From the NCBI GenBank assembly GCA_947650365.1, contig OX393549.1:25775709-25839708 (forward strand): a stretch of DNA of 64,000 nucleotides. The letters are read 5' to 3'. This DNA comes from Chamaelirium japonicum. Its lineage: Eukaryota > Streptophyta > Magnoliopsida > Liliales > Melanthiaceae. This document shows, piece after piece, positions 1 through 64,000 of the stretch (within the stretch, counting starts at the first letter, position 1; each line of letters starts with the position of its first letter). The translations under genes and the position numbers were made by a program. The notes under the pieces are model-generated. The model was given only the letters and a program-made list of their open reading frames with translations. It was not told the DNA's origin and did not search any database.

Positions 1-776
1 CTGGTTCCATTCAGACATGGAATGAAATTGTCCAAGGATCAGGATCCTAAGACTCCTGAGGAGAGGGAAAAGATGCAGAAGATACCTTATGCTTCAGCTA
101 GAGGGAGTCTGATGTATGCTATGTAGTGCACGAGACCAGATATATGCTATGCATTAGGTATGATGGGCAGGTATCAGTCAAATCTGGATCCAGGGCACTG
201 GACTGCTGTGAAAAGTATACTCAAGTATCTCCGTAGGATGAGAGATTATGAGTTAGTTTACTCTTCACAGGAATTGATACCAATTGGGTATGCGGATTCT
301 GACTTTGCATCAGATCCTGAATCCAGGATATCGACGTTAGGGTTTGTGTTTTCATTGGAAGGAGGCGCTGTCAGTTGGAGGAGTGTGAAGCAGGGATGCA
401 TCGCGGATTCGACAACAGAGGCAGAGTACGTTCCGACGTGCGAAGCAGGCAAGGAGGCGGTGTGGCTCAAGAAGTTCCTCACAGACTTAGGATGTGTACC
501 AGGAGCTTAAGATCATATTGTCCTTTACTGCGACAATATTATAGCGGTAGCACAATCCAAGGAGCCAAGATATCACCAGAAGAGTAAGCATATCGAACGA
601 AAATACTATATTATCCGGGACTTGCAGAAGCGAGGGGAGGTTGCAGTGACTCAAATGGCGTCTGCAGATAATATGGCGGACCCTTTCACAAAGGCGTTAC
701 CGACCAAGGCTTTTGAGAAGTATGTGGATGCCATGGGAGTTAAGATTGTTGTTCCTCGCTGGGCCAAGTGGAAGAT
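1..776 (+). pseudogene. Ty1/copia (family A) RT thumb and RNase H, 3' fragment
   Basis: This is the C-terminal part of a copia polyprotein, covering the end of reverse transcriptase and RNase H, which copy the element's RNA into DNA in the cytoplasmic particle. The longest open stretch (160-510) has the copia RNase H pattern: a YADSDFASDPESR-like first acidic motif, then SWRSVKQGC and STTEAEYV. Downstream, DPFTKALPTKAFEK (around 680-720) is the usual copia C terminus. The frame is broken by TAG at 124-126 and TAA at 508-510; the sister copy at 42348-43123 has sense codons there. A purine-rich PPT (about 763-776) abuts the LTR. The 5' part lies outside the window. The family call is secure; the element is dead. 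Confidence 0.9.
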
Positions 777-1439
777 TGTTGTAGCTCATGTGTCCTGAGA
801 ATGGATTTTCTATATTACCATTAATAAAGATGACTTTGGTTATTACTTTAATTAGAATACTACTTTAGTATATGTTAATACACATATAATAAAGGACCCT
901 AGGGAACACAGTAGGCCACTGAGGTGTATGGTGGATCCATGCTTGGGAGACCCAGTGGACCAGTTGTGTGTAAACCTAGAACTAGTTCACAACTTAGGTG
1001 ATGTCGGTCGCTTCACCGAGAACAAGCTATTGGCAGGTAGAGGATGTGGTGAAGTCTCCACCACGGGAACGTGGGATTCCCATTCACCTGACCAAGCACG
1101 ATGATCGTGTTGAACAGGAACTAAGATGCTGCACAGTTCAGTGATTCAGACATTGGTGCATAAACCGTCTTACTACTATAGATAATCTGTCCTTAACCCT
1201 GAGGGACCATGTACACTAGGTGTGACGACCAAGATCCAATAGGCCAATAGCCAAGAGCCAAGACTCCTGAGGCGGGAATGCCAAGATGGATGAGGTGAGG
1301 TGAGGTGAGGTGAGGTGTACAAGGCCATGAGTTAGCCCCACATCGCTTGGAGAGAAGGAGATCCTGAGCTGCTTATATAATTTCCCCTCCCAAACATAAA
1401 AGACGTGTTTTAAAACCGTGCGCCGCTACGGAATTCGCA

Positions 1440-1510
1440 AGAACTCCGTAGTTAAGCGTGCTCGGGCGAGAGTAGTACCAGGATGGGTGACCCCCTGGGA
1501 AGTTCTCGTG
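1440..1510 (+). other. 5S rRNA-derived segment in Cassandra LTR 1
   Basis: The sequence follows the 3' two-thirds of plant 5S rRNA: AACTCCGTAGTTAAGCGTGC covers the box A region, GATGGGTGACC the intermediate element, and CTGGGAAGTTCTCGTG box C. The 5' part of 5S rRNA is absent, so it is not a functional rRNA gene. It may keep an internal Pol III promoter, as proposed for Cassandra elements. Confidence 0.93.
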
Positions 1511-1564
1511 CGGGCACGGGCAAAGCGGACAAAATCTTGTGTGTTTGGGGCGGATGTTACAAAA

Positions 1565-1576
1565 TGGTATCAGAGC
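1565..1576 (+). other. Cassandra primer-binding site (tRNA-iMet)
   Basis: TGGTATCAGAGC, three bases after the 5' LTR, is complementary to the 3' end of plant initiator tRNA-Met, the standard primer for copia and Cassandra elements. Confidence 0.92.
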
Positions 1577-1865
1577 CAGTTCTCCTCGCAATGGGGGGGT
1601 CTAACCCTACACGAGGACGTGTAGCCCTAAGGGAGGTGGATTGTGACGACCAAGATCCAATAGGCCAATAGCCAAGGGCCAAGACTCCTGAGGCGGGAAT
1701 GCCAAGATGGATGAGGTGAGGTGAGGTGAGGTGAGGTGAGGTGTACAAGGCCATGAGTTAGCCCCACATCGCTTGGAGAGAAGGAGATCCTGAGCTGCTT
1801 ATATAATTTCCCCTCCCAAACATAGAAGACGCGTTTTAAAACCGTGCGCCGCTACAGAATTCGCA

Positions 1866-1936
1866 AGAACTCCGTAGTTAAGCGTGCTCGGGCGAGAGTA
1901 GTACCAGGATGGGTGACCCCCTGGGAAGTTCTCGTG
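1866..1936 (+). other. 5S rRNA-derived segment in Cassandra LTR 2, first unit
   Basis: Second copy of the 5S-like box A / intermediate element / box C block, nearly identical to that in LTR 1. Confidence 0.92.
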
Positions 1937-2015
1937 CGGGCACGGGCAAAGCGGACAAAATCTTGTGTGTTTGGGGCGGATGTTACAAAAACCGTGCGCC
2001 GCTACGGAATTCGTA

Positions 2016-2086
2016 AGAACTCCGTAGTTAAGCGTGCTCGGGCGAGAGTAGTACCAGGATGGGTGACCCCCTGGGAAGTCCTCGTG
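2016..2086 (+). other. 5S rRNA-derived segment, third (extra) unit
   Basis: Third copy of the 5S-like block, from a duplicated LTR end (1988-2137). Its box C reads CTGGGAAGTCCTCGTG, the canonical plant 5S form, whereas the other two copies have TTCTCGTG. Confidence 0.9.
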
Positions 2087-3649
2087 TGGGCACGGGCAAA
2101 GCGGACAATGTCTTGTGTGTTTGGGGCGGATGTTACACTAGGCTAACCAGTTATGTGGTGCTTTAATATGCCAATGTGTGCGGGCCTTCCATAGTCCAAT
2201 ACCACGGTACGTTGGGTTACCCGGATGGCGCTTGAGTGTCATATAATCCCTACAGGTTATCCGACGTTCAGTGTTGGATGGGTGCATTTTGATGAGTCAA
2301 TTTATCCATACAATTAACCCAGGCCTGGTGGTTATCAGTATAACTGATAATATTCCGGATGCTAGGCATAGCACCGAAAGGTGTGTAGTGTTATATATGG
2401 CAAGTCATCAATTCCTAGTCATATGATCGATCGAGATCTGACGGTGCTCCCCACCGCCCGAGTCGTATCATGGCACCAGTAATAGGAGGGACTAAGGATT
2501 ATCATAGAATAGTAGAGAACATGGTTACGAGGGAGCAACATAAGTTTAGGATCACTAGAGTTCAACTCGCGTCGCACTTTGGAAGGCTATGCAGGTTAAT
2601 CGGATTAGGGCTGATTAACGGAACTTTCGGTATGTTACCAGAACAGTTAATCAGGGATCCGGTTGGAGCTAGAGATCCCGAACCCTGAAGTTCCCACCAT
2701 GTCGTTGCGTGTAGAAATTGTTCCCCGATCTGGTTGGATACGTTGGATGCGAAGTAGTGCGATGGAGCGCAAGCCCGGAGCCTAAGAACCTAATTCACAA
2801 GTATTAGGGACCGTAGGGGTATTTTGATAAATACTGAAATATGGCTCAGAACATATTGAATATGGATCTTAGAATGAGCTGAATAAATCTAGAAGCTCAT
2901 AGGCGCTGACGGAACTCGATTCCGAGTAGCGCACCTCACTCAATCTCTCTTGCAGTGTTTCACTTTTCGTGAAGGGAGTTTTCGTCCAGGCTTCACGATA
3001 GACACTTGGAAACCCTAAAAATCGCCCCCTCTCATCCCTTTCTTGTAGGGGCCGGCCCTAGCTTGCTTGCAGCACTAGAAGACCGGCCCTATAAGAGGAA
3101 TAGAGAGGGAGGGGCCGGCCCAAGCCTCTCCCCTCTCCAAAAATCCGAACCCCTCTCCCTCTCTCCCTCTCTGAGGTTTTGGCCAAGGAAGAAAGGGAAA
3201 GAAGAAGGAAGAAGAAGGAGGAAGGAAGGAGAAGGAAGAAGAGAGAAAGAGAAGGAGGAGATCTCATGGCTCGCCATCGTCTTCGCAACGAATTCCTCTG
3301 TCGGCTCGTAGTCCTTGCACTCAGAGATAGGACTTCGAGGATTCCTCTATTCGCAAAGGACAAGGTGTCATCCGACAGCTTTCCTTGCGATTCACGTACG
3401 GTTCATCATCGTTCCGTTCTCTTCGGATCATAGATCCACAAGGTATGATGATTCTAAACACCAAACTAGATACATGCATGTCTTCTGTAGATTGTAGTAT
3501 GCCTCTATGGTGTCCACACATATGTCAAGATCAAAGATTTGCATGTAGATTGTTTTGAAGAATTAATTGTAATGAAACATACACCGTATGATCTTCGGAT
3601 CTATCTTTTGCTTCCGCTGCGACTCTGATAACAGTATCCAATTCCAACA

Positions 3650-3874
3650 GTGAGGAGCATGTGCAAGTGGAAAGGTGAAGCAAGTTTCGAAAATGGCTCC
3701 GGGTCGACTAACGACAATAGAGATGCCAAGGTTGACAGCCATGAAAATCAAGTATCGTTCTTCGAAGATGATGGAGTGGTAATCTTGGCAGGATTGGATA
3801 CTTGATAGTGGCATCACACACAACATTTGTTAACATAGTGCATGTTTCATCACCTATGCGGAGTGTGAAGGTGG
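3650..3874 (+). pseudogene. Copia family B: end of gag zinc knuckle and start of protease
   Basis: The segment opens with the last cysteine of a CCHC zinc knuckle; the first three ligands lie at the B gag fragment ending at 28683. It runs into an aspartic protease active-site block with the pattern WILDSGIT.N.C (around 3791-3830). Gag zinc knuckles bind the element's RNA; the protease cuts the polyprotein. A frameshift precedes the protease motif and a TAA stop follows it (about 3829). The reading frame is then interrupted by element C at 3875 and resumes at 13939. The first five bases, GTGAG, are the target duplication of the A insertion. Confidence 0.8.
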
Positions 3875-6204
3875 TGTTGGAAATAAATCCATGGTAGAGG
3901 CCCACAGCGGAAGTAAAGAGAAGGTCCGAGGACCGTGAGCGGTGTGCGTTACATATCAAAATTTTCATCGAAACGATCTACATATGCATGTATGAATCTA
4001 GCATGGCAACAACGCGAACCCCTAACGATGATCTAACACGAAAGAACAATCTAGCATGTATGCATGTTCTAATTATGTTAGATCTACTTATTAGAGATCA
4101 TACCTGCGTGCGGAATCTTTCACCGCGACAAATTTCTTCTTTGTCGATGGAGACGGGCTCGGATCTGCTCGACATAGCTTTGGTGCGACGGCTATAACTT
4201 TCTGATCCGAACTCCGATTGGGCTGAAATTTGGACTGTAGGTAGCCAACTTCGAGACGCAACTTTTGCAACAAGTTTTATGTCGTTTGGACTTCTGTAGC
4301 TCCCGAAATTGCAGAAAAAACACTGATTTTCTGTGCAGGTTCTGGACAGCAAAAGGTTGCGGGAGATGCCTTCTAGTTCACCCGATCTCACACGATGCAC
4401 GGCAACTCATCGATGGATCTCTGAGTGCCTCCATATAATGAGCCTTCTCCTTCTATGAAACACCACGCGAGGAAGACGAGTCGCCATCCAATGGCGCAAG
4501 CGAGGGAGAGAGAGACGAGAGAGGAGATGCGAAGAGAGGCGAGGGGGCGGCTAGGTTTCCCCATGGCTTGCATGGCCGGCCCTAGGGCTTGCCCATGCAT
4601 CTAATTTCATCCCCCCCTCTCTCCTTTTACCTTATATAGGGACGGCCTTATCCTTATGGATAAGCCTAGCGGATAAGTTTGATAAATTCAAACCTCTCCC
4701 TATATATCTCTTCATTTATCTCTATCTTTTCCTTGTTTTTGAAAACGGTCAAAACGAGTCAGTTTTCTGCGCCTCATGACCGGACCTTTCATCAGAGGCA
4801 ACAACCTCCTGAAACCAATAGGAACAGCCTTGACCAGTCTATCAACACTAAGGGCCGGCCCGCCTAGTACATAGTGACGCATGGTATGACCAAAACGCCC
4901 TTATGTCACTAGTTGGCCGTTCCTCGTGTACGAGACTTTGCAAGACACACATAAGTGAAGTGCACCAGTGATTTCACTATTCTCTGAGGTTCCCGTAGGG
5001 TGTCTCTAGTGAAGTCAACTAGTCAACTCGCAACATATCCCGGTGCATCGCACCCATGTGGCAAAGTCCACTTATGACAAGGAATTGCTATATGCGTCTC
5101 TGCACTAACCTAGGGTTTCCCCTTAGTGCACACACGTAGCTACGCATCTACTATGCACTAGTGCAAAGCACTCACGGAGCATATGCTTGGACTTCTCGCT
5201 TCCTCTAACTACATTCTGTGTTTCGAGGAGATGGTATAAGAACCGTACATAATGTCGATAAGGTAGAACCTTCATGGACCAGGGTTCATGGCTTCCAACT
5301 CAGACTCGATCGACACACTACCTGAGTGTACCATCGATCCTTTGAGTCCGAGTTAACCTGCGTAGCCACCCAGAGTGCGACGCAGGCTGCACTCCAATTC
5401 CCCTGGACTTACTATGTTCTCCCTCATACCCCTGCTCTTCGCTTAGTATGGTAAACTCGCTGTCCCTCCACTGGTGCCATGATGCAACTCGAGCGGTGGA
5501 GAATACCGTCAGACTCGAGTGCTCTTATGACTCGGTTCCTTCCAGGTTGACCACATACATCGTACCTCCAATCACTCTGACGAGCAACCGGATCCGTCAC
5601 CAGTCCAATTGATGACCACCTGGCCAGGGTTTAATACGACGTAGGTCAGACCATGGAACGCACCTCCCGTTAGGGGAGTGAATAGCCTGCAGAAGTGACA
5701 TGCTGATGCAACGCCAGTCGGGTAACCCAGTACACTGTGGTTTTGGATCACTGCATCCGGATCCTCACACATTGATGCGCCAAAGCACCACACAACTGGT
5801 TAGTCCACTAGACATGGTTCCTCAGGGTTTATGACCGTTTTACCCTAAGTAGAAACACAGTTTAGTGCACCAATGTCTGCTCATCGATCTGTGCACCGTG
5901 TTGGTTCTGTTTGGCCACAGACACTGTGCCTGGTAATGATCGGGGTGGAGACACCCATGCTCTGTTATCCCAACAGCCTATCCTGATAGGGCGACCAACC
6001 CTGATCAGAGCTGTGAACATATTTAGGTTACATGGGACCAGTCCCTTGAGTCTCCGACTCAAGAGGATTACCATGTAGCCATGGCTCTCTGTTCTGTAAT
6101 CAGAACACGTACTAAGGTATGTACCAATATGCAATCCTATATTATCAATCATATATAGCTAAACTATAGGTTTTTACGAGCTGTAGACCTCACTAATTCT
6201 AACA
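3875..6204 (-). repeat. 3' LTR of element C
   Basis: On the plus strand it runs from TGTTGGAAATAAATCC to ATTCTAACA and aligns along its full length with 11600-13938. A TATA-like TTATATAGGG stands near 4632. ORF-like stretches in it (for example 5862-6152, minus) recur in the other LTR and have no family signature. Confidence 0.92.
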
Positions 6205-7550
6205 ATCTCCCACTAGGTCTAACGAGGAATAACGGTGTTGAGCTCTGTAGCTTCGACATGCTGCCCAAAAGCCTTTGCAGGAATTCCCTAAAGGAATTGG
6301 CAGCATTGTCTGTAGATTCTACCTCAGTACTGCTACTTGCATTTCCTCCTATAACTGTCAGATCAAGTGGAGTTTGTTCTTGATGGGCTTCCCCTCACAG
6401 TGATGCCTAGTCTCCTTGGACCTTGCTTACCGCTCTTCTGTTGTAACAACAGATAACTGAGCCTCTGGTATGCGTCCCAAGTTCTCTAAGAACTTCCTAA
6501 GCTATACCACCTAGTAGACTACCTCGCACGCAACAACGTGCTAAGCCTCTGTGGTAGAGTCTGTGATGCACTCTTGTTTCACACTCTACCAACTACCGCT
6601 TCTAATCCCATGATAAAAAATAATCCCTGAAATCGATTCTCTGGAATACACATCTGACACCAAAGTCAGATCCTGTATGTCCAATCGATATCAGGACCTG
6701 TGAAGTGCAAGCTAACTCACAATCCTTACATAATGAGGATTTCTGAGTATACCCTTTACATCGGTCCAGAGATCTGGACCCGGGTTTGACTAAAACCGAC
6801 CCATCTTCCTGCTACGTAATAGATATCTAGCCTCGTAAACCGAATCTGGCTAGAATCTTATTTTCATACGTAGCCTGTGATAGCAAGAGAATCTTGCTCT
6901 GGTTATCTCGAGTTACCTTGATTCCCAAAGCATAACTCGCCTCACTAGGGTCTTTCACATCGAATTGTGATGACTACAAACCTTTACCGTAAATAATATT
7001 CCTACGTCATTTTCAATCAGTAGAATATCGTTAACGTAAAGTACTATATACACCCTTGTAGCTATTTCACCTTTCTTGTACCAACTTGGTTTATCCTCAT
7101 TCTGATCCAATCCGTGTGAGCGGATTCCCTTGATCAAAATAGACATTCCAGCCTGGATACTTGCATCAGTCTATAAATGGACCGTTGCAACTTGCATTCC
7201 ATATCTTCCTAACCTGCTGACACAAAGCCTGGGGCTTCTTATCCATATGTCCTTTCCAAATTCCCGTTAGGGAATAACTGTCATGACATCCATCAACCAG
7301 ATCTTCCAACTATAATGGGCTGTGATGGATTTAAGAGGATCCGTTATAGACTTAGGCATAGCTACCAGTGAGATGGTTTTGACATAGTCAATCCCTTCTC
7401 TTTTGGCAACTAATCTAGCTACTTAAGTCTTAATCGGGTGCTCTTCTTATACATCTCCTACACCCCGAAGGGTGATAGTGCTATAAGTGTCAAGACTGTT
7501 CCAAGGAACATTGATGAAAATTTGCCTCCATGGTCTTTTATCAATCAGAG
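6205..7550 (-). pseudogene. Element C reverse transcriptase and RNase H, decayed
   Basis: Reading leftwards on the reverse strand gives RT palm and thumb, then RNase H, then the PPT beside the 3' LTR. The best-preserved block (6955-7146) contains the catalytic palm motif as YVNDILLI instead of YVDD; the mutated codon lies within 7014-7037. Losing an aspartate there should abolish polymerase activity. Further left, remnants resembling a copia C terminus (DNAAN.F, around 6290) can be read in broken frames. Stops and frameshifts are frequent throughout. The family is certain from order and motifs; nothing functional remains. Confidence 0.82.
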
Positions 7551-7556
7551 CTATTG

Positions 7557-7818
7557 GAAGCTCCCACTACTTCTTCGTAGCTCTAGGGATCATCCTCCTG
7601 AAACTCTGGATTAACTATCAAAGTTTCTCCATAGTATCTTTTAGGAGCTCTGATGGTCCCACAACGACGAGGTGGTGGTGGTACAAAGGAAGCTCCCACT
7701 ACTTCTTCGTAGCTCTAGGGATCATCCTCCTGAAACTCTGGATTAACTATTGAAGTTTCTCCATAGTATCTTTCAGGAGCTCTGATGGTCCCACAACGAC
7801 GAGGTGGTGGTGGTACAA
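7557..7818 (-). repeat. 131-bp tandem duplication in the integrase-RT linker of element C
   Basis: Two copies (7557-7687, 7688-7818) differ at only a few bases. Read on the reverse strand they encode a Pro/Arg-rich stretch then RYYGET and FQEDDP, the variable linker between copia integrase and reverse transcriptase. 131 is not a multiple of three, so the duplication shifts the frame. Confidence 0.9.
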
Positions 7819-9990
7819 AAGTGAATTATTTCTATAGTGTCTAGTATACTAGTTTCTTGTATCATCTACTCCCACTACGTTTTTCAGATGCGCACTCTCT
7901 ACCAGTACCCAGTAGTTCACCCAGAACTACCTTACAGATAAACTTATGGTCTATAATATAATCTTGGTCTAGGTAGATGGTGTTCGTAAAAATGATAACC
8001 TTTCTAACCACAAGATCATAAAACAGTCCACCTTATGCCTCCTAAGGGTAACCTACAAACAGATATACCTGGAACTACATCTCCATCTCATCCCTCTTGT
8101 CCTTTTGCACAAGTGCAGGACAACCCTATATCTCGAGAAACTATAGTGTCAGCTTTCGCTTAGACCATAGCTCTCTATAGGTCTGAGGCACTGATCTAGA
8201 TGAGCGATAGTTTCATATATAAGCTACTGTTTTAAGGTACAACCCCACCAAAGGTGGGTAGTACACTTGGCGATATTCATCATACTACGGACCATGTCAA
8301 ACAAAGTTCGATTCCTTCTCTTGGAGACTTCATTCTGACGTGTCATCCTTGGAGCATTTAACTGGGAGATAATCCCATGCTCCCTCAGGATCCTATGGAA
8401 CTCGTCCGATAGTGACTTAGTCCTTTGATTAAATTGAAGAGTCTTCTATCGTCTAGACGCTCTTGGAACCATAGACGTCAAAATTAACTAACTCTCATAC
8501 CTTCGTGGCCCTTTTAGTTATTCTGCCTTCCAGATTACACTCATAGGTTAGAAGGATCTCCGATGAATCTGTGAACAGAAACTTGGCCTTTATTTACCTC
8601 TAAATTTATCTGAGGCAAAATATCTAAATCAGAGGGGTTACAAATGGGGTAGATTCTCCGAAGGATTTAGATGAATTTCAATTAGACGCTGCAGCTGTCA
8701 TGAAATCTATTTTCGAATTAGGATTAAATACAAAGAGATTATTCTGATCTATTCCTCTAGTAATGAAGCTATCTTTTCAGTTTAAGATACACACCTACGG
8801 TGCTGTCTAAAACTAAAAACTTCATTTACTAAGGTGGAAACAGAACTACATCTCTAAAAATCAAAATCCGTGTTTTGGAAAAATTAAGACAATCATATCT
8901 AACAGCTTCCACAGTGGCTTATGGCATCAGTACCTATGTTAGGATTAGTTCACTATAAAGTAACCTTCTACTTTCCTTGAATCTCTGTAGATACGAAGTC
9001 TACATTCCAAGAAGCAGAAGAACTACTACTAAATAGTGTTTTAACCCCTAACACACTGAGTCCATACTCAATCTTCAAATAGCCCCTAGACTCGCCAAAG
9101 CGGAGACACTTTCGTCTTTAGCGTTACCATACTTAGGAGTCCATACTAGTTTCTGTATTAGAATTGTTTTCGATCTCTTATAAGTTACTCCTTTAGGTTC
9201 TTCTAAAGAAGACCTAGGTTAAGCACTAAAGGCTTTGCCTTTAATCTTGATTTCATTCTTTGTCTCTTGGAAATCTCCTTAGAAGTTCTATATTTATCAT
9301 CTCTAACTTGTTAAAGCTAAAGTCTCTGATAACGCCTTCGAAGGTTCCAGACAAGGATGCAAGGCAGACGTCTTCCATCACCTCGTCATCTGGCACCATG
9401 TCATTTGGAATCTAGTTCGATCTGGAACTGAAAGATGTGTTCCCGAACAAGCATACCCACTGACATCTCGGTACCGACAAATATCTTGGTGGATAAGCGA
9501 TGAGTCTACCGACTCCGCCTTCCAAACATCTTATGCAAGTAAAACTTATTTGAGAAGACCCGGCATATCTCTGACTTGCTTCTAAAGAGTTGTCTGCAAG
9601 TCTGCTATAACATAGAACTTGCACATCTCCTTAGACTCTCGCTAGCCATTATATGCCCTAGTTAGTGCCCTAGTGATATCTGGACTCGTTAGGTCTAGTA
9701 CAGGGATATTTAGATTGCTAGCCAATGTACGTTTACTACCCTAAGCATAAACTAAAGATAGCGCTTCCGCTCTACGTAGTTAGAGACCCGATAAGTGGTT
9801 CTCCCATGGGATAGCGGATAGGGGAACTATATGGTTGAATGAAAACGAATGCAAAATAACTTATTTTATGAATTTTGAAAATAAGCTAATTATATCCAAA
9901 TGTCAATGCTACCCTCACAGCGAAGACACCTCTATGGATTAATTAACCATGTATGTAAGATCTCGGAATCAACTACACCTGCCCTAGGGG
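7819..9990 (-). pseudogene. Element C gag-protease-integrase region, heavily decayed
   Basis: By position between the leader (right) and the RT (left), this 2.2 kb must hold gag, protease and integrase on the reverse strand. No reading frame longer than about 70 codons survives and I could not pick out an intact zinc knuckle or DDE triad. The integrase-like part is toward 7850-8700 and gag toward 9250-9860, judged only from element order and scattered short similarities. Treat the inner boundaries as approximate. Confidence 0.55.
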
Positions 9991-11585
9991 GCATCATGCA
10001 GCGTTAATCCGCTTACACGGGCCTTTCCTTGACCCAGTCCAAATCTGCCAACTAAGGGCTTTGATGGACCATGGTTATCTTTTGGCCAGTGCCACGTGAT
10101 CCCCATTGTGCAAGCAACGGATGCCTCACGTCCACTTTGGATGCTTACCCACAAGCCTAGGTAGTTACGACACGGGAGTTCATGCGGCCCCCACTAGGGT
10201 GGGATAAAAAGCTCTTCTCTCCTGGCCCTATAACTGCCATATCCTGAAGGAGACCGCTAAGTTATCTGGCATGAAAAAACATAACCCTCACCCTAGGGGG
10301 TGTCGAGCTATACCCTTCCACCCAGACACAGAGCAGTTGGTTGTGGAGGCCAGAGGATCTCGACGAGTCCTCTTACACATCCCTTATTATAGTTGAGGGT
10401 TATTTAATGCAAGTATGAGTGTACACTAAGGTCACGACAACCTATAAACTAGACCCTGGTTATACCGTGCTCCCACTAGTGTTTCAAGCCTTTCGTGAAG
10501 CATTAATCGATCTCAGAATATCATAGTCCCTGCCTCAAGTGGATTTCTCCACTCAAGGGTCATATTACATATCCCAAAAACATCGATGCTCCGCAAACTT
10601 GGCTATCACGCTAATGCCCTGGAGCCTAGCCTAAGGTCAGACTGACTGGAAAGGTCTCCCACTACCATGGTGCCTCATTTATAAATTTGACGATTGATGT
10701 CATAGTAGAATTCCAACTCATTCTAGGTTTCGATGCTGGCCAAATAGGCACACCCGACTAATCGGGTGTTGACCTAATGGTGGCATAACCAAATATGAGA
10801 AATTCATGCTATCATCAAGGGTCAATTAAATAATAGGCATCACTAGTGGAATCCTATCCTAATAAGGTCGCTAGGACCCGAGGGGAAAGGGCATCCCTCT
10901 AATACAGATAATTAAATTATCGCATCGGGGTTCTCTACAGAAAAATAAAGAACTACTGAAAGAAACAAGCACACAACTGAATCAAGTTCAGGGTCCGACC
11001 CCTGAACCTGACTGGCACAGCGTAGGCTCTCTGTATCCTTCGCAAGGTTCCTCGATCCGGTGTAAGCCTCTGTATACGATCTCTTGACGCTTTCTGCCCT
11101 TTGTTGTCATCGTGTACGCTTTGCCGGATCGCCATCATCCTCCAAGGTTCCACTCGTCCTCCCGGTGGTGGATCTCCACGGTAAGCCCTCCTCTTCAATC
11201 TGTAACCGAAAAAGCTCTAGTACGCTTCGAGCAAGTACTCGCTCGTACACAATTTCCTAGAATGAAAAGGAAAACAAACCTAGCAAAAAGCCTAGGAATC
11301 AAGGGTGGTAAATCTTCACCTCTTGCCCGACTATGGCTCTAAAATCTATCCACACAGAGAAGAAAAAATATCCAGACAAAATCGCTAACACGGGGTCCGA
11401 CCCCCGGTAGCAAGCAATCATATATCCAGAATAATTTTAGAAGTGACGCCCTGCAAGAATGATTCACAGAAAACACAAAATATATACTATGCATGATCTA
11501 CTCGTAGAACCCCGATGGCTGCACATACTATTCATGCGCGCACATGACGACTTCATGAAAAACATGAAACACACACCACTAGGAT
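9991..11585 (-). other. Non-coding leader of element C
   Basis: About 1.6 kb between gag and the primer-binding site, without credible ORFs. Blocks match the family A leader at 37966-39432 in inverted orientation: AATTTAATTATC next to AGAACCCCGATG, GGTCTAAGTCTAGGAGG, and GGGGTCGGACCCC-like words. The long leader is a trait shared by A and C. Confidence 0.75.
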
Positions 11586-11599
11586 GCTCTGATACCAAT
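11586..11599 (-). other. Primer-binding site of element C (tRNA-iMet)
   Basis: GCTCTGATACCAAT on the plus strand is the reverse complement of ATTGGTATCAGAGC and directly adjoins the 5' LTR at 11600. Confidence 0.92.
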
Positions 11600-13938
11600 T
11601 GTTGGAAATTAATCCATGGTAGAGGCCCACAGCGGAAGCAAAGAGAAGGTACGAGAACCGTGAGCGGTGTGCGTTACATATCAAAATTTTTATCGAAACG
11701 ATCTACATATGCGTGTATGAATCTAGCATGGCAACTACGCGAACCCCTAACGATGATCTAACACAAAAGAATAATCTAGCATGTATGCATGTTCTAATTA
11801 TGTTAGATCTACTTGTTAGAGATCATACCTGCGTGCAGAATCTTTCACCGCGTCAAATTTCTTCTTTGTCGATGGAGACGGGCTCGGATCTGCTCGACAT
11901 AGCGACATAGCTTCGGTGCGACGGCCATAACTTTTTGTTCCAAATTCCGATTGAGCTGAAATTTGGATTGCAAGTAACCAACTTTGAGATGCACCTTTTA
12001 TGAGAAGTTTCATATCGTTTGGACTTCTATAGCACCCGAAATCGCAGAAACAACACTGATTTTCTGTGAAGATTCTGGACAGCAAAAGGTTACGGGAGAT
12101 GCCTTCTAGTTCACCCGATCTCACACGATGCACGGCACCTCGTCGATGGATCTCTAAGTGCCTCCATACGATGAGCCTTCTCCTTCTACGAAACACCACG
12201 CGAGGAAGACGAGTCGCCATCCAATGGCGCAAGCGAGGGAGAGAGAGAGATGAGAGAGGAGATGCGAAGAAAGGAGAGGGGGCGGCTAGGTTTCCCATGG
12301 CTTGCATGGCCGGCCCTAGGGCTTGCCCATGCATCTAATTTCGTCCCCCCCTCTCTCCTTCTACCTTATATAGGGCCAGCCTTATCCTTATGGATAAGCC
12401 TAGCGGATAAGTTTGATAAATTCAAACATTTCCCTATATATCTCTTCATTTATCTATATCTTTTTCTTGTTTTTGAAAACGGTCAAAACCAACCCGTTTT
12501 CTGCGCCTCATGACTGACCCTTTCATCGGAGGCAACAACCTCCTGAAACCAATAGGGCCGGCCTTGACCAGTCTCTCAACACTAAGGGCCGGCCCCCCTA
12601 GTACATAGTGACGCATGGTATGACCAAAACGCCCTTATGTCACTAGTTGGCCGTTCCTCGTGTACGAGACTTTGCAAGGCACACATAAGTGAAGTGCACC
12701 AGTGATTTCACTATTCTCTAAGGTTCCGGTAAGGTGCCTCTAGTGAAGTCAACTAGTCAACTCGCAACATGTCCTGGTGCATCGCACCCATGTGGCAAAG
12801 TCCACTTATGACAAGGAATTGCTACATGCGTCTCTGCACTAACCTAGGGTTTCCCCTTAGTGCACACATGTAGCTACGCATCTACCATGCACTAGTGCAA
12901 AGCAATCACGAAGCGTATGCTTGGACTTCTCGCTTCCTCTAACTACGTTCTCTGTTTCGAGGAGATGGTATAAGAACCGTACATAATATCGATAAGGTGG
13001 AACCTTCAGAGACCAAGGTTCATGGCTTCCAACTCAGACTCGATCGATACACTACCCGAGTGTACCATCGATCCTCTGAGTCTGAGTTAACCTGCATCGC
13101 CACCCAGAGTGCGACGCAGGCTCTACTCCAATTCCCCCGGACTTACTATGTTCTCCCTCATACCCCTGCTCTCCGCTTAGTATGGTAAACTCGCTGTCCA
13201 TCCACTGGTGCCATGATGCAACTCGAGCGGTGGAGAATATCGTCAGACTCAAGTGCTCATATGACTCGGTTCCTTCCAGGTTGACCACATACATCGTACC
13301 TCCAATCACTCTGACGAGCAACCGGATCCGTCACCAGTCCAATTGATGACCACCTGGCCAGGGTTTCATACGACGTAGGTCAGACCAAGGAACGCACCTC
13401 CCGTTAGGGGTGTGGATAGCCTGCAGGAGTGACATGCTGATGCAACGCCAGCCGGGTAACCCAGTACGTCGTGGTTTTGGATCACTGCATCCGGATCCTC
13501 ACACATTGGTGCGCCAAAGCACCACACAACTGGTTAGTCCACCAGACATGGTTCCTCAGGGTTTAAGACCGTTTTACCCTAAGTAGAAACACGGTTGAGT
13601 GCACCGATGTCTGCTCATCGATCTGTGCACCATGTTGGTTTCGTTCGGCCACAGACACTGTGCCTGGTAATGACCGTGGTGGAGACACCCACGCTCTGTC
13701 ATCCCAACAGCCTATCCTGATAGGGCGACCAACCCTGATCAGAGCTGTGAACGTATTTAGGTTACATGGGTCCAGTCCCTTGAGTCTCCGACTCAAGAGG
13801 ATTACCATGTAGCCATGGCTCTCTGTTCTGTAATCAGAACACGTACTAAGGTACGTACCAATATGCAATCCTATACTATCAACCATACATAGCTAAACTA
13901 TAGTTTTTTACGAGCTGTAAACCTCACTAATTCTAAAA
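11600..13938 (-). repeat. 5' LTR of element C
   Basis: Partner of 3875-6204, starting TGTTGGAAATTAATCC on the plus strand. Its outer end reads TTCTAAAA where the other LTR has TTCTAACA. A TATA-like CTTATATAGGG lies near 12365. LTR divergence is visible throughout, so the insertion is not recent. Confidence 0.92.
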
Positions 13939-14224
13939 GGTTGTACTATAACGATCGGGGATGGCTCCAGGATGCTAACCAGGGGAATCAGAAATATTTG
14001 CTTGAGGAAATCTGATGGCTCCATTCAGACCCTTGTGGGTGTTCGTCATGTTCCGAGTATTAGAGCAAATCTGATCTCGCTTTTCCAAATTTGATTCTCT
14101 CGGGTATGAGACCACAAGTTCAGGTGGAGTCCTGAAAGTCATGGATGACACTTCTTCAGTCTGGGAGGGATCTGTAGAGGAGGCCTATATAAAGTCGCAG
14201 CGAGGGTAGTTCTAGGAACGGTAG
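13939..14224 (+). pseudogene. Copia family B protease to GAG-pre-integrase fragment
   Basis: Continuation of the B polyprotein after element C. A frame reads GSIQTLVGVRHVPSIRANLIS (about 14010-14078), the conserved protease C-terminal motif of copia elements. A later LYKV..VV.GT (about 14188-14218) marks the start of the GAG-pre-integrase domain. Frameshifts and a stop separate the blocks. Just downstream the coding sequence jumps into LTR sequence, so integrase, RT and RNase H have been deleted from this copy. Confidence 0.75.
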
Positions 14225-14998
14225 CCTCCGTGAAGAGCAAGTATGCATTTGGAGTTAGCCCGAGTGCGCGAAAGACGAGGAAGAAATTGAGGCTTGCTCG
14301 GGCGAGTCTGGTAGCAACCTAGTGGGCAGAACCTGCAACAAACTTGCCTGGGTGAGCAAGATTTTGCCTTAGCGAATCGGGCTAGACAGGTGCTGGATGA
14401 GCGCATGCAGGTCACGGTTTAGGCCTATTTTTTGGGGTTTTATGGTCGCTCTTGGGCAATTTTCTCCTCTCCTATTTAAAGGGGGGGGGGGGGGGTTAGG
14501 TGGCTATAGGGTTTTATCGAAGACATCAAGAGGGAGACGAAGAGAGAGCAAGGAGCCGTCATAGGGTTCTTGTGGTTTTGTGGAAGAAGAGAAGGAAAAG
14601 GAAGAAGAAGGAAGGGGGTTCAGCTATAGATTCTTGACACGTCTTCTTCAGCTTCAATCTCGACGAGCGTTCTCATCTCTCGGGAGATTCCGGTATTCTC
14701 TGATCTTTGTGTGGGGATCTTTACTTCGTGTTTGTAATGTATGAAAGTGATCATTGAGTGGTTTGTGGGGGTCTGACAAATGGAGACCCATTGCTTATGT
14801 ATTCTCTTTGATCAAGATAATCCAATCCTTGTTGACAACATATATCGTTGTTTGTTGTTGTGTTGTGGACCGATTCTCTTGTTTCTGTAGGGCTCTGAAC
14901 GTCAATCCTAGTGCGACGCTTCTGATTGCACTCAATGGATCGCTGGTGTGTGTGAGCAACTAGTGGGATCTTCAGGGTTTGAATCCTTGGTTTTTCCA
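14225..14998 (+). repeat. 3' LTR (5'-truncated) of copia family B
   Basis: It aligns with the B 5' LTR at about 27300-27960. Shared blocks include GGTTTTATGGTC.CTCTTGGG, the TATA-like CCTATTTAAA followed by a run of G (14469-14497), TGATCATTGAGTG, and the end TTCAGGGTTT. It is joined directly to pol, so an internal deletion removed the LTR start and most of pol. The right TSD was not identified. Confidence 0.75.
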
Positions 14999-15999
14999 AA
15001 GTCCCCGACATAGGATCCAGTTTAGCTAAAGGACAAACAAGTTCTATGTACAAAAATGTCCCCCCCCCCCCCCCCCTTCCAAACAATGTTTTAAATTTTC
15101 ACTTTCATGACATCGTTTTCGATGAATCTAACCAAACCTCCAGCAGGCAGAGCTTCTCGCCTCAGGTGCTTGTCGTTGCCGAAGTTGCTCGTCGCAGCCA
15201 AACTTAGACCTATAAATTCTAAAATAACCCTAAACCTAAGATCTATAGGCCATGGGATGAACCCTACATCTAAGAATCCTAAATCGAACCCCTCCTTTTC
15301 CTTCTCGTCTCCGCTGCTCATCGCTGCCGGATCGACGGAGGCGAGCAGTTGCAACTTGACGTCGCGCCCACTGCAGCTGCCACCACTACTGTTCGTGCCC
15401 ACCTCCACTACCGTTGCTCGCGCTCAAGAGAGATGGGAGAAAATGAGCAGGTGAGGGTATTTTCGTATTTCAAAAAAAAGTCGAGACCTTAGACTAAAGG
15501 GATCTTACCCGGGTCCTGTTCACCGAAACGATCTGTTGACGAAACGATCTGTTGACGGACCGCTCACTAATTAACCCTAAAAAGAACTCAGATTTTGAAA
15601 GTATTGTTCTCCCTTATACTTTCACTCACCAAAGAATTGTATACAAATGACTAAAATGTATTGACCTTGATATTTGGATTTCAATTATATAGGTGACCGT
15701 TCATGCTTTGGGAAATTTATTGACACAATACTGTAGCACATGTTAATATATAGTGAAAGATTATTTGGCATGTCACCAGCTTCCGGATCACTTCATGTCC
15801 ATTTTTTTTTTTGAGAAATCCCTCTTGTGTGGAGGGGGGGGGGGGGGGGGGGTTTGGTGTGGACCCCTACCTGCATTAAATAAAAGTAGCGGTTACAAGA
15901 TCAAAGAGGAAAAAAAAAGTCTCGATAGATACTCAGTTTACAGGTAATCCTCTACTGATTCCTTCAGCTTCCTAAGATGGCCGACGCCCAAATCCTAAC
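14999..15999. other. Intergenic sequence without recognisable genes
   Basis: It contains a run of about 17 C (15060-15076) and about 20 G (15833-15852), and the 15-base word CGAAACGATCTGTTG twice in tandem near 15520-15553. Overlapping ORFs at 15091-15454 (105 codons minus, 115 plus) lie antisense to each other; neither carries a domain I recognise. Confidence 0.5.
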
Positions 16000-16170
16000 T
16001 GTCACTTTGATGTCTTCATGTCATTAAAACATAGACATGGCTGGAATGTGGCGGCCTAGATGGAGCCGATGAGGCGACTGTGTTGGCGTCGTTGATGAAA
16101 GTGTTGGTGGGAGTCGCCGATAGCAGCAGATCAATGACTCTGTTAGGAGATGCCGACAGGTCTAATACCA
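16000..16170 (-). pseudogene. Copia D-like gag start and primer-binding site
   Basis: TCTAATACCA (about 16161-16170) is a reverse-strand primer-binding site (TGGTATTAGA) next to an LTR-like block beginning at 16171. Read on the reverse strand past it, a Ser/Thr/Pro-rich stretch then HI.A.S.F resembles a copia gag N terminus (the domain before N-Y-x-x-W). Only a short remnant is left, and the match is weak. Confidence 0.45.
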
Positions 16171-16350
16171 TGAAGAGTTTCATGAACCATCAGAGAACAA
16201 CCATGACGACACACAACAAAGAGAGAATATGAGAGAAGAATATTGTTTCTTCATGAATTTGTATTGAGGTTTATAACGATATAATGAATGGCAGAATGCA
16301 ACATTTCAATATCTCATTAATCTTCCGGCGGATCTAATAATATATTTTAA

Positions 16351-17644
16351 TACTCTCAAATAACATAATATATTTCCTAATAATTATGTTAATATAATCT
16401 CATAATTATATTTCCTGATTAATTTTGGAACCGCAATGCAGAGGGGCTGCCCCACTTATATCTTTGGTTGTTGGGTGTTTTGTTGATGTGAGATAAACAA
16501 AAGGACAGCCATTGTTGGAGTTGTTCTCTTCCTTGCGGCGATTCTCTTTCTCAAATAAAGAAGGAAGAAGATAGTACACTTGCGGATTCCGGCTGCTGAA
16601 GCTTCATCCCGCCAACGGATTTGTAATCAGTTTATCCAAAAATGAAGATAACGATACTTTCGAAAGGAAAAGAAATAAAACAATGTGAATCAACTGAGAC
16701 AGATTCAGGTCATTTAATCGAACCGAGTTTCTTCGACTTTGTTAGCCTTCACTGAAACTAAGATGAATGTCCAGTGCTTAATATTTTAATTGCTCCGTTC
16801 ATAGAGCCCGCGTGGGCCTTTCCTACGCTTTGTCTTGAGTCTTCCCCCTGCCCCTCTATTTATAGGTGAAGGGTGAGGGGAGAGATATGGGAAGTTTATT
16901 TGGATCCCTTTAATATCTCTCCCATAACTACCCAAGATTTATTCTTCAATTGAAGAGGGGAATAAACATTTATTTGCTTTCCTTTTCTGGCGGGGTAATT
17001 ATGGCTCAATCATTTTTGAATTTATTTTGAATCTTGCACATAAAGTCGATGGCGACCCGGCTTCGTTTCTTTTCCGTCAGATCGAGGGATCGGTACAGAT
17101 CGACACTTACGTAGACGTCATACGCAACCTCCCCCCGCGCATGGCGGTATTTGTTTCCTTTTTAGTCTTTTCTTTCCTTCTCTTTTGTTTCCTTTCTTTC
17201 TTTCTTTTTCTTCTTTTCTTTTCTTTCTTTGCATGGTCGGCCACCCCCTTAAGGGTTCAGCTTTCCATAAGGGGGCCGGGTGGGCCCTACTTGGGGACGG
17301 GCCCACCCGGCCCCTTGTTTGGCGTGGGTCGGGTCTGGTTTGTATGTCGGGTTTGCTTCCGAGTCGGTGCATGCAAGTCGGGTCCAAGTCTGAATGCGTG
17401 TCGGGTTTGCCTCCGCATTGGCGCATGCGAGTCAGGTCCGGGTCCGAATGCGTGCCGGGTTTCCCTCCGCATTGGTGCATGCGGGTTGGGTCCGGGTTAG
17501 ACGCAATTTGTGTGTCTACATTACGGTTTACCGCGGTTCTTGGTTTTAAACCACACCACTATCATCCCTAATTCATATGTGCCATCTCCTCTGTAATGGT
17601 TTGGAAGAATAGTTTCCATGGGACAATAGCTCGATATATGTACA
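16351..17644. repeat. Tandem duplication, unit 1 (1294 bp)
   Basis: Unit 1 of a head-to-tail duplication with unit 2 at 17645-18938. The hexamer TACTCT stands at 16351, 17645 and 18939, at both outer edges and at the junction. Part of the unit (about 16800-17520) shares its layout with the Tat-like LTR at 47250-47930: CGGATCGAGGGATC, a CTT-rich tract, GGCCGGCCA-like words and GGGTGGGCCCTA. The unit therefore seems to contain gypsy LTR sequence. ORFs of 120-157 codons appear in both strands but are pyrimidine-tract artefacts. Confidence 0.85.
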
Positions 17645-18938
17645 TACTCTCAAATAACATAATATATTTCCTAATAATTATGTTAATATAATCTCGTAAT
17701 TATATTTCCTGATTAATTTTGGAACCGCAATGCAGAGGGGCTGCCCCACTTATATCTTTGGTTGTTGGGTGTTTTGTTGATGTGAGATAAACAAAAGGAC
17801 AGCCATTGCTGGAGTTGTTCTCTTCCTTGCGGCAATTCTCTTTCTCAAATAAAGAAGGAAGAAGATAGTACACTTGCGGATTCTGGCGGTTGAAGCTTCA
17901 TCCCGCCAACGGATTTGTAATCAGTTTATCCAAAAATGAAGATAACGATACTTTCGAAAGGAAAAGAAATAAAACAATGCGAATCAACTGAGACAGATTC
18001 AGGTCATTTAATCGAACCGAGTTTCTTCGACTTTGTTAGCCTTCACTAAAACTAAGACGAATGTCCAGTGCTTAATATTTTAATTGCTCCGTTCATAGGG
18101 CCCACGTGGGCCTTTCCTACGCTTTGTCTTGAGTCTTCCCCCTCCCCCTCTATTTATAGGTGAAGGGTGAGGGGAGAGATATAGGAAGTTTATTTGGATC
18201 CCTTTAATATCTCTCCCATAACTATCCAAGATTTATTCTTCAATTGAAGAGGGGAATAAACCTTTATTTGCTTTCCTTTTCTGGCGGGGTAATTATGGCT
18301 CAATCATTTTTGAATTTATTTTGAATCTTGCACATAAAGTCGATGGCGACCCGGCTTCGTTTCTTTTTCGTCGGATCGAGGGATCGGTGCAGATCCACAC
18401 TTACGTAGACGTCATACGCAACCTCCCCCCGCGCATGGTGGTATTTGTTTCCTTTTTGGTCTATTCTTTCCTTCTCTTTTCTTTCCTTTCTTTCTTTCTT
18501 TTCCTTCTTTTCTTTTCTTTCTTTGCATGGTCGGCCACCCCCTTAAGGGTTCAGCTTTCCATAAGGGGGCCGGGTGGGCCCTACTTGGGGACGGGCCCAC
18601 CCGGCCCCTTGTTTGGCGCGGGTCGGGCCCGGTTTGTATGTCGGGTTTGCTTCCGAGTCGGTGCATGCGAGTCGGGTCCAAGTCCGAATGCGTGTCGGGT
18701 TTGCCTCCGCATTGGCGCATGCGAGTCAGGTCCGGGTCCGAATGTGTGTCGGGTTTGCCTCCGCATTGGTGCATGCGGGTCGGGTCCGGGTTAGACGCAA
18801 TTTGTGTGTCTACATTACGGTTTACCGCGGTTCTCGGTTTTAAACCATACCACTGTCATCCCTAATTCATATGTGCCATCTCCTCTGTAATGGTTTGGAA
18901 GAATAGTTTCCATGGGACAATAGCTCGATATATGTACA
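17645..18938. repeat. Tandem duplication, unit 2 (1294 bp)
   Basis: Near-identical second copy with a constant offset of 1294 at start and end, so few or no net indels. Differences are scattered single bases (for example GGTCTGG against GGCCCGG near 18630). Confidence 0.9.
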
Positions 18939-19023
18939 TACTCTGGTGTGAGTCTTTCATACACAAAGAATATATAAAAGCATATACTACCCTATACAAT
19001 CATATACACCGTGTCTCTCTCAG

Positions 19024-19072
<49 letters not shown>

Positions 19073-19723
19073 AGCTCAATGTGGATCAATCACCGAGAAT
19101 TTGGCAAGTAAATACTGGAAGTGCACAACTGTATGAGTCTTGGTAAAGAAGTTTGTGATATGCTCAGTAGAGGAAACATAAGAAAGGAATATAGTAGCAG
19201 GGTATTAAAAATGGACAAAGTGAATTAAATTCTATGTGTTCCATCCGTTCATATAAGACTGGATTGGTGGCTATTTTAATAGCACTCTGATTGTCGCAAT
19301 GAAGTGGAGTAGGAGTAGAAAATGCCACGCCCGGCTAGATCAGAGATGAGACAACATAGCCAAATGACCTATGTAGCAATATGGGACATTGCACGATACT
19401 CAGCATTTGTACTAGAGCAAGAGACTATCTTCTGCTCCATGAAATCAGAGTCATCGAGAAATACGTAGAAGCTGGTAGTAGATCGACAATCAGTGAGATC
19501 ACCGGACAAGTCAACATCTCCATATGCATGAAGCACCAAAGTAGAATACGCAAAAAACACGAAAGAGCGAGTGAATGTCCCGCGAAGGTAGCATAGGATA
19601 CGTAGAAGGACAACATAGTGAACAAAGTGAAGCTTGCGGATGAACTGGTTCAATATGACATGTATGCGTAATGTCATGCCTGGGATGGTCAAGTAAACAA
19701 GACTGCCCATAAGCTGTCGATAC

Positions 19724-20016
19724 TACAGATGGCAACAGGACTGTCTAAATGGGAAACCCGACCCGACCAAACCCGACCCAACCCAACCCGACCCGACCCT
19801 ACCCTACCCGATTATATATGTTTTTTTTTTGCCATTTGATAATTTACTCGGATATAGTCTAGTATCCTGTTTAATGTTGTACTAATACTATATTTAAGGA
19901 GATAATACAACTCATGCCTTTTGTTTATAAAATATCTAGAACATAAAACCTATCAATATGTTCATGATGTTTAACTGGTTGCAGACTTGTAGTAAGTATA
20001 CATTTCAATGTAGTAT

Positions 20017-20099
<83 letters not shown>

Positions 20100-20550
20100 T
20101 TGGAAGTGAAACGTTAGTCTCCACTCAATGGGGCAAATGCCCTATATAGTTGTACATGGATGCTGTCACCAACGGTGAGCATACACACTTTAGTCTAACT
20201 TATATAGGACTATATATGTACACACTTTAACATATAGTAGATATGTTTAATCCATTCAATGTATATATATTTAACAAAAGCATAGAAACTATTGTTTTAT
20301 GATATCAATATATTCATTGCTTTTCTTAAAAAAAATAAGTTTAGTTCAAAATATAATCAACTAGGTTGGATTTGTCAAGCATAAACATAATTGGGATGGG
20401 ACGGGACGGGTTTGGGTTTTTACTAGTGTTAGTAAGATGGGTTTGGGATTGATCATTCAAACCCGATATGGGTTTGGGATAAGGTATTCCTTAGTGGGAT
20501 GGGGTCAGAATAGGCCGATCCGTCCCAAGCCTGACCCGTTGCCATCCCTA
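19724..20550. mobile_element. Non-autonomous hAT transposon inserted in copia D
   Basis: An 827-bp element with terminal inverted repeats TACAGATGGCAACAGG at the left and, in reverse complement, TAGGGATGGCAACGGG at the right, a common plant hAT end. It has a perfect 8-bp target duplication GTCGATAC (19716-19723 and 20551-20558), the length diagnostic for hAT. Both ends carry subterminal ACCCGACCC / GGGACGGG-like repeats (19759-19810, 20396-20545). It encodes no transposase and must depend on one elsewhere. The interior holds a long (GA)n tract. Removing it restores continuity of the copia RNase H coding sequence. Confidence 0.93.
20022..20095. repeat. (GA)n microsatellite inside the hAT element
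   Basis: About 37 GA dinucleotides. Confidence 0.97.
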
Positions 20551-20720
20551 GTCGATACATTGTGGGATTAGAAAGTGTCTCATCATCGGTCGAACAAAGC
20601 TTAAGGTGGAGCTCCATTGGTTTATCAGCGGTGCGGGATTCACTTAATCAAGCACGACTAGTTAAATCAGAGATGAACTTCTGCTAAGAAAGACAATACC
20701 ATCTAGGGAGGAAGTCAACC

Positions 20721-21856
20721 TCAAAACACAAGATTTACAGCAACAATGACCCCACAATGATGTAGAAGCACGTTCCTCTTCTTCCCTAATTTCTTACCCC
20801 CTCGTCCCTTCCCTCCCTCATCCCTTCCCTTCCTTCTCTCTCAATGCGGTGGCAAGTTGAAGTTGTCGTAGAAATTTATTTAGTAAATTGACAAAGTACT
20901 TTTAAAAAAAGGAAAAGAAAAATGAAACAAAAAAAAAATTGCATGCCCAAGTAAAAATTTTATTTTAGTAATTCGACAAAGTACTTCTAAAAAAATTATG
21001 GTTTCCCTCTTCTTACTGTCCTTCCCTCAAGTACTCATTGCACTGCTCGAGCTTGGTCTCCTCTGCTACTGCTCCTCCAGCACTTCCCAAAGCCTCTTCG
21101 TCTCCCTTTTTCGCACGACGCTCTCGAATAAGGGCAGCTCCTCCCACTCGTCGGAGATAGAACGGAGGCGTAGGAGCCGCCTCCTATACTCCTCGTGCCG
21201 CTCAATCGTGCTCGGCTCACTGGGTTTCTTTGCCCGGGCTTCTTCACCCTTTGTAGACGATGTATATCTCTTGTACAAGTAGCTCATTGTATAACTTCCC
21301 ACGAATTTTTACTAATCTTTTTTGTTTTTCTCCAATATCTCAACGAACCAATAATATAACGTTCTTTAGTAATAATCATCACTAATTACCATTCTGCATA
21401 AATAGCCTACCAATGAGAAATCGAACTAAAAAAAAGTTTCCAACTATGAAATGAAAATTTAGGTAGGCAATGCCCCATGGAGTTTAGTGATTTGTTATGA
21501 TGGCTTGACCTTTCAAGTTATAGAAATAGAAAGTTACGCCAAGTCATGCAAAATATATCTCCTTATTGGTCACAATGTCATGTCTTATATGCATGCTTAG
21601 CGCAACCTTTTATATGAATTGCATGACAACCTTTTATATGAATTGCATGACTCGACATTTCAGCACACATAAGGGTGTAGCAATAATTAGTCAGACTCAG
21701 GTTAATTAAAATCTATTACACATTCAAATTTGAATTAAAATAGGTTTGTGTGATATGAATTAAGAGGTTTTCTTCAACTAAAATTATAAAATTTGGTGGC
21801 TACAAAGATAGTTGTATCATTGAGTATGTTGTAAGGTGGAAAAATAATGAAATTGA
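20721..21856. other. Intergenic, AT-rich, no recognisable gene
   Basis: The short pyrimidine-rich ORF at 20998-21282 (94 codons, plus) overlaps antisense ORFs of 70 and 78 codons and has no recognisable domain. 21600-21650 contains a short direct repeat (CCTTTTATATGAATTGCATGA twice, trimmed). No promoter or gene structure was identified. Confidence 0.5.
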
Positions 21857-22382
21857 TGTTGGATATAATATATAACTTAATTACCTACTTCTCTTAACAA
21901 ATAAAACCGGTTGGCCAAGTGGCTAATAAAGGTCAATTTTTTAGGGGCTTCCTTTTTTGGCAAAAATCAAGGGATCATATCTTGGCCTCAACCATTATTT
22001 TACTATCTCTCCCTAAGTTTAGTCCCATATCGATAAGGGGAAGAGGCACTAGCTTGTTTATAAGGATGGTTCATCCTAGAGGATGGTAAAGCTCACATGG
22101 GCCTAAGGCCTCACACACCACACACACGCGCGCGCGTCGAACCGGGCCGGGCCCTTGTCCGTGGTCCGCGGTTCACAAGCCGTGTGGACGCGAATAGGCT
22201 TTGGGTGAGATTTTGTTGGGCTATTCTTTTTGGGCTTCAAGTCACTAGGCTGGGCTTGCTATTTCCCCTACAGCCATCATCATTTCACCATCTAGAGCCA
22301 CCCAAACGGTCATCATTTGTGCCAGCGGGCAGCCCCCCAACAGTCATGTCGCAGCTGCCTGTCTACGTCAGCCGCCACCTCG
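21857..22382 (+). repeat. 5' LTR of element E, truncated
   Basis: It aligns with the first ~540 bp of the 3' LTR (25928-26463), then breaks off near GCCGCCACCTCG. Both copies carry a (CA)n/(CG)n stretch (22119-22137; 26183-26207). Confidence 0.9.
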
Positions 22383-22478
22383 AGCTGTGACCATTGGTGG
22401 ATTGACACCAGAGCGAGCATTCACGTTTGTTCTGACCGCTCCTGGTTCTCTACATTTCAGGAATCGTGTGGATGAGCT

Positions 22479-25377
22479 GTGACCATGGGGAACAGTTCTT
22501 CGGCAAACGTGCTTGGGACCGGTCATGTGGATCTCCATCTGACGTCCGGAAATACCATCACATTGCACGATGTTCATTTTGTACCTAATATTAGACACAA
22601 CCTCATTAGTGGATCCCTTTTAGTTTTGTATGGCTATAAGCTTGTTTTTGAAGCCAGCAAAGTTGTAATTACTAGAGGTGTGCATTTTGTAGGAAGATGA
22701 TATTTATGTAATGGGTTATTTCAGCTTAATGTCATAACTCCCTCTTGTACAAACGATTCTATTATAATGAATATTGAGTCCTCCTTTACTTGGCATCATA
22801 GATTGGGTCATACAAACTTTCATTCCATTAAGCGACTAATGAACATGAACTTGATCCCTAAAAGCGACATTCCCTCCAATAGATGCGAGGTGTGCGTAGA
22901 AGCGAAACAACCTAGGCAACCGTTTATATCTGTTGATAGAGACTTCGAGTTTCTTGAATTGATTCATAGCGATGCATGTGATTCGGGTAGATTAACTAGA
23001 GGGGGCAACAGGTATTTTGTTACCTTTATTGACGATCTCTTAAAATACTGTTATGTCTACCTTATTAAAACTATGGATGAGGTCATTAGTAAGTTTAGGA
23101 TTTACATAACCGAGATAGAAAACCAATTTCAAAAGATCCTTAGGTCCGATCGAGGTGGAGAGTACACCTTAAACGAATTAACCGATTATTGTGAAGAGTA
23201 TGGAATTATCCATCAAGTGACTGCTCCCTATAGTCCCCAATCAAACGGAGTCACTGAAAGGAAAAACAGAACCTTGTTGGATATGACCAACTCTATGTTG
23301 ATTAGCTCAGGCACAGCAGAGAACTTGTGGGAAGAAGCGCTGGTAACAACTTGCTACATCCTTAATAGGATTCCCCTCAAGTCTAGCAACCTCACACCCT
23401 ATGAAATTTGGAAGAATAAGAAGCCAAACTTGAGTCATCTTAGAGTGTGAGGGTGCCTGGCTAAAGTTAAGGTACCTAAGTTCAGAAGAGAGAAGATAGG
23501 ACCCAAGACTGTAGACGCCGTTTTCTTAGGTTATGCCACTAATAGTAATGCCAATAGATTCCTAGTCGTTCGATCTGATATCGATGGGATATCGACCAAT
23601 ACCGTTATCGAGTCTAGGGATGCAACCTACTTTGAGGATGTATTTTCCTTTAGGACTAGGATAGATGCACCCGTGAGTCAGCCGCACTATGATGCATGCG
23701 CTAGTTCTAGTGGGGCTAATCCTTTTGAGGATGACACCCCTGTAGAGAACGAGTCAGAACCATAGCCTAGGAGAAGTACTAGGATTAGGAAGGAGAAGGA
23801 TTTTGGAGATGACTTCTACGTATTTCTCATAGAGGACACTCCAACCTCCTTTGAAGAAGCAATGAAATCTTGGGATTCACCCTTATGGAAGGAAGTAGTG
23901 AATAATGAGATACAATCCATTATCCAGAACCAGACTTAGGAGTTGACCGATCTACCCCCAGGCGCTAGAACCATTGGGTCTAAATGGGTTTTCAAAAAGA
24001 AACTACAACCCGATGGATCGGTAGAGAAGTTTAAGGCCCGTTTAGTTGCTAAGGGTTTTACTCAAAAACCCGGTATAGATTTCTTCGACGTATATGCTCC
24101 CGTAGAAAGGATAACCACGATTAGGATTCTTATTGCCTTAGCCTCTATTCATGGATTGTACATCCACCAGATGGATGTTAAAACCGCTTTTCTGAATGGA
24201 GATTTAGAAAAGGAGATCTATATGGATCAACCTGAAGGTTTTGTAGTTACTGGTCAGGAGCATATGGTGTGTAAACTCGTTAGGTCATTGTATGGGCTTA
24301 AGCAAGCTCCCAAAAAATGGCACGAGAAGTTTGACCAGGTAGTCCTTTCGTATGGTTTTGTTATAAACAAAACCAACGAATGTGTTTACTGTAGAGCCTC
24401 TGATGGCAACATAGTTATCTTATGCTTATATGTCGATGATATACTCATCTTCGGTACCTACATGGACATCATTAACAATGTCAAAGAATTTCTATCCCAG
24501 AACTTTGATATGAAGGATTTAGGAGAGGCAGAGATGATCCTTAACACCAAGATCACCAGAGAGGGCAGAGGCATTAAGATGTCTCAAGCTCACGATGTTG
24601 AGAAGGTGTTGAGGAAGTTCTACTACTTTGATTGTGATCCCATATCCACCCCCTATGACCCACATACTCACTTACTAAAGAATATTGGATATCCAGCTTT
24701 ACAAAAAGAGTATGCTCAGGTCATAGGTTCACTAGGATTCTTAGCAAACTATACTAGACCCGATATATCATATACAGTTAGTAGGCTAAGTAGATACACT
24801 AGCAACCCTAATCAAGAACATTGGAATGCGTTAGAAAGGGTAATGTGCTACCTTAAAGGGACCATACCATATGTGTTAAGCTTTAGTGGGTATCCTAGTG
24901 TGCTAGAGGGGGTATAGCGACACTAACTGGATTAGCGATTCAGTAGATGTCAAATCCACCACTGGATTTGTTTTCCTTCTAGGCGGTGCAGCCGTTGCAT
25001 GGAAATCTTCTAAGCAAACCGTGATAGCTAGAAGTACCATGGAGTCCGAGATGATAGCACTAGACAGTACGTGTACTGTAACCGAGTGGCTTAGGGACTT
25101 AATTATGGATGTTCCCTTAGGAGATCACCCATTGTCGGGAATCTCCATTTATTGTGATTATAGGGCTGCAATAGACAAATGTAGTCAAGAGAATGCAGAT
25201 GTAAAAATGAACAGACACCTTAAGGTAAGACACATGTCACTGCGATATAAACTAAAACACAATGTTGTAACATTTTCATTTGTCAGATCTGAGAAAAACC
25301 TTGCTGATCAGCTAACAAAAGGTTTATCTAGAACCGTGGTTCTAGAAGCGTCGAGGGGGATGGGATTAAGCCCATAA
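22479..25377 (+). pseudogene. Element E pol: protease end, integrase, reverse transcriptase, RNase H
   Basis: Four open stretches form one polyprotein. 22479-22700 is the protease C terminus (VPNIRHNLISGSLL). 22767-23450 is GAG-pre-integrase plus integrase: zinc ligands H11, H15, C40, C43 and catalytic D69, D128, E164 with 35 residues between the last two. 23943-24917 is RT with YVDD near residue 163. 25021-25377 is RNase H with [10 protein letters not shown] and the C-terminal [10 protein letters not shown]. Integrase and RT are in the same frame, separated only by stop codons at 23448, 23763 and 23938. An extra G near 24910 shifts RNase H to another frame. The first and third stops sit where Trp is usual. 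Otherwise this is the best-preserved pol in the window. Confidence 0.93.
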
Positions 25378-25927
25378 AGAGGATACCAACGGTGGCAACC
25401 CAACCTTAAAGAGGTTCAAAGGGTAGAAACAAGCCGGATGGGTATCTCGAGGAGCACTGATAGTTTCCTCCCATCCCTAGGGCGACAGTGCTCACATATG
25501 CAAGGGGATTAGGATGAGCTTTTAAACTCTTAATGATTCCAAGACCTATGAGACAGGGTGTTTCCTTGCATACACCCTTGGAGGAATCACCTATACGTGT
25601 GGAGTCATGGAGCTGCGACTATAGGAAGAGGGTTGTTCTCCTTAAACACATATGAAAGATACCTACGCACGGCCGTAATGCGCAACCCGCTTTAAAACTC
25701 AGCTAATACTACACTGTGTGTGCTTTATGGAAATCTGAATCACGAGGTCGATTCAAGACGTAGTCCATCGAGTCCTCGCAGATAAAAGTAAATGTCACTA
25801 AGTAAGGGTTCAAACCGAAAAGGTACCCTTATCTATTACACAGTGTCCATAATCCAAATTTTGATTTCAAATTTTGATTTTATATATCTTCAACTACTTT
25901 AAATAAGTTTCATATTATATGGGGGAT
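25378..25927 (+). other. Element E 3' untranslated region and PPT
   Basis: 550 bp between the RNase H stop and the 3' LTR without credible ORFs. TATGGGGGATT at the right end is the polypurine tract that primes plus-strand DNA. Confidence 0.8.
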
Positions 25928-27139
25928 TGTTGGATATAATATACAACTTAATTACCCACTTCTCTTAACAAATAAAATCGGTTGGCCAAGTGGCTAATAA
26001 AGGTCGATTTTATAGGGGCTTCCTTTTTTGGCAAAGGTCAAGGGATCAAATCTTGGCCTCAACCATTCTTTTACTATCTCTCCTTAAGTTTAGTCCCATA
26101 TCGATAAGGGGAATATGCACTAGCTTGTTTATAAGGGTGCTCCATCCTAGAGGATGGTAAAGCTCATATGGGCCTAAAGCCTCACACACCACACACGCGC
26201 GCGCGCACGCCGAGCCGGGCCGGGCCCGGGTCCGTGGTCCATAGCTCGTGAGCCGCGTGGACACGAATGGGCTTCCGGGCTTCGGGTCAGATTTTGTTGG
26301 GCTATTCTTTTTGGACTTCAAGTCACTGGGTTGGGCTTGTTGTTTCCCCTACAGCCATCATCATTTTGCCACCTGGAGCCATCCAAACGGTCATCATTTG
26401 TGCCAGCGGGCAGCCCCCCAACGGTCATGTCGCAGTTGCCTGTCCACGTCAGCCGTCACCTCGGGCCACTCCGCTCCCCCTATCAACAACCATTAAAATA
26501 TATTCCCAAGGCCTATTAAATGCCGTGTGCTTCAATCTTTCAAACAACAGAGAAAACCAGAGCCTTCTTCCTCCTCTCTTTTTCTGCCATTGCTGAACCC
26601 TGTGAGCTCTGTGAGAAAAACCCGAGAGTAGTATTTTCATCATCTTCAAATCTCAGGGTGATTTTCCGACTTGATTTGAAGAGGAGATTCTGTTTCCGTT
26701 TTTATTTTTCGGATTCGAGTAGAAGCTGAGTTCGTTTCGTTCCCTCAGAGTCGTGCTGACGGGGGAACTCAAGGGTCGTTGTATCTCTAAGATCGGAAGC
26801 CGGGAGCTACGCACCGAGGAGGGCAAATCCAATCTTAGGACAGCGTCTTGCGCCTCGACCCAGGCTATTTCCTCTCCCTACATCTCCATACATTCATATG
26901 CTAAATTAGTTCTTCTATGTTGATCTAGTACTACTTGAATTTGATCCTCTATCTAAGCATTTCATGCTATAACTTAAGTAAATGGGTTACTCATAGATTA
27001 AAAGTGAATTGTGCTTATTGCTGATTTTTAATAGCTATCAAATATAGTTGATACCATCTTATATCACCGCTCTCTAAATTTGGTATTTGCAATTCATAAT
27101 AGCCATTTTAATCTCTGTTTTAGCAATTTATGACCAACA
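25928..27139 (+). repeat. 3' LTR of element E
   Basis: 1212 bp from TGTTGGATATAATATACAAC to TGACCAACA, flanked by ATTGA. Overlapping ORFs of 60-110 codons near 26248-26730 lie within the LTR and have no recognised domain. Confidence 0.92.
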
Positions 27140-27299
27140 ATTGAAAAACTGAGTATAATTTTCCAGTTGTATGGTTGGAGATCTAACTCGTATTTCTAAT
27201 CAGATGAGGAGAATGAATCATTTGCTTCAATCCACATACTCAAACTTCTAGGGATAATAACTAATAATAGGAATGGGACGTTCGTGAGTGGTCCCTATT

Positions 27300-27960
27300 C
27301 GGTTTTTCGGCTTGGAAAACCAGCTGGAGCAACGAACTTACCCGGGCGAGTCTAACAACAACCCAGCGGGCAGAGCCCAAAACAAACTCGCCCGAGCAAA
27401 ACAGACTGGATGGGTGTGGGATGGGCATATACGGGTCGCGGCTTTGGCCGATTTTTGGTGGTTTTATGGTCTCTCTTGGGTAATTTTCTCCTCTCCTATT
27501 TAAAAGGGGGCGGGGGGGGGGGGGGAAGGTTAGGTGTCATAGGATTCTTGTGGTCACATGGAAGAAGAAAAAGGAAGGGGATTCGACTAGGATTCTCGAC
27601 GCGTCTTCTTCGGCTTCGATCTCGGCGAGCTTTCTCATCTCTCGGGCGACTCCGGTATTCTCTGGTCTTTGTGCAGGAATCTTTACTTCGTGTTTGTAAC
27701 GTCTGAGAGGGATCATTGAGTGATTTGCGGGGCTCCGACAAACAGAGACCCACTGCTTGTATATTCTATTTGATCGTGATAATTCAATCCTTGTTGACGG
27801 CATATATCATTGTTAGTTATTGTGTGGTGGATTGATTCTCTTGTTTTTGCAGGGCTCTAAACCTCAATCCTAGTGTGACGCTTCCGATTGCACTCGGCAA
27901 ATCGCTGGTGTGTGTGCGTGGCTAGTGGGATCTTCAGGGTTTCGATCTCCGGTTTTTTCA
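27300..27960 (+). repeat. 5' LTR of copia family B
   Basis: It ends GGTTTTTTCA just before a primer-binding-site-like TGTATTAGAGCC (27966-27977), a variant of TGGTATCAGAGC. CTATTTAAA (27497-27505) is a TATA-like box followed by a G-rich run. It aligns with 14225-14998. The exact start is uncertain; 27145-27299 may be host sequence or LTR. Confidence 0.75.
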
Positions 27961-28683
27961 ATTGTTGTATTAGAGCCATGGTTTTATACAAGGATCTGAG
28001 GTGGGTGGAGCCATAGCAGACGGGACGTGAGAATCGAAAGGTTCAACGGCACAAACTTTGATTTTTTAAAGATACAGATGGAGGACGTCTTAATCAGAAG
28101 GACCTCTATTTGCCTTTGGGCGATTTAGCGACAAGCTGGAGAAGATGACTGACAAGAATTAAGTGATTCTCGACAGGAAGGGAATGTGCCTGATTCGTCT
28201 CTCTTTGTCTCCGACAGTGGTCTTCAATATCTCTATGGAGAAGATCACGACGGACATTATGAAAGCACTATCTAGTATGTACGAGAAACTTTCGGCCTCA
28301 AATAAGGTTTTTCTCTTAAAAACTCTGTTCAATATGAGGATGGTCAATAAAAGAAGTATAACAGAGCACGTCAACACCTTCAACAAAGTTACGAGCCAAT
28401 TGGACGCTGTCGGAATTAATTTTGATAATGAGATCATGTCTTTATTGATCTTATTGGGACTTCCTAATAGTTGGGATGGTGTTGTGAAGGCGATTAGTAA
28501 TTCTTTCGGTACTACGAAGATGAGATTTGAAGATGTAGTGTAAACCCTACTAAGTGATAAATCACGTAGGAAGGGTTCAAGTGTTTCTGCGGAATCTTCT
28601 GGCCAAGTGATAGTTATGAGGCCGGATGCAAAGAGCAAGAAGAAGATTGTATGTTATAAGTGTGGAAAGTCCAAACATGTGAG
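27961..28683 (+). pseudogene. Copia family B gag, 5' part up to the zinc knuckle
   Basis: Gag packages the element's RNA into particles. Near 28040 a frame reads IERFNGTNFDFLKIQMEDVL, the copia gag N-terminal block. The open stretch 28163-28543 matches the UBN2/retrotran-gag domain, including LFNMRM...ITEHVNTFN and LLGLPNSWD. After a stop (28541-28543, where the usual L or Q is expected), CYKCGKSKH gives the first three ligands of a CCHC knuckle (about 28652-28678). The coding sequence stops there because an A element is inserted; its target duplication GTGAG is 28679-28683. The missing fourth ligand is found at 3650-3665. Confidence 0.88.
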
Positions 28684-29799
28684 TGTTGTAGCGAGTGTGT
28701 TCCTGAGCGTGGATTTTCTGTATTAACATTAATAAAGATGACTTTGGTTATTGCTTTAATTAGAATACTACTTTGGTATATGTTAATACACATATAATAA
28801 AGGACCTTTGGGAACACAGTAGGCCACTGAGGCGCATGGTGGATCCATGCTTGGGAGACCCAGTAGACCAGTTGTGTGTAAACCTAGAACTAGTTCACAG
28901 CTTAGGTGATGTCGGTCGCTTCACCGAGAACAAGCTGTTGGTAGGTAGAGGATATGGTGAAATCTCCACCACGGGAACGTGAGATTCTCATTTACCTGAC
29001 CAAGCATGATGATCGTGTTGAACAGGAACCAAGACGGTACACAGCTCATAGGCACTGACAGAACTCGATTCTGAGTAGCGCACCTCACTCAATCTCTCTC
29101 GCAGTGTTTCACTTTTTGTGAAGGGTGTTTTCATCCAGGCTTCACGATAGACACTTGAAAACCCTAAAAATCGCCCCCTCTCATCCCTATCTACTAGGGG
29201 CCAGCCCTAGCTTGCTTGTAGCACTAGGAGGCCGACCCTATAAGAGGAATAGAGAGGGAGGGGCTGGCCCAAGCCTCTCCTCTCTCCAAAAATCCGAACC
29301 CCCTCTCCCTCTCTCCCTCTCTGAGGTTTTGACCAAGGAAGAAAGAGGAAAAAGAAGGAAGAAGAAGGAGGAAGAAAGGAGAAGAAAGAAGAGAGAAAGA
29401 GAAGGAGGAGATCTCGCGGCTCGCCATCGTCTTCGTAACAAATTCCTCCGTCGGCTTGTAGTCCTTGTACTCAGAGATAGGACTTCGAGGATTCCTCAAT
29501 TCGCAAAGGACAAGGTGCCATCTGACAGCTTCCCTTACGATTCACGTGCGGTTCATCATCGTTCTGTTCTCTCTGGATCATAGATTCACAAGGTATGATG
29601 ATTCTAAACACCTAACTAAATGCATGCATATCTTTCGTAGATCGTACTATACCTCTAGGGTGTCCGTACATATGCCAAGATCATAGATTTGTATGTAGAT
29701 TGTCTTGTAGAATTAATTGTAATGAAACATATACCGGATGATCTTCGGATCTATCTTTTGCCTCTGCTGCGACTCTGATAACAGGATCCAATTCCAACA
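28684..29799 (+). repeat. 5' LTR of family A with a large internal deletion
   Basis: It starts TGTTGTAGCGAG and ends CCAATTCCAACA. Compared with the 3' LTR (43124-45075) about 830 bp are missing: the sequence passes from AAGACGGTACACAG (about 29040) to CTCATAGGCACTGAC, which are separated by 43485-44320 in the other copy. The words ACAG/CAG at the junction suggest short-homology deletion. ORFs at 29125-29583 and 29224-29499 are purine-tract artefacts shared with the other A LTRs. Confidence 0.9.
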
Positions 29800-29801
29800 A
29801 T

Positions 29802-29813
29802 TGGTATCAGAGC
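29802..29813 (+). other. Primer-binding site of the A element
   Basis: TGGTATCAGAGC, two bases after the LTR; tRNA-iMet type. Confidence 0.93.
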
Positions 29814-29942
29814 ATGCTTTGGTGTGTGTTTCATGCATGAATTCGTGAAAATATCATGTGAATATATGATGGCATATATTTTCGTCGGGGTTCGACGTTG
29901 ATCATGCATATGGATTGTGCTATATATCGTCTTTTTGCAGGT

Positions 29943-32295
29943 TGTTAAGTCTCCAAATAATGCATTTTATCGCTTATTTCTTACTGCATTATCATCGCTT
30001 TCCTACGTAAAACTTTTCATATACTCGTAAAACGTATCATTTTCTTTGCACCACTGCATAGTAGACTTTAATACGGACATAACGGTATATTGGTTCACAC
30101 TCATACGATACATGCATGAAAAATACGGAGCCTGGAAGTCCAAATTATTCTTTTTATCGATAATTGCACTGTAACCTTACACTCGTTATTTCATGTGTGT
30201 TTTTCAGGGAACTGACCCGGTACTTGACGCAGTCAGATAGAAGGCATCATGATAGAGTGATGGATGGTCTCACGACAAGTTAATGGAGGATGCACATTCC
30301 ACTCAATTCATTCCTATTACAACTCATCTCGACCACCCTTACCCGTCCGATTGCATCGCATCCTTTCATTGCATCCCACTCATGCGTGCAAATCACCCAT
30401 CTCCCTATCACCTAATTACAGCCGTCCATTCTCTAACCGACCCTTGAGATTCCCTCGCATGCATGCACCCACTGTCCATCCAACCCGGCCCCGACCCGAT
30501 CGCGAGCTCCGAATCTCAGCTTCCCTTCTTCTATTCCATCCCAGCCATCCCTAGCTTCCATGCAATAACAATGCATGCATGGAAACACCCAAGTAACTTA
30601 ATCACATCCGTTCCTTGAACCCATGCAAAAACATCACAGCCGTCCCTTCCATGCATGCATATGCACCGATCCACCCAGCATTCCCTCTCTCAATCCCACT
30701 GAATCACAGCCGTCCCGTGCATAAAACCCAAATCCGACCCGACTGCAGCCTTCTCGCGATCGTCCCGGACACCCAATTGCAGCCGTCCGGGTCAAGCATG
30801 CAGCCTCCGTGTCTCTCTCACCACCCCGATCTCCTCTCTCTTTCCATAACCGACCCAGCTGTCCTCTTTCAGCCCCGAGATCACAGCCGGCCGGACATCT
30901 CTCTCTCTTCCTACTTTCTCTCCCCACAAACTGAACACCCAGCCGCCCACCTCTCTTCTTCCGATCTTCTCTCTCTAGAAAGATCTCTCTTTCCTTTTCT
31001 CTCTCTACCGAAAGTCTCTCTCTTCTCTCCCGTTTATTTCTCTCTCTAAACCGACCCATCAGCCCCGAATGCCCAGCCACCCATCTCTCTATCCCGTACG
31101 TTCTCTTCTCTCTCTAAATCTCTCACGATCTCCCATCCAAACACCTCTCTCCACCCGATCGTTTCTCTCTCTTCATTACCATATCCGAGACCCACGCCCA
31201 GTCTCTCTCCTCCTCGTTTCTCTCTCTATCCCGAACGTCTCTATCTCCTTACCCAACCGGACTTCTTCTTTCTCTATATAAATAAAGGGGAGCAGAACTT
31301 TTAAAGGGGGCCGAACCTTATAAGACCATAAGCCCGAACTTCATTAAATCACCACCCGGACCATAATCACCTTCGACCATCTCCGGACACACGAGGTTTG
31401 CTCCTTCACCAACCGGGCCGGACCATCTTCATCAACACCACCGACCATCGTCTCCGAGCCACGCTTCACCGTCGCCAAATCCACGTCGTCATCCACGCTC
31501 GTCAACCTTCGTATCTTCATTCATGGAGTTTGCTTGCACGTGTGTTTTTCTGTTAAATTCTATGGACATGCGCAGCTAAACCCCTAGCTAAGGCTATGGG
31601 AGATGCCTAGTAGGATGCTATGTTTTTTTATTTGATCAATGATAATTAAGAATTAATTTTCGTATGATTGAATCTTATATGGATGACACTGCCTGATGAT
31701 GTATGTTATTTTGCTTGCACATTCGTTTGATTCCGTATTGACTCCGGGCATACGGATTGCTTATGAATCCCTATGGTAAGATAGCACTAGCGTAACGAGT
31801 CTCTCGTCATATGAGTTTAATCTATTTTCGTATGTTGGATGCTTATCACTAGAAATCGATACATGTGTATAAGTCCTTTTGATTGCACATCGACTCCGGG
31901 CATGTGCAATGCTTAAAGACCTCTATAGCATGCGTCCGAACTTAATCTTCATGCTATCCTCGTACAAATTATCGATCAAAAGAATACATAATATACTACT
32001 AGGTTGAACTCGGATGCCTTAGCCTCATCTCCATCTTAACCTCCTTTAATTAATTGTAATATTTAGTTCTATTTAATTTAGTAACGTAGTTTTATCATTC
32101 GTGCTCCACTCTCAGTGGAAAACCCTGATTTGCACTCACGTTCACGCACTGTCATCACATTAGTTCCCATTAGTCCTTCAGTCCCTGTGGAATCGACCTC
32201 GGACTCACCGAGATTACTACTTCGCTACACACCCTATACTTGGGGTTAAATTGCACTTTTTAGTCCTTTAATTAGGACTACTTAAAGTTGTAGCA
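29943..32295 (+). repeat. 5' LTR of the 8-kb element
   Basis: From TGTTAAGTCTCC to AAAGTTGTAGCA, 2353 bp. The middle (30264-31281) is very C/T-rich with CTCTCT blocks and yields Ser/Pro/His-rich ORFs on one strand and Arg/Glu/Gly-rich ones on the other. TATATAAATAAAGGGG near 31274 is a likely core promoter. Confidence 0.94.
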
Positions 32296-32301
32296 AGTTT
32301 T

Positions 32302-32319
32302 TGGCGCCGTTGCCGGGGA
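32302..32319 (+). other. Primer-binding site of the 8-kb element (tRNA-Asp type)
   Basis: TGGCGCCGTTGCCGGGGA, six bases after the LTR end. This is the classic Athila/Tat-type site. Confidence 0.93.
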
Positions 32320-32767
32320 TTGCAACGGACGAATAGGAACTTCGCATCCACGTTTTTCTTTTTTTTTTTAGTCTTTGCTTTTTCTTTGCATTCAATATAC
32401 TACGTATTTTTTTTCTTTCTTTTCAGGTAAAAAAAAAAAAATCTTTGACAAACAGAAGAGGAGTAGCCCGTTGATTGCGAAGGAGGAGTACTACGCACTT
32501 GTCTAAATTAAGGACTGCGTCTCCCTGGTACACTCGTTCTTTAAATTCTCTGTATTTGCTATCTCGCATCAACTTACGCTCTCGTGGGAAAGCTCGGCAC
32601 ATACGTCTCGGTGTAGGCGTATATGTGTCTAGTCTGTAGTCCCTTCAAACGAAAGCGTTCGTATAGAAAGATTTAGGGGTGCATACATTGTTTTGTGATT
32701 ATACTAGGCCACCTGTTCGTTTCTAATTGTTTATTCCGAATGCTTAAATCCTAATTCAATTGAAATC

Positions 32768-33862
32768 ATGACTAGGACTTTACGTGATTATTTGCAAAAT
32801 GGCTCAACTTATTTAGACATGTATGATTTTAATGGGTGGAATAAATCTAATGCGAATAATTATCACGTGTCTTCTGCTTATGCTCCTTATGTAAGTTTAC
32901 ATATGGAGACTATTAACGATACATATAAAGAACGCTTGCAAACTAATCAACATACTATACAATATTATCGTGAGCATTCTACACATGATACTTATGTCCC
33001 ACCATATAAGGAATCCCTTGAAGATACATTGCAGTCATTTCTAAAAGATACCATACAAATTATTCAAGATCTTCGGACATCAATTGATCAATCTCATCTT
33101 GATAATAACGAGAAAGAGATTTTGATCTCTCCACCTCAATTTAACCCCATGAATGATGAGGATAAGGGCAATGAGGAAAGCACAAGTGGCATCCCCATAG
33201 AAGGCAAGGTTTCTGAATTTGATTTTCTAAATCCTTTGGAAGCTTGTCCAACCAAGATTGATGACATTGATAATAACGTGAATTTTGAAGAAAACAATGT
33301 CATTCTAATTAACATTGATGACATCAATGAGGATGAGATATCTGAGAAAAAAACTGCTCTTCTACTTAATATTGATGACATTAATAAGGATATGAATTTT
33401 GCAGAAGTTAATTGTCTCCCATGTAATATTGATGATGATATTATTATTGAAACTACCAAATTTTTTATGTCTAAACTCAATAATGATATTATTACTCTCC
33501 ATTCTGATATTGAAGAATCAAAACCTAACTTGCAAATTCAATCACCTGAGTCAGAGGATATATATTTGGGCCAAGAAAGATGTTCGATGATGATTTCTTA
33601 TGAATTGAATATGGATCTTGAAACTAAATTAACGGATGAACATAAAGAAGATATAGGGTGGAATATAAATGAAATTTATATTCTCCAGTTTGAAGAGAAT
33701 ACAAATTCAGCACATGAAAAACAATATAATATTGCCCCTAATAGAAAGGATGTGGTGCGAGAATATACGCATCCAAATTATATCTCAGTATATGTCTTCT
33801 TTATGCATGACTACTCTTTATTTTTTTTGAAAATTCCAATAGATCTTATTTATAAACATTAA
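32768..33862 (+). CDS. 364-residue acidic ORF of unknown function in the 8-kb LTR element
   Basis: I do not recognise this protein. It is the only long ORF in the element interior, 470 bp after the primer-binding site, where gag would normally begin; the first ATG (32768) is taken as the start. The N-terminal third is Tyr/His/Asn-rich. Residues about 160-230 contain several imperfect copies of an I-D-D-I-(N/D) unit, three of them as NIDDIN or NIDDD. The middle is strongly acidic, and the C terminus is hydrophobic/aromatic (FFMHDYSLFFLKI). I see no zinc knuckle, protease, RT or integrase motif. Base composition is AT-rich compared with the flanking LTRs. An uninterrupted 364-codon frame in AT-rich DNA suggests past or present selection. 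It may be a remodelled gag or an accessory protein. Confidence 0.6.
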   Translation: MTRTLRDYLQNGSTYLDMYDFNGWNKSNANNYHVSSAYAPYVSLHMETINDTYKERLQTNQHTIQYYREHSTHDTYVPPYKESLEDTLQSFLKDTIQIIQDLRTSIDQSHLDNNEKEILISPPQFNPMNDEDKGNEESTSGIPIEGKVSEFDFLNPLEACPTKIDDIDNNVNFEENNVILINIDDINEDEISEKKTALLLNIDDINKDMNFAEVNCLPCNIDDDIIIETTKFFMSKLNNDIITLHSDIEESKPNLQIQSPESEDIYLGQERCSMMISYELNMDLETKLTDEHKEDIGWNINEIYILQFEENTNSAHEKQYNIAPNRKDVVREYTHPNYISVYVFFMHDYSLFFLKIPIDLIYKH

Positions 33863-35316
33863 TCTCTATATCTGCTAGAGATCTTTTGCTTTGTATATTA
33901 GTTTTGTTTTTCCTGTATTCTATTTTCTTTCTAGTAATGTCCTTAGAAAGCAAAACCAATATGTGCAATCATCTTTTCAGGTAATCTCCGACCATTCTCT
34001 ATGTCTTTCTTGCAAAATGATATATCCTTCATGTTTCTATATTTGAATCTTCATGAAATATCATTATGTGCATCATTTTTTAAAAACATTGAGGACAATG
34101 TCATTTTTAGGTTGGGGGGTGAGAATCCTGACAAATTCTAATTTTGTGTATTTTTTATACTTTTCAAAATATTTATTTATTATGTTTATTCATTTTTCAA
34201 AAAAATAAACAAAACAAAAATTTCTTTTCTTGCGTATGATTAAAAAATTTATTTGTTTTTAATTTCTTGTCTATTATTATAAAACAAAAAAAAAATTATT
34301 ATTTACTTTGGAAGTTTTGGAGTATAATTTTTATGTACTCTTGCTAGGAATATATGGCACTTAGTGACATAGATTATAAAAGGCTTAAGTTCTAGTCGAA
34401 AGGTGTTGACGTTGAATTCCTTTTATTAATTCTTTCTTATGGAGTATCAGGTTAATTGTACTTTGAAAACTTCACTACACATCTGGCTTGCACCTTTGGA
34501 GTCTAGGTTTGATAGGTTGTTGTTGATCTGATAATATTTAGAGGCCTGATGAATCACAACTGTCTTGTTCACTTAGTTTGCTCTATGGAGAGATAGGGTA
34601 AAAAAGAAAAAAAAAAAGAAGCAACCAGTGGATTAGACCAGGTACAGCGAACAGGGCTACCTATTACAAGGTCTAGGGTTGAGTTATGTAAAAGTCCTAA
34701 CTTACATGCAACTATATTAGTGAAGCATGGTGTATATGGTTATGAGAATGATCCTATATACACATAGTGAATCTAATGTAGAAACAACATGGGGATGGCT
34801 ACCTGACTTATGAGAGCGTTGGCAGTGTGTCATGGGCACAGAGTGCAGCTACCATGGTGTAAATTAGGAAGGGATACATAATTAGATCCTTAAAAAAAAG
34901 AAACCTGAAAAAAAAAAAAAAGGAAAGAAAAGGGAGATAGTGTGAAAGTCGTCACTGTAAAAACACGAGTAAGCATGGAATATCACATATAAAGCCCTGG
35001 TGGTATTAAAGTGAACATCTACACCTCTCGTAAACCTGGACAGACAGCGGGATTTTGAATCAGTGTTTAAGGTCGTTCGACTGTTCTTGGTACTTATTAG
35101 TATTGACGCACCCTTGAAAACCAAAGCTCCAGTCGTGTTAAGTCCAGATATCACCGAGCACTCGAGTACAGTCAGTTTGATATTTCCTACCGGAGGGTTA
35201 ACAACCGGACCTCAATCGATGACTCGGTCAACTAGAAGTTAGCTAATATTAATCTATGAGCTTTGTGCCGTAGAATCTCTAGTCTTGGGTACTATAAATT
35301 ATTCATTAAAACTTTT

Positions 35317-35414
<98 letters not shown>

Positions 35415-35549
35415 CTTTTCGTTGTTTAACCATTTAAAAAAAAAAAAAAAACTTTTTGGGGATAGAAATCATGCATTATTATCGAAAATCTTTGTATTGA
35501 ATTCTCGCTTATTTTGCTCGAGGACTAGCAAAAAGCTGGTTGGGGGGTG
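33863..35549 (+). other. Non-coding 3' region of the 8-kb element, with two PPT-like tracts
   Basis: It is AT-rich and free of credible genes. TTGAGGACAATG followed by AGGTTGGGGGGTGAG (34090-34123) resembles the true PPT GGTTGGGGGGTG (35538-35549) beside the 3' LTR. Poly-A stretches lie near 34606 and 34907, and a (TA)n array at 35319-35412. Confidence 0.7.
35319..35412. repeat. (TA)n microsatellite
   Basis: About 47 AT/TA dinucleotides inside the 3' region of the 8-kb element. Confidence 0.97.
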
Positions 35550-37965
35550 TGTTAAGTCTCCAAATAATGCATTTTATCGCTTATTTCTTACTGCATTATC
35601 ATCGCTTTCCTACGTAAAACTTTTCATATACTCGTAAAACGTATCATTTTCTTTGCACCACTGCATAGTAGACTTTAATACGGACATAACGGTATATTGG
35701 TTCGCACTCATACGATACATGCATGAAAAATACGGAGCCTGGAAGTCCAAATTATTCTTTTTATCGATAATTGCACTGTAACCTTACACTCGTTATTTCA
35801 TGTGTGTTTTTCAGGGAACTGACCCGGTACTTGACGCAGTCAGATAGAAGGCATCATGATAGAGTGATGGATGGTCTCACGACAAGTTAATGGAGGATGC
35901 ACATTCCACTCAATTCATTCCTATTACAACTCAACTCGACCACCCTTACCCGTCCGATTGCATCGCAACCTTTCATTGCATCCCACTCATGCGTGCAAAT
36001 CACCCATCTCCCTATCACCTAATTACAACCGTCCATTCCCTAACCGACCCTTGAGATTCCCTCGCATGCATGCACCCACTGTCCATCCAACCCGGCCCCG
36101 ACCCGATCGCGAGCTCCGGATCTCAGCTTCCCTTCTTCTATTCCATCCCAGCCGTCCCTAGCTTCCATGCAATAACAATGCATGCATGGAAACACCCAGG
36201 TCCCCAGTACTTGTGCACTAGATCACAACCACTCAGCACTTTCCCTCTCCTTCCCACTTAATCACATCCGTTCCTTGAACCCATGCAAAAACATCACAGC
36301 CGTCCCTTCCATGCATGCATGCATGCATGCATATGCACCGATCCACCCAGCATTCCCTCTCTCAATCCCACTGAATCACAGCCGTCCCGTGCATAAAACC
36401 CAAATCCGACCCGACTGCAGCCTCCTCGCGATCGTCCCGGACACCCAATCGCAGCCGTCCGGGTCAAGCATGCAGCCTCCGTGTCTCTCTCACCACCCCG
36501 ATCTCCTCTCTCTTTCCATAACCGACCCAGCTGTCCTCTTTCAGCCCCGAGATCACATCCGGCCGGACATCTCTCTCTCTTCCTACTTTCTCTCCCCACA
36601 AACTGAACGCCCAGCCGCCCACCTCTCTTCTTCCGATCTTCTCTCTCTAGAAAATCTCTCTTTCCTTTTCTCTCTCTACCGAAAGTCTCTCTCTTCTCTC
36701 CCGTTTATTTCTCTCTCTAAACCGACCCATCAGCCCCGAACGCCCAGCCGCCCATCTCTCTATCCCGTACGTTCTCTTCTCTCTCTAAATCTCTCACGAT
36801 CTCCCATCCGAACACCTCTCTCCACCCGATCGTTTCTCTCTCTTCATTACCATATCCGAGACCCACGCCCAGTCTCTCTCCTCCCCGTTTCTCTCTCTAT
36901 CCCGAACGTCTCTCTCTCCTTACCCAACCGGACTTTTTCTTTCTCTATATAAATAAAGGGGAGCAGAACTTTTAAAGGGGGCCGAACCTCATAAGACCAT
37001 AAGCCCGAACTTCATTAAATCACCACCCGGACCATAATCACCTTCGACCATCTCCGGACACACGAGGTTTGCTCCTTCACCAACCGGGCCGGACCATCTT
37101 CATCAACGCCACCGACCATCGTCTCCGAGCCACGCTTCACCGTCGCCAAATCCACGTCGTCATCCACGCTCGTCAACCTTCGTATCGTCATTCATGGAGT
37201 TTGCTTGCACTTGTGTTTTTCTGTTAAATTCTATGAACATGCGCAGCTAAACCCCTAGCTAAGGCTATATGGGAGATGCCTAGTAGGATGCTATGTTTTT
37301 TTATTTGATCAATGATAATTATGGCTTAATTTTCATATGATTGAATCTTATATGGATGACACTGCCTGATGATGTATGTTATGCTTGCACATTCGTTTGA
37401 TTCCGTATTGACTCCGGGCATACGGATTGCTTATGAATCCCTATGGTAAGATAGCACTAGCGTAACGAGTCTCTCGTCATATGAGTTCAATCTATTTTCG
37501 TATGTTGGATGCTTATCACTAGAAATCGATACATGTGTATAAGTCCTTTTGATTGCACATCGACTCCGGGAATGTGCAATGCTTAAAGACCTCTGTAGCA
37601 TGCGTCCGAACTTAATCTTCATGCTATCCTCGTACAAATTATCGATCAAACGAATGCATAATATACTACTAGGTTGAACTCGGATGCCTTAGCCTCATCT
37701 CCATCGTAACCTCCTTTAATTAATTGCAATATTTAGTTCTATTTAATTTAGTAACGTAGTTTTATCATTCGTGCTCCACTCTCAGTGGAAAACCCTGATT
37801 TGCACTCACGTTCACGCACTGTCATCACATTAGTTCCCATTAGTCCTTCAGTCCCTGTGGAATCGACCTCGGACTCACCGAGATTACTACTTCGCTACAC
37901 ACCCTATACTTGGGGTTAAATTGCACTTTTTAGTCCTTTAATTAGGACTACTTAAAGTTGTAGCA
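35550..37965 (+). repeat. 3' LTR of the 8-kb element
   Basis: 2416 bp from TGTTAAGTCTCC to GTTGTAGCA. Differences from the 5' LTR include about 63 extra bp near 36196-36260, an expanded GCATGCATGCATGCAT run near 36312, and CTCTCTCT variants. Confidence 0.94.
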
Positions 37966-39432
37966 CAGGTGCCGCGCTGAATAGTAATCTGTGATTGCAT
38001 GCCTCCGGGGGTCGGACCCCGAATTTATTTTTTGCATTGATTATTATTGTGCTTGTGGATTTTAAGGCTCTAGATGGGCGAAGGTGGATGTTGACCACCC
38101 TCGGTTCCCTGACCATGTTTTCTAGGATTGTTTCCTTTTTCTTTCTAGCGAAATTGTACACAAACGCGCACTTGCTCGGAGCGTGTTAGTTTTTCGGTCA
38201 CAGGAAGAAGGAGATGATGCTACATCCATGGTTCAAGCAAGCGGTACCATGGAGTGCAAAGATCCGGTGAAAGCGTGCACGTTGGCGATGATCGGGATCG
38301 TCGTCGGAGATCGTGCAGAATGGAAGAATAGGATATCTTGACTGTGCTATTCAGGTTTAGGGGTTGGACCCTGGACTTGATTTAGTTTGGATGTTTTTCT
38401 GTTGTTCTCTTTCTTAGTGTTTAGAGAACCCCGATGATAATTTAATTATCTATCTTGCTTGTGAGTTAGTCTCTAGATCAGGCTTAGGGTTAGTACTAAA
38501 CTTATGGATTCATCGGTGTCTTTATATGGTTCTAACATGTGCGAATCCGGTGGCTAGCTAAAAGGAAAGGTGGTAACCGCCCTCGTGGTAGTTCAGGTAG
38601 CCAAGTACTGTGCACCGAGATAAACACAGTGTTAGATTTGTTAAGAGATAACTAATGTCCCCATAAGAAGTATGATAACCTTAAATTCGTTAAGAGATAA
38701 CTAATGTCCCCATAAGAAGTAACTGTCCTCGTGGTAGTTCAGGTAGCCAAGTACTGTGCACCGAGATAAACGCAGTGTTAGATTCATTTCTAATTGATGT
38801 TTGATGGTAGTGTGAACTAAGCATGATTTGGTTATGCCACCATTAGGTTGAGGTCCGGCGGAGGTTATCAGATGTCCCTATTTGGCCAGTATTGAAACCT
38901 ATAATGATATGAGGTCTACTATGACATCAGGCATCAAATTATGAATGAGGCGTCATTCTAGTTGGAGTCCTTTTCACGTTGACCTTAGGCTAGGCTCCAG
39001 ATCTTAGGATTATGGGCATACTAGTGAGGTATCGAGATCCTTGGAATCTATATAATGTGATCGTTGCAAGAAAGGCGAAAGCTGAGTATTCAAGGTATGG
39101 ACTATGATATTTTCTAAAGATACTAATGCTTTGTGGGAAGGTTTGTAATCCTAGTGGGAGCACGGTAGACCAGGGTCTAAGTCTAGGAGGTCGTGACCTT
39201 TCTAGATATGCATAAAACCTCATAAAGAAGGGATGTATAAAAGGTTCTCTCCAAAGGGGAGCCCCTGGCCTCCACAATCAACCGGCTAATGGTCTGGGTG
39301 GGAGGTACGCAGTTCGACATTTCCACCGGGTGAGAGCTGTGTTTCCTTCTATGCTGGTTCGCCTAGTGGTTTCCTTCGGGACATGGAGGATGCCGGTGGC
39401 AGTGGGTGACGGTTTTTTTCCTGCACCGCGGG
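37966..39432 (+). other. Family A leader (continuation after the nested element)
   Basis: Non-coding. It continues the leader interrupted at 29942. Several blocks match, in inverted orientation, the leader of element C (10280-11450). It contains GGGGTCGGACCCC (38009-38021), a palindrome also present in inverse form near 11394. Confidence 0.75.
38581..38785 (+). repeat. Interleaved direct repeats in the A leader
   Basis: A 58-bp block starting CCTCGTGGTAGTTCAGG (38581 and 38727) repeats with offset 146. Between them GTTAAGAGATAACTAATGTC (38640 and 38690) repeats with offset about 50. Only 1-2 base differences, so these are young duplications. Confidence 0.9.
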
Positions 39433-39824
39433 TGTAACATCTGCCTCAAGCACACAAGATATTATCCGCTTTGCCTGTTCCCACACGAGAACTTCCCAGG
39501 TTGGTCACCCATCCTAGTACTACTCTCGCCCGAGCACGCTTAATTACGGAGTTCTTAAGAAATCCGTAGCGACGCACGATTTTAAAACACATCTTCTATG
39601 TCTGGGAGGAGAAATTATATAAGTAGCTCAGGATCTCCTTCTCTTCAGGGGATGTGGGGCTAACTCATGGCCTTGTACCTATTCATCTTGGCATCACAGC
39701 CTCAGGAGTCTTGGCTCTTGGCCTATTAAATCTTGGTCGTCACAATCCACCCCCCTTAGGGCTACACGTCCTCATGTAGGGTTTGAGCCCCCTATTGCGA
39801 GGAGAACCGGCTCTGATACCATTT
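39433..39824 (-). mobile_element. Cassandra LTR plus internal region (reverse), left unit
   Basis: LTR 39433-39744 (TGTAACATCT to GGTCGTCACA on the plus strand), with a 5S-like block at 39483-39556. A short internal region with primer-binding site GGCTCTGATACCA follows (39808-39820). Next comes a fragment of the second LTR, just TGTAACGTCCGC (39825-39836), and a repeated internal scrap (39837-39863). Confidence 0.9.
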
Positions 39825-39869
39825 TGTAACGTCCGCGAGGAGAACCGGCTCTGATACCATTTTCAAGAC

Positions 39870-40429
39870 TGTCCCTATTTGGCCAGCATTGAAACATATA
39901 ATAAGATGAGGTCTACTATGACATCAGGCATCAAATTGCGAATGAGGCGTCATTCTAGTGGGAGTCCTTTCCACGTTGACCTTAGGCTAGGCTCCAGATC
40001 TTAGGATTATGGGCAAACTAGTGAGGTATCGAGATCCGTAGAATCTATATAATGTGATCCTTGTAAGAAAGGCAAAAGTTGAGTATTCAAGGTAGGGACT
40101 ATTATATTTTCTAAAGATACTAATGCTTTATGGGAAGCTTTGTAATCCTAGTGGGAGCACGGTAGACCAAGGTCTAAGTCTAGGAGGTCGTGACCTTTCT
40201 AGATATGCATAAAACCTCATAAAGAAGGGATGTATAAGAGGTTCCCTCCAAAGGGGAGCCCTTGGCCTCCACAATCAACCGGCTAAGGGTCTGGGTGGGA
40301 CGTACGCAGTTTGACATTTCCACCGGGTGAGAGCTGTGTTTCCTTCCATGCTGGTTCACCTAGTGGTTTCCTTCGGGACATGGAAGATGCCGGTAGCAGT
40401 GGGTGACGGTTTTTTTCCTGCACCGCGGG
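39870..40429 (+). repeat. Duplicate of family A leader segment 38874-39432
   Basis: From TGTCCCTATTTGGCCAG to CCTGCACCGCGGG it repeats the preceding leader with an offset of 996-997 bp. Each copy is followed at the same base by a Cassandra LTR, so leader and Cassandra were duplicated together. Confidence 0.92.
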
Positions 40430-41083
40430 TGTAACATCCGCCCCAAGCACAAAAGATATTGTCCGCTTTGCCTGTTCCCACACGAGAACTTCCCAGGTTG
40501 GTCACCCATCCTAGTACTACTCTCGCCCGAGCACGCTTAACTATGGAGTTCTTAAGAAATCCGTAGCGGCGCACGATTTTAAAACGCATCTTCTATGTTT
40601 GGGAGGAGAAATTATATAAGTAGCTCAGGATCTCCTTCTCTTCAGGGGATGTGGGGCTAACTCATGGCCTTGTACACCTTACCTCACCTCACCGCACGTC
40701 ATTCATCTTGGCATCACAGTCTCAGGAGTCTTGGCTCTTGGCTCTTGGCCTATTGAATCTTGATCATCACAATCCACCCCCCATAGGGCTACACGTCCTC
40801 ATGTAGGGTTTGAGCCCCCCATTACGAGGAGAACCGGCTCTGATACCATTTTGTAACATCCGCCCTAAACATATAAGATTTTGTCCGCTTTGCCCGTGCC
40901 CGTACGAGAACTTCCTAGGGTGGTCATCCATCCTAGTACTACTCTCGCCGGAGCACGCTTAATTACGGAGTTCTTACGAAATCCGTAGCGGTGCACGATT
41001 TTAAAACGCGTCTTCTATGGTTGGGAGGAGAAATTATATAAATAGCTCATGATCTCCTTCTCTCCAAGCGATGTGGGGCTACA
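40430..41083 (-). mobile_element. Cassandra element (reverse), middle unit, right LTR truncated
   Basis: LTR 40430-40771, internal region 40772-40851 with primer-binding site, then LTR 40852-41083 breaking off after GATGTGGGGCTA. Each LTR has a 5S-like segment in reverse orientation (about 40481-40553 and 40909-40980). Confidence 0.9.
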
Positions 41084-41820
41084 TCCACCCAAACACACAA
41101 GATATTGTCCGCTTTGCCTGTGCCCGCACGAGAACTTCCTAGGATGGTCACCCATCCTAGTACTGCTCTCGCCCGAGCACGCTTAACTACGGAGTTCTAA
41201 CAAAATCTGTAGCGGCGTACGATTTTAAAACGCGTGTTCTATGTTTGGGAGGGGAAATTATATAAGTAGCTCATGATCTCCTTCTCTTCAGGATATGTGG
41301 GGCTAACTCATGGCCTTGTACACCTCACCTCACCTCACCGCACCTCATCCATCTTGGCATCACAGCCTCAGGAGTCTTGGCTCTTGGCCTATTGAATCTT
41401 GGTCGTCACAATCCACCCCCTTTAGGGCTACACGTCCTCGTGTAGGGTTAGACCCCCCCATTGCGAGGAGAACCGGCTCTAATACCATTTTGTAACATCT
41501 GCCCCAAACATACAAGATTCTGTCCGCTTTACCCGTGCCCGCACGAGAGCTTCCCAGGGTGGTCACCCATCCTACTATTACTCTCGCCCGAGCACGCTTA
41601 ACTACAGAGTTCTTACGAAATCCGTAGCGGCGCACGATTTTAAAACACGTCTTCTATATTTGGGAGGGCAAATTATATAAGTAGCTCAGGATCTCCTTCT
41701 CTCCTGCCGATGTGGGGCTAACTCGTGGCCTTGTACACCTCACCTCACCTTATCTCATCCATCTTGGCATTCCAGCCTCAGGAGTCTTGGCTCTTGGCCT
41801 ATTGGATCTTGGTTGTCACA
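41084..41820 (-). mobile_element. Cassandra element (reverse), right unit, left LTR end lost
   Basis: LTR about 41084-41410 lacking its first few bases, internal region 41411-41490 (primer-binding-site variant GGCTCTAATACCA), LTR 41491-41820. It directly abuts the truncated LTR on its left, as expected from recombination between Cassandra LTRs. To the right the A-element RT begins at once. Confidence 0.9.
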
Positions 41821-43123
41821 CGGATCCTATTGTCAATTGCAGCCCATTATGATTGGGAGATCTGACAAATAGACGTTAAGACTGTATTTCTCAATGGGGA
41901 TTTGGAAGAAGACATCTATATATCCCAGCCTCCAGGCTTTGTCGCAAAAGGTTAGGAAAGTCTCGTGTGCAAGTTGCAAAGGTTCATTTATGGATTGAAG
42001 CAAGCATCCAGAAGTTAGAATATGTGTTTTGATCAGGCTATCCAGTCTTATGGATTTGAACAGAACGTGGATGAACCATGTGTTTATAAAAGGAGCGATA
42101 AGACTATAGTAGTTTTTCTGGTACTTTACGTGGACGATATCCTGCTCATTGGAAATGATGTTGGAACGTTATGTACAGTGAAGGTGTGGTTATCATCTTA
42201 ATTTAATATGAAAGACCTGGGTAAAGCGAGTTATGTTATGGGGATCAATGTAACTCGAGATCGCAAGAACACGACTCTCTCGCTGTCACAGTCAGCTTAC
42301 ATAGATACTATATTGGTCAGATTCAGTATGCACAACTCCAAGAAGGGACTGGTTCCATTCAGACATGGAATGAAATTATCCAAGGATCAAGGTCCTAAGA
42401 CTCCTAAGGAGAGGGCAGAGATGCAGAAGTACCTTATGCTTCGGCTGTAGGGAGTCTGATGTATGCTATGCAGTGCACGAGACTAGATATATGCTATGCA
42501 GTAGGTATGATGGGCAGGTATCAGTCAAATCCGGGTCCAGGACACTGGACTATTGTGAAAAGTATACTCAAGTATCTCCGTAGGACAAGAGATTATGAAT
42601 TAGTTTACTCTTCACAGGAACTGATGCCGATTGGGTATACGGGTTCTGACTTTGCATCAGATCCAGAATCCCGGAGATCGACGTCAGGGTTTGTGTTTTC
42701 ATTGGGAGAAGGAGTTGTCAGTTAGAGGAGCGTGAAGCAGGGATGCATCGTGGATTCGACGACAGAGGCTGAGTACGTTGCGGCGTGCGTAGCAGCCAAG
42801 GAGGCGGTGTGGCTCAAGAAGTTCCTCACAAACTTAGGATGTGTACCAGGAGCTCAAGATCCTATTGTCCTTTACTGCGATAATAGTGGAGCGGTAGAAC
42901 AATCCAAGGAGCCAAGATATCACCAGAAGAGTAAGCATATCGATCGGAAATACTACGTTATCTAGGACTTGCAGAAGCGAGGGGAGGTTGCAGTGACTCA
43001 AGTAGCGTCTGCAGATAACATGGTGGACCCTTTCACAAAGGCGTTACCGACTAAGGCTTTTGAGAAGCACGTGGATGCCATGGGAGTTAAGACTGTTGTT
43101 CCTCGCTAGGCTAAGTGAGAGAT
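41821..43123 (+). pseudogene. Family A reverse transcriptase and RNase H
   Basis: The segment starts inside RT: DVKTVFLNGDLEEDIYISQP, then IYGLKQAS, the YVDD catalytic box (42127-42138), NMKDLGKASYVMGI and SAYIDT. RNase H follows: 42459-42725 (DLCYAVGMMGRYQ-like, then YTGSDFASDPESRRSTSGFVF) and 42732-42965 (STTEAEYVAA, YCDNSGAV, KHIDRKYY). The C terminus is MVDPFTKALPTKAFEKH (about 43019-43080). Stops include TAG at 41955, 42016, 42447 and 42726, the last at the Trp of SWRS. A frameshift lies near 42430. The catalytic aspartates are preserved, but the frame is broken and everything N-terminal is missing. Confidence 0.9.
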
Positions 43124-45075
43124 TGTTGTAGCTCGTATGTCCCGAGCGTAGATTTTCGGTATTAACATTAATAAAGATGACTTTGGTTATTGCTTTAATT
43201 AGAATACTACTTTGGTATATGCTAATACACATATAATAAAGGACCCTAGGGAACACAGTAGGCCACTGAGGCGTATGGTGGATCCATACTTGGGAGACCC
43301 AGTGGACCAGTTGTGTATAAACCTAGAATTAGTTCACAGCTTAGATGATGCCGGTCGCTTCACCGAGAACAAGCTGTTGGCAGGTAGAGGATATGGTGAA
43401 GTCTCCACCACGGGAACGTGGGATTCACATTCACCTGACCAAGCACGATGATCGTGTTGAACAGGAACCAAGACGGTGCACAGTTCAGTGATTCAGACAC
43501 TAGTGCATAAACTGTCTTACTACTATAGATAATCTGTCCGTAACCCTGAGAGACCATGTACACTGGGCCAACTAGTTGTGTGGTGCTTTGATGTGCCAAC
43601 GTGTGTGGACCTTTCATAGTCCAATACCACGGTATGTTGGGTTACCCGGCTGGCGCTTGAGTGACATATAATCCCTACAGGTTATTCGATATCCAATGTT
43701 GGATGGATGTGTTTTGATGAGTCAATCTGTCCATATAGTTAACCCAGGCCTGGTGGTTGTCTGTATAACTGACGATGTTCCGGATGCTAGGCATAGCACC
43801 GGAAGGTGTGTGGTGTTATAGATGACAAGTCATCAATTCCTAGTCAGATGATCGATCGGGATCTGACGGTGCTTCCCACCGCCCGAGTCGTATCATGGCA
43901 CCAGTATTATGAGGGACTAAGGATTATCAGAGTATAGTAGAGAACAAGGTTACGAGGGAGTAATATAAGTTTAGGATCACTAGAGTTCAACTCGCGTCGC
44001 ACTCTGCATGGCTACATGGGTTAATCGGATTAGGGCAAATTAATAGAACTTTCAGTGTGTCACTGGAATAGTTAATCAGGGATCCGATTGGAGCTAGAGA
44101 TCCTGAACCCTGAAGGTTCCACCCTATCATTGCATATAGGAATTGTTCCCTGACCTGGTTGGATACGTTGGATGCGAAGTAGCACGATGGAGCGCAAGCC
44201 CGGAGCCTAAGAACCTAATTCACATGTGCTAGGGGCCGTAGGGGTATTTTGGTAAATACTAAAATATGGCTTAGAATATATTGAATATGGATCTTAAAAT
44301 GAGCGGAATAATTCCAGGAGCTCATAGGCACTGACGGAACTCAATTTCGAGTAGCGCACCTCACTCAATCTCTCTTTCAGTTTTTCACTTTTCGTGAATG
44401 GCGTTTTCATCCAGGCTTCACGATGGACACTTGGAAACCCTAAAAACTACCCCCTCTTATCCAAATCCACTAGGGGTTGGCCCTATCTTGTGTAAAGCAG
44501 TAAGGGGCCGGCCCTATATGAGGAATAGAGAGGGAGGGGCCGGCCCTAGCTCTCCCCCTTCTGAAAAACCCGAACTCCCTTCCTTCTCTCCCTCTCTGAG
44601 GTTTCGGCCAAGGAAGAAAGAGGAAGACGAAGGAAGAAGAAGGAGAAAGGAAGGAGAAGGAAGAAGAGAGAAAGAGAAGGAGGAGATCTCGCGGCTTGCC
44701 ATCGTCTTCGTAACGAATTCCTCTGTCGGCTTGTAGTCCTTGCACTCAGAGATAGGATTTCGAGGATTCCTCAATTCGCAAAGGACAAGGTGGCCATTCG
44801 ACAGCTTTCCTTGCGATTAACGTGTGGTTCATCATCGTTCCGTTCTCTCCGGATCATAGATCCACAAGGTATGATGATTCTAAACACCTAACTAGATGCA
44901 TGCATGTCTTCCGTAGATCGTAGTATGCCTCTAGGGTGTCCGCACATATGCTAAGATCATAGATTTGCATGTAGATTGTTTTATAGAATTAATTGTAATG
45001 AAACATACACCGTATGATCTTTGGATCTATCTTTTTCTTTCACTGCGACTCTGATAATAGGATCCAATTCCAATA
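43124..45075 (+). repeat. 3' LTR of family A (empty of Cassandra)
   Basis: Starts TGTTGTAGCTCG after the PPT AAGTGAGAGA and ends CCAATA where the other copies have CCAACA. It is the reference full-length A LTR. At 43563-43567 it shows the unoccupied site corresponding to the Cassandra insertion at 1221. Confidence 0.9.
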
Positions 45076-46053
45076 TGCGGGTCCTACCGTTTGACTCGTG
45101 GGCCCCAGGTAGGGCTATGGGTCCCACCTTTGGGCGTTAACTAGATTTTGCACCTACAGTTGCCATCGTCGGAGGTTGTATGGCCACCGAGACTGGTACT
45201 GGAAAGATGACCTCCGCTGGGATGGGAGTCGAAGTGAGTGCCGGAGTAGCCTCTAGAATTGTCGGGACAACCACTACCGGAGCGGGAGTTGAAGACGGCG
45301 CTGGAGTGGCTACTGGAGAAGCAGGAGGTTGATTGACTGTTGTAGCATCCCTCGTGCTTAGACTTTAGAGCAAGAAGTTGATGTGATGGTTCTTCTCCTC
45401 CATCGACCGATTGATTTGCTCCATGTGTTCACCCATTTGCATGACTAAGAGCTGGAGAGTGGACGGAGGATGATGATGCATGACATCTCGATGTTGCATG
45501 CATGTATCCTCAACGTCATCGTCGGAGACGTAGTTGCACCGACTTGCTTCTGCTTGATGATAGATATTTGCCCCCTGCAAAGGAGGTGCAAGGTCCATTG
45601 GAGAACCCGAACGGGCTTAGGGTTGGGGTTTGTCCTCCTCAAATTTCTGGACACGGATTCTAGGATCGAGGCTTGTTTCTTCATACATTAAGGCCTCCTT
45701 GGTGCTTTGACGAGCGTCTTCGGTAGCAATTTCTGGTGTAAAGACGTCCGCAAGAGTTCGAGTACACCGAATGTAGACACGTACTACTGGGGGAATATCA
45801 TCCTTCAGGTTTTCTGGATCACCATGTTGGAGTAGCAAGGACTTGATGATATGCGAAAGACTTGTTAGAGCAAACGTATCATCGTTCGTCCCGGCCATGG
45901 CGAAACTTGAAGCAACTCCTTCAGACGTACAGATGAAAGGAGAGGATGTCCCACCGGACGTGCCAGAAATCTGTATACATGGAAAAAAGCTTTGGCTTGT
46001 TTATATTGTGTACACGGAGATTAGAAGGCTGGGACCCAGGGACTCGGGGCTGG
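45076..46053 (+). other. 3' internal region of a Tat-like gypsy element
   Basis: It lies upstream of an LTR that starts after GGGACTCGGGGCTGG (46039-46053), a PPT of the type seen in plant Tat elements. No sense-strand domain is visible. A broken antisense ORF fills its centre. Confidence 0.55.
45110..45898 (-). pseudogene. Antisense ORF next to the Tat-like LTR, broken
   Basis: Read on the reverse strand from ATG at 45896-45898, about 93 codons (45617-45898) with VRVYIRCTRTLADVF are followed after one stop by another 77-codon stretch in the same frame (45365-45598). That stretch contains QLLVMQMGEHMEQINRSMEE, a coiled-coil-like segment. Further left is a Pro/Ala/Thr-rich tail (to about 45110, after another stop). 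I do not recognise a domain. Its place, antisense and just upstream of the LTR, is that of the extra antisense ORFs of some plant Tat elements; the alternative is a gag-like gene of a separate reverse element. Confidence 0.45.
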
Positions 46054-47928
46054 TGAGCCAGGTGCGATAAAGATTTGATCAGGAGATTATGGGAGAGATC
46101 CTTTGGAGGATCCATTTGATCCGCATCTCCATGTTACTTCATGCGAGAGCTCTGAAGGGGTTGCCCAGGACAGAGATCTTTACAGGGTGAGGGTTTCTTG
46201 AGAGGATAAGGAGTCTTCGTCGTTGCTTTTGTCCCTTCTATTCTTTGCGCTTTCTTGGCTAGGGGGGCTTTTGGCTTCGTTCCTCGGTCTTCGTGTCTCC
46301 CTCAGCTTTGGCTAGATCTTGGCATATTCTTGATTGTCGGTTCGCGGCGTCGATCGTACTTCTAGCATCGGCTTTGGCTTTGCCTTTCAGCTTTTGCTTT
46401 GCTTTGGCGTAGCTTATGCTTTTGTTTTGCTTTGGCGCTTGCGCTTGAACATAGACGGGTAGAGGCTTGCGATGCTTTACTTCTTCTAGACTTTGTATCG
46501 TATCAGCTAGAATATGTGGTCCTTTGCTCGTGACCGTCATAGTTGCTTGGCTTTGGCATGTGCATTGCTTTGGCTTGGGCTTTACCTATGCTTTTGTATC
46601 GGCTTCTTGCGTTGGTTTTTGCTTTGGCATTGGCTTGACTTCTTCTTGAATGGCGATGGCTATGTTTCCAAGGCTTCTTTATTCTTTCGACTTCTTGGGG
46701 ATGGATTTTGACAATGACGATTATGGTGTCGGCTTTGGCTTTTCTTCTTCTCTGAGCTTCTTTTGCGTGATCGGAGTCAAAGGCTTCTTTTGAACACGGC
46801 GGGTGTAGCACTGATCTCTGTGCGACGGGTGTAGCATCGGCTTTTGTTGATGAAGATGGTAGAGTGTAGCACCGATCTCTGTGCGATGGTTGTAGCATCG
46901 ACTTTCGTTGATGAAGACGACAGGTGTAACACCGATCTCCATGTGATGGTTGTGGCGTCGGCTTTGATCTTCTTCTCTTGTCTTTGCTTCTAGCGTCTTC
47001 GGAGTTGATGAAGATTGTTGGAGACATCAAGGTGATGATAACTCCGGGCCTTCTTCTCCAAGGTTTCTTCTTCATGCGAGTAGTCGATGGTTAGATCTTT
47101 GAGTGCAAGGTCTTCGCGTCGATGAGGACTTTGATGGTGGCTCCGCTTTGTTGGGGGATGTGCCTTCTTGTTCCTTGCAAAGCCTTCGGTCTTCAAGCGT
47201 TGGAGCCCCATTTTTTTTTGCAGAGCCTTCTTGTTGTCATCTTTCAACCTTTGATGCCTTCCCCCACCCCTTCTTTTTATAGGCATAAGGGGGAGGCTGG
47301 GAGAGATATGACTGTGATTTTTTGAGTCAATCCAATATCTCCCTCCATAACCATCAAAATATTTTTTCCTTTTTTGGGGGAAACAAATTTGATCACTTTT
47401 TTTATTTTGTGGGGATGGTTATGGACTTGTTATGGCTTGATATTTGATGATAAGTTGCCATATCTTTGCACCTTCGAATTGATGACGACACGAAGTCATC
47501 TTGTCCGTCGGATCGAGGGATCATCGTGGATTTACGGTTGCATAGACATCCACGTCACCTCCTCCCGCATCAAGGCGGTTAATTTTTTTTTCTTTTTTTT
47601 TCTTTCTTCTTTTTTTTTTTCTTTTCCCTCCTATGGCCGGCCATACCTCCCCATAGGAAGGGGGCACAATTTCCAAGAGAGGGGGCTGGTGGGCCCTACC
47701 CGGCCCCTCTTATTGGCCGGCCACACCTCCCCATAGGGAGGGGCATGATTTCCAAAGAAAGGGACTGGTAGGTCCCCTTTTTGTGTTCGAATCGCGAGTC
47801 CGATGGGGCCCGTTTGTGTCGAGTCGGGTCGTTTCGTATGCGGGTCATTGTATATGGGCCAAGTTTTGTATACGGGCCATTGTGTGTGGGCCAAGTCGCG
47901 CTTGCGGGTCGGATTTGATCCATGGGCA
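46054..47928 (+). repeat. Tat-like gypsy LTR
   Basis: About 1.88 kb from TGAGCCAGG to CATGGGCA. It is followed two bases later by a primer-binding-site-like TTTTGGTGCCCGTAGTGGG. A CTTTGG-rich section (46260-46650) and tandem repeats (46790-46975) fill the middle. CTTTTTATAGGC (47272-47283) is a TATA-like box. ORFs on both strands are composition artefacts. The right third resembles part of the 1294-bp tandem unit at 16800-17520. Confidence 0.6.
46790..46975. repeat. Short tandem repeats, about 60-bp unit
   Basis: Three imperfect copies of a unit built of GTGTAGCACCGATCTCTGTG, GATGG, TTGTAGCATCG and TTTCGTTGATGAAGA. Confidence 0.8.
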
Positions 47929-47930
47929 AA

Positions 47931-48028
47931 TTTTGGTGCCCGTAGTGGGTTTGCTTTGATTTGGTGTGAGCAGATAAACTTGGAATTCAAGGCAAGAAGA
48001 TGAAATCGGGTAGCGACTTGGAGGTATG
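47931..48028 (+). other. Primer-binding-site-like sequence and leader start of the gypsy element
   Basis: TTTTGGTGCCCGTAGTGGG (47931-47949) is close to the TTTTGGCGCCCACCGTGGG sites of plant Tat elements, with substitutions. The leader is cut by element F after 48028 (GTATG target duplication). Confidence 0.5.
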
Positions 48029-48452
48029 TGTTGGGTTTTCTACACGAGAACAACCCCGATCGACAGACCGAGATCGTCATCCTGGATGAAGAACATACCT
48101 TCGTGTGAAGAGAGAGATCGTTCGCAATACCGGGTGAAGATCTTCCACACGTTGCCGTCTCCTGCGGATTCGATGGGTCCTCCTGAATCCCTCTGGATTC
48201 ACAACGACGGCTCTAAGACGTGCGTATGGGGACTTCACCCCTGCACATCTATTTATAATAGACGTGTCCACCGATAGACGCAACCCATCAAGGCATCCAC
48301 CGGTTAATGGGTGCACATGAGAATGAGGCTAGGTTCACCACCAACCCTGTCAAGCCTCTTGGTTGAGTCGCCTGGTCTGACCAGGACCGCGACGACCAAC
48401 CCGGTCCACCTAGTCCAGTAACTCTCCCGTAAAGGGCCATCAAAAACCAACA
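48029..48452 (-). repeat. 3' LTR of element F
   Basis: 424 bp, TGTTGGGTTTTC to AAACCAACA on the plus strand. It holds about 84 bp (around 48134-48217) missing from the 5' LTR. Confidence 0.94.
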
Positions 48453-49271
48453 ATCTGCCATTTGGCCCTTTACACCATATAAGTGTGGGAACTTGTTTCA
48501 AATACACATATATAATTTTGTAATGAAAATATTTTTTTTTTTGAAACATTTGGAGAGTCACTCAGTTTTGAAAAACACGATCCGGATCGATTTTAAAAGA
48601 AAAAATACTAAGGGACCATCATTGTCTTTGTTCAAATGACCCTGATAGGAGATCATGATTATTCCAGCATATCCTATGTTGGTTCATATCCATGGTTAAC
48701 CTATCAGACCCACAAAGAACTCCAACAAATAACTCTAGTGGTTTTCTTATGTGTCTATGGGTTATCTGAGCACATTATCACTTGGTCTTGTGCCTAGGCC
48801 CATGATGTCCAACCTCATGCTTGTCCAAGCATGTCATTCTAATGCTCATGTTGATACTCAATCAACTACAAGTAGAATAAAGATGTTTCGACGTGGTGCC
48901 TACCCATGTCTAGCCCAGGTCTTTCTTGGGTACCATGTACTCTAGGCTTACTGGACGTTCCGATATGTTACAAGCATGTCTAGTCTTAGTATCTTGAGTA
49001 AGTTATCTTACTCCAGGCATATTGGACTATCTAGCATGTTGCATAAGCATGCCTAGTCTCAATGTCACTTTTGAGTATCGTGTACTCCATGCTCATTGGA
49101 CGTTCCGACATGTTACCAAAGTATGTCTAATCTCAGTATCTTGAGTAAATCATATTACTCCAGGCTATGATCTTGCTTACATTTGACATAACTCAAAGAA
49201 GAAAATGGCATCGAGCTTTATTCATCTAAAGATAAAACAGTAGTGATTAAACACAAGGCAAAGGGACTCAA
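48453..49271 (-). other. Element F 3' untranslated region with tandem repeats
   Basis: Non-coding. The segment 48932-49165 repeats with an offset of about 145 bp. Both copies contain TTGGACGTTCCGA/CTGGACGTTCCGA, ATGTTAC, CTTGAGTAA and TTACTCCAGGC, with a half-unit between them. The PPT next to the LTR is a purine-rich AAAGGGCCAAATGGCAGAT on the reverse strand. Confidence 0.7.
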
Positions 49272-50870
49272 CTATTGATACAAAGACTCCATCAAATCCA
49301 AACGGGTCACAAGGCTCTGGAGAACCTTTGGTGCAAGTCCCTTGGTGAGAGGGTCTGCTACTATCAGTTCGGTGGGAATATACGGGATCTCCACCACTTC
49401 CTCTTTGACTTTCTTGCAGATAAGCATATACTTGATTTCCATGTGCTTGTTGCGTCTGGTAATCTTCTCATTCTTGACATACTGACAAACAGCCTCATTT
49501 TCATAGAAAATTAGCAAAGGCTTTTGGATCAAATCCACAATGCCTAAGCCTCCAACGAAGTTATGCATCCAAAGAGCATGCTTTGTAGTCTCATAGCAAG
49601 CAACATACTCTGCATGCATAGTGGAGTCACAATTGACTGTATGGAGCTTTTCTACGAAATAGCTCCTCCCGCCATCAGGAAAACATAACCCGAAGTGGAT
49701 TTCAGGGTGTCTTTACAGCCATTAAAGTCTGAGTTGGTGTAACCAATCACCTAAGGCTCACCGCCCTACCTGTAGGTAAGCATGAACTCTTTGGTGCGCT
49801 GAAGATACCTCAGAACTTTCTTAGTTGCACGCATATAAGCTACACCCGAATTCTGCACATAACGACGCAACATCCCAACAGCAAAACTGATGTCTGGTTG
49901 AATACAAGTCATAATATATATGATGCTCGTCACAATGGAAGCGTACTCATCTGTATCCACTTGACTCCTTTTAGCCTGATTATTGGGACACTGATCCTGG
50001 GAAAATACATCTCCCTCTAATACTGGTGCCTCACCCGGAGCACACATATCCATCCCGAACCTCTTCAGGACCTTCTCAATATAAGAATCCTTGCTGCTCT
50101 GTCTCTGTGAATCTTGATCCTAAGCACATAGTCTGCTTGACCCATGTCCTTCATATCGAATTTCTTCAATAAGAAGTGCTTAGCATCATGGAGCATGAGA
50201 ATGTCATTACTTGCCAAGAGAAGATCATCAACATAGGGGACAAGTATGACAAACCTGCTTCCACTGCCTTTCAGATATATACATCTGTCAGCACTATTCT
50301 CTTGGAAACCATACTCTGTAGCAACCTAATCAAATTTCAGGTACCACTGCCTGGAAGCCTGCTTCAGCCCATAAATGGACTTCCTCAATTGGCAAACCAA
50401 CTGTTCACTCCCACTGACTGCAAAGCCCTCTAGCTGTGACATGTAAATGTTCTATGTCCGATCACCATTTAGAAACATTGTTTTAACATCTACCTAGTGC
50501 AATTCCAGGTTGTGATGGGCTACAATGGTCATAATCACTCTCAAGGAGTCCTTAGTGGAAACCGGAGAGTAAGTCTCACCAAAGTCAATAGCCTGAAACA
50601 TTTAGCCACTAGTCTGGCCTTGAATCTCTCGATCTTGCCATCAGCATCTCTTTTGGTCTTAAAGATCCACTTGCATTCCACCGCCTTCCGGTTTTCTGGT
50701 ATCACAATAAGATCCCAAACATGATTCTTCTCTATAGATTGCAACTCCTCTCTCATGGCCTCCAGCCACTGTCGAGATTCATTGCAACCCATGGCTTCAC
50801 GGAAGGAAGTAGGGTCAGTAATATCAGATCCCTCACTCTGAATCTCCTGAAAAATAAACCTCAAAATAGT
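49266..50870 (-). pseudogene. Element F reverse transcriptase and RNase H
   Basis: Reverse-strand order: 50541-50864 has the RT N terminus (SRQWLEAMREELQSIEKNHVW, KWIFKTKRDADGKIERFKARLVAK). 50150-50420 contains the palm with YVDD (plus-strand 50222-50238). 49766-50053 is RT thumb to RNase H (ASIVTSIIYIMTCIQPDISFAVGM). 49272-49619 is RNase H (AEYVACYET, NEKITRRNKHMEIKY, ADPLTKGLAP). Stops and frameshifts separate the pieces. The active-site aspartates of the YVDD box are intact. It is nearly complete in length but not translatable as one protein. Confidence 0.9.
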
Positions 50871-51208
50871 CTGGAATAGCTGACCTACGCTGGCTATCTG
50901 ATCTTCTCGGCTAGAGTATCTAAAATCGGTACAGCCTGAACTGGCAGTGGGTCAACCTCAGCCACCGCTTCAGCAGATGCTAGGGTCGTATCTGCTATAA
51001 CATCTGGCTAAACAATTGGGAAAAATGACGTTGACACAACACCTTCCGAAGAGTTCTCTGTGAAAAGAGTATCAAATGGTCATTGGCTCCCACTGAATTC
51101 TGCATCCTCCAGAAATATGGCCCTATTGGTCTATACTATCTCCAATGGTCTAGAAGGACAGTAGAACTGAAAACCCTTCGATCTCTTAGGATAGCCAATG
51201 AAGAAACA

Positions 51209-52010
51209 TCAAACTGTGTGGAAATCAAGCTTCTTTATTTCTGGATTATAGAGCTTAGCCTCTGCCAGGCAACCCCAAACATGTAAATGATGGAGGCTAG
51301 GAGCCGAACCTTTCCATCTTCTGTAAGAGGTTTCTGAGGCAGCTTTGCAAGCCACACGATTCAGAATATAAACCGCTGTCTTCAAAGCTTCTCCCCAAAA
51401 CTTCTCCGGAAGAGAAGAATGACTCATCATGCTACGAACAACCTCCTGATAAGTTCTATTCTTCCTCTCTGCCAAACTGTTTGGCTCAGGAGTGCCAGGT
51501 GTGGTATACTAGGGAACAATCCCCTGCTGCCTCAGATACTCAGAGAAAGAGCCATGACTCACACCATCCTGGTTTATCCTTCCAAAATATTCTCTTCCAC
51601 GATCTAAGCAAACAACCTTGATCTTCTTATCAAGTTGTTTCTCTACCTCCAACTGGTATGTCTGGAAGACCTTCAAAGCCTCTGACTTGTGGTGGAGAAG
51701 ATACACATAGGTACATCTAGAGAAGTCGTCAATGAACGTGATGAAATAACTATGATCATCACGAGCTTTGACTAGGAATGGACCATAAATATCAGTGTGG
51801 ATCAACTCTAAGAGCTCTGAAGCTTTGGCAGCTGTGAGCTTTCTCTGCTTAGCCATCTTTCCTCTGAGGCTGTCCATACAAGTACCAAAGTCTGAAAAGT
51901 CTAGACTAGATAGAATCTCATCTTACACTAAGACCTCTACTCTCTCCCTAGAGATGTCGCTTAGTCTCTTGTGCTAAAGCACAGCAGAATCCTTTTCTAA
52001 ACAATAACTA
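51209..52010 (-). pseudogene. Element F integrase
   Basis: 51509-51877 (reverse) carries the first catalytic Asp in LELIHTDIYGPF and the second in CLDRGREYFG. 51209-51475 begins [10 protein letters not shown] with the catalytic Glu, then ILNRV...ETSYRRWKG and HLHVWGC. One TAG stop (about 51511) and a short interval separate the two halves. Integrase inserts the DNA copy into the genome. GAG-pre-integrase lies just upstream (51880-51990) in degraded form. Confidence 0.9.
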
Positions 52011-52359
52011 TTTGAACCAGATCGGAAAGCGTCTTCTTACACCAGAATAAGACCCTAGTCCAATACTAACTAGTAGTGGCAAACCGTCACCATACTCATC
52101 GAGTTATCATTATCGAGGAAAAACCTATCCTTCAGTCTGGGTCTTCTTCTGCTCTTGAGCCTATGCCAAGCGTGGGACACATGAACAAAAGCTCCTAAGT
52201 CAATCTACTAAAAATTGACGGTATATCTATGGTATTGGACTCACAATAAACTAATGTCTACTACAGAAATCTCGGTATGAATGACTTCTTTCCAGAACCA
52301 CCAATGTCATATCCCTTCTTCCCTCTATTCAGTCACTTTTTCTCAACAACACACAGGGT

Positions 52360-52900
52360 GATAAGCCGATTGAGGTCCTATTAGGTCTCCTAGGCATTAA
52401 AATTCACCTCAAAATGTCAAAAGACTTTGGGAGGGGAGATCACTACAATAAAAAACATAAGCTTCTTCTCAAGCTGAAGACCCTACTCTTTGATGCCTAT
52501 GGCCAACTTTGAAAGCTAGAGAGTATGCTCACGAACGCTGTCATTGCTATCATGATTCAGATTCATGATCTGAACCATATTGATGTACAACAAGGACTTC
52601 TTGGTCTCTACGAATTGTCTCTTCAACAATGCCATCAACTCTGCTGTAGTCTCAATCCTGACAATGTCACCTCGAAGCTCCTCGCTAATGGTGGCCCTAA
52701 TCATCATAAAAAGAGAAACGGTTCGTTTTCTCCCACTTAGCAAAATGGGTCTATTGGGCCTCAGTAGAAGCATCTATAAGCTCTGCCAACTTGGACTCTA
52801 TAAGCACAAAGTCACAATTTATACATCTTAGCAAGATCTCAACATTCATCTTCCAAGATGAATCATCAGATCCATTCAGGGGCTCAATAACAGCTAGATT
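52360..52900 (-). pseudogene. Element F gag
   Basis: The open part (52516-52773, reverse) reads as the middle of a copia gag (UBN2 type): ATISEELRGDIVRIETTAELMALLKRQFVETKK, then LYINMVQIMNLNHDSNDSVREH. Flanking gag sequence is frameshifted. Protease is expected in 52010-52350, where I found no intact active site. Confidence 0.75.
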
Positions 52901-54642
52901 CTCCGAAATAGTTATCACATCCTTCTCTGAAGAGAGGATTACAAATCAGTGATAGTTTCAACTCTAATCACTATATATGTCGACATGAATTAGGGGTTAT
53001 AATTCAAATCAACCGAAGCGGACTTCATGTGCTAAGTCCTCTTCTAGGACAACTCCCTCACACCATCAGGACTCAGTTTTGGCCAGATCCCTTGATGTGC
53101 TTTAGTCTCCCAAGTCACGTATAGAAACGTGCACAGACCTAGTCAGTTGTAATAGGGTTGAGTCAGACACTATCTAACACCTTTGGACAGAAGGGCTATC
53201 CTATCTTCCCCAATCACAGGCTACTATTCTGCTCATTCTACTGCACTCAGTAGTCTGAAACACCTGTTGGCAGAATCAAACCCTATTACAATAGGATGCC
53301 TAGTGACCCTAGTGGAAGCCCTCCAATCCGACTACCCACAGTCTCCATGAGCCACCTACCTTTGGGAAAATCCGACTTATTTCGAACGTAAGCCTCAGAC
53401 GGTCACGTGGTCTTCTCTAAACCCCATGGAAGACCTAATATGTACAACCAATGTCAATTTCTATCCCTTCAAGGTTCAATGGTAGTCATCAATTATCAAT
53501 TGCATATTATGTGTGTGCCTACTAGAAGGGAAGCAATCACATTAAATATCACTAAGGAACAATATAATTGTAGTATTACTGTTTAGCACATGTAAACATA
53601 ACAATGATGTAAATCGGCACAAGATCATATTTAAAAATATTAAAACATTGCTATTAGAATCATATATGTAGCAAGTTGTAAAACAGTCCGAATCTGTAAA
53701 ATCTGACCGTACGGATGTGTTCGGAATGGTCCAATTAGCTAAAATCCATATATGGATCGATCAGATCGGACCCCGATTGGGCCAAGATCATAGGACCAAA
53801 ACCAACGGTCCAGATTAAGACAGGTCTTAAATAAATAGCAGATGCATTTAAACTAATCGGGTCGGGTCTGGATCGGACTAGTCGGGTTGGGTCTGGATCG
53901 GACCAGTCGGGTCGGGTCCAGGATCAAGTGACAAATGGGTCGATATAAGAGTTGTCAGATTTATACCCAACAAAAACCCAAAAAACAAAAATGAACGCAC
54001 TATTCATCTTCCCCGATTAAATCGGTGGAACCCTAACCGACCGCCGCCCTCCCCCCCACACACACGCAGCCTCACGATGCGCACACGCACCGCCCGCCGC
54101 CGTCGCTGCTGTGCGCGACGGTCCGCCGCCGCTGCTCGCGGGCGCAGGACGCCGCCGAAGCCGTCGTCGCTGCTGTGTGTGCCGCGGTCCACCGCCATTG
54201 CTCGTGCGCGCAAGACGCCGCCGGAGCCACTGGTAGTGCGTGCTGGTGCGCACGCCGCCACCACTTACCCGCGCAGGCCCGCCGCTGGCTGCCGCTGCTG
54301 CGTGCCGAAGCCGGCCACCGCTGCTGCTGCGTGCCGGAGCCGGCCGCAGCCGCTGCTGCACGCCGGAGCCCGCCGCCACTGCTGTCGCGCGCCGCTCGAC
54401 GCCCGGAGCCCGTGGTCGCCGTCCGACGCCCTTCAGACGCTTAGGTCGCCATCAGAGCCGCCGCCGAATGATTTTGTGTGGCCGGTGAGGGGGGTTCTCA
54501 TCAAGTCTATGATGGGATCAAGATCCCAAGGCCATGACCGGCCGGAATCGATCCAAAAAACAAGAAAAAATACCATCGACGAGGAGACGATGGAACACTC
54601 AAGGAATCGTCATCTGAGAACGACAAACAAGATCTAAACCTT
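52901..54642 (-). other. Element F leader with a GC-rich repeat block
   Basis: About 1.7 kb between primer-binding site and gag. 53860-53925 holds repeats of CGGGTCGGGTCTGGATCGGA type. 54040-54480 is extremely GC-rich, with a 64-bp tandem duplication (54101-54164, 54165-54228) and ~33-bp GCCGCTGCTGCGTGCCG repeats. ORFs there (for example 54077-54637) are Ala/Arg/Pro-rich in every frame and probably not genes. The rest shows no feature. Confidence 0.6.
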
Positions 54643-54656
54643 GCTCTGATACCAAT
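54643..54656 (-). other. Primer-binding site of element F
   Basis: GCTCTGATACCAAT on the plus strand directly before the 5' LTR; tRNA-iMet type. Confidence 0.93.
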
Positions 54657-54996
54657 TGTTGGGTTTTCTACACGAGAACAACCCCAATCGACAGACCGAG
54701 ATCGTCATCCTGGATGAAGAACATACCTTCTTGTGAAAAGAGAGATCATTCGCAATACCAGGTGCGTATGGGGACTTCACCCCTGCACATCTATTTTATA
54801 ATAAATGTGTCCAACCGGTAGACGTAACCCATTAGGGCATCCATCGGTTAATGGGTGCACATGAGAATGAGGCTAGGTTCACCACCAACCCTGGCAAGCC
54901 TCTTGCTTGAGTCGCCCGGTCTGACCAGGACCGCGACGACCAACCCGGTCCACCTAGTCCAGTAACTCTCCCGTAAAGGGCCATCAAAAACCAACA
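54657..54996 (-). repeat. 5' LTR of element F
   Basis: 340 bp, TGTTGGGTTTTC to AAACCAACA; shorter than its partner by an internal deletion after CAATACCAGG. Confidence 0.94.
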
Positions 54997-55001
54997 GTAT
55001 G

Positions 55002-55779
55002 CGCCTTCTAGCTCCTCCATTCCTATTTTGCTACTTACTAGACAAATTTCTGAATCTTTAATAATTAGCTGAATTCATGTAGTAATGGGATGGATCAACT
55101 TGAAGCTATAGAGGTTGATGGCACATTGTAGGATTGAATAGCTAAGAATTGTGTGTTTCAGTTCCATCTTAAACAATTGTGGAGATTTGAAGCTAAAAAT
55201 TAGGATGTAATCCATACATAATATGTAGGTTTGAGCTGGTCCACTCAGCGTTAGAAACGTAGCCGTCGTCCTATGGAACCGTGGATCATCACAGGCATCC
55301 ATCACTGCAAATTGGTCTGATATTGGCCTTAACTCATCATCAACTCTTGTTGATGCTCGAGATCTATGGGCGGTGAGATGCGGAAAGAAACACTTCTACT
55401 ATACTCCTTTCCATTTTGAGATATACATGCAGTTTAATTACGCTTCCCGAATCAATTGTTTTTTTTTTTTTTTTGTTCTCAGCATTCGACTGCATTGTCC
55501 GTTCAAGGGAACCTTACGGTTATGGTGGATTCTTCGATGTTTGTAAGCTACCAAATCAGGCACATGTTATTCGAATTCCATGTGTAGCATCCATACAGGT
55601 TTATTTTCACGTGTATATTCCATACAGGTTTGAGACGTTTGAATTATTTCTCTTTCTCAGATATCGTCAAAACTTATTCTTAGCTGCCAGCAAGAAGAAG
55701 ATTCTGACCTTCGATGGAGCCTTCATCTTCCAAATTTTCGAAGCAGCAAGAAAAGACTAGGCTCCCCATTATCAATGAG

Positions 55780-55781
<2 letters not shown>
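55002..55781. other. Low-copy-looking sequence, possible host exon remnants
   Basis: No element was recognised. On the plus strand a polypyrimidine tract and TTCTCAG (about 55459-55481) precede an open segment to about 55599, which includes [16 protein letters not shown] and ends CATACAG/GTTTAT, a plausible splice donor. The layout is that of an internal plant exon. On the minus strand 55075-55375 is also open ([17 protein letters not shown], then a hydrophobic stretch). I do not recognise either product; both could be chance. Confidence 0.3.

Positions 55782-55829
<48 letters not shown>
55782..55829. repeat. (AC)n microsatellite
   Basis: About 24 AC repeats adjoining the first hairpin MITE. 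Confidence 0.96.
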
Positions 55830-56914
<1,085 letters not shown>

Positions 56915-56929
56915 CGGGATAGTTTATAG

Positions 56930-57260
56930 GGGGTACAAACAACGGTTAGGATCTGTATTTGAGAGGGGGATAGAATGAGGGGATGGGATAAATTGATGTT
57001 AGGGCGAGTGAGATTCATCTAGGGAGAGGGGAACGGCTAAGATTGAATAGAGTTGAAATATGGGGATGAAATTAAGTGGAGGAAGTAATAAATTAGTGAA
57101 GGACTTAATTGTAAAATAAAAATTTAATAATCGTTTGAAGGACTTTCATATAAAAAAACAGAGACATGTTCGGTATTGATCTGAATGTTCACATGTTTTT
57201 TTACCTGGGTTAATTCTCTGCCACATACACATGGTCCCCTCTCCCACCATTAATTCGATA
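56930..57260 (+). repeat. Left terminal inverted repeat of the Pack-MULE-like element
   Basis: It pairs with 63755-64000. It differs by several small indels, notably an insertion near 57195-57225. Confidence 0.85.
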
Positions 57261-57299
57261 TGCATATTAGGCAGTAGCAAAAATCCCCCTCAAGATCCT

Positions 57300-57435
57300 G
57301 CAATCCCTATACCGGCTCCAATTTCCCCCCTCTCTCTCTCTCTCTCTCTCCTCGCAATCCCCCTCCCTCGCGAATCCTGCGATCCCCAATATGGGCCCCA
57401 ATTTCCTCCCCTGCTCTCTTTATCTCTCTTTCTAA

Positions 57436-57484
<49 letters not shown>

Positions 57485-57755
57485 GATCTGATCCTACGAT
57501 CCTCTCCTCTGCCGGCATCAAGGAAGAAGAGGGGGAGGGCCTGATCTCTGGCCTCCTCCCCCGGATCTCCCTCTTAATCCGATCACCCCCACCCAAAACC
57601 TAGCAATCCATCCCTCATCCCTCATCATCTTCTCACATCCCACCGGCTCCACTCCGGCTCTACCGGCGTCAAGGAAGAGAGGGGAAGGAAACGAGCTCCT
57701 CCTCCCCCAGATCTGCAGCAGCAGCCTAGGAATAGAAGAGGGGGAGGGGGACTTG
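57300..57755. other. Subterminal C/T- and G/A-rich repeats
   Basis: (CT)n tracts at 57331-57350 and 57437-57482. A block with CTCCTCCTCCCCCAGATCTG and CCTAGGAATAGAAGAGGGGG (about 57690-57750) recurs at 58314-58440 on the other side of the captured membrane-protein fragment. No gene seen. Confidence 0.6.
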
Positions 57756-58081
57756 GTCTGGGTGGAGGCACGGAGGAGGAAGAGGAGGGTGGCAAAGAAT
57801 CCCGGTTCAGAGAAGGCCTGGGAGACGATGACGTAGACGCAGTAGAGGAGGGCGTGGTCCGTGAAGGGGAGGAGGCGGCGGGTGAGGGTAAGGCGAAGGA
57901 GCTCAGCCAGGGACCAGAGGCAGGAGAAGAAAACGAGGAGAGTGCGGATGTGCTAGAGGGAGTTGAGGCAGAGGCGACAGGAGCGGGAGGTGCAGATGCA
58001 AAGGTAAAGGAGGACGGTGGCTGCGGCGAGGGAGAGGAGGAAGACGGCGGCGACAGTCAGGTCGAGGGGGGAGTCCGATGG
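57756..58081 (-). pseudogene. Captured fragment of a plant multi-pass membrane protein
   Basis: On the reverse strand from about 58081 a frame of roughly 108 codons reads VAAVFLLSLAAATVLLYLCIC, then after one TAG stop (plus 57952-57954) IRTLLVFFSCLWSLAELLRL, and further on YCVYVIVSQAFSEPGFFATL. Three hydrophobic segments separated by short basic loops (TSRSCR, TRRLLP) are typical of plant seven-helix-like membrane proteins; I cannot name the family. It stops abruptly at RASTQT, where the sequence turns into repeat. The plus-strand ORF here (57854-58312, Glu/Gly-rich) is its shadow. A lone fragment with a stop inside a transposon indicates capture, not a working gene. Confidence 0.6.
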
Positions 58082-58313
58082 GTCAAACAGTCACGATATC
58101 ATCTCATCTTCCCGCCTCTACCTCCCCGGCCAGCAGCCTCCTCCGAACGATCGGGTCACCGCCTGGCCGTCGCTTTCATCATGCCGACGAAGCACTCATT
58201 CTACTTTGTCACCCTTTGTGCCCCATCAGGGATTCGAGCGAGGGTTGTCCCTCTTTTGATTCCCTTCAGCAGAACATGTATATTAGGAGTTGGATTCATG
58301 TGCCAGGGGTAAG

Positions 58314-58478
58314 GAACGAGGTCCTCCTCTCCCGAATCTGCAACAGCGGCCTAGGAAGAAGAGGAGGGGGAGGGCACGAGCTCCTCCTCCCCCGGATCTG
58401 TAGCTGTGGCTGAGGAAGAAGAGGAAGGGGGAGGGATCGAGCACCTCTTCCCTCAGAAGATTACGACAAGCTCCAATG

Positions 58479-58480
<2 letters not shown>
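58314..58480. repeat. Two tandem copies of the subterminal repeat
   Basis: About 58314-58377 and 58378-58440 repeat the GAGCTCCTCCTCCCCCGGATC...GAAGAAGAGG unit also present near 57690. Confidence 0.8.

Positions 58481-58555
<75 letters not shown>
58481..58555. repeat. (CT)n microsatellite
   Basis: About 37 CT units; gives Ser/Leu- or Arg/Glu-repeat false ORFs. Confidence 0.96.
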
Positions 58556-58558
<3 letters not shown>

Positions 58559-58715
58559 ATTCACTCCCGTGATAACTGCAAAGCTCCAAAGGCGGGGACG
58601 ATTGTGACAATCGGGGTTGTGCGATCACCACAATTCAGATCTCGATCCGTACGTCTCCATCCCCATGATTGCTTCTACCTTGATTCATATATGATTTTCT
58701 TTTTTTAAATTCAGA

Positions 58716-59031
58716 CATGGCAGAGCAAGCCGCGGTCGCCGCCATCCACAGCCAGGTCCAGCAGGCTGTGGCGGTGGCAACGCCGGCCCAGTACAGGGGG
58801 GACGAGTACGGGGAGTCGCAGGCGGCCGAGGACGCCGAGTCGACCCATTTTGACCCGGACCAGGCGGAGCGGAAGCGGGTGTGTCGGGCTAGCCGGGGGC
58901 ATCCCACGTTGGTGGTGCTGCTCCCCTACCGTCACCTCTGCCTTTGCTCCGCCTGTCACGCCGCCACCGGTAACGCCTGTCCCGTCTGCCAATGCATCAA
59001 AACCGGTGGAGTCCAAGTCTTCCTCTCCTAG
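58716..59031 (+). pseudogene. Captured last exon of a BOI-like RING E3 ubiquitin ligase, RING damaged
   Basis: A 104-codon frame begins just after a splice-acceptor-like TTTTTTTAAATTCAG (58701-58715). Residues 1-50 are the Ala/Gln-rich helical region and 56-91 a C-terminal RING followed by GGVQVFLS and a stop, the end typical of plant BOI/SBP1-type E3 ligases. These transfer ubiquitin to targets in stress and growth signalling. Of eight zinc ligands, C56, H73, C77, C80, C88 and C91 are present. The second is S59 (CRAS for CRxC) and the third Y71 (LLPYRH for LLPCRH), so zinc binding at the first site should fail. The upstream exons are absent. It is probably a transposon-captured pseudogene, although the ORF is otherwise open and starts with ATG at 58717. 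Confidence 0.8.
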
Positions 59032-59789
59032 GTCTTAAATCCCATTAGCACCATCCACCCATCCAGAATCAACTCCCACTTCATGACCAACCGTCCAAAT
59101 TAAGAAAAGGGGAAAAAACAATGCAAGATGAAGTTAAGAAATCACTCTTTTTTGCTGTTTTGGGCTCCTACTCTTTATTTTGCTGGAGCCCCAGAATCGT
59201 ACGTGTGTTCAGTCATCTTCTTGGTCGCACTTGCCAGCGGGGGGTTGCATTTCGTGGAGGGCGCATGGTGGAGGGTGCATATGGGTCGTCTGATCGTCAT
59301 GCTCTGACCGACGTGAGCACTGATAGATGCACAGATCCAGCTATGGCGCAGTGTCAAGGGTGAGGGGGGACGTTGTCGGTCTTTTATCCCATGGTGCAAC
59401 GTATCCACTAGATTTTGTTGCCCGGGTAGTGGTGGTTATTTTAATTGTTCACTTCACACATGATTCAGTTGGGCCATCAGAGGACAGAGCCATGTTGAGG
59501 TGGTATGGGTTGAGCTCATTGATACTCAACCCATTTAATTGTAACTACCAGTCCAGCCATTGGTTACGAGTCGCTCTGCCTATGAAAGGATCTATGACAC
59601 TCGAACTTCTCACAGTTGAGAGGCTGCTAAAGATCTGCTTGGTATATGAAATGTTTTGATCTTTAGCTCTTGATATTTAATTTTTTAATATATTAAATAA
59701 AATATATGTTAAGTTTGATCAAATAGATATGTTCAAATCGAACCCTCTATTGTTACTAACCCAACCCAACTTTAATGTGGATTTTTTTT
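59032..59789. other. Captured or transposon sequence without recognised gene
   Basis: Short ORFs (59121-59363, 59327-59659 plus; 59175-59408 minus) overlap and show no domain. 59032-59110 may be captured 3' UTR of the RING gene. Confidence 0.4.
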
Positions 59790-59955
59790 ATAAAAATGTA
59801 ATACCAAAATATTGTTATCTCCCTCAAAATATTGTCGCTACTCTCGAAATATTTTTTTGCCACCTATGAAATATTGTCACCTGTTTTAAAATATTATCTG
59901 CGCCCTCGAAATCTTCTGCGTGCCGAAAGGTACAGGCATTACTAGTATATATATA
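59790..59955 (+). repeat. Left arm of a large inverted repeat
   Basis: In reverse complement it matches 61004-61190: ATACTAGTAATGCC, then CGGCACG, GATTTCGAGGGCG, AATATTT and GGCAAAAAAATATTTCGAG in the same order. The arms flank about 1.05 kb filled by three MITEs and (TA)n arrays. Confidence 0.85.
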
Positions 59956-59956
59956 T

Positions 59957-60200
59957 GGGAAAGGGTTTGGTGAACTTGAGTTCACAAATGAATGATGAAA
60001 CATTGTTTATATTGTGCCATATATCTACTGATTAGACATAAATCAAGTAAGAGAGTTAGACATTTAAGAGGATTGAACACTGAAAAGACATAAAGCAAAA
60101 AGTTAAAAAGGACTGAACACTTTCTCAGGACACGTGGCAGCTTCTCCATTCGAGTTTACCATTTGAATGGTGAACTCGAGTTCAGCTTCCCGGACCCCAA
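59957..60200. mobile_element. Hairpin MITE 3
   Basis: 244 bp with imperfect terminal inverted repeats of about 40 nt: GGTGAACTTGAGTTCAC at the left and GGTGAACTCGAGTTCAGC near the right end in opposite sense. Flanked by TA. Not coding. Confidence 0.8.
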
Positions 60201-60226
60201 TATATATATATATATATATATATATA

Positions 60227-61002
<776 letters not shown>

Positions 61003-61003
61003 T

Positions 61004-61190
61004 ATATATATACTAGTAATGCCCGTGCCTGTCGGCACGTAAAAGATTTCGAGGGCGAGGACAATATTTCGAGGCAGGTGAAATTATGTCAAGGGTGGCA
61101 AAAAAATATTTCGAGGGTGGCAAAAGACTTCGAGGGCGAGAACAATATTTTGAGGGTGATAACAATATTTCGTGAGTGGTGATAATATTA
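61004..61190 (-). repeat. Right arm of the large inverted repeat
   Basis: Partner of 59790-59955; starts TATATATATACTAGTAATGCC. Confidence 0.85.
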
Positions 61191-61363
61191 AGTAAAGGGA
61201 TAATATTTTGTGAGCAGTGATAATGTTCATGTTTATCGGCACTCGAACGTGATGACAAAATTGGTTCAGCGGCTCCCACAATCGACTGTGCACCCACATT
61301 CGTCTGAAGAGCCCGCATTGGGCGAGGGTGCCCACAATCGGTGAGGGAGCCCACAAATGGAGG

Positions 61364-61399
<36 letters not shown>

Positions 61400-62129
61400 T
61401 TGGATCAACAAAAAATTGGCCACCGAAGACTAATATTTTTGTCGAGGCCCAATGTGGACAGCACGCCAATGTGTGTGCGAGCAAAAAATTATCAACAATA
61501 CTGCATGACTCCTGATGTATGTAGTTTCTTTCATGATTTATCTTTTGGCACACAATGCTGAATTTTCATTTTTTAATTTTAATATGCTATGTAATTATTC
61601 CATTGATATTGATGCATCCTCTAATTGGTTCATGTTAGGCTCATGAGAACATTTTCAACCAATCGATTGATTTGATAGGCATCACATCAATCATGGAGGT
61701 CAGTAGTATACTTTCAGTTATGGTTTTTTAGTAAATCAATATCTCTAAATGTTTGTTGATGGTTCTGCCATGCTCACTCGGTAAAGTTGATCAGGTCCTT
61801 CCCTTCCAAACTTTGTTGTATGAAACTTTCTTGTACTGTTTTTTTGTACATTCCATATGTTTCTTATTTGAGCCAGTAGAGTATGACGTGCTGTTTTGTT
61901 TCTTCAAAAAAGTGGAATAGCTTTTTTCAAATGGATGTTACTCTTCTTCTTACGATTAGTTTTTTATTTTATTTTTATGTGAACAGATTTTAGTTCGACT
62001 TGTTGGTGCCGACGATCATTTAGCCCCAATAGGTTTCACTAATAATACTGTCCTTGTAAATCCATGCCGATGCAGTTTTCTCATTCATAAATAGTGAACT
62101 AAGTATTTTATAGTTTATATGAGTTGTAG
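61191..62129. other. AT-rich interior of the long-TIR element, no recognised gene
   Basis: A (CT)n tract lies at 61366-61395. A segment at about 61985-62081 opens after ACAG and ends ATGCAG/TTTT, reading LVRLVGADDHLAPIGFTNNT; it could be a captured exon but I do not recognise it. Confidence 0.35.
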
Positions 62130-62575
62130 ACTACTAAATCAGATTTAAAAAATCTGATACGTGCGATGCCAAAGAAAAAATCAGATTTAAAAAATCTGAT
62201 ACCAAATCAGATTACCCTCAAGATATTAAAGAAAAATCTGATTTTGAAAACAAAAAGAAGCAAAGGTATAGAACAAAGGAAAGAAGCTCCGAGATGCAAA
62301 ACCAATGTTCATCTCGGCCACGACTCCTAAATCGGATTTTTGATTCAAAAAGCCAATGCCAATGCCTGATAAAATGTTGCGTTTGAAATCTTTTTAAAGA
62401 AAAAATCAGATTTAAAAAATCTGATATTAAAGATCTGATACTAAATCTGATTTAGGAGGGCAAGGATTTAAAAAAGATACTAAATCTGAATTAGTAGATC
62501 GGATTTAAAGAATATGATATTAAAAAATCTGATATGTGCGACGCCAAAGAAAAAATCTGATTTAAAAAATAAGCT
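62130..62575. repeat. Cluster of AAATCAGATTT / AAATCTGATTT words
   Basis: More than a dozen copies of ATCAGATTTAAAAAATCTGAT-like words and halves, in both orientations, form short palindromes. Two copies of GATACGTGCGA/GATATGTGCGA followed by GCCAAAGAAAAAATC (62158, 62531) show that a longer unit was also duplicated. Confidence 0.85.
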
Positions 62576-63150
62576 CGGTGGTGACGGCAGCTTGCGAGGC
62601 TAATGAAGAGAGATTCAACGACGGGGCTGACATCTGCATTAGCAGCGAAGATGAGAAAGATAGAGAGATCAGAAAAATCCTAAAAAAAATGATAGTATAA
62701 ATCATCATATTTTTAAAAAATTTCCAACAACAGCGCACACCTCGGTGGTGTCGGCGACGGGCGAGAGGGATGACCTCAGCGACGGAAGGGGAAAACCTTA
62801 ACGGCGGGCAAGCGGCGACGGGCTAGAGAGAGAGAGGAAGAGAGAGGAGGGCGTTGGGTTCAAATCGGGGAGGAGGGGAGCGGGAGACAGGTGATTAAAC
62901 ATGGACGAAATCATCATGAATTTGGGGACGAATTCGGGGCGAAATCGAGGGAGATCTAGGGCCGGGTGAGGGAGAGATTTAGGAAAAATGGGGAGAGAAT
63001 CCCACTGATTCAAAACCCATCCCCATTTGGCCGATATCTTTCCGAATTGGGGAAGCGTCATCGAGAGAGAGATAGAGGATCGTGTTCGAGAGAGGGAAGG
63101 ATCGGCAGGCGATGATCGCGGGGGTTCGAGAGAGAGGGAGATCGAGACCG

Positions 63151-63230
<80 letters not shown>

Positions 63231-63299
63231 GAGCTGATCGCGGGCAGGTGCCGGACCGTTGTGAGAGCAAATCCCCATTTGCTAGAGAGAGAGAGAGGA
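62576..63299. other. Interior G/A-rich sequence
   Basis: A (GA)n tract is at 63168-63230. The ORF at 62798-63373 (191 codons, minus) is a Ser/Leu/Pro-rich translation of this tract with an antisense counterpart; no domain. Confidence 0.5.
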
Positions 63300-63650
63300 T
63301 CTGATCGCGGGAACGGACGGCTGTGAGAGCAAATCCCCATTTGCTCGAAAGAGAGAGACGACTGTAAGAGCAAATCCTTGGGAACGGACGACTATAAGAG
63401 CAACTGAACCCTTGGAAACGGACATCTGTAAGACAGCGCAACAAATCCGGCTGTAGGAGCAACCGAACCATTAGGAACGGACGGCTGTTAGACAGCACAG
63501 CAAATCCGAGCAAATCCTTGGGAACGGATGGCTGTAAGACAGCACAGCAAATCCGAGCAAATCCTTGGGAACGGACGGCTGGAAGGGCAACCGAACCCTT
63601 GGGAACGAACGACTGTAAGACAGCACAACAAATCCGATCGCGAGCCTATC
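63300..63650. repeat. Subterminal tandem repeats of the long-TIR element
   Basis: At least five imperfect copies of a unit containing TTGGGAACGGACGGCTGTAA and GACAGCACAGCAAATCCGAG, spacing about 45-55 bp. They lie just inside the right TIR. Confidence 0.88.
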
Positions 63651-63754
63651 ACGACGGAAGGGGCAAACCTTATAGGCGCAGATTGCCCAATCGCTGGAAC
63701 GGACGGCTCTAAGAAACCCTGATCGGGTGATAGTTGGACCAAAAAGGATAATTT

Positions 63755-64000
63755 GGTCTCATTTATGGGGGAGGGGGGACCACGTGTGAATTATCAGATT
63801 AATATCCAACATGTCTTTAATTGTTTTACACGAAAACCCTCCAAGCGACTGTTAAATTTTTTGTTTTACAATCAGGTCCTTCACTAATTTATTACTTCCT
63901 CCACCTAATTCCATCCCCACATTTAAACTCGATTCAATCTTAGTCGTTCCCCTCTTCCTAGATGAATCGTTCTTTTCGTTACATCAGCTTATCTTGTCCC
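63755..64000 (-). repeat. Right terminal inverted repeat (cut by the window end)
   Basis: Reverse complement of 56985-57260. By comparison with the left TIR, roughly 75 more bases lie outside the window. Confidence 0.85.

Follow-up and report, generated by a model that had tools for sequence, protein, structure and literature searches.

The 64-kb stretch of DNA analysed here (the window) holds two places, 25 kb apart, that appear to be the opposite edges of a single insertion of a copia-type element (A) into another element (B), as judged from a shared GTGAG, an in-frame zinc knuckle, the LTRs of B and the order of its domains. The copia elements suggest that the DNA comes from a plant. A single A insertion into a single B element, whose order is now swapped, is the best reading of the sequence. 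The swap most likely came about by ordinary recombination between repeated elements, and the rearrangement is of the ordinary repeat-driven kind, although unusually readable. Coordinates of A, of B and of the other insertions (C to F) are collected in Table 1.

Table 1. Features of the window, with positions counted from its first base.
Feature	Position	Strand	Remarks
Left A pol, 3' end	1..775	+	Collinear with 42349-43123, K2P 0.095; matches 3' part of C internal
Left A 3' LTR (L), TG...CA, split by F	776..3649	+	Alignment to 28684-29799 and 43124-45075
F, LTR-type insertion in left A LTR	1221..2137	+	TSD CTAGG at 1216-1220 and 2138-2142
GTGAG target-site copy, 3' side of A	3650..3654	+	Read from sequence
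B gag right part, including the final cysteine of the knuckle, and beginning of protease region	3655..3874	+	
C, A-like element inside B	3875..13938	-	LTR K2P 0.061
B continued, protease/Pol_BBD region to purine-rich tract	13939..14287	+	Lies past C
B 3' LTR	14288..14998	+	Alignment with 27332-27960
Interval expected to hold 3'-flank/5'-flank joint of composite	15004..21856	.	Inferred
D, copia element, 5' LTR truncated	21857..27139	+	ATTGA on both sides
B 5' LTR, 5' boundary uncertain	27332..27960	+	Alignment with 14288-14998
B gag left part, with knuckle ligands one to three; reading frame interrupted in places	27961..28678	+	
GTGAG target-site copy, 5' side of A	28679..28683	+	Read from sequence
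Right A 5' LTR (R5)	28684..29799	+	Without about 0.84 kb that L and R3 have
E, inserted in right A	29943..37965	+	CAGGT TSD on either side; K2P between LTRs 0.015
F block in right A	39433..41820	-	Flanks GCGGG / CGGAT disagree; candidate exchange point
Right A pol, reverse transcriptase to 3' end	41821..43123	+	RVT_2 matches; collinear with C
Right A 3' LTR (R3)	43124..45075	+	Terminus CCAATA; CCAACA in other A LTRs
TGCGG after R3, in place of GTGAG	45076..45080	+	R3 end at 45075

The initial annotation had placed both edges of the split site correctly to the base. On the left, an A LTR ends in ...AATTCCAACA (last base 3649) and is followed by GTGAG (3650-3654) and GAGCATGTGCAAGTGG; on the right, ...TGTTATAAGTGTGGAAAGTCCAAACAT is followed by GTGAG (28679-28683), directly before a second A LTR that starts at 28684 with TGTTGTAGCG. 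The two edges carry TG...CA termini (TGTTGTAG at 28684, CCAACA at 3649) and an identical 5-bp target duplication. Once the flanks are joined with one GTGAG retained, frame 1 reads KSKKKIVCYKCGKSKHVRSMCKWKGEASFENGSG..., and the spacing C-x2-C-x4-H-x4-C, which had been noticed across the two sites, is in frame. Host B sequence is thus continuous across the reconstructed empty site by its in-frame knuckle, with a zf-CCHC match (E 0.0013; 19.1 bits, below the curated Pfam cut-off of 20.8) in the reconstructed 39-aa sequence. The left 46-aa piece by itself gave no Pfam match at E up to 1.

We considered the knuckle spacing as a stand-alone proof and found it weak, since 26 of 601 sliding joins complete the pattern, the true join being one of them; two of these 26 contain a stop. 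A priori, a 5-bp target match would be expected by chance about once in 1024 cases, and GTGAG occurs 62 times in the 64000 bases of the window. The weight of the one-insertion reading comes from the 5-bp match, the homologous outer LTRs and the copia domain order taken together. The B LTRs are homologous (14288-14998 against 27332-27960, K2P 0.234 over 629 sites), and the B domains, Retrotran_gag_2 in the left piece (Pfam, E 8.5e-19) and Pol_BBD in the right piece past C (Pfam, E 7.5e-9), are in copia order. We propose that B is a short element, older than the A inserted in its gag zinc knuckle. The flanks of B itself showed no matching target duplication, as AAGTC follows the 3' LTR and either GAGCA or AGCAA precedes the 5' LTR, whose 5' boundary is uncertain.

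The right A has two LTRs with unlike flanks, GTGAG before 28684 and TGCGG after 45075. Comparison with C showed that the F block replaces some 2.9 kb of A sequence, and the flanks of this block (GCGGG/CGGAT) disagree as well. Because the flanks of the element and those of the F block both disagree, the right A appears to be fused from two A elements; alternatively, the F block could come from two F insertions within one A. Pfam recognised RVT_2 in two pieces of the right A pol (E 5.3e-6 and 3.1e-5, both below the curated cut-off) and gave no match for two more pieces of 41821..43123, and the two open pieces of the left A pol (1..775) had no Pfam match at E 0.01. A primer-binding-like ATTGGTATCAGAGC follows R5.

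Divergence between the A copies (K2P 0.09-0.11) is about equal to that between the LTRs abutting the two GTGAG copies. K2P is 0.087 between L and R5, 0.104 between L and R3 over shared sites, and 0.095 between the left and right internal regions; L, R5 and R3 differ from one another at 8-10% of the sites they share. In a patch at 44422-44620, with limits set after the data had been seen, R3 alone differs at 33 of 199 shared sites, and L and R5 agree there. Outside this patch L-R5 is the largest distance (0.085, with 0.079 for R5-R3 and 0.074 for L-R3), and private sites (R3 30, R5 40, L 36) do not depart from a star (p 0.49); therefore, L and R5 are not grouped by divergence. Such a patch is as expected if R3 derives from another A, and it could also reflect gene conversion. 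Across the layers, the order of LTR divergence matches the nesting, with B at 0.234, A (L-R5) at 0.087, C at 0.061 and E at 0.015. The 0.84-kb segment of L and R3 was also considered as a shared later insertion, which would make these LTRs duplicates; this is unlikely, as the C LTR, an opposite-strand relative, holds a similar segment (68%), and R5 has therefore probably lost it. The deletion in R5 ends at the short near-repeats AGTTCA/AGCTCA.

It had been suggested that a composite of B interrupted by A was duplicated, in tandem or dispersed. The parts of this claim that find support are a probable single insertion and an end-to-start joint between the two sites, whereas the duplicate itself is missing from the window. 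Tandem duplication predicts right B after the right A, and this prediction failed within the window: the 3' side of the right A reads TGCGG and non-B DNA instead of GTGAG and right B, with no match to B after 45075 by self-blastn within the window. Moreover, self-alignment of the 64-kb window (self-blastn, E up to 1e-10, at least 80 bases) found no second copy of either B half. A recent duplication would be expected to leave near-identical A ends, and the observed divergence of the copies (K2P 0.09-0.11) rules it out. For a duplication near the time of the A insertion, the sequence would provide exclusion only through the flank and not through divergence, and duplication can be part of the history if a later exchange between A copies shortened the second copy.

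The end-to-start joint, formerly placed at 15000-27300, can be narrowed to 15004-21856, because D appears to have ATTGA on both sides. D thus appears to be a clean insertion and not the joint, and a joint inside it was judged excluded; its 3' end (CCAACA followed by ATTGA) was placed by eye, the 5' LTR being too truncated to align there. We propose a single insertion of A at GTGAG in the gag zinc knuckle of the older, short B, after which the 3' flank of the composite was joined to its own 5' flank within 15004-21856. An exchange with a second A elsewhere, possibly within the F block, would have given a hybrid with its 5' part from the first A and its 3' part from the second, and TGCGG would be the downstream neighbour of the second A. 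The resulting order would be A end, right B, joint, left B, A start. Judged from the sequence, this history of one insertion, flank-to-flank joining and A exchange is probable. Some observations point the other way: divergence leaves L and R5 unpaired, gene conversion of the R3 patch is possible, B has no target duplication, the F block is possibly two F insertions, and the joined knuckle is below the Pfam cut-off.

As for the route, we favour tandem duplication with the second copy cut short by a deletion between A copies (or between F copies), to which we give somewhat less than an even chance, over a circle reinserted at another A, a tentative and rather unlikely option. In the latter, the composite would have left as a circle, or been copied into one, been closed flank to flank, and been reinserted by a single crossover with a second A. 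Two recombinant A elements and the swapped order would both follow from this single event, which also accounts for both unlike flanks of the right A and needs only a single copy of each half, as in the window. The order is swapped here with orientation kept, and a change from A-B to B-A is taken by the authors of PMC7450558 as the sign of circular intermediates in human duplications. Against the circle, the human cases in PMC7450558 are without homology at the reinsertion points, whereas homology is proposed here, and the window cannot tell a circle from duplication plus deletion. Simple duplication of the whole composite, in tandem or dispersed, as initially proposed, would give the order of pieces and the matching target site, and L-R3 being no more distant than L-R5 outside the R3 patch is compatible with an old event. 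Nevertheless, the right A without GTGAG and right B behind it, the lack of a second copy within the window, and A ends too divergent for recent copying make it very improbable.

A could also have inserted twice, independently, at one and the same base in two copies of B, with each site then losing the opposite half. This would agree with L and R5 not being the closest pair outside the R3 patch and with B flanks that have no common target duplication. The same base would be needed twice, together with two complementary losses, and the targets of the other insertions in the window, which belong to other families (CTAGG, GGTGG, ATTGA, CAGGT), have no common motif by eye, so that we regard this as highly unlikely. 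An assembly artefact, with contigs misjoined within repeated A, E or F copies, seems improbable to us but deserves more weight than independent insertions: the order change coincides with repeats and long simple repeats lie nearby, whereas the window contains no N and the A LTRs, differing at 8-10% of shared sites, are too unlike for a mutual misjoin. The LTR divergence argument does not cover a misjoin that links the right A to a closely related copy not seen here.

Intact LTR elements lacking matching target duplications are described in plants as products of unequal recombination (PMC7251063). The right A resembles those recombinants in having two LTRs and readable flanks that disagree, and differs from the cases described there in that the other side of its insertion appears to survive 25 kb off in swapped order. 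Segmental duplications via circular intermediates (PMC7450558, in human, and PMC7188851) are similar in their change from A-B to B-A without inversion, but no donor locus in original order is seen here, and the opening point proposed here lies in homology (A or F) and not in microhomology. A plant precedent comes from Arabidopsis methylation mutants, for which PMC10462705 describes large tandem duplications (34-56 kb) and chimeric circular DNA, including a circle in which a retrotransposon is joined to a gene; those events are recent and in mutants, whereas the event here is undated and followed an A insertion with LTRs about 9% apart. Among the literature matches listed, nothing was closer than these systems.

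A target site split at a known base serves as a tag suggesting which LTR edges were once one insertion, and it exposes an exchange between elements that LTR divergence alone cannot reveal here. A circle of tens of kb that carried a nested retrotransposon pair and re-entered a plant chromosome through homologous recombination with a further copy of the inner element is a doubtful reading; if true, the composite would be circularly permuted, with its opening point marked by the split target site, and, if proven, it would be a fossil of homology-based circle reintegration in a plant-type genome. Otherwise, the window provides a clear worked example of ordinary rearrangement driven by repeats. The target duplication of C reads GGTGG/GGTTG, a 4/5 match when the last two bases of C are counted as an altered CA.

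Self-comparison of the window revealed dense filling by nested LTR retrotransposons, among them a copia-type element (A), whose left 3' LTR (L), right 5' LTR (R5) and right 3' LTR (R3) are present, and an older short element (B), composed of 5' LTR, gag, protease region and 3' LTR, which A apparently splits into a left and a right half. LTR divergence (K2P) was 0.234 for B 5' against 3' (629 sites), 0.087 for A (L-R5), 0.061 for the A relative C and 0.015 for E, an order in accord with the nesting; for D it was 0.10 across 529 aligned sites. A matching target duplication around B, whose 5' LTR boundary is uncertain, was looked for and not found. The 3' end of D was located by eye (CCAACA followed by ATTGA), because its truncated 5' LTR stops short of there.

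Coordinates of the retroelement features in the window
Feature	Position	Strand	Remarks
A LTR L	776-3649		3' LTR
F	1221-2137		inside L; CTAGG both sides
C	3875-13938	opposite	A relative, inserted in right B; flanks GGTGG/GGTTG, 4/5 match
B 3' LTR	14288-14998		
D	21857-27139		ATTGA apparently on both sides
B 5' LTR	27332-27960		left part of B gag next
A LTR R5	28684-29799		5' LTR; ATTGGTATCAGAGC directly after, presumably the tRNA-primer site
E	29943-37965		inside right A; CAGGT both sides
F block	39433-41820	opposite	in right A; flanks GCGGG, CGGAT disagree
A LTR R3	43124-45075		3' LTR

The initial annotation had seen, 25 kb apart and in reversed order, the two halves of one A insertion site in the gag zinc knuckle of B, and its LTR edges proved exact: L ends at 3649 and is followed by GTGAG, and GTGAG again precedes R5 at 28684. 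Joined with a single GTGAG, the flanks read in frame (CYKCGKSKHVRSMC), and the joined 39 residues matched the Pfam zinc knuckle (E 0.0013; 19.1 bits, below the cut-off of 20.8), while the 46-residue left piece on its own gave no Pfam match. Pfam also placed Retrotran_gag_2 (E 8.5e-19) in the left gag piece and, past C, Pol_BBD (E 7.5e-9) in the right one. As a control, we shifted the right start over 601 positions; the ligand pattern was completed at 26 joins including the true one (two of the 26 contain a stop), so that knuckle spacing by itself is weak evidence. It is the five-base match, the outer-end LTR homology and the domain order on which the case for a single site rests.

The annotation had explained the reversed order by a duplicated composite (B interrupted by A). 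This survives as one of two possible histories, but no duplicate is visible in the window: self-blastn (E up to 1e-10, at least 80 bases) found no second copy of either B half in the 64 kb, and R3 is followed by TGCGG and DNA without match to B, GTGAG and right B being absent there. Divergence does not suggest recent copying of the A ends: K2P was 0.095 between A internal 1-775 and 42349-43123, and L-R3 gave 0.104 (shared sites), compared with 0.087 for L-R5. A patch of R3 at 44422-44620, delimited only after the divergence data had been inspected, shows private differences at 33 of its 199 shared sites, whereas L and R5 are mostly alike there. The patch is as expected if R3 derives from another A or another subfamily, and gene conversion could also have produced it. 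Once it is excluded, the L-R3 distance (0.074) is a little smaller than that of L-R5 (0.085), so that the LTR divergence is compatible with a duplication dating from about when A inserted. Over the remaining sites the relationship of the three LTRs is star-like (private sites: R3 30, R5 40, L 36; p 0.49), so divergence neither backs nor rules out the pairing of L with R5, which rests on the target site.

Right A, flanked by GTGAG before and TGCGG after, looks like a fused element. A single exchange between an F copy in a first A and an F copy in a second A would account for both flank disagreements, that of right A and that of the F block; the block could alternatively stem from two F insertions inside one A. 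At the position of the F block, C has about 2.9 kb extra (C internal 1366-4256). The block holds several F LTR copies, and 38873-39836 is repeated at 39870-40863 (92%), the repeat including A sequence. R5 is without about 0.84 kb found in L and R3, the ends being short near-repeats (AGTTCA/AGCTCA).

One insertion of A into B, one joint of the composite's 3' flank to its 5' flank and one exchange between A elements probably make up the core history. Tandem duplication may have come first, the second copy then losing its right side as its A recombined with another A downstream; this route is favoured tentatively. In the other route, possible but less likely, the composite formed a circle that went back into the chromosome at another A, which would produce the two recombinant A elements at once. 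We lean to the tandem route because large tandem duplications (34-56 kb) are seen in Arabidopsis mutants (available passages of PMC10462705) and intact elements without target duplications are attributed to unequal recombination (PMC7251063, in the accessible portion). The swapped order here is that taken, in the available text of PMC7450558, as the mark of circular intermediates in human duplications, and a circle route of a similar sort is described in the accessible part of PMC7188851; however, the human circles opened at points without homology, as far as that text of PMC7450558 goes, whereas the circle proposed here would open at A. An assembly error behind the arrangement seems quite improbable. 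Among the open-access literature matches listed we found no report of this arrangement, which, covering open papers only, is no proof of absence; the rearrangement of these nested retrotransposons looks real, can be read unusually well and is of a kind already known.

The joint would fall within 15000-27300, as annotated, and if D is a clean insertion this narrows to 15004-21856. A 1.3 kb unit is repeated head-to-tail (97% alike) at 16340-18944, within the expected interval, and open frames near 47326-47736 resemble those of this repeat by eye. E contains an open frame at 32708-33862 (384 aa) that matched nothing in Pfam at E 0.001. On the minus strand, open pieces at 49272-51922 resemble, by eye, copia integrase, reverse transcriptase and RNase H. 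Finally, two long TA-repeat tracts about 4 kb apart (56076-60651) are inverted, almost perfect copies of one another (98% across 275 bases).
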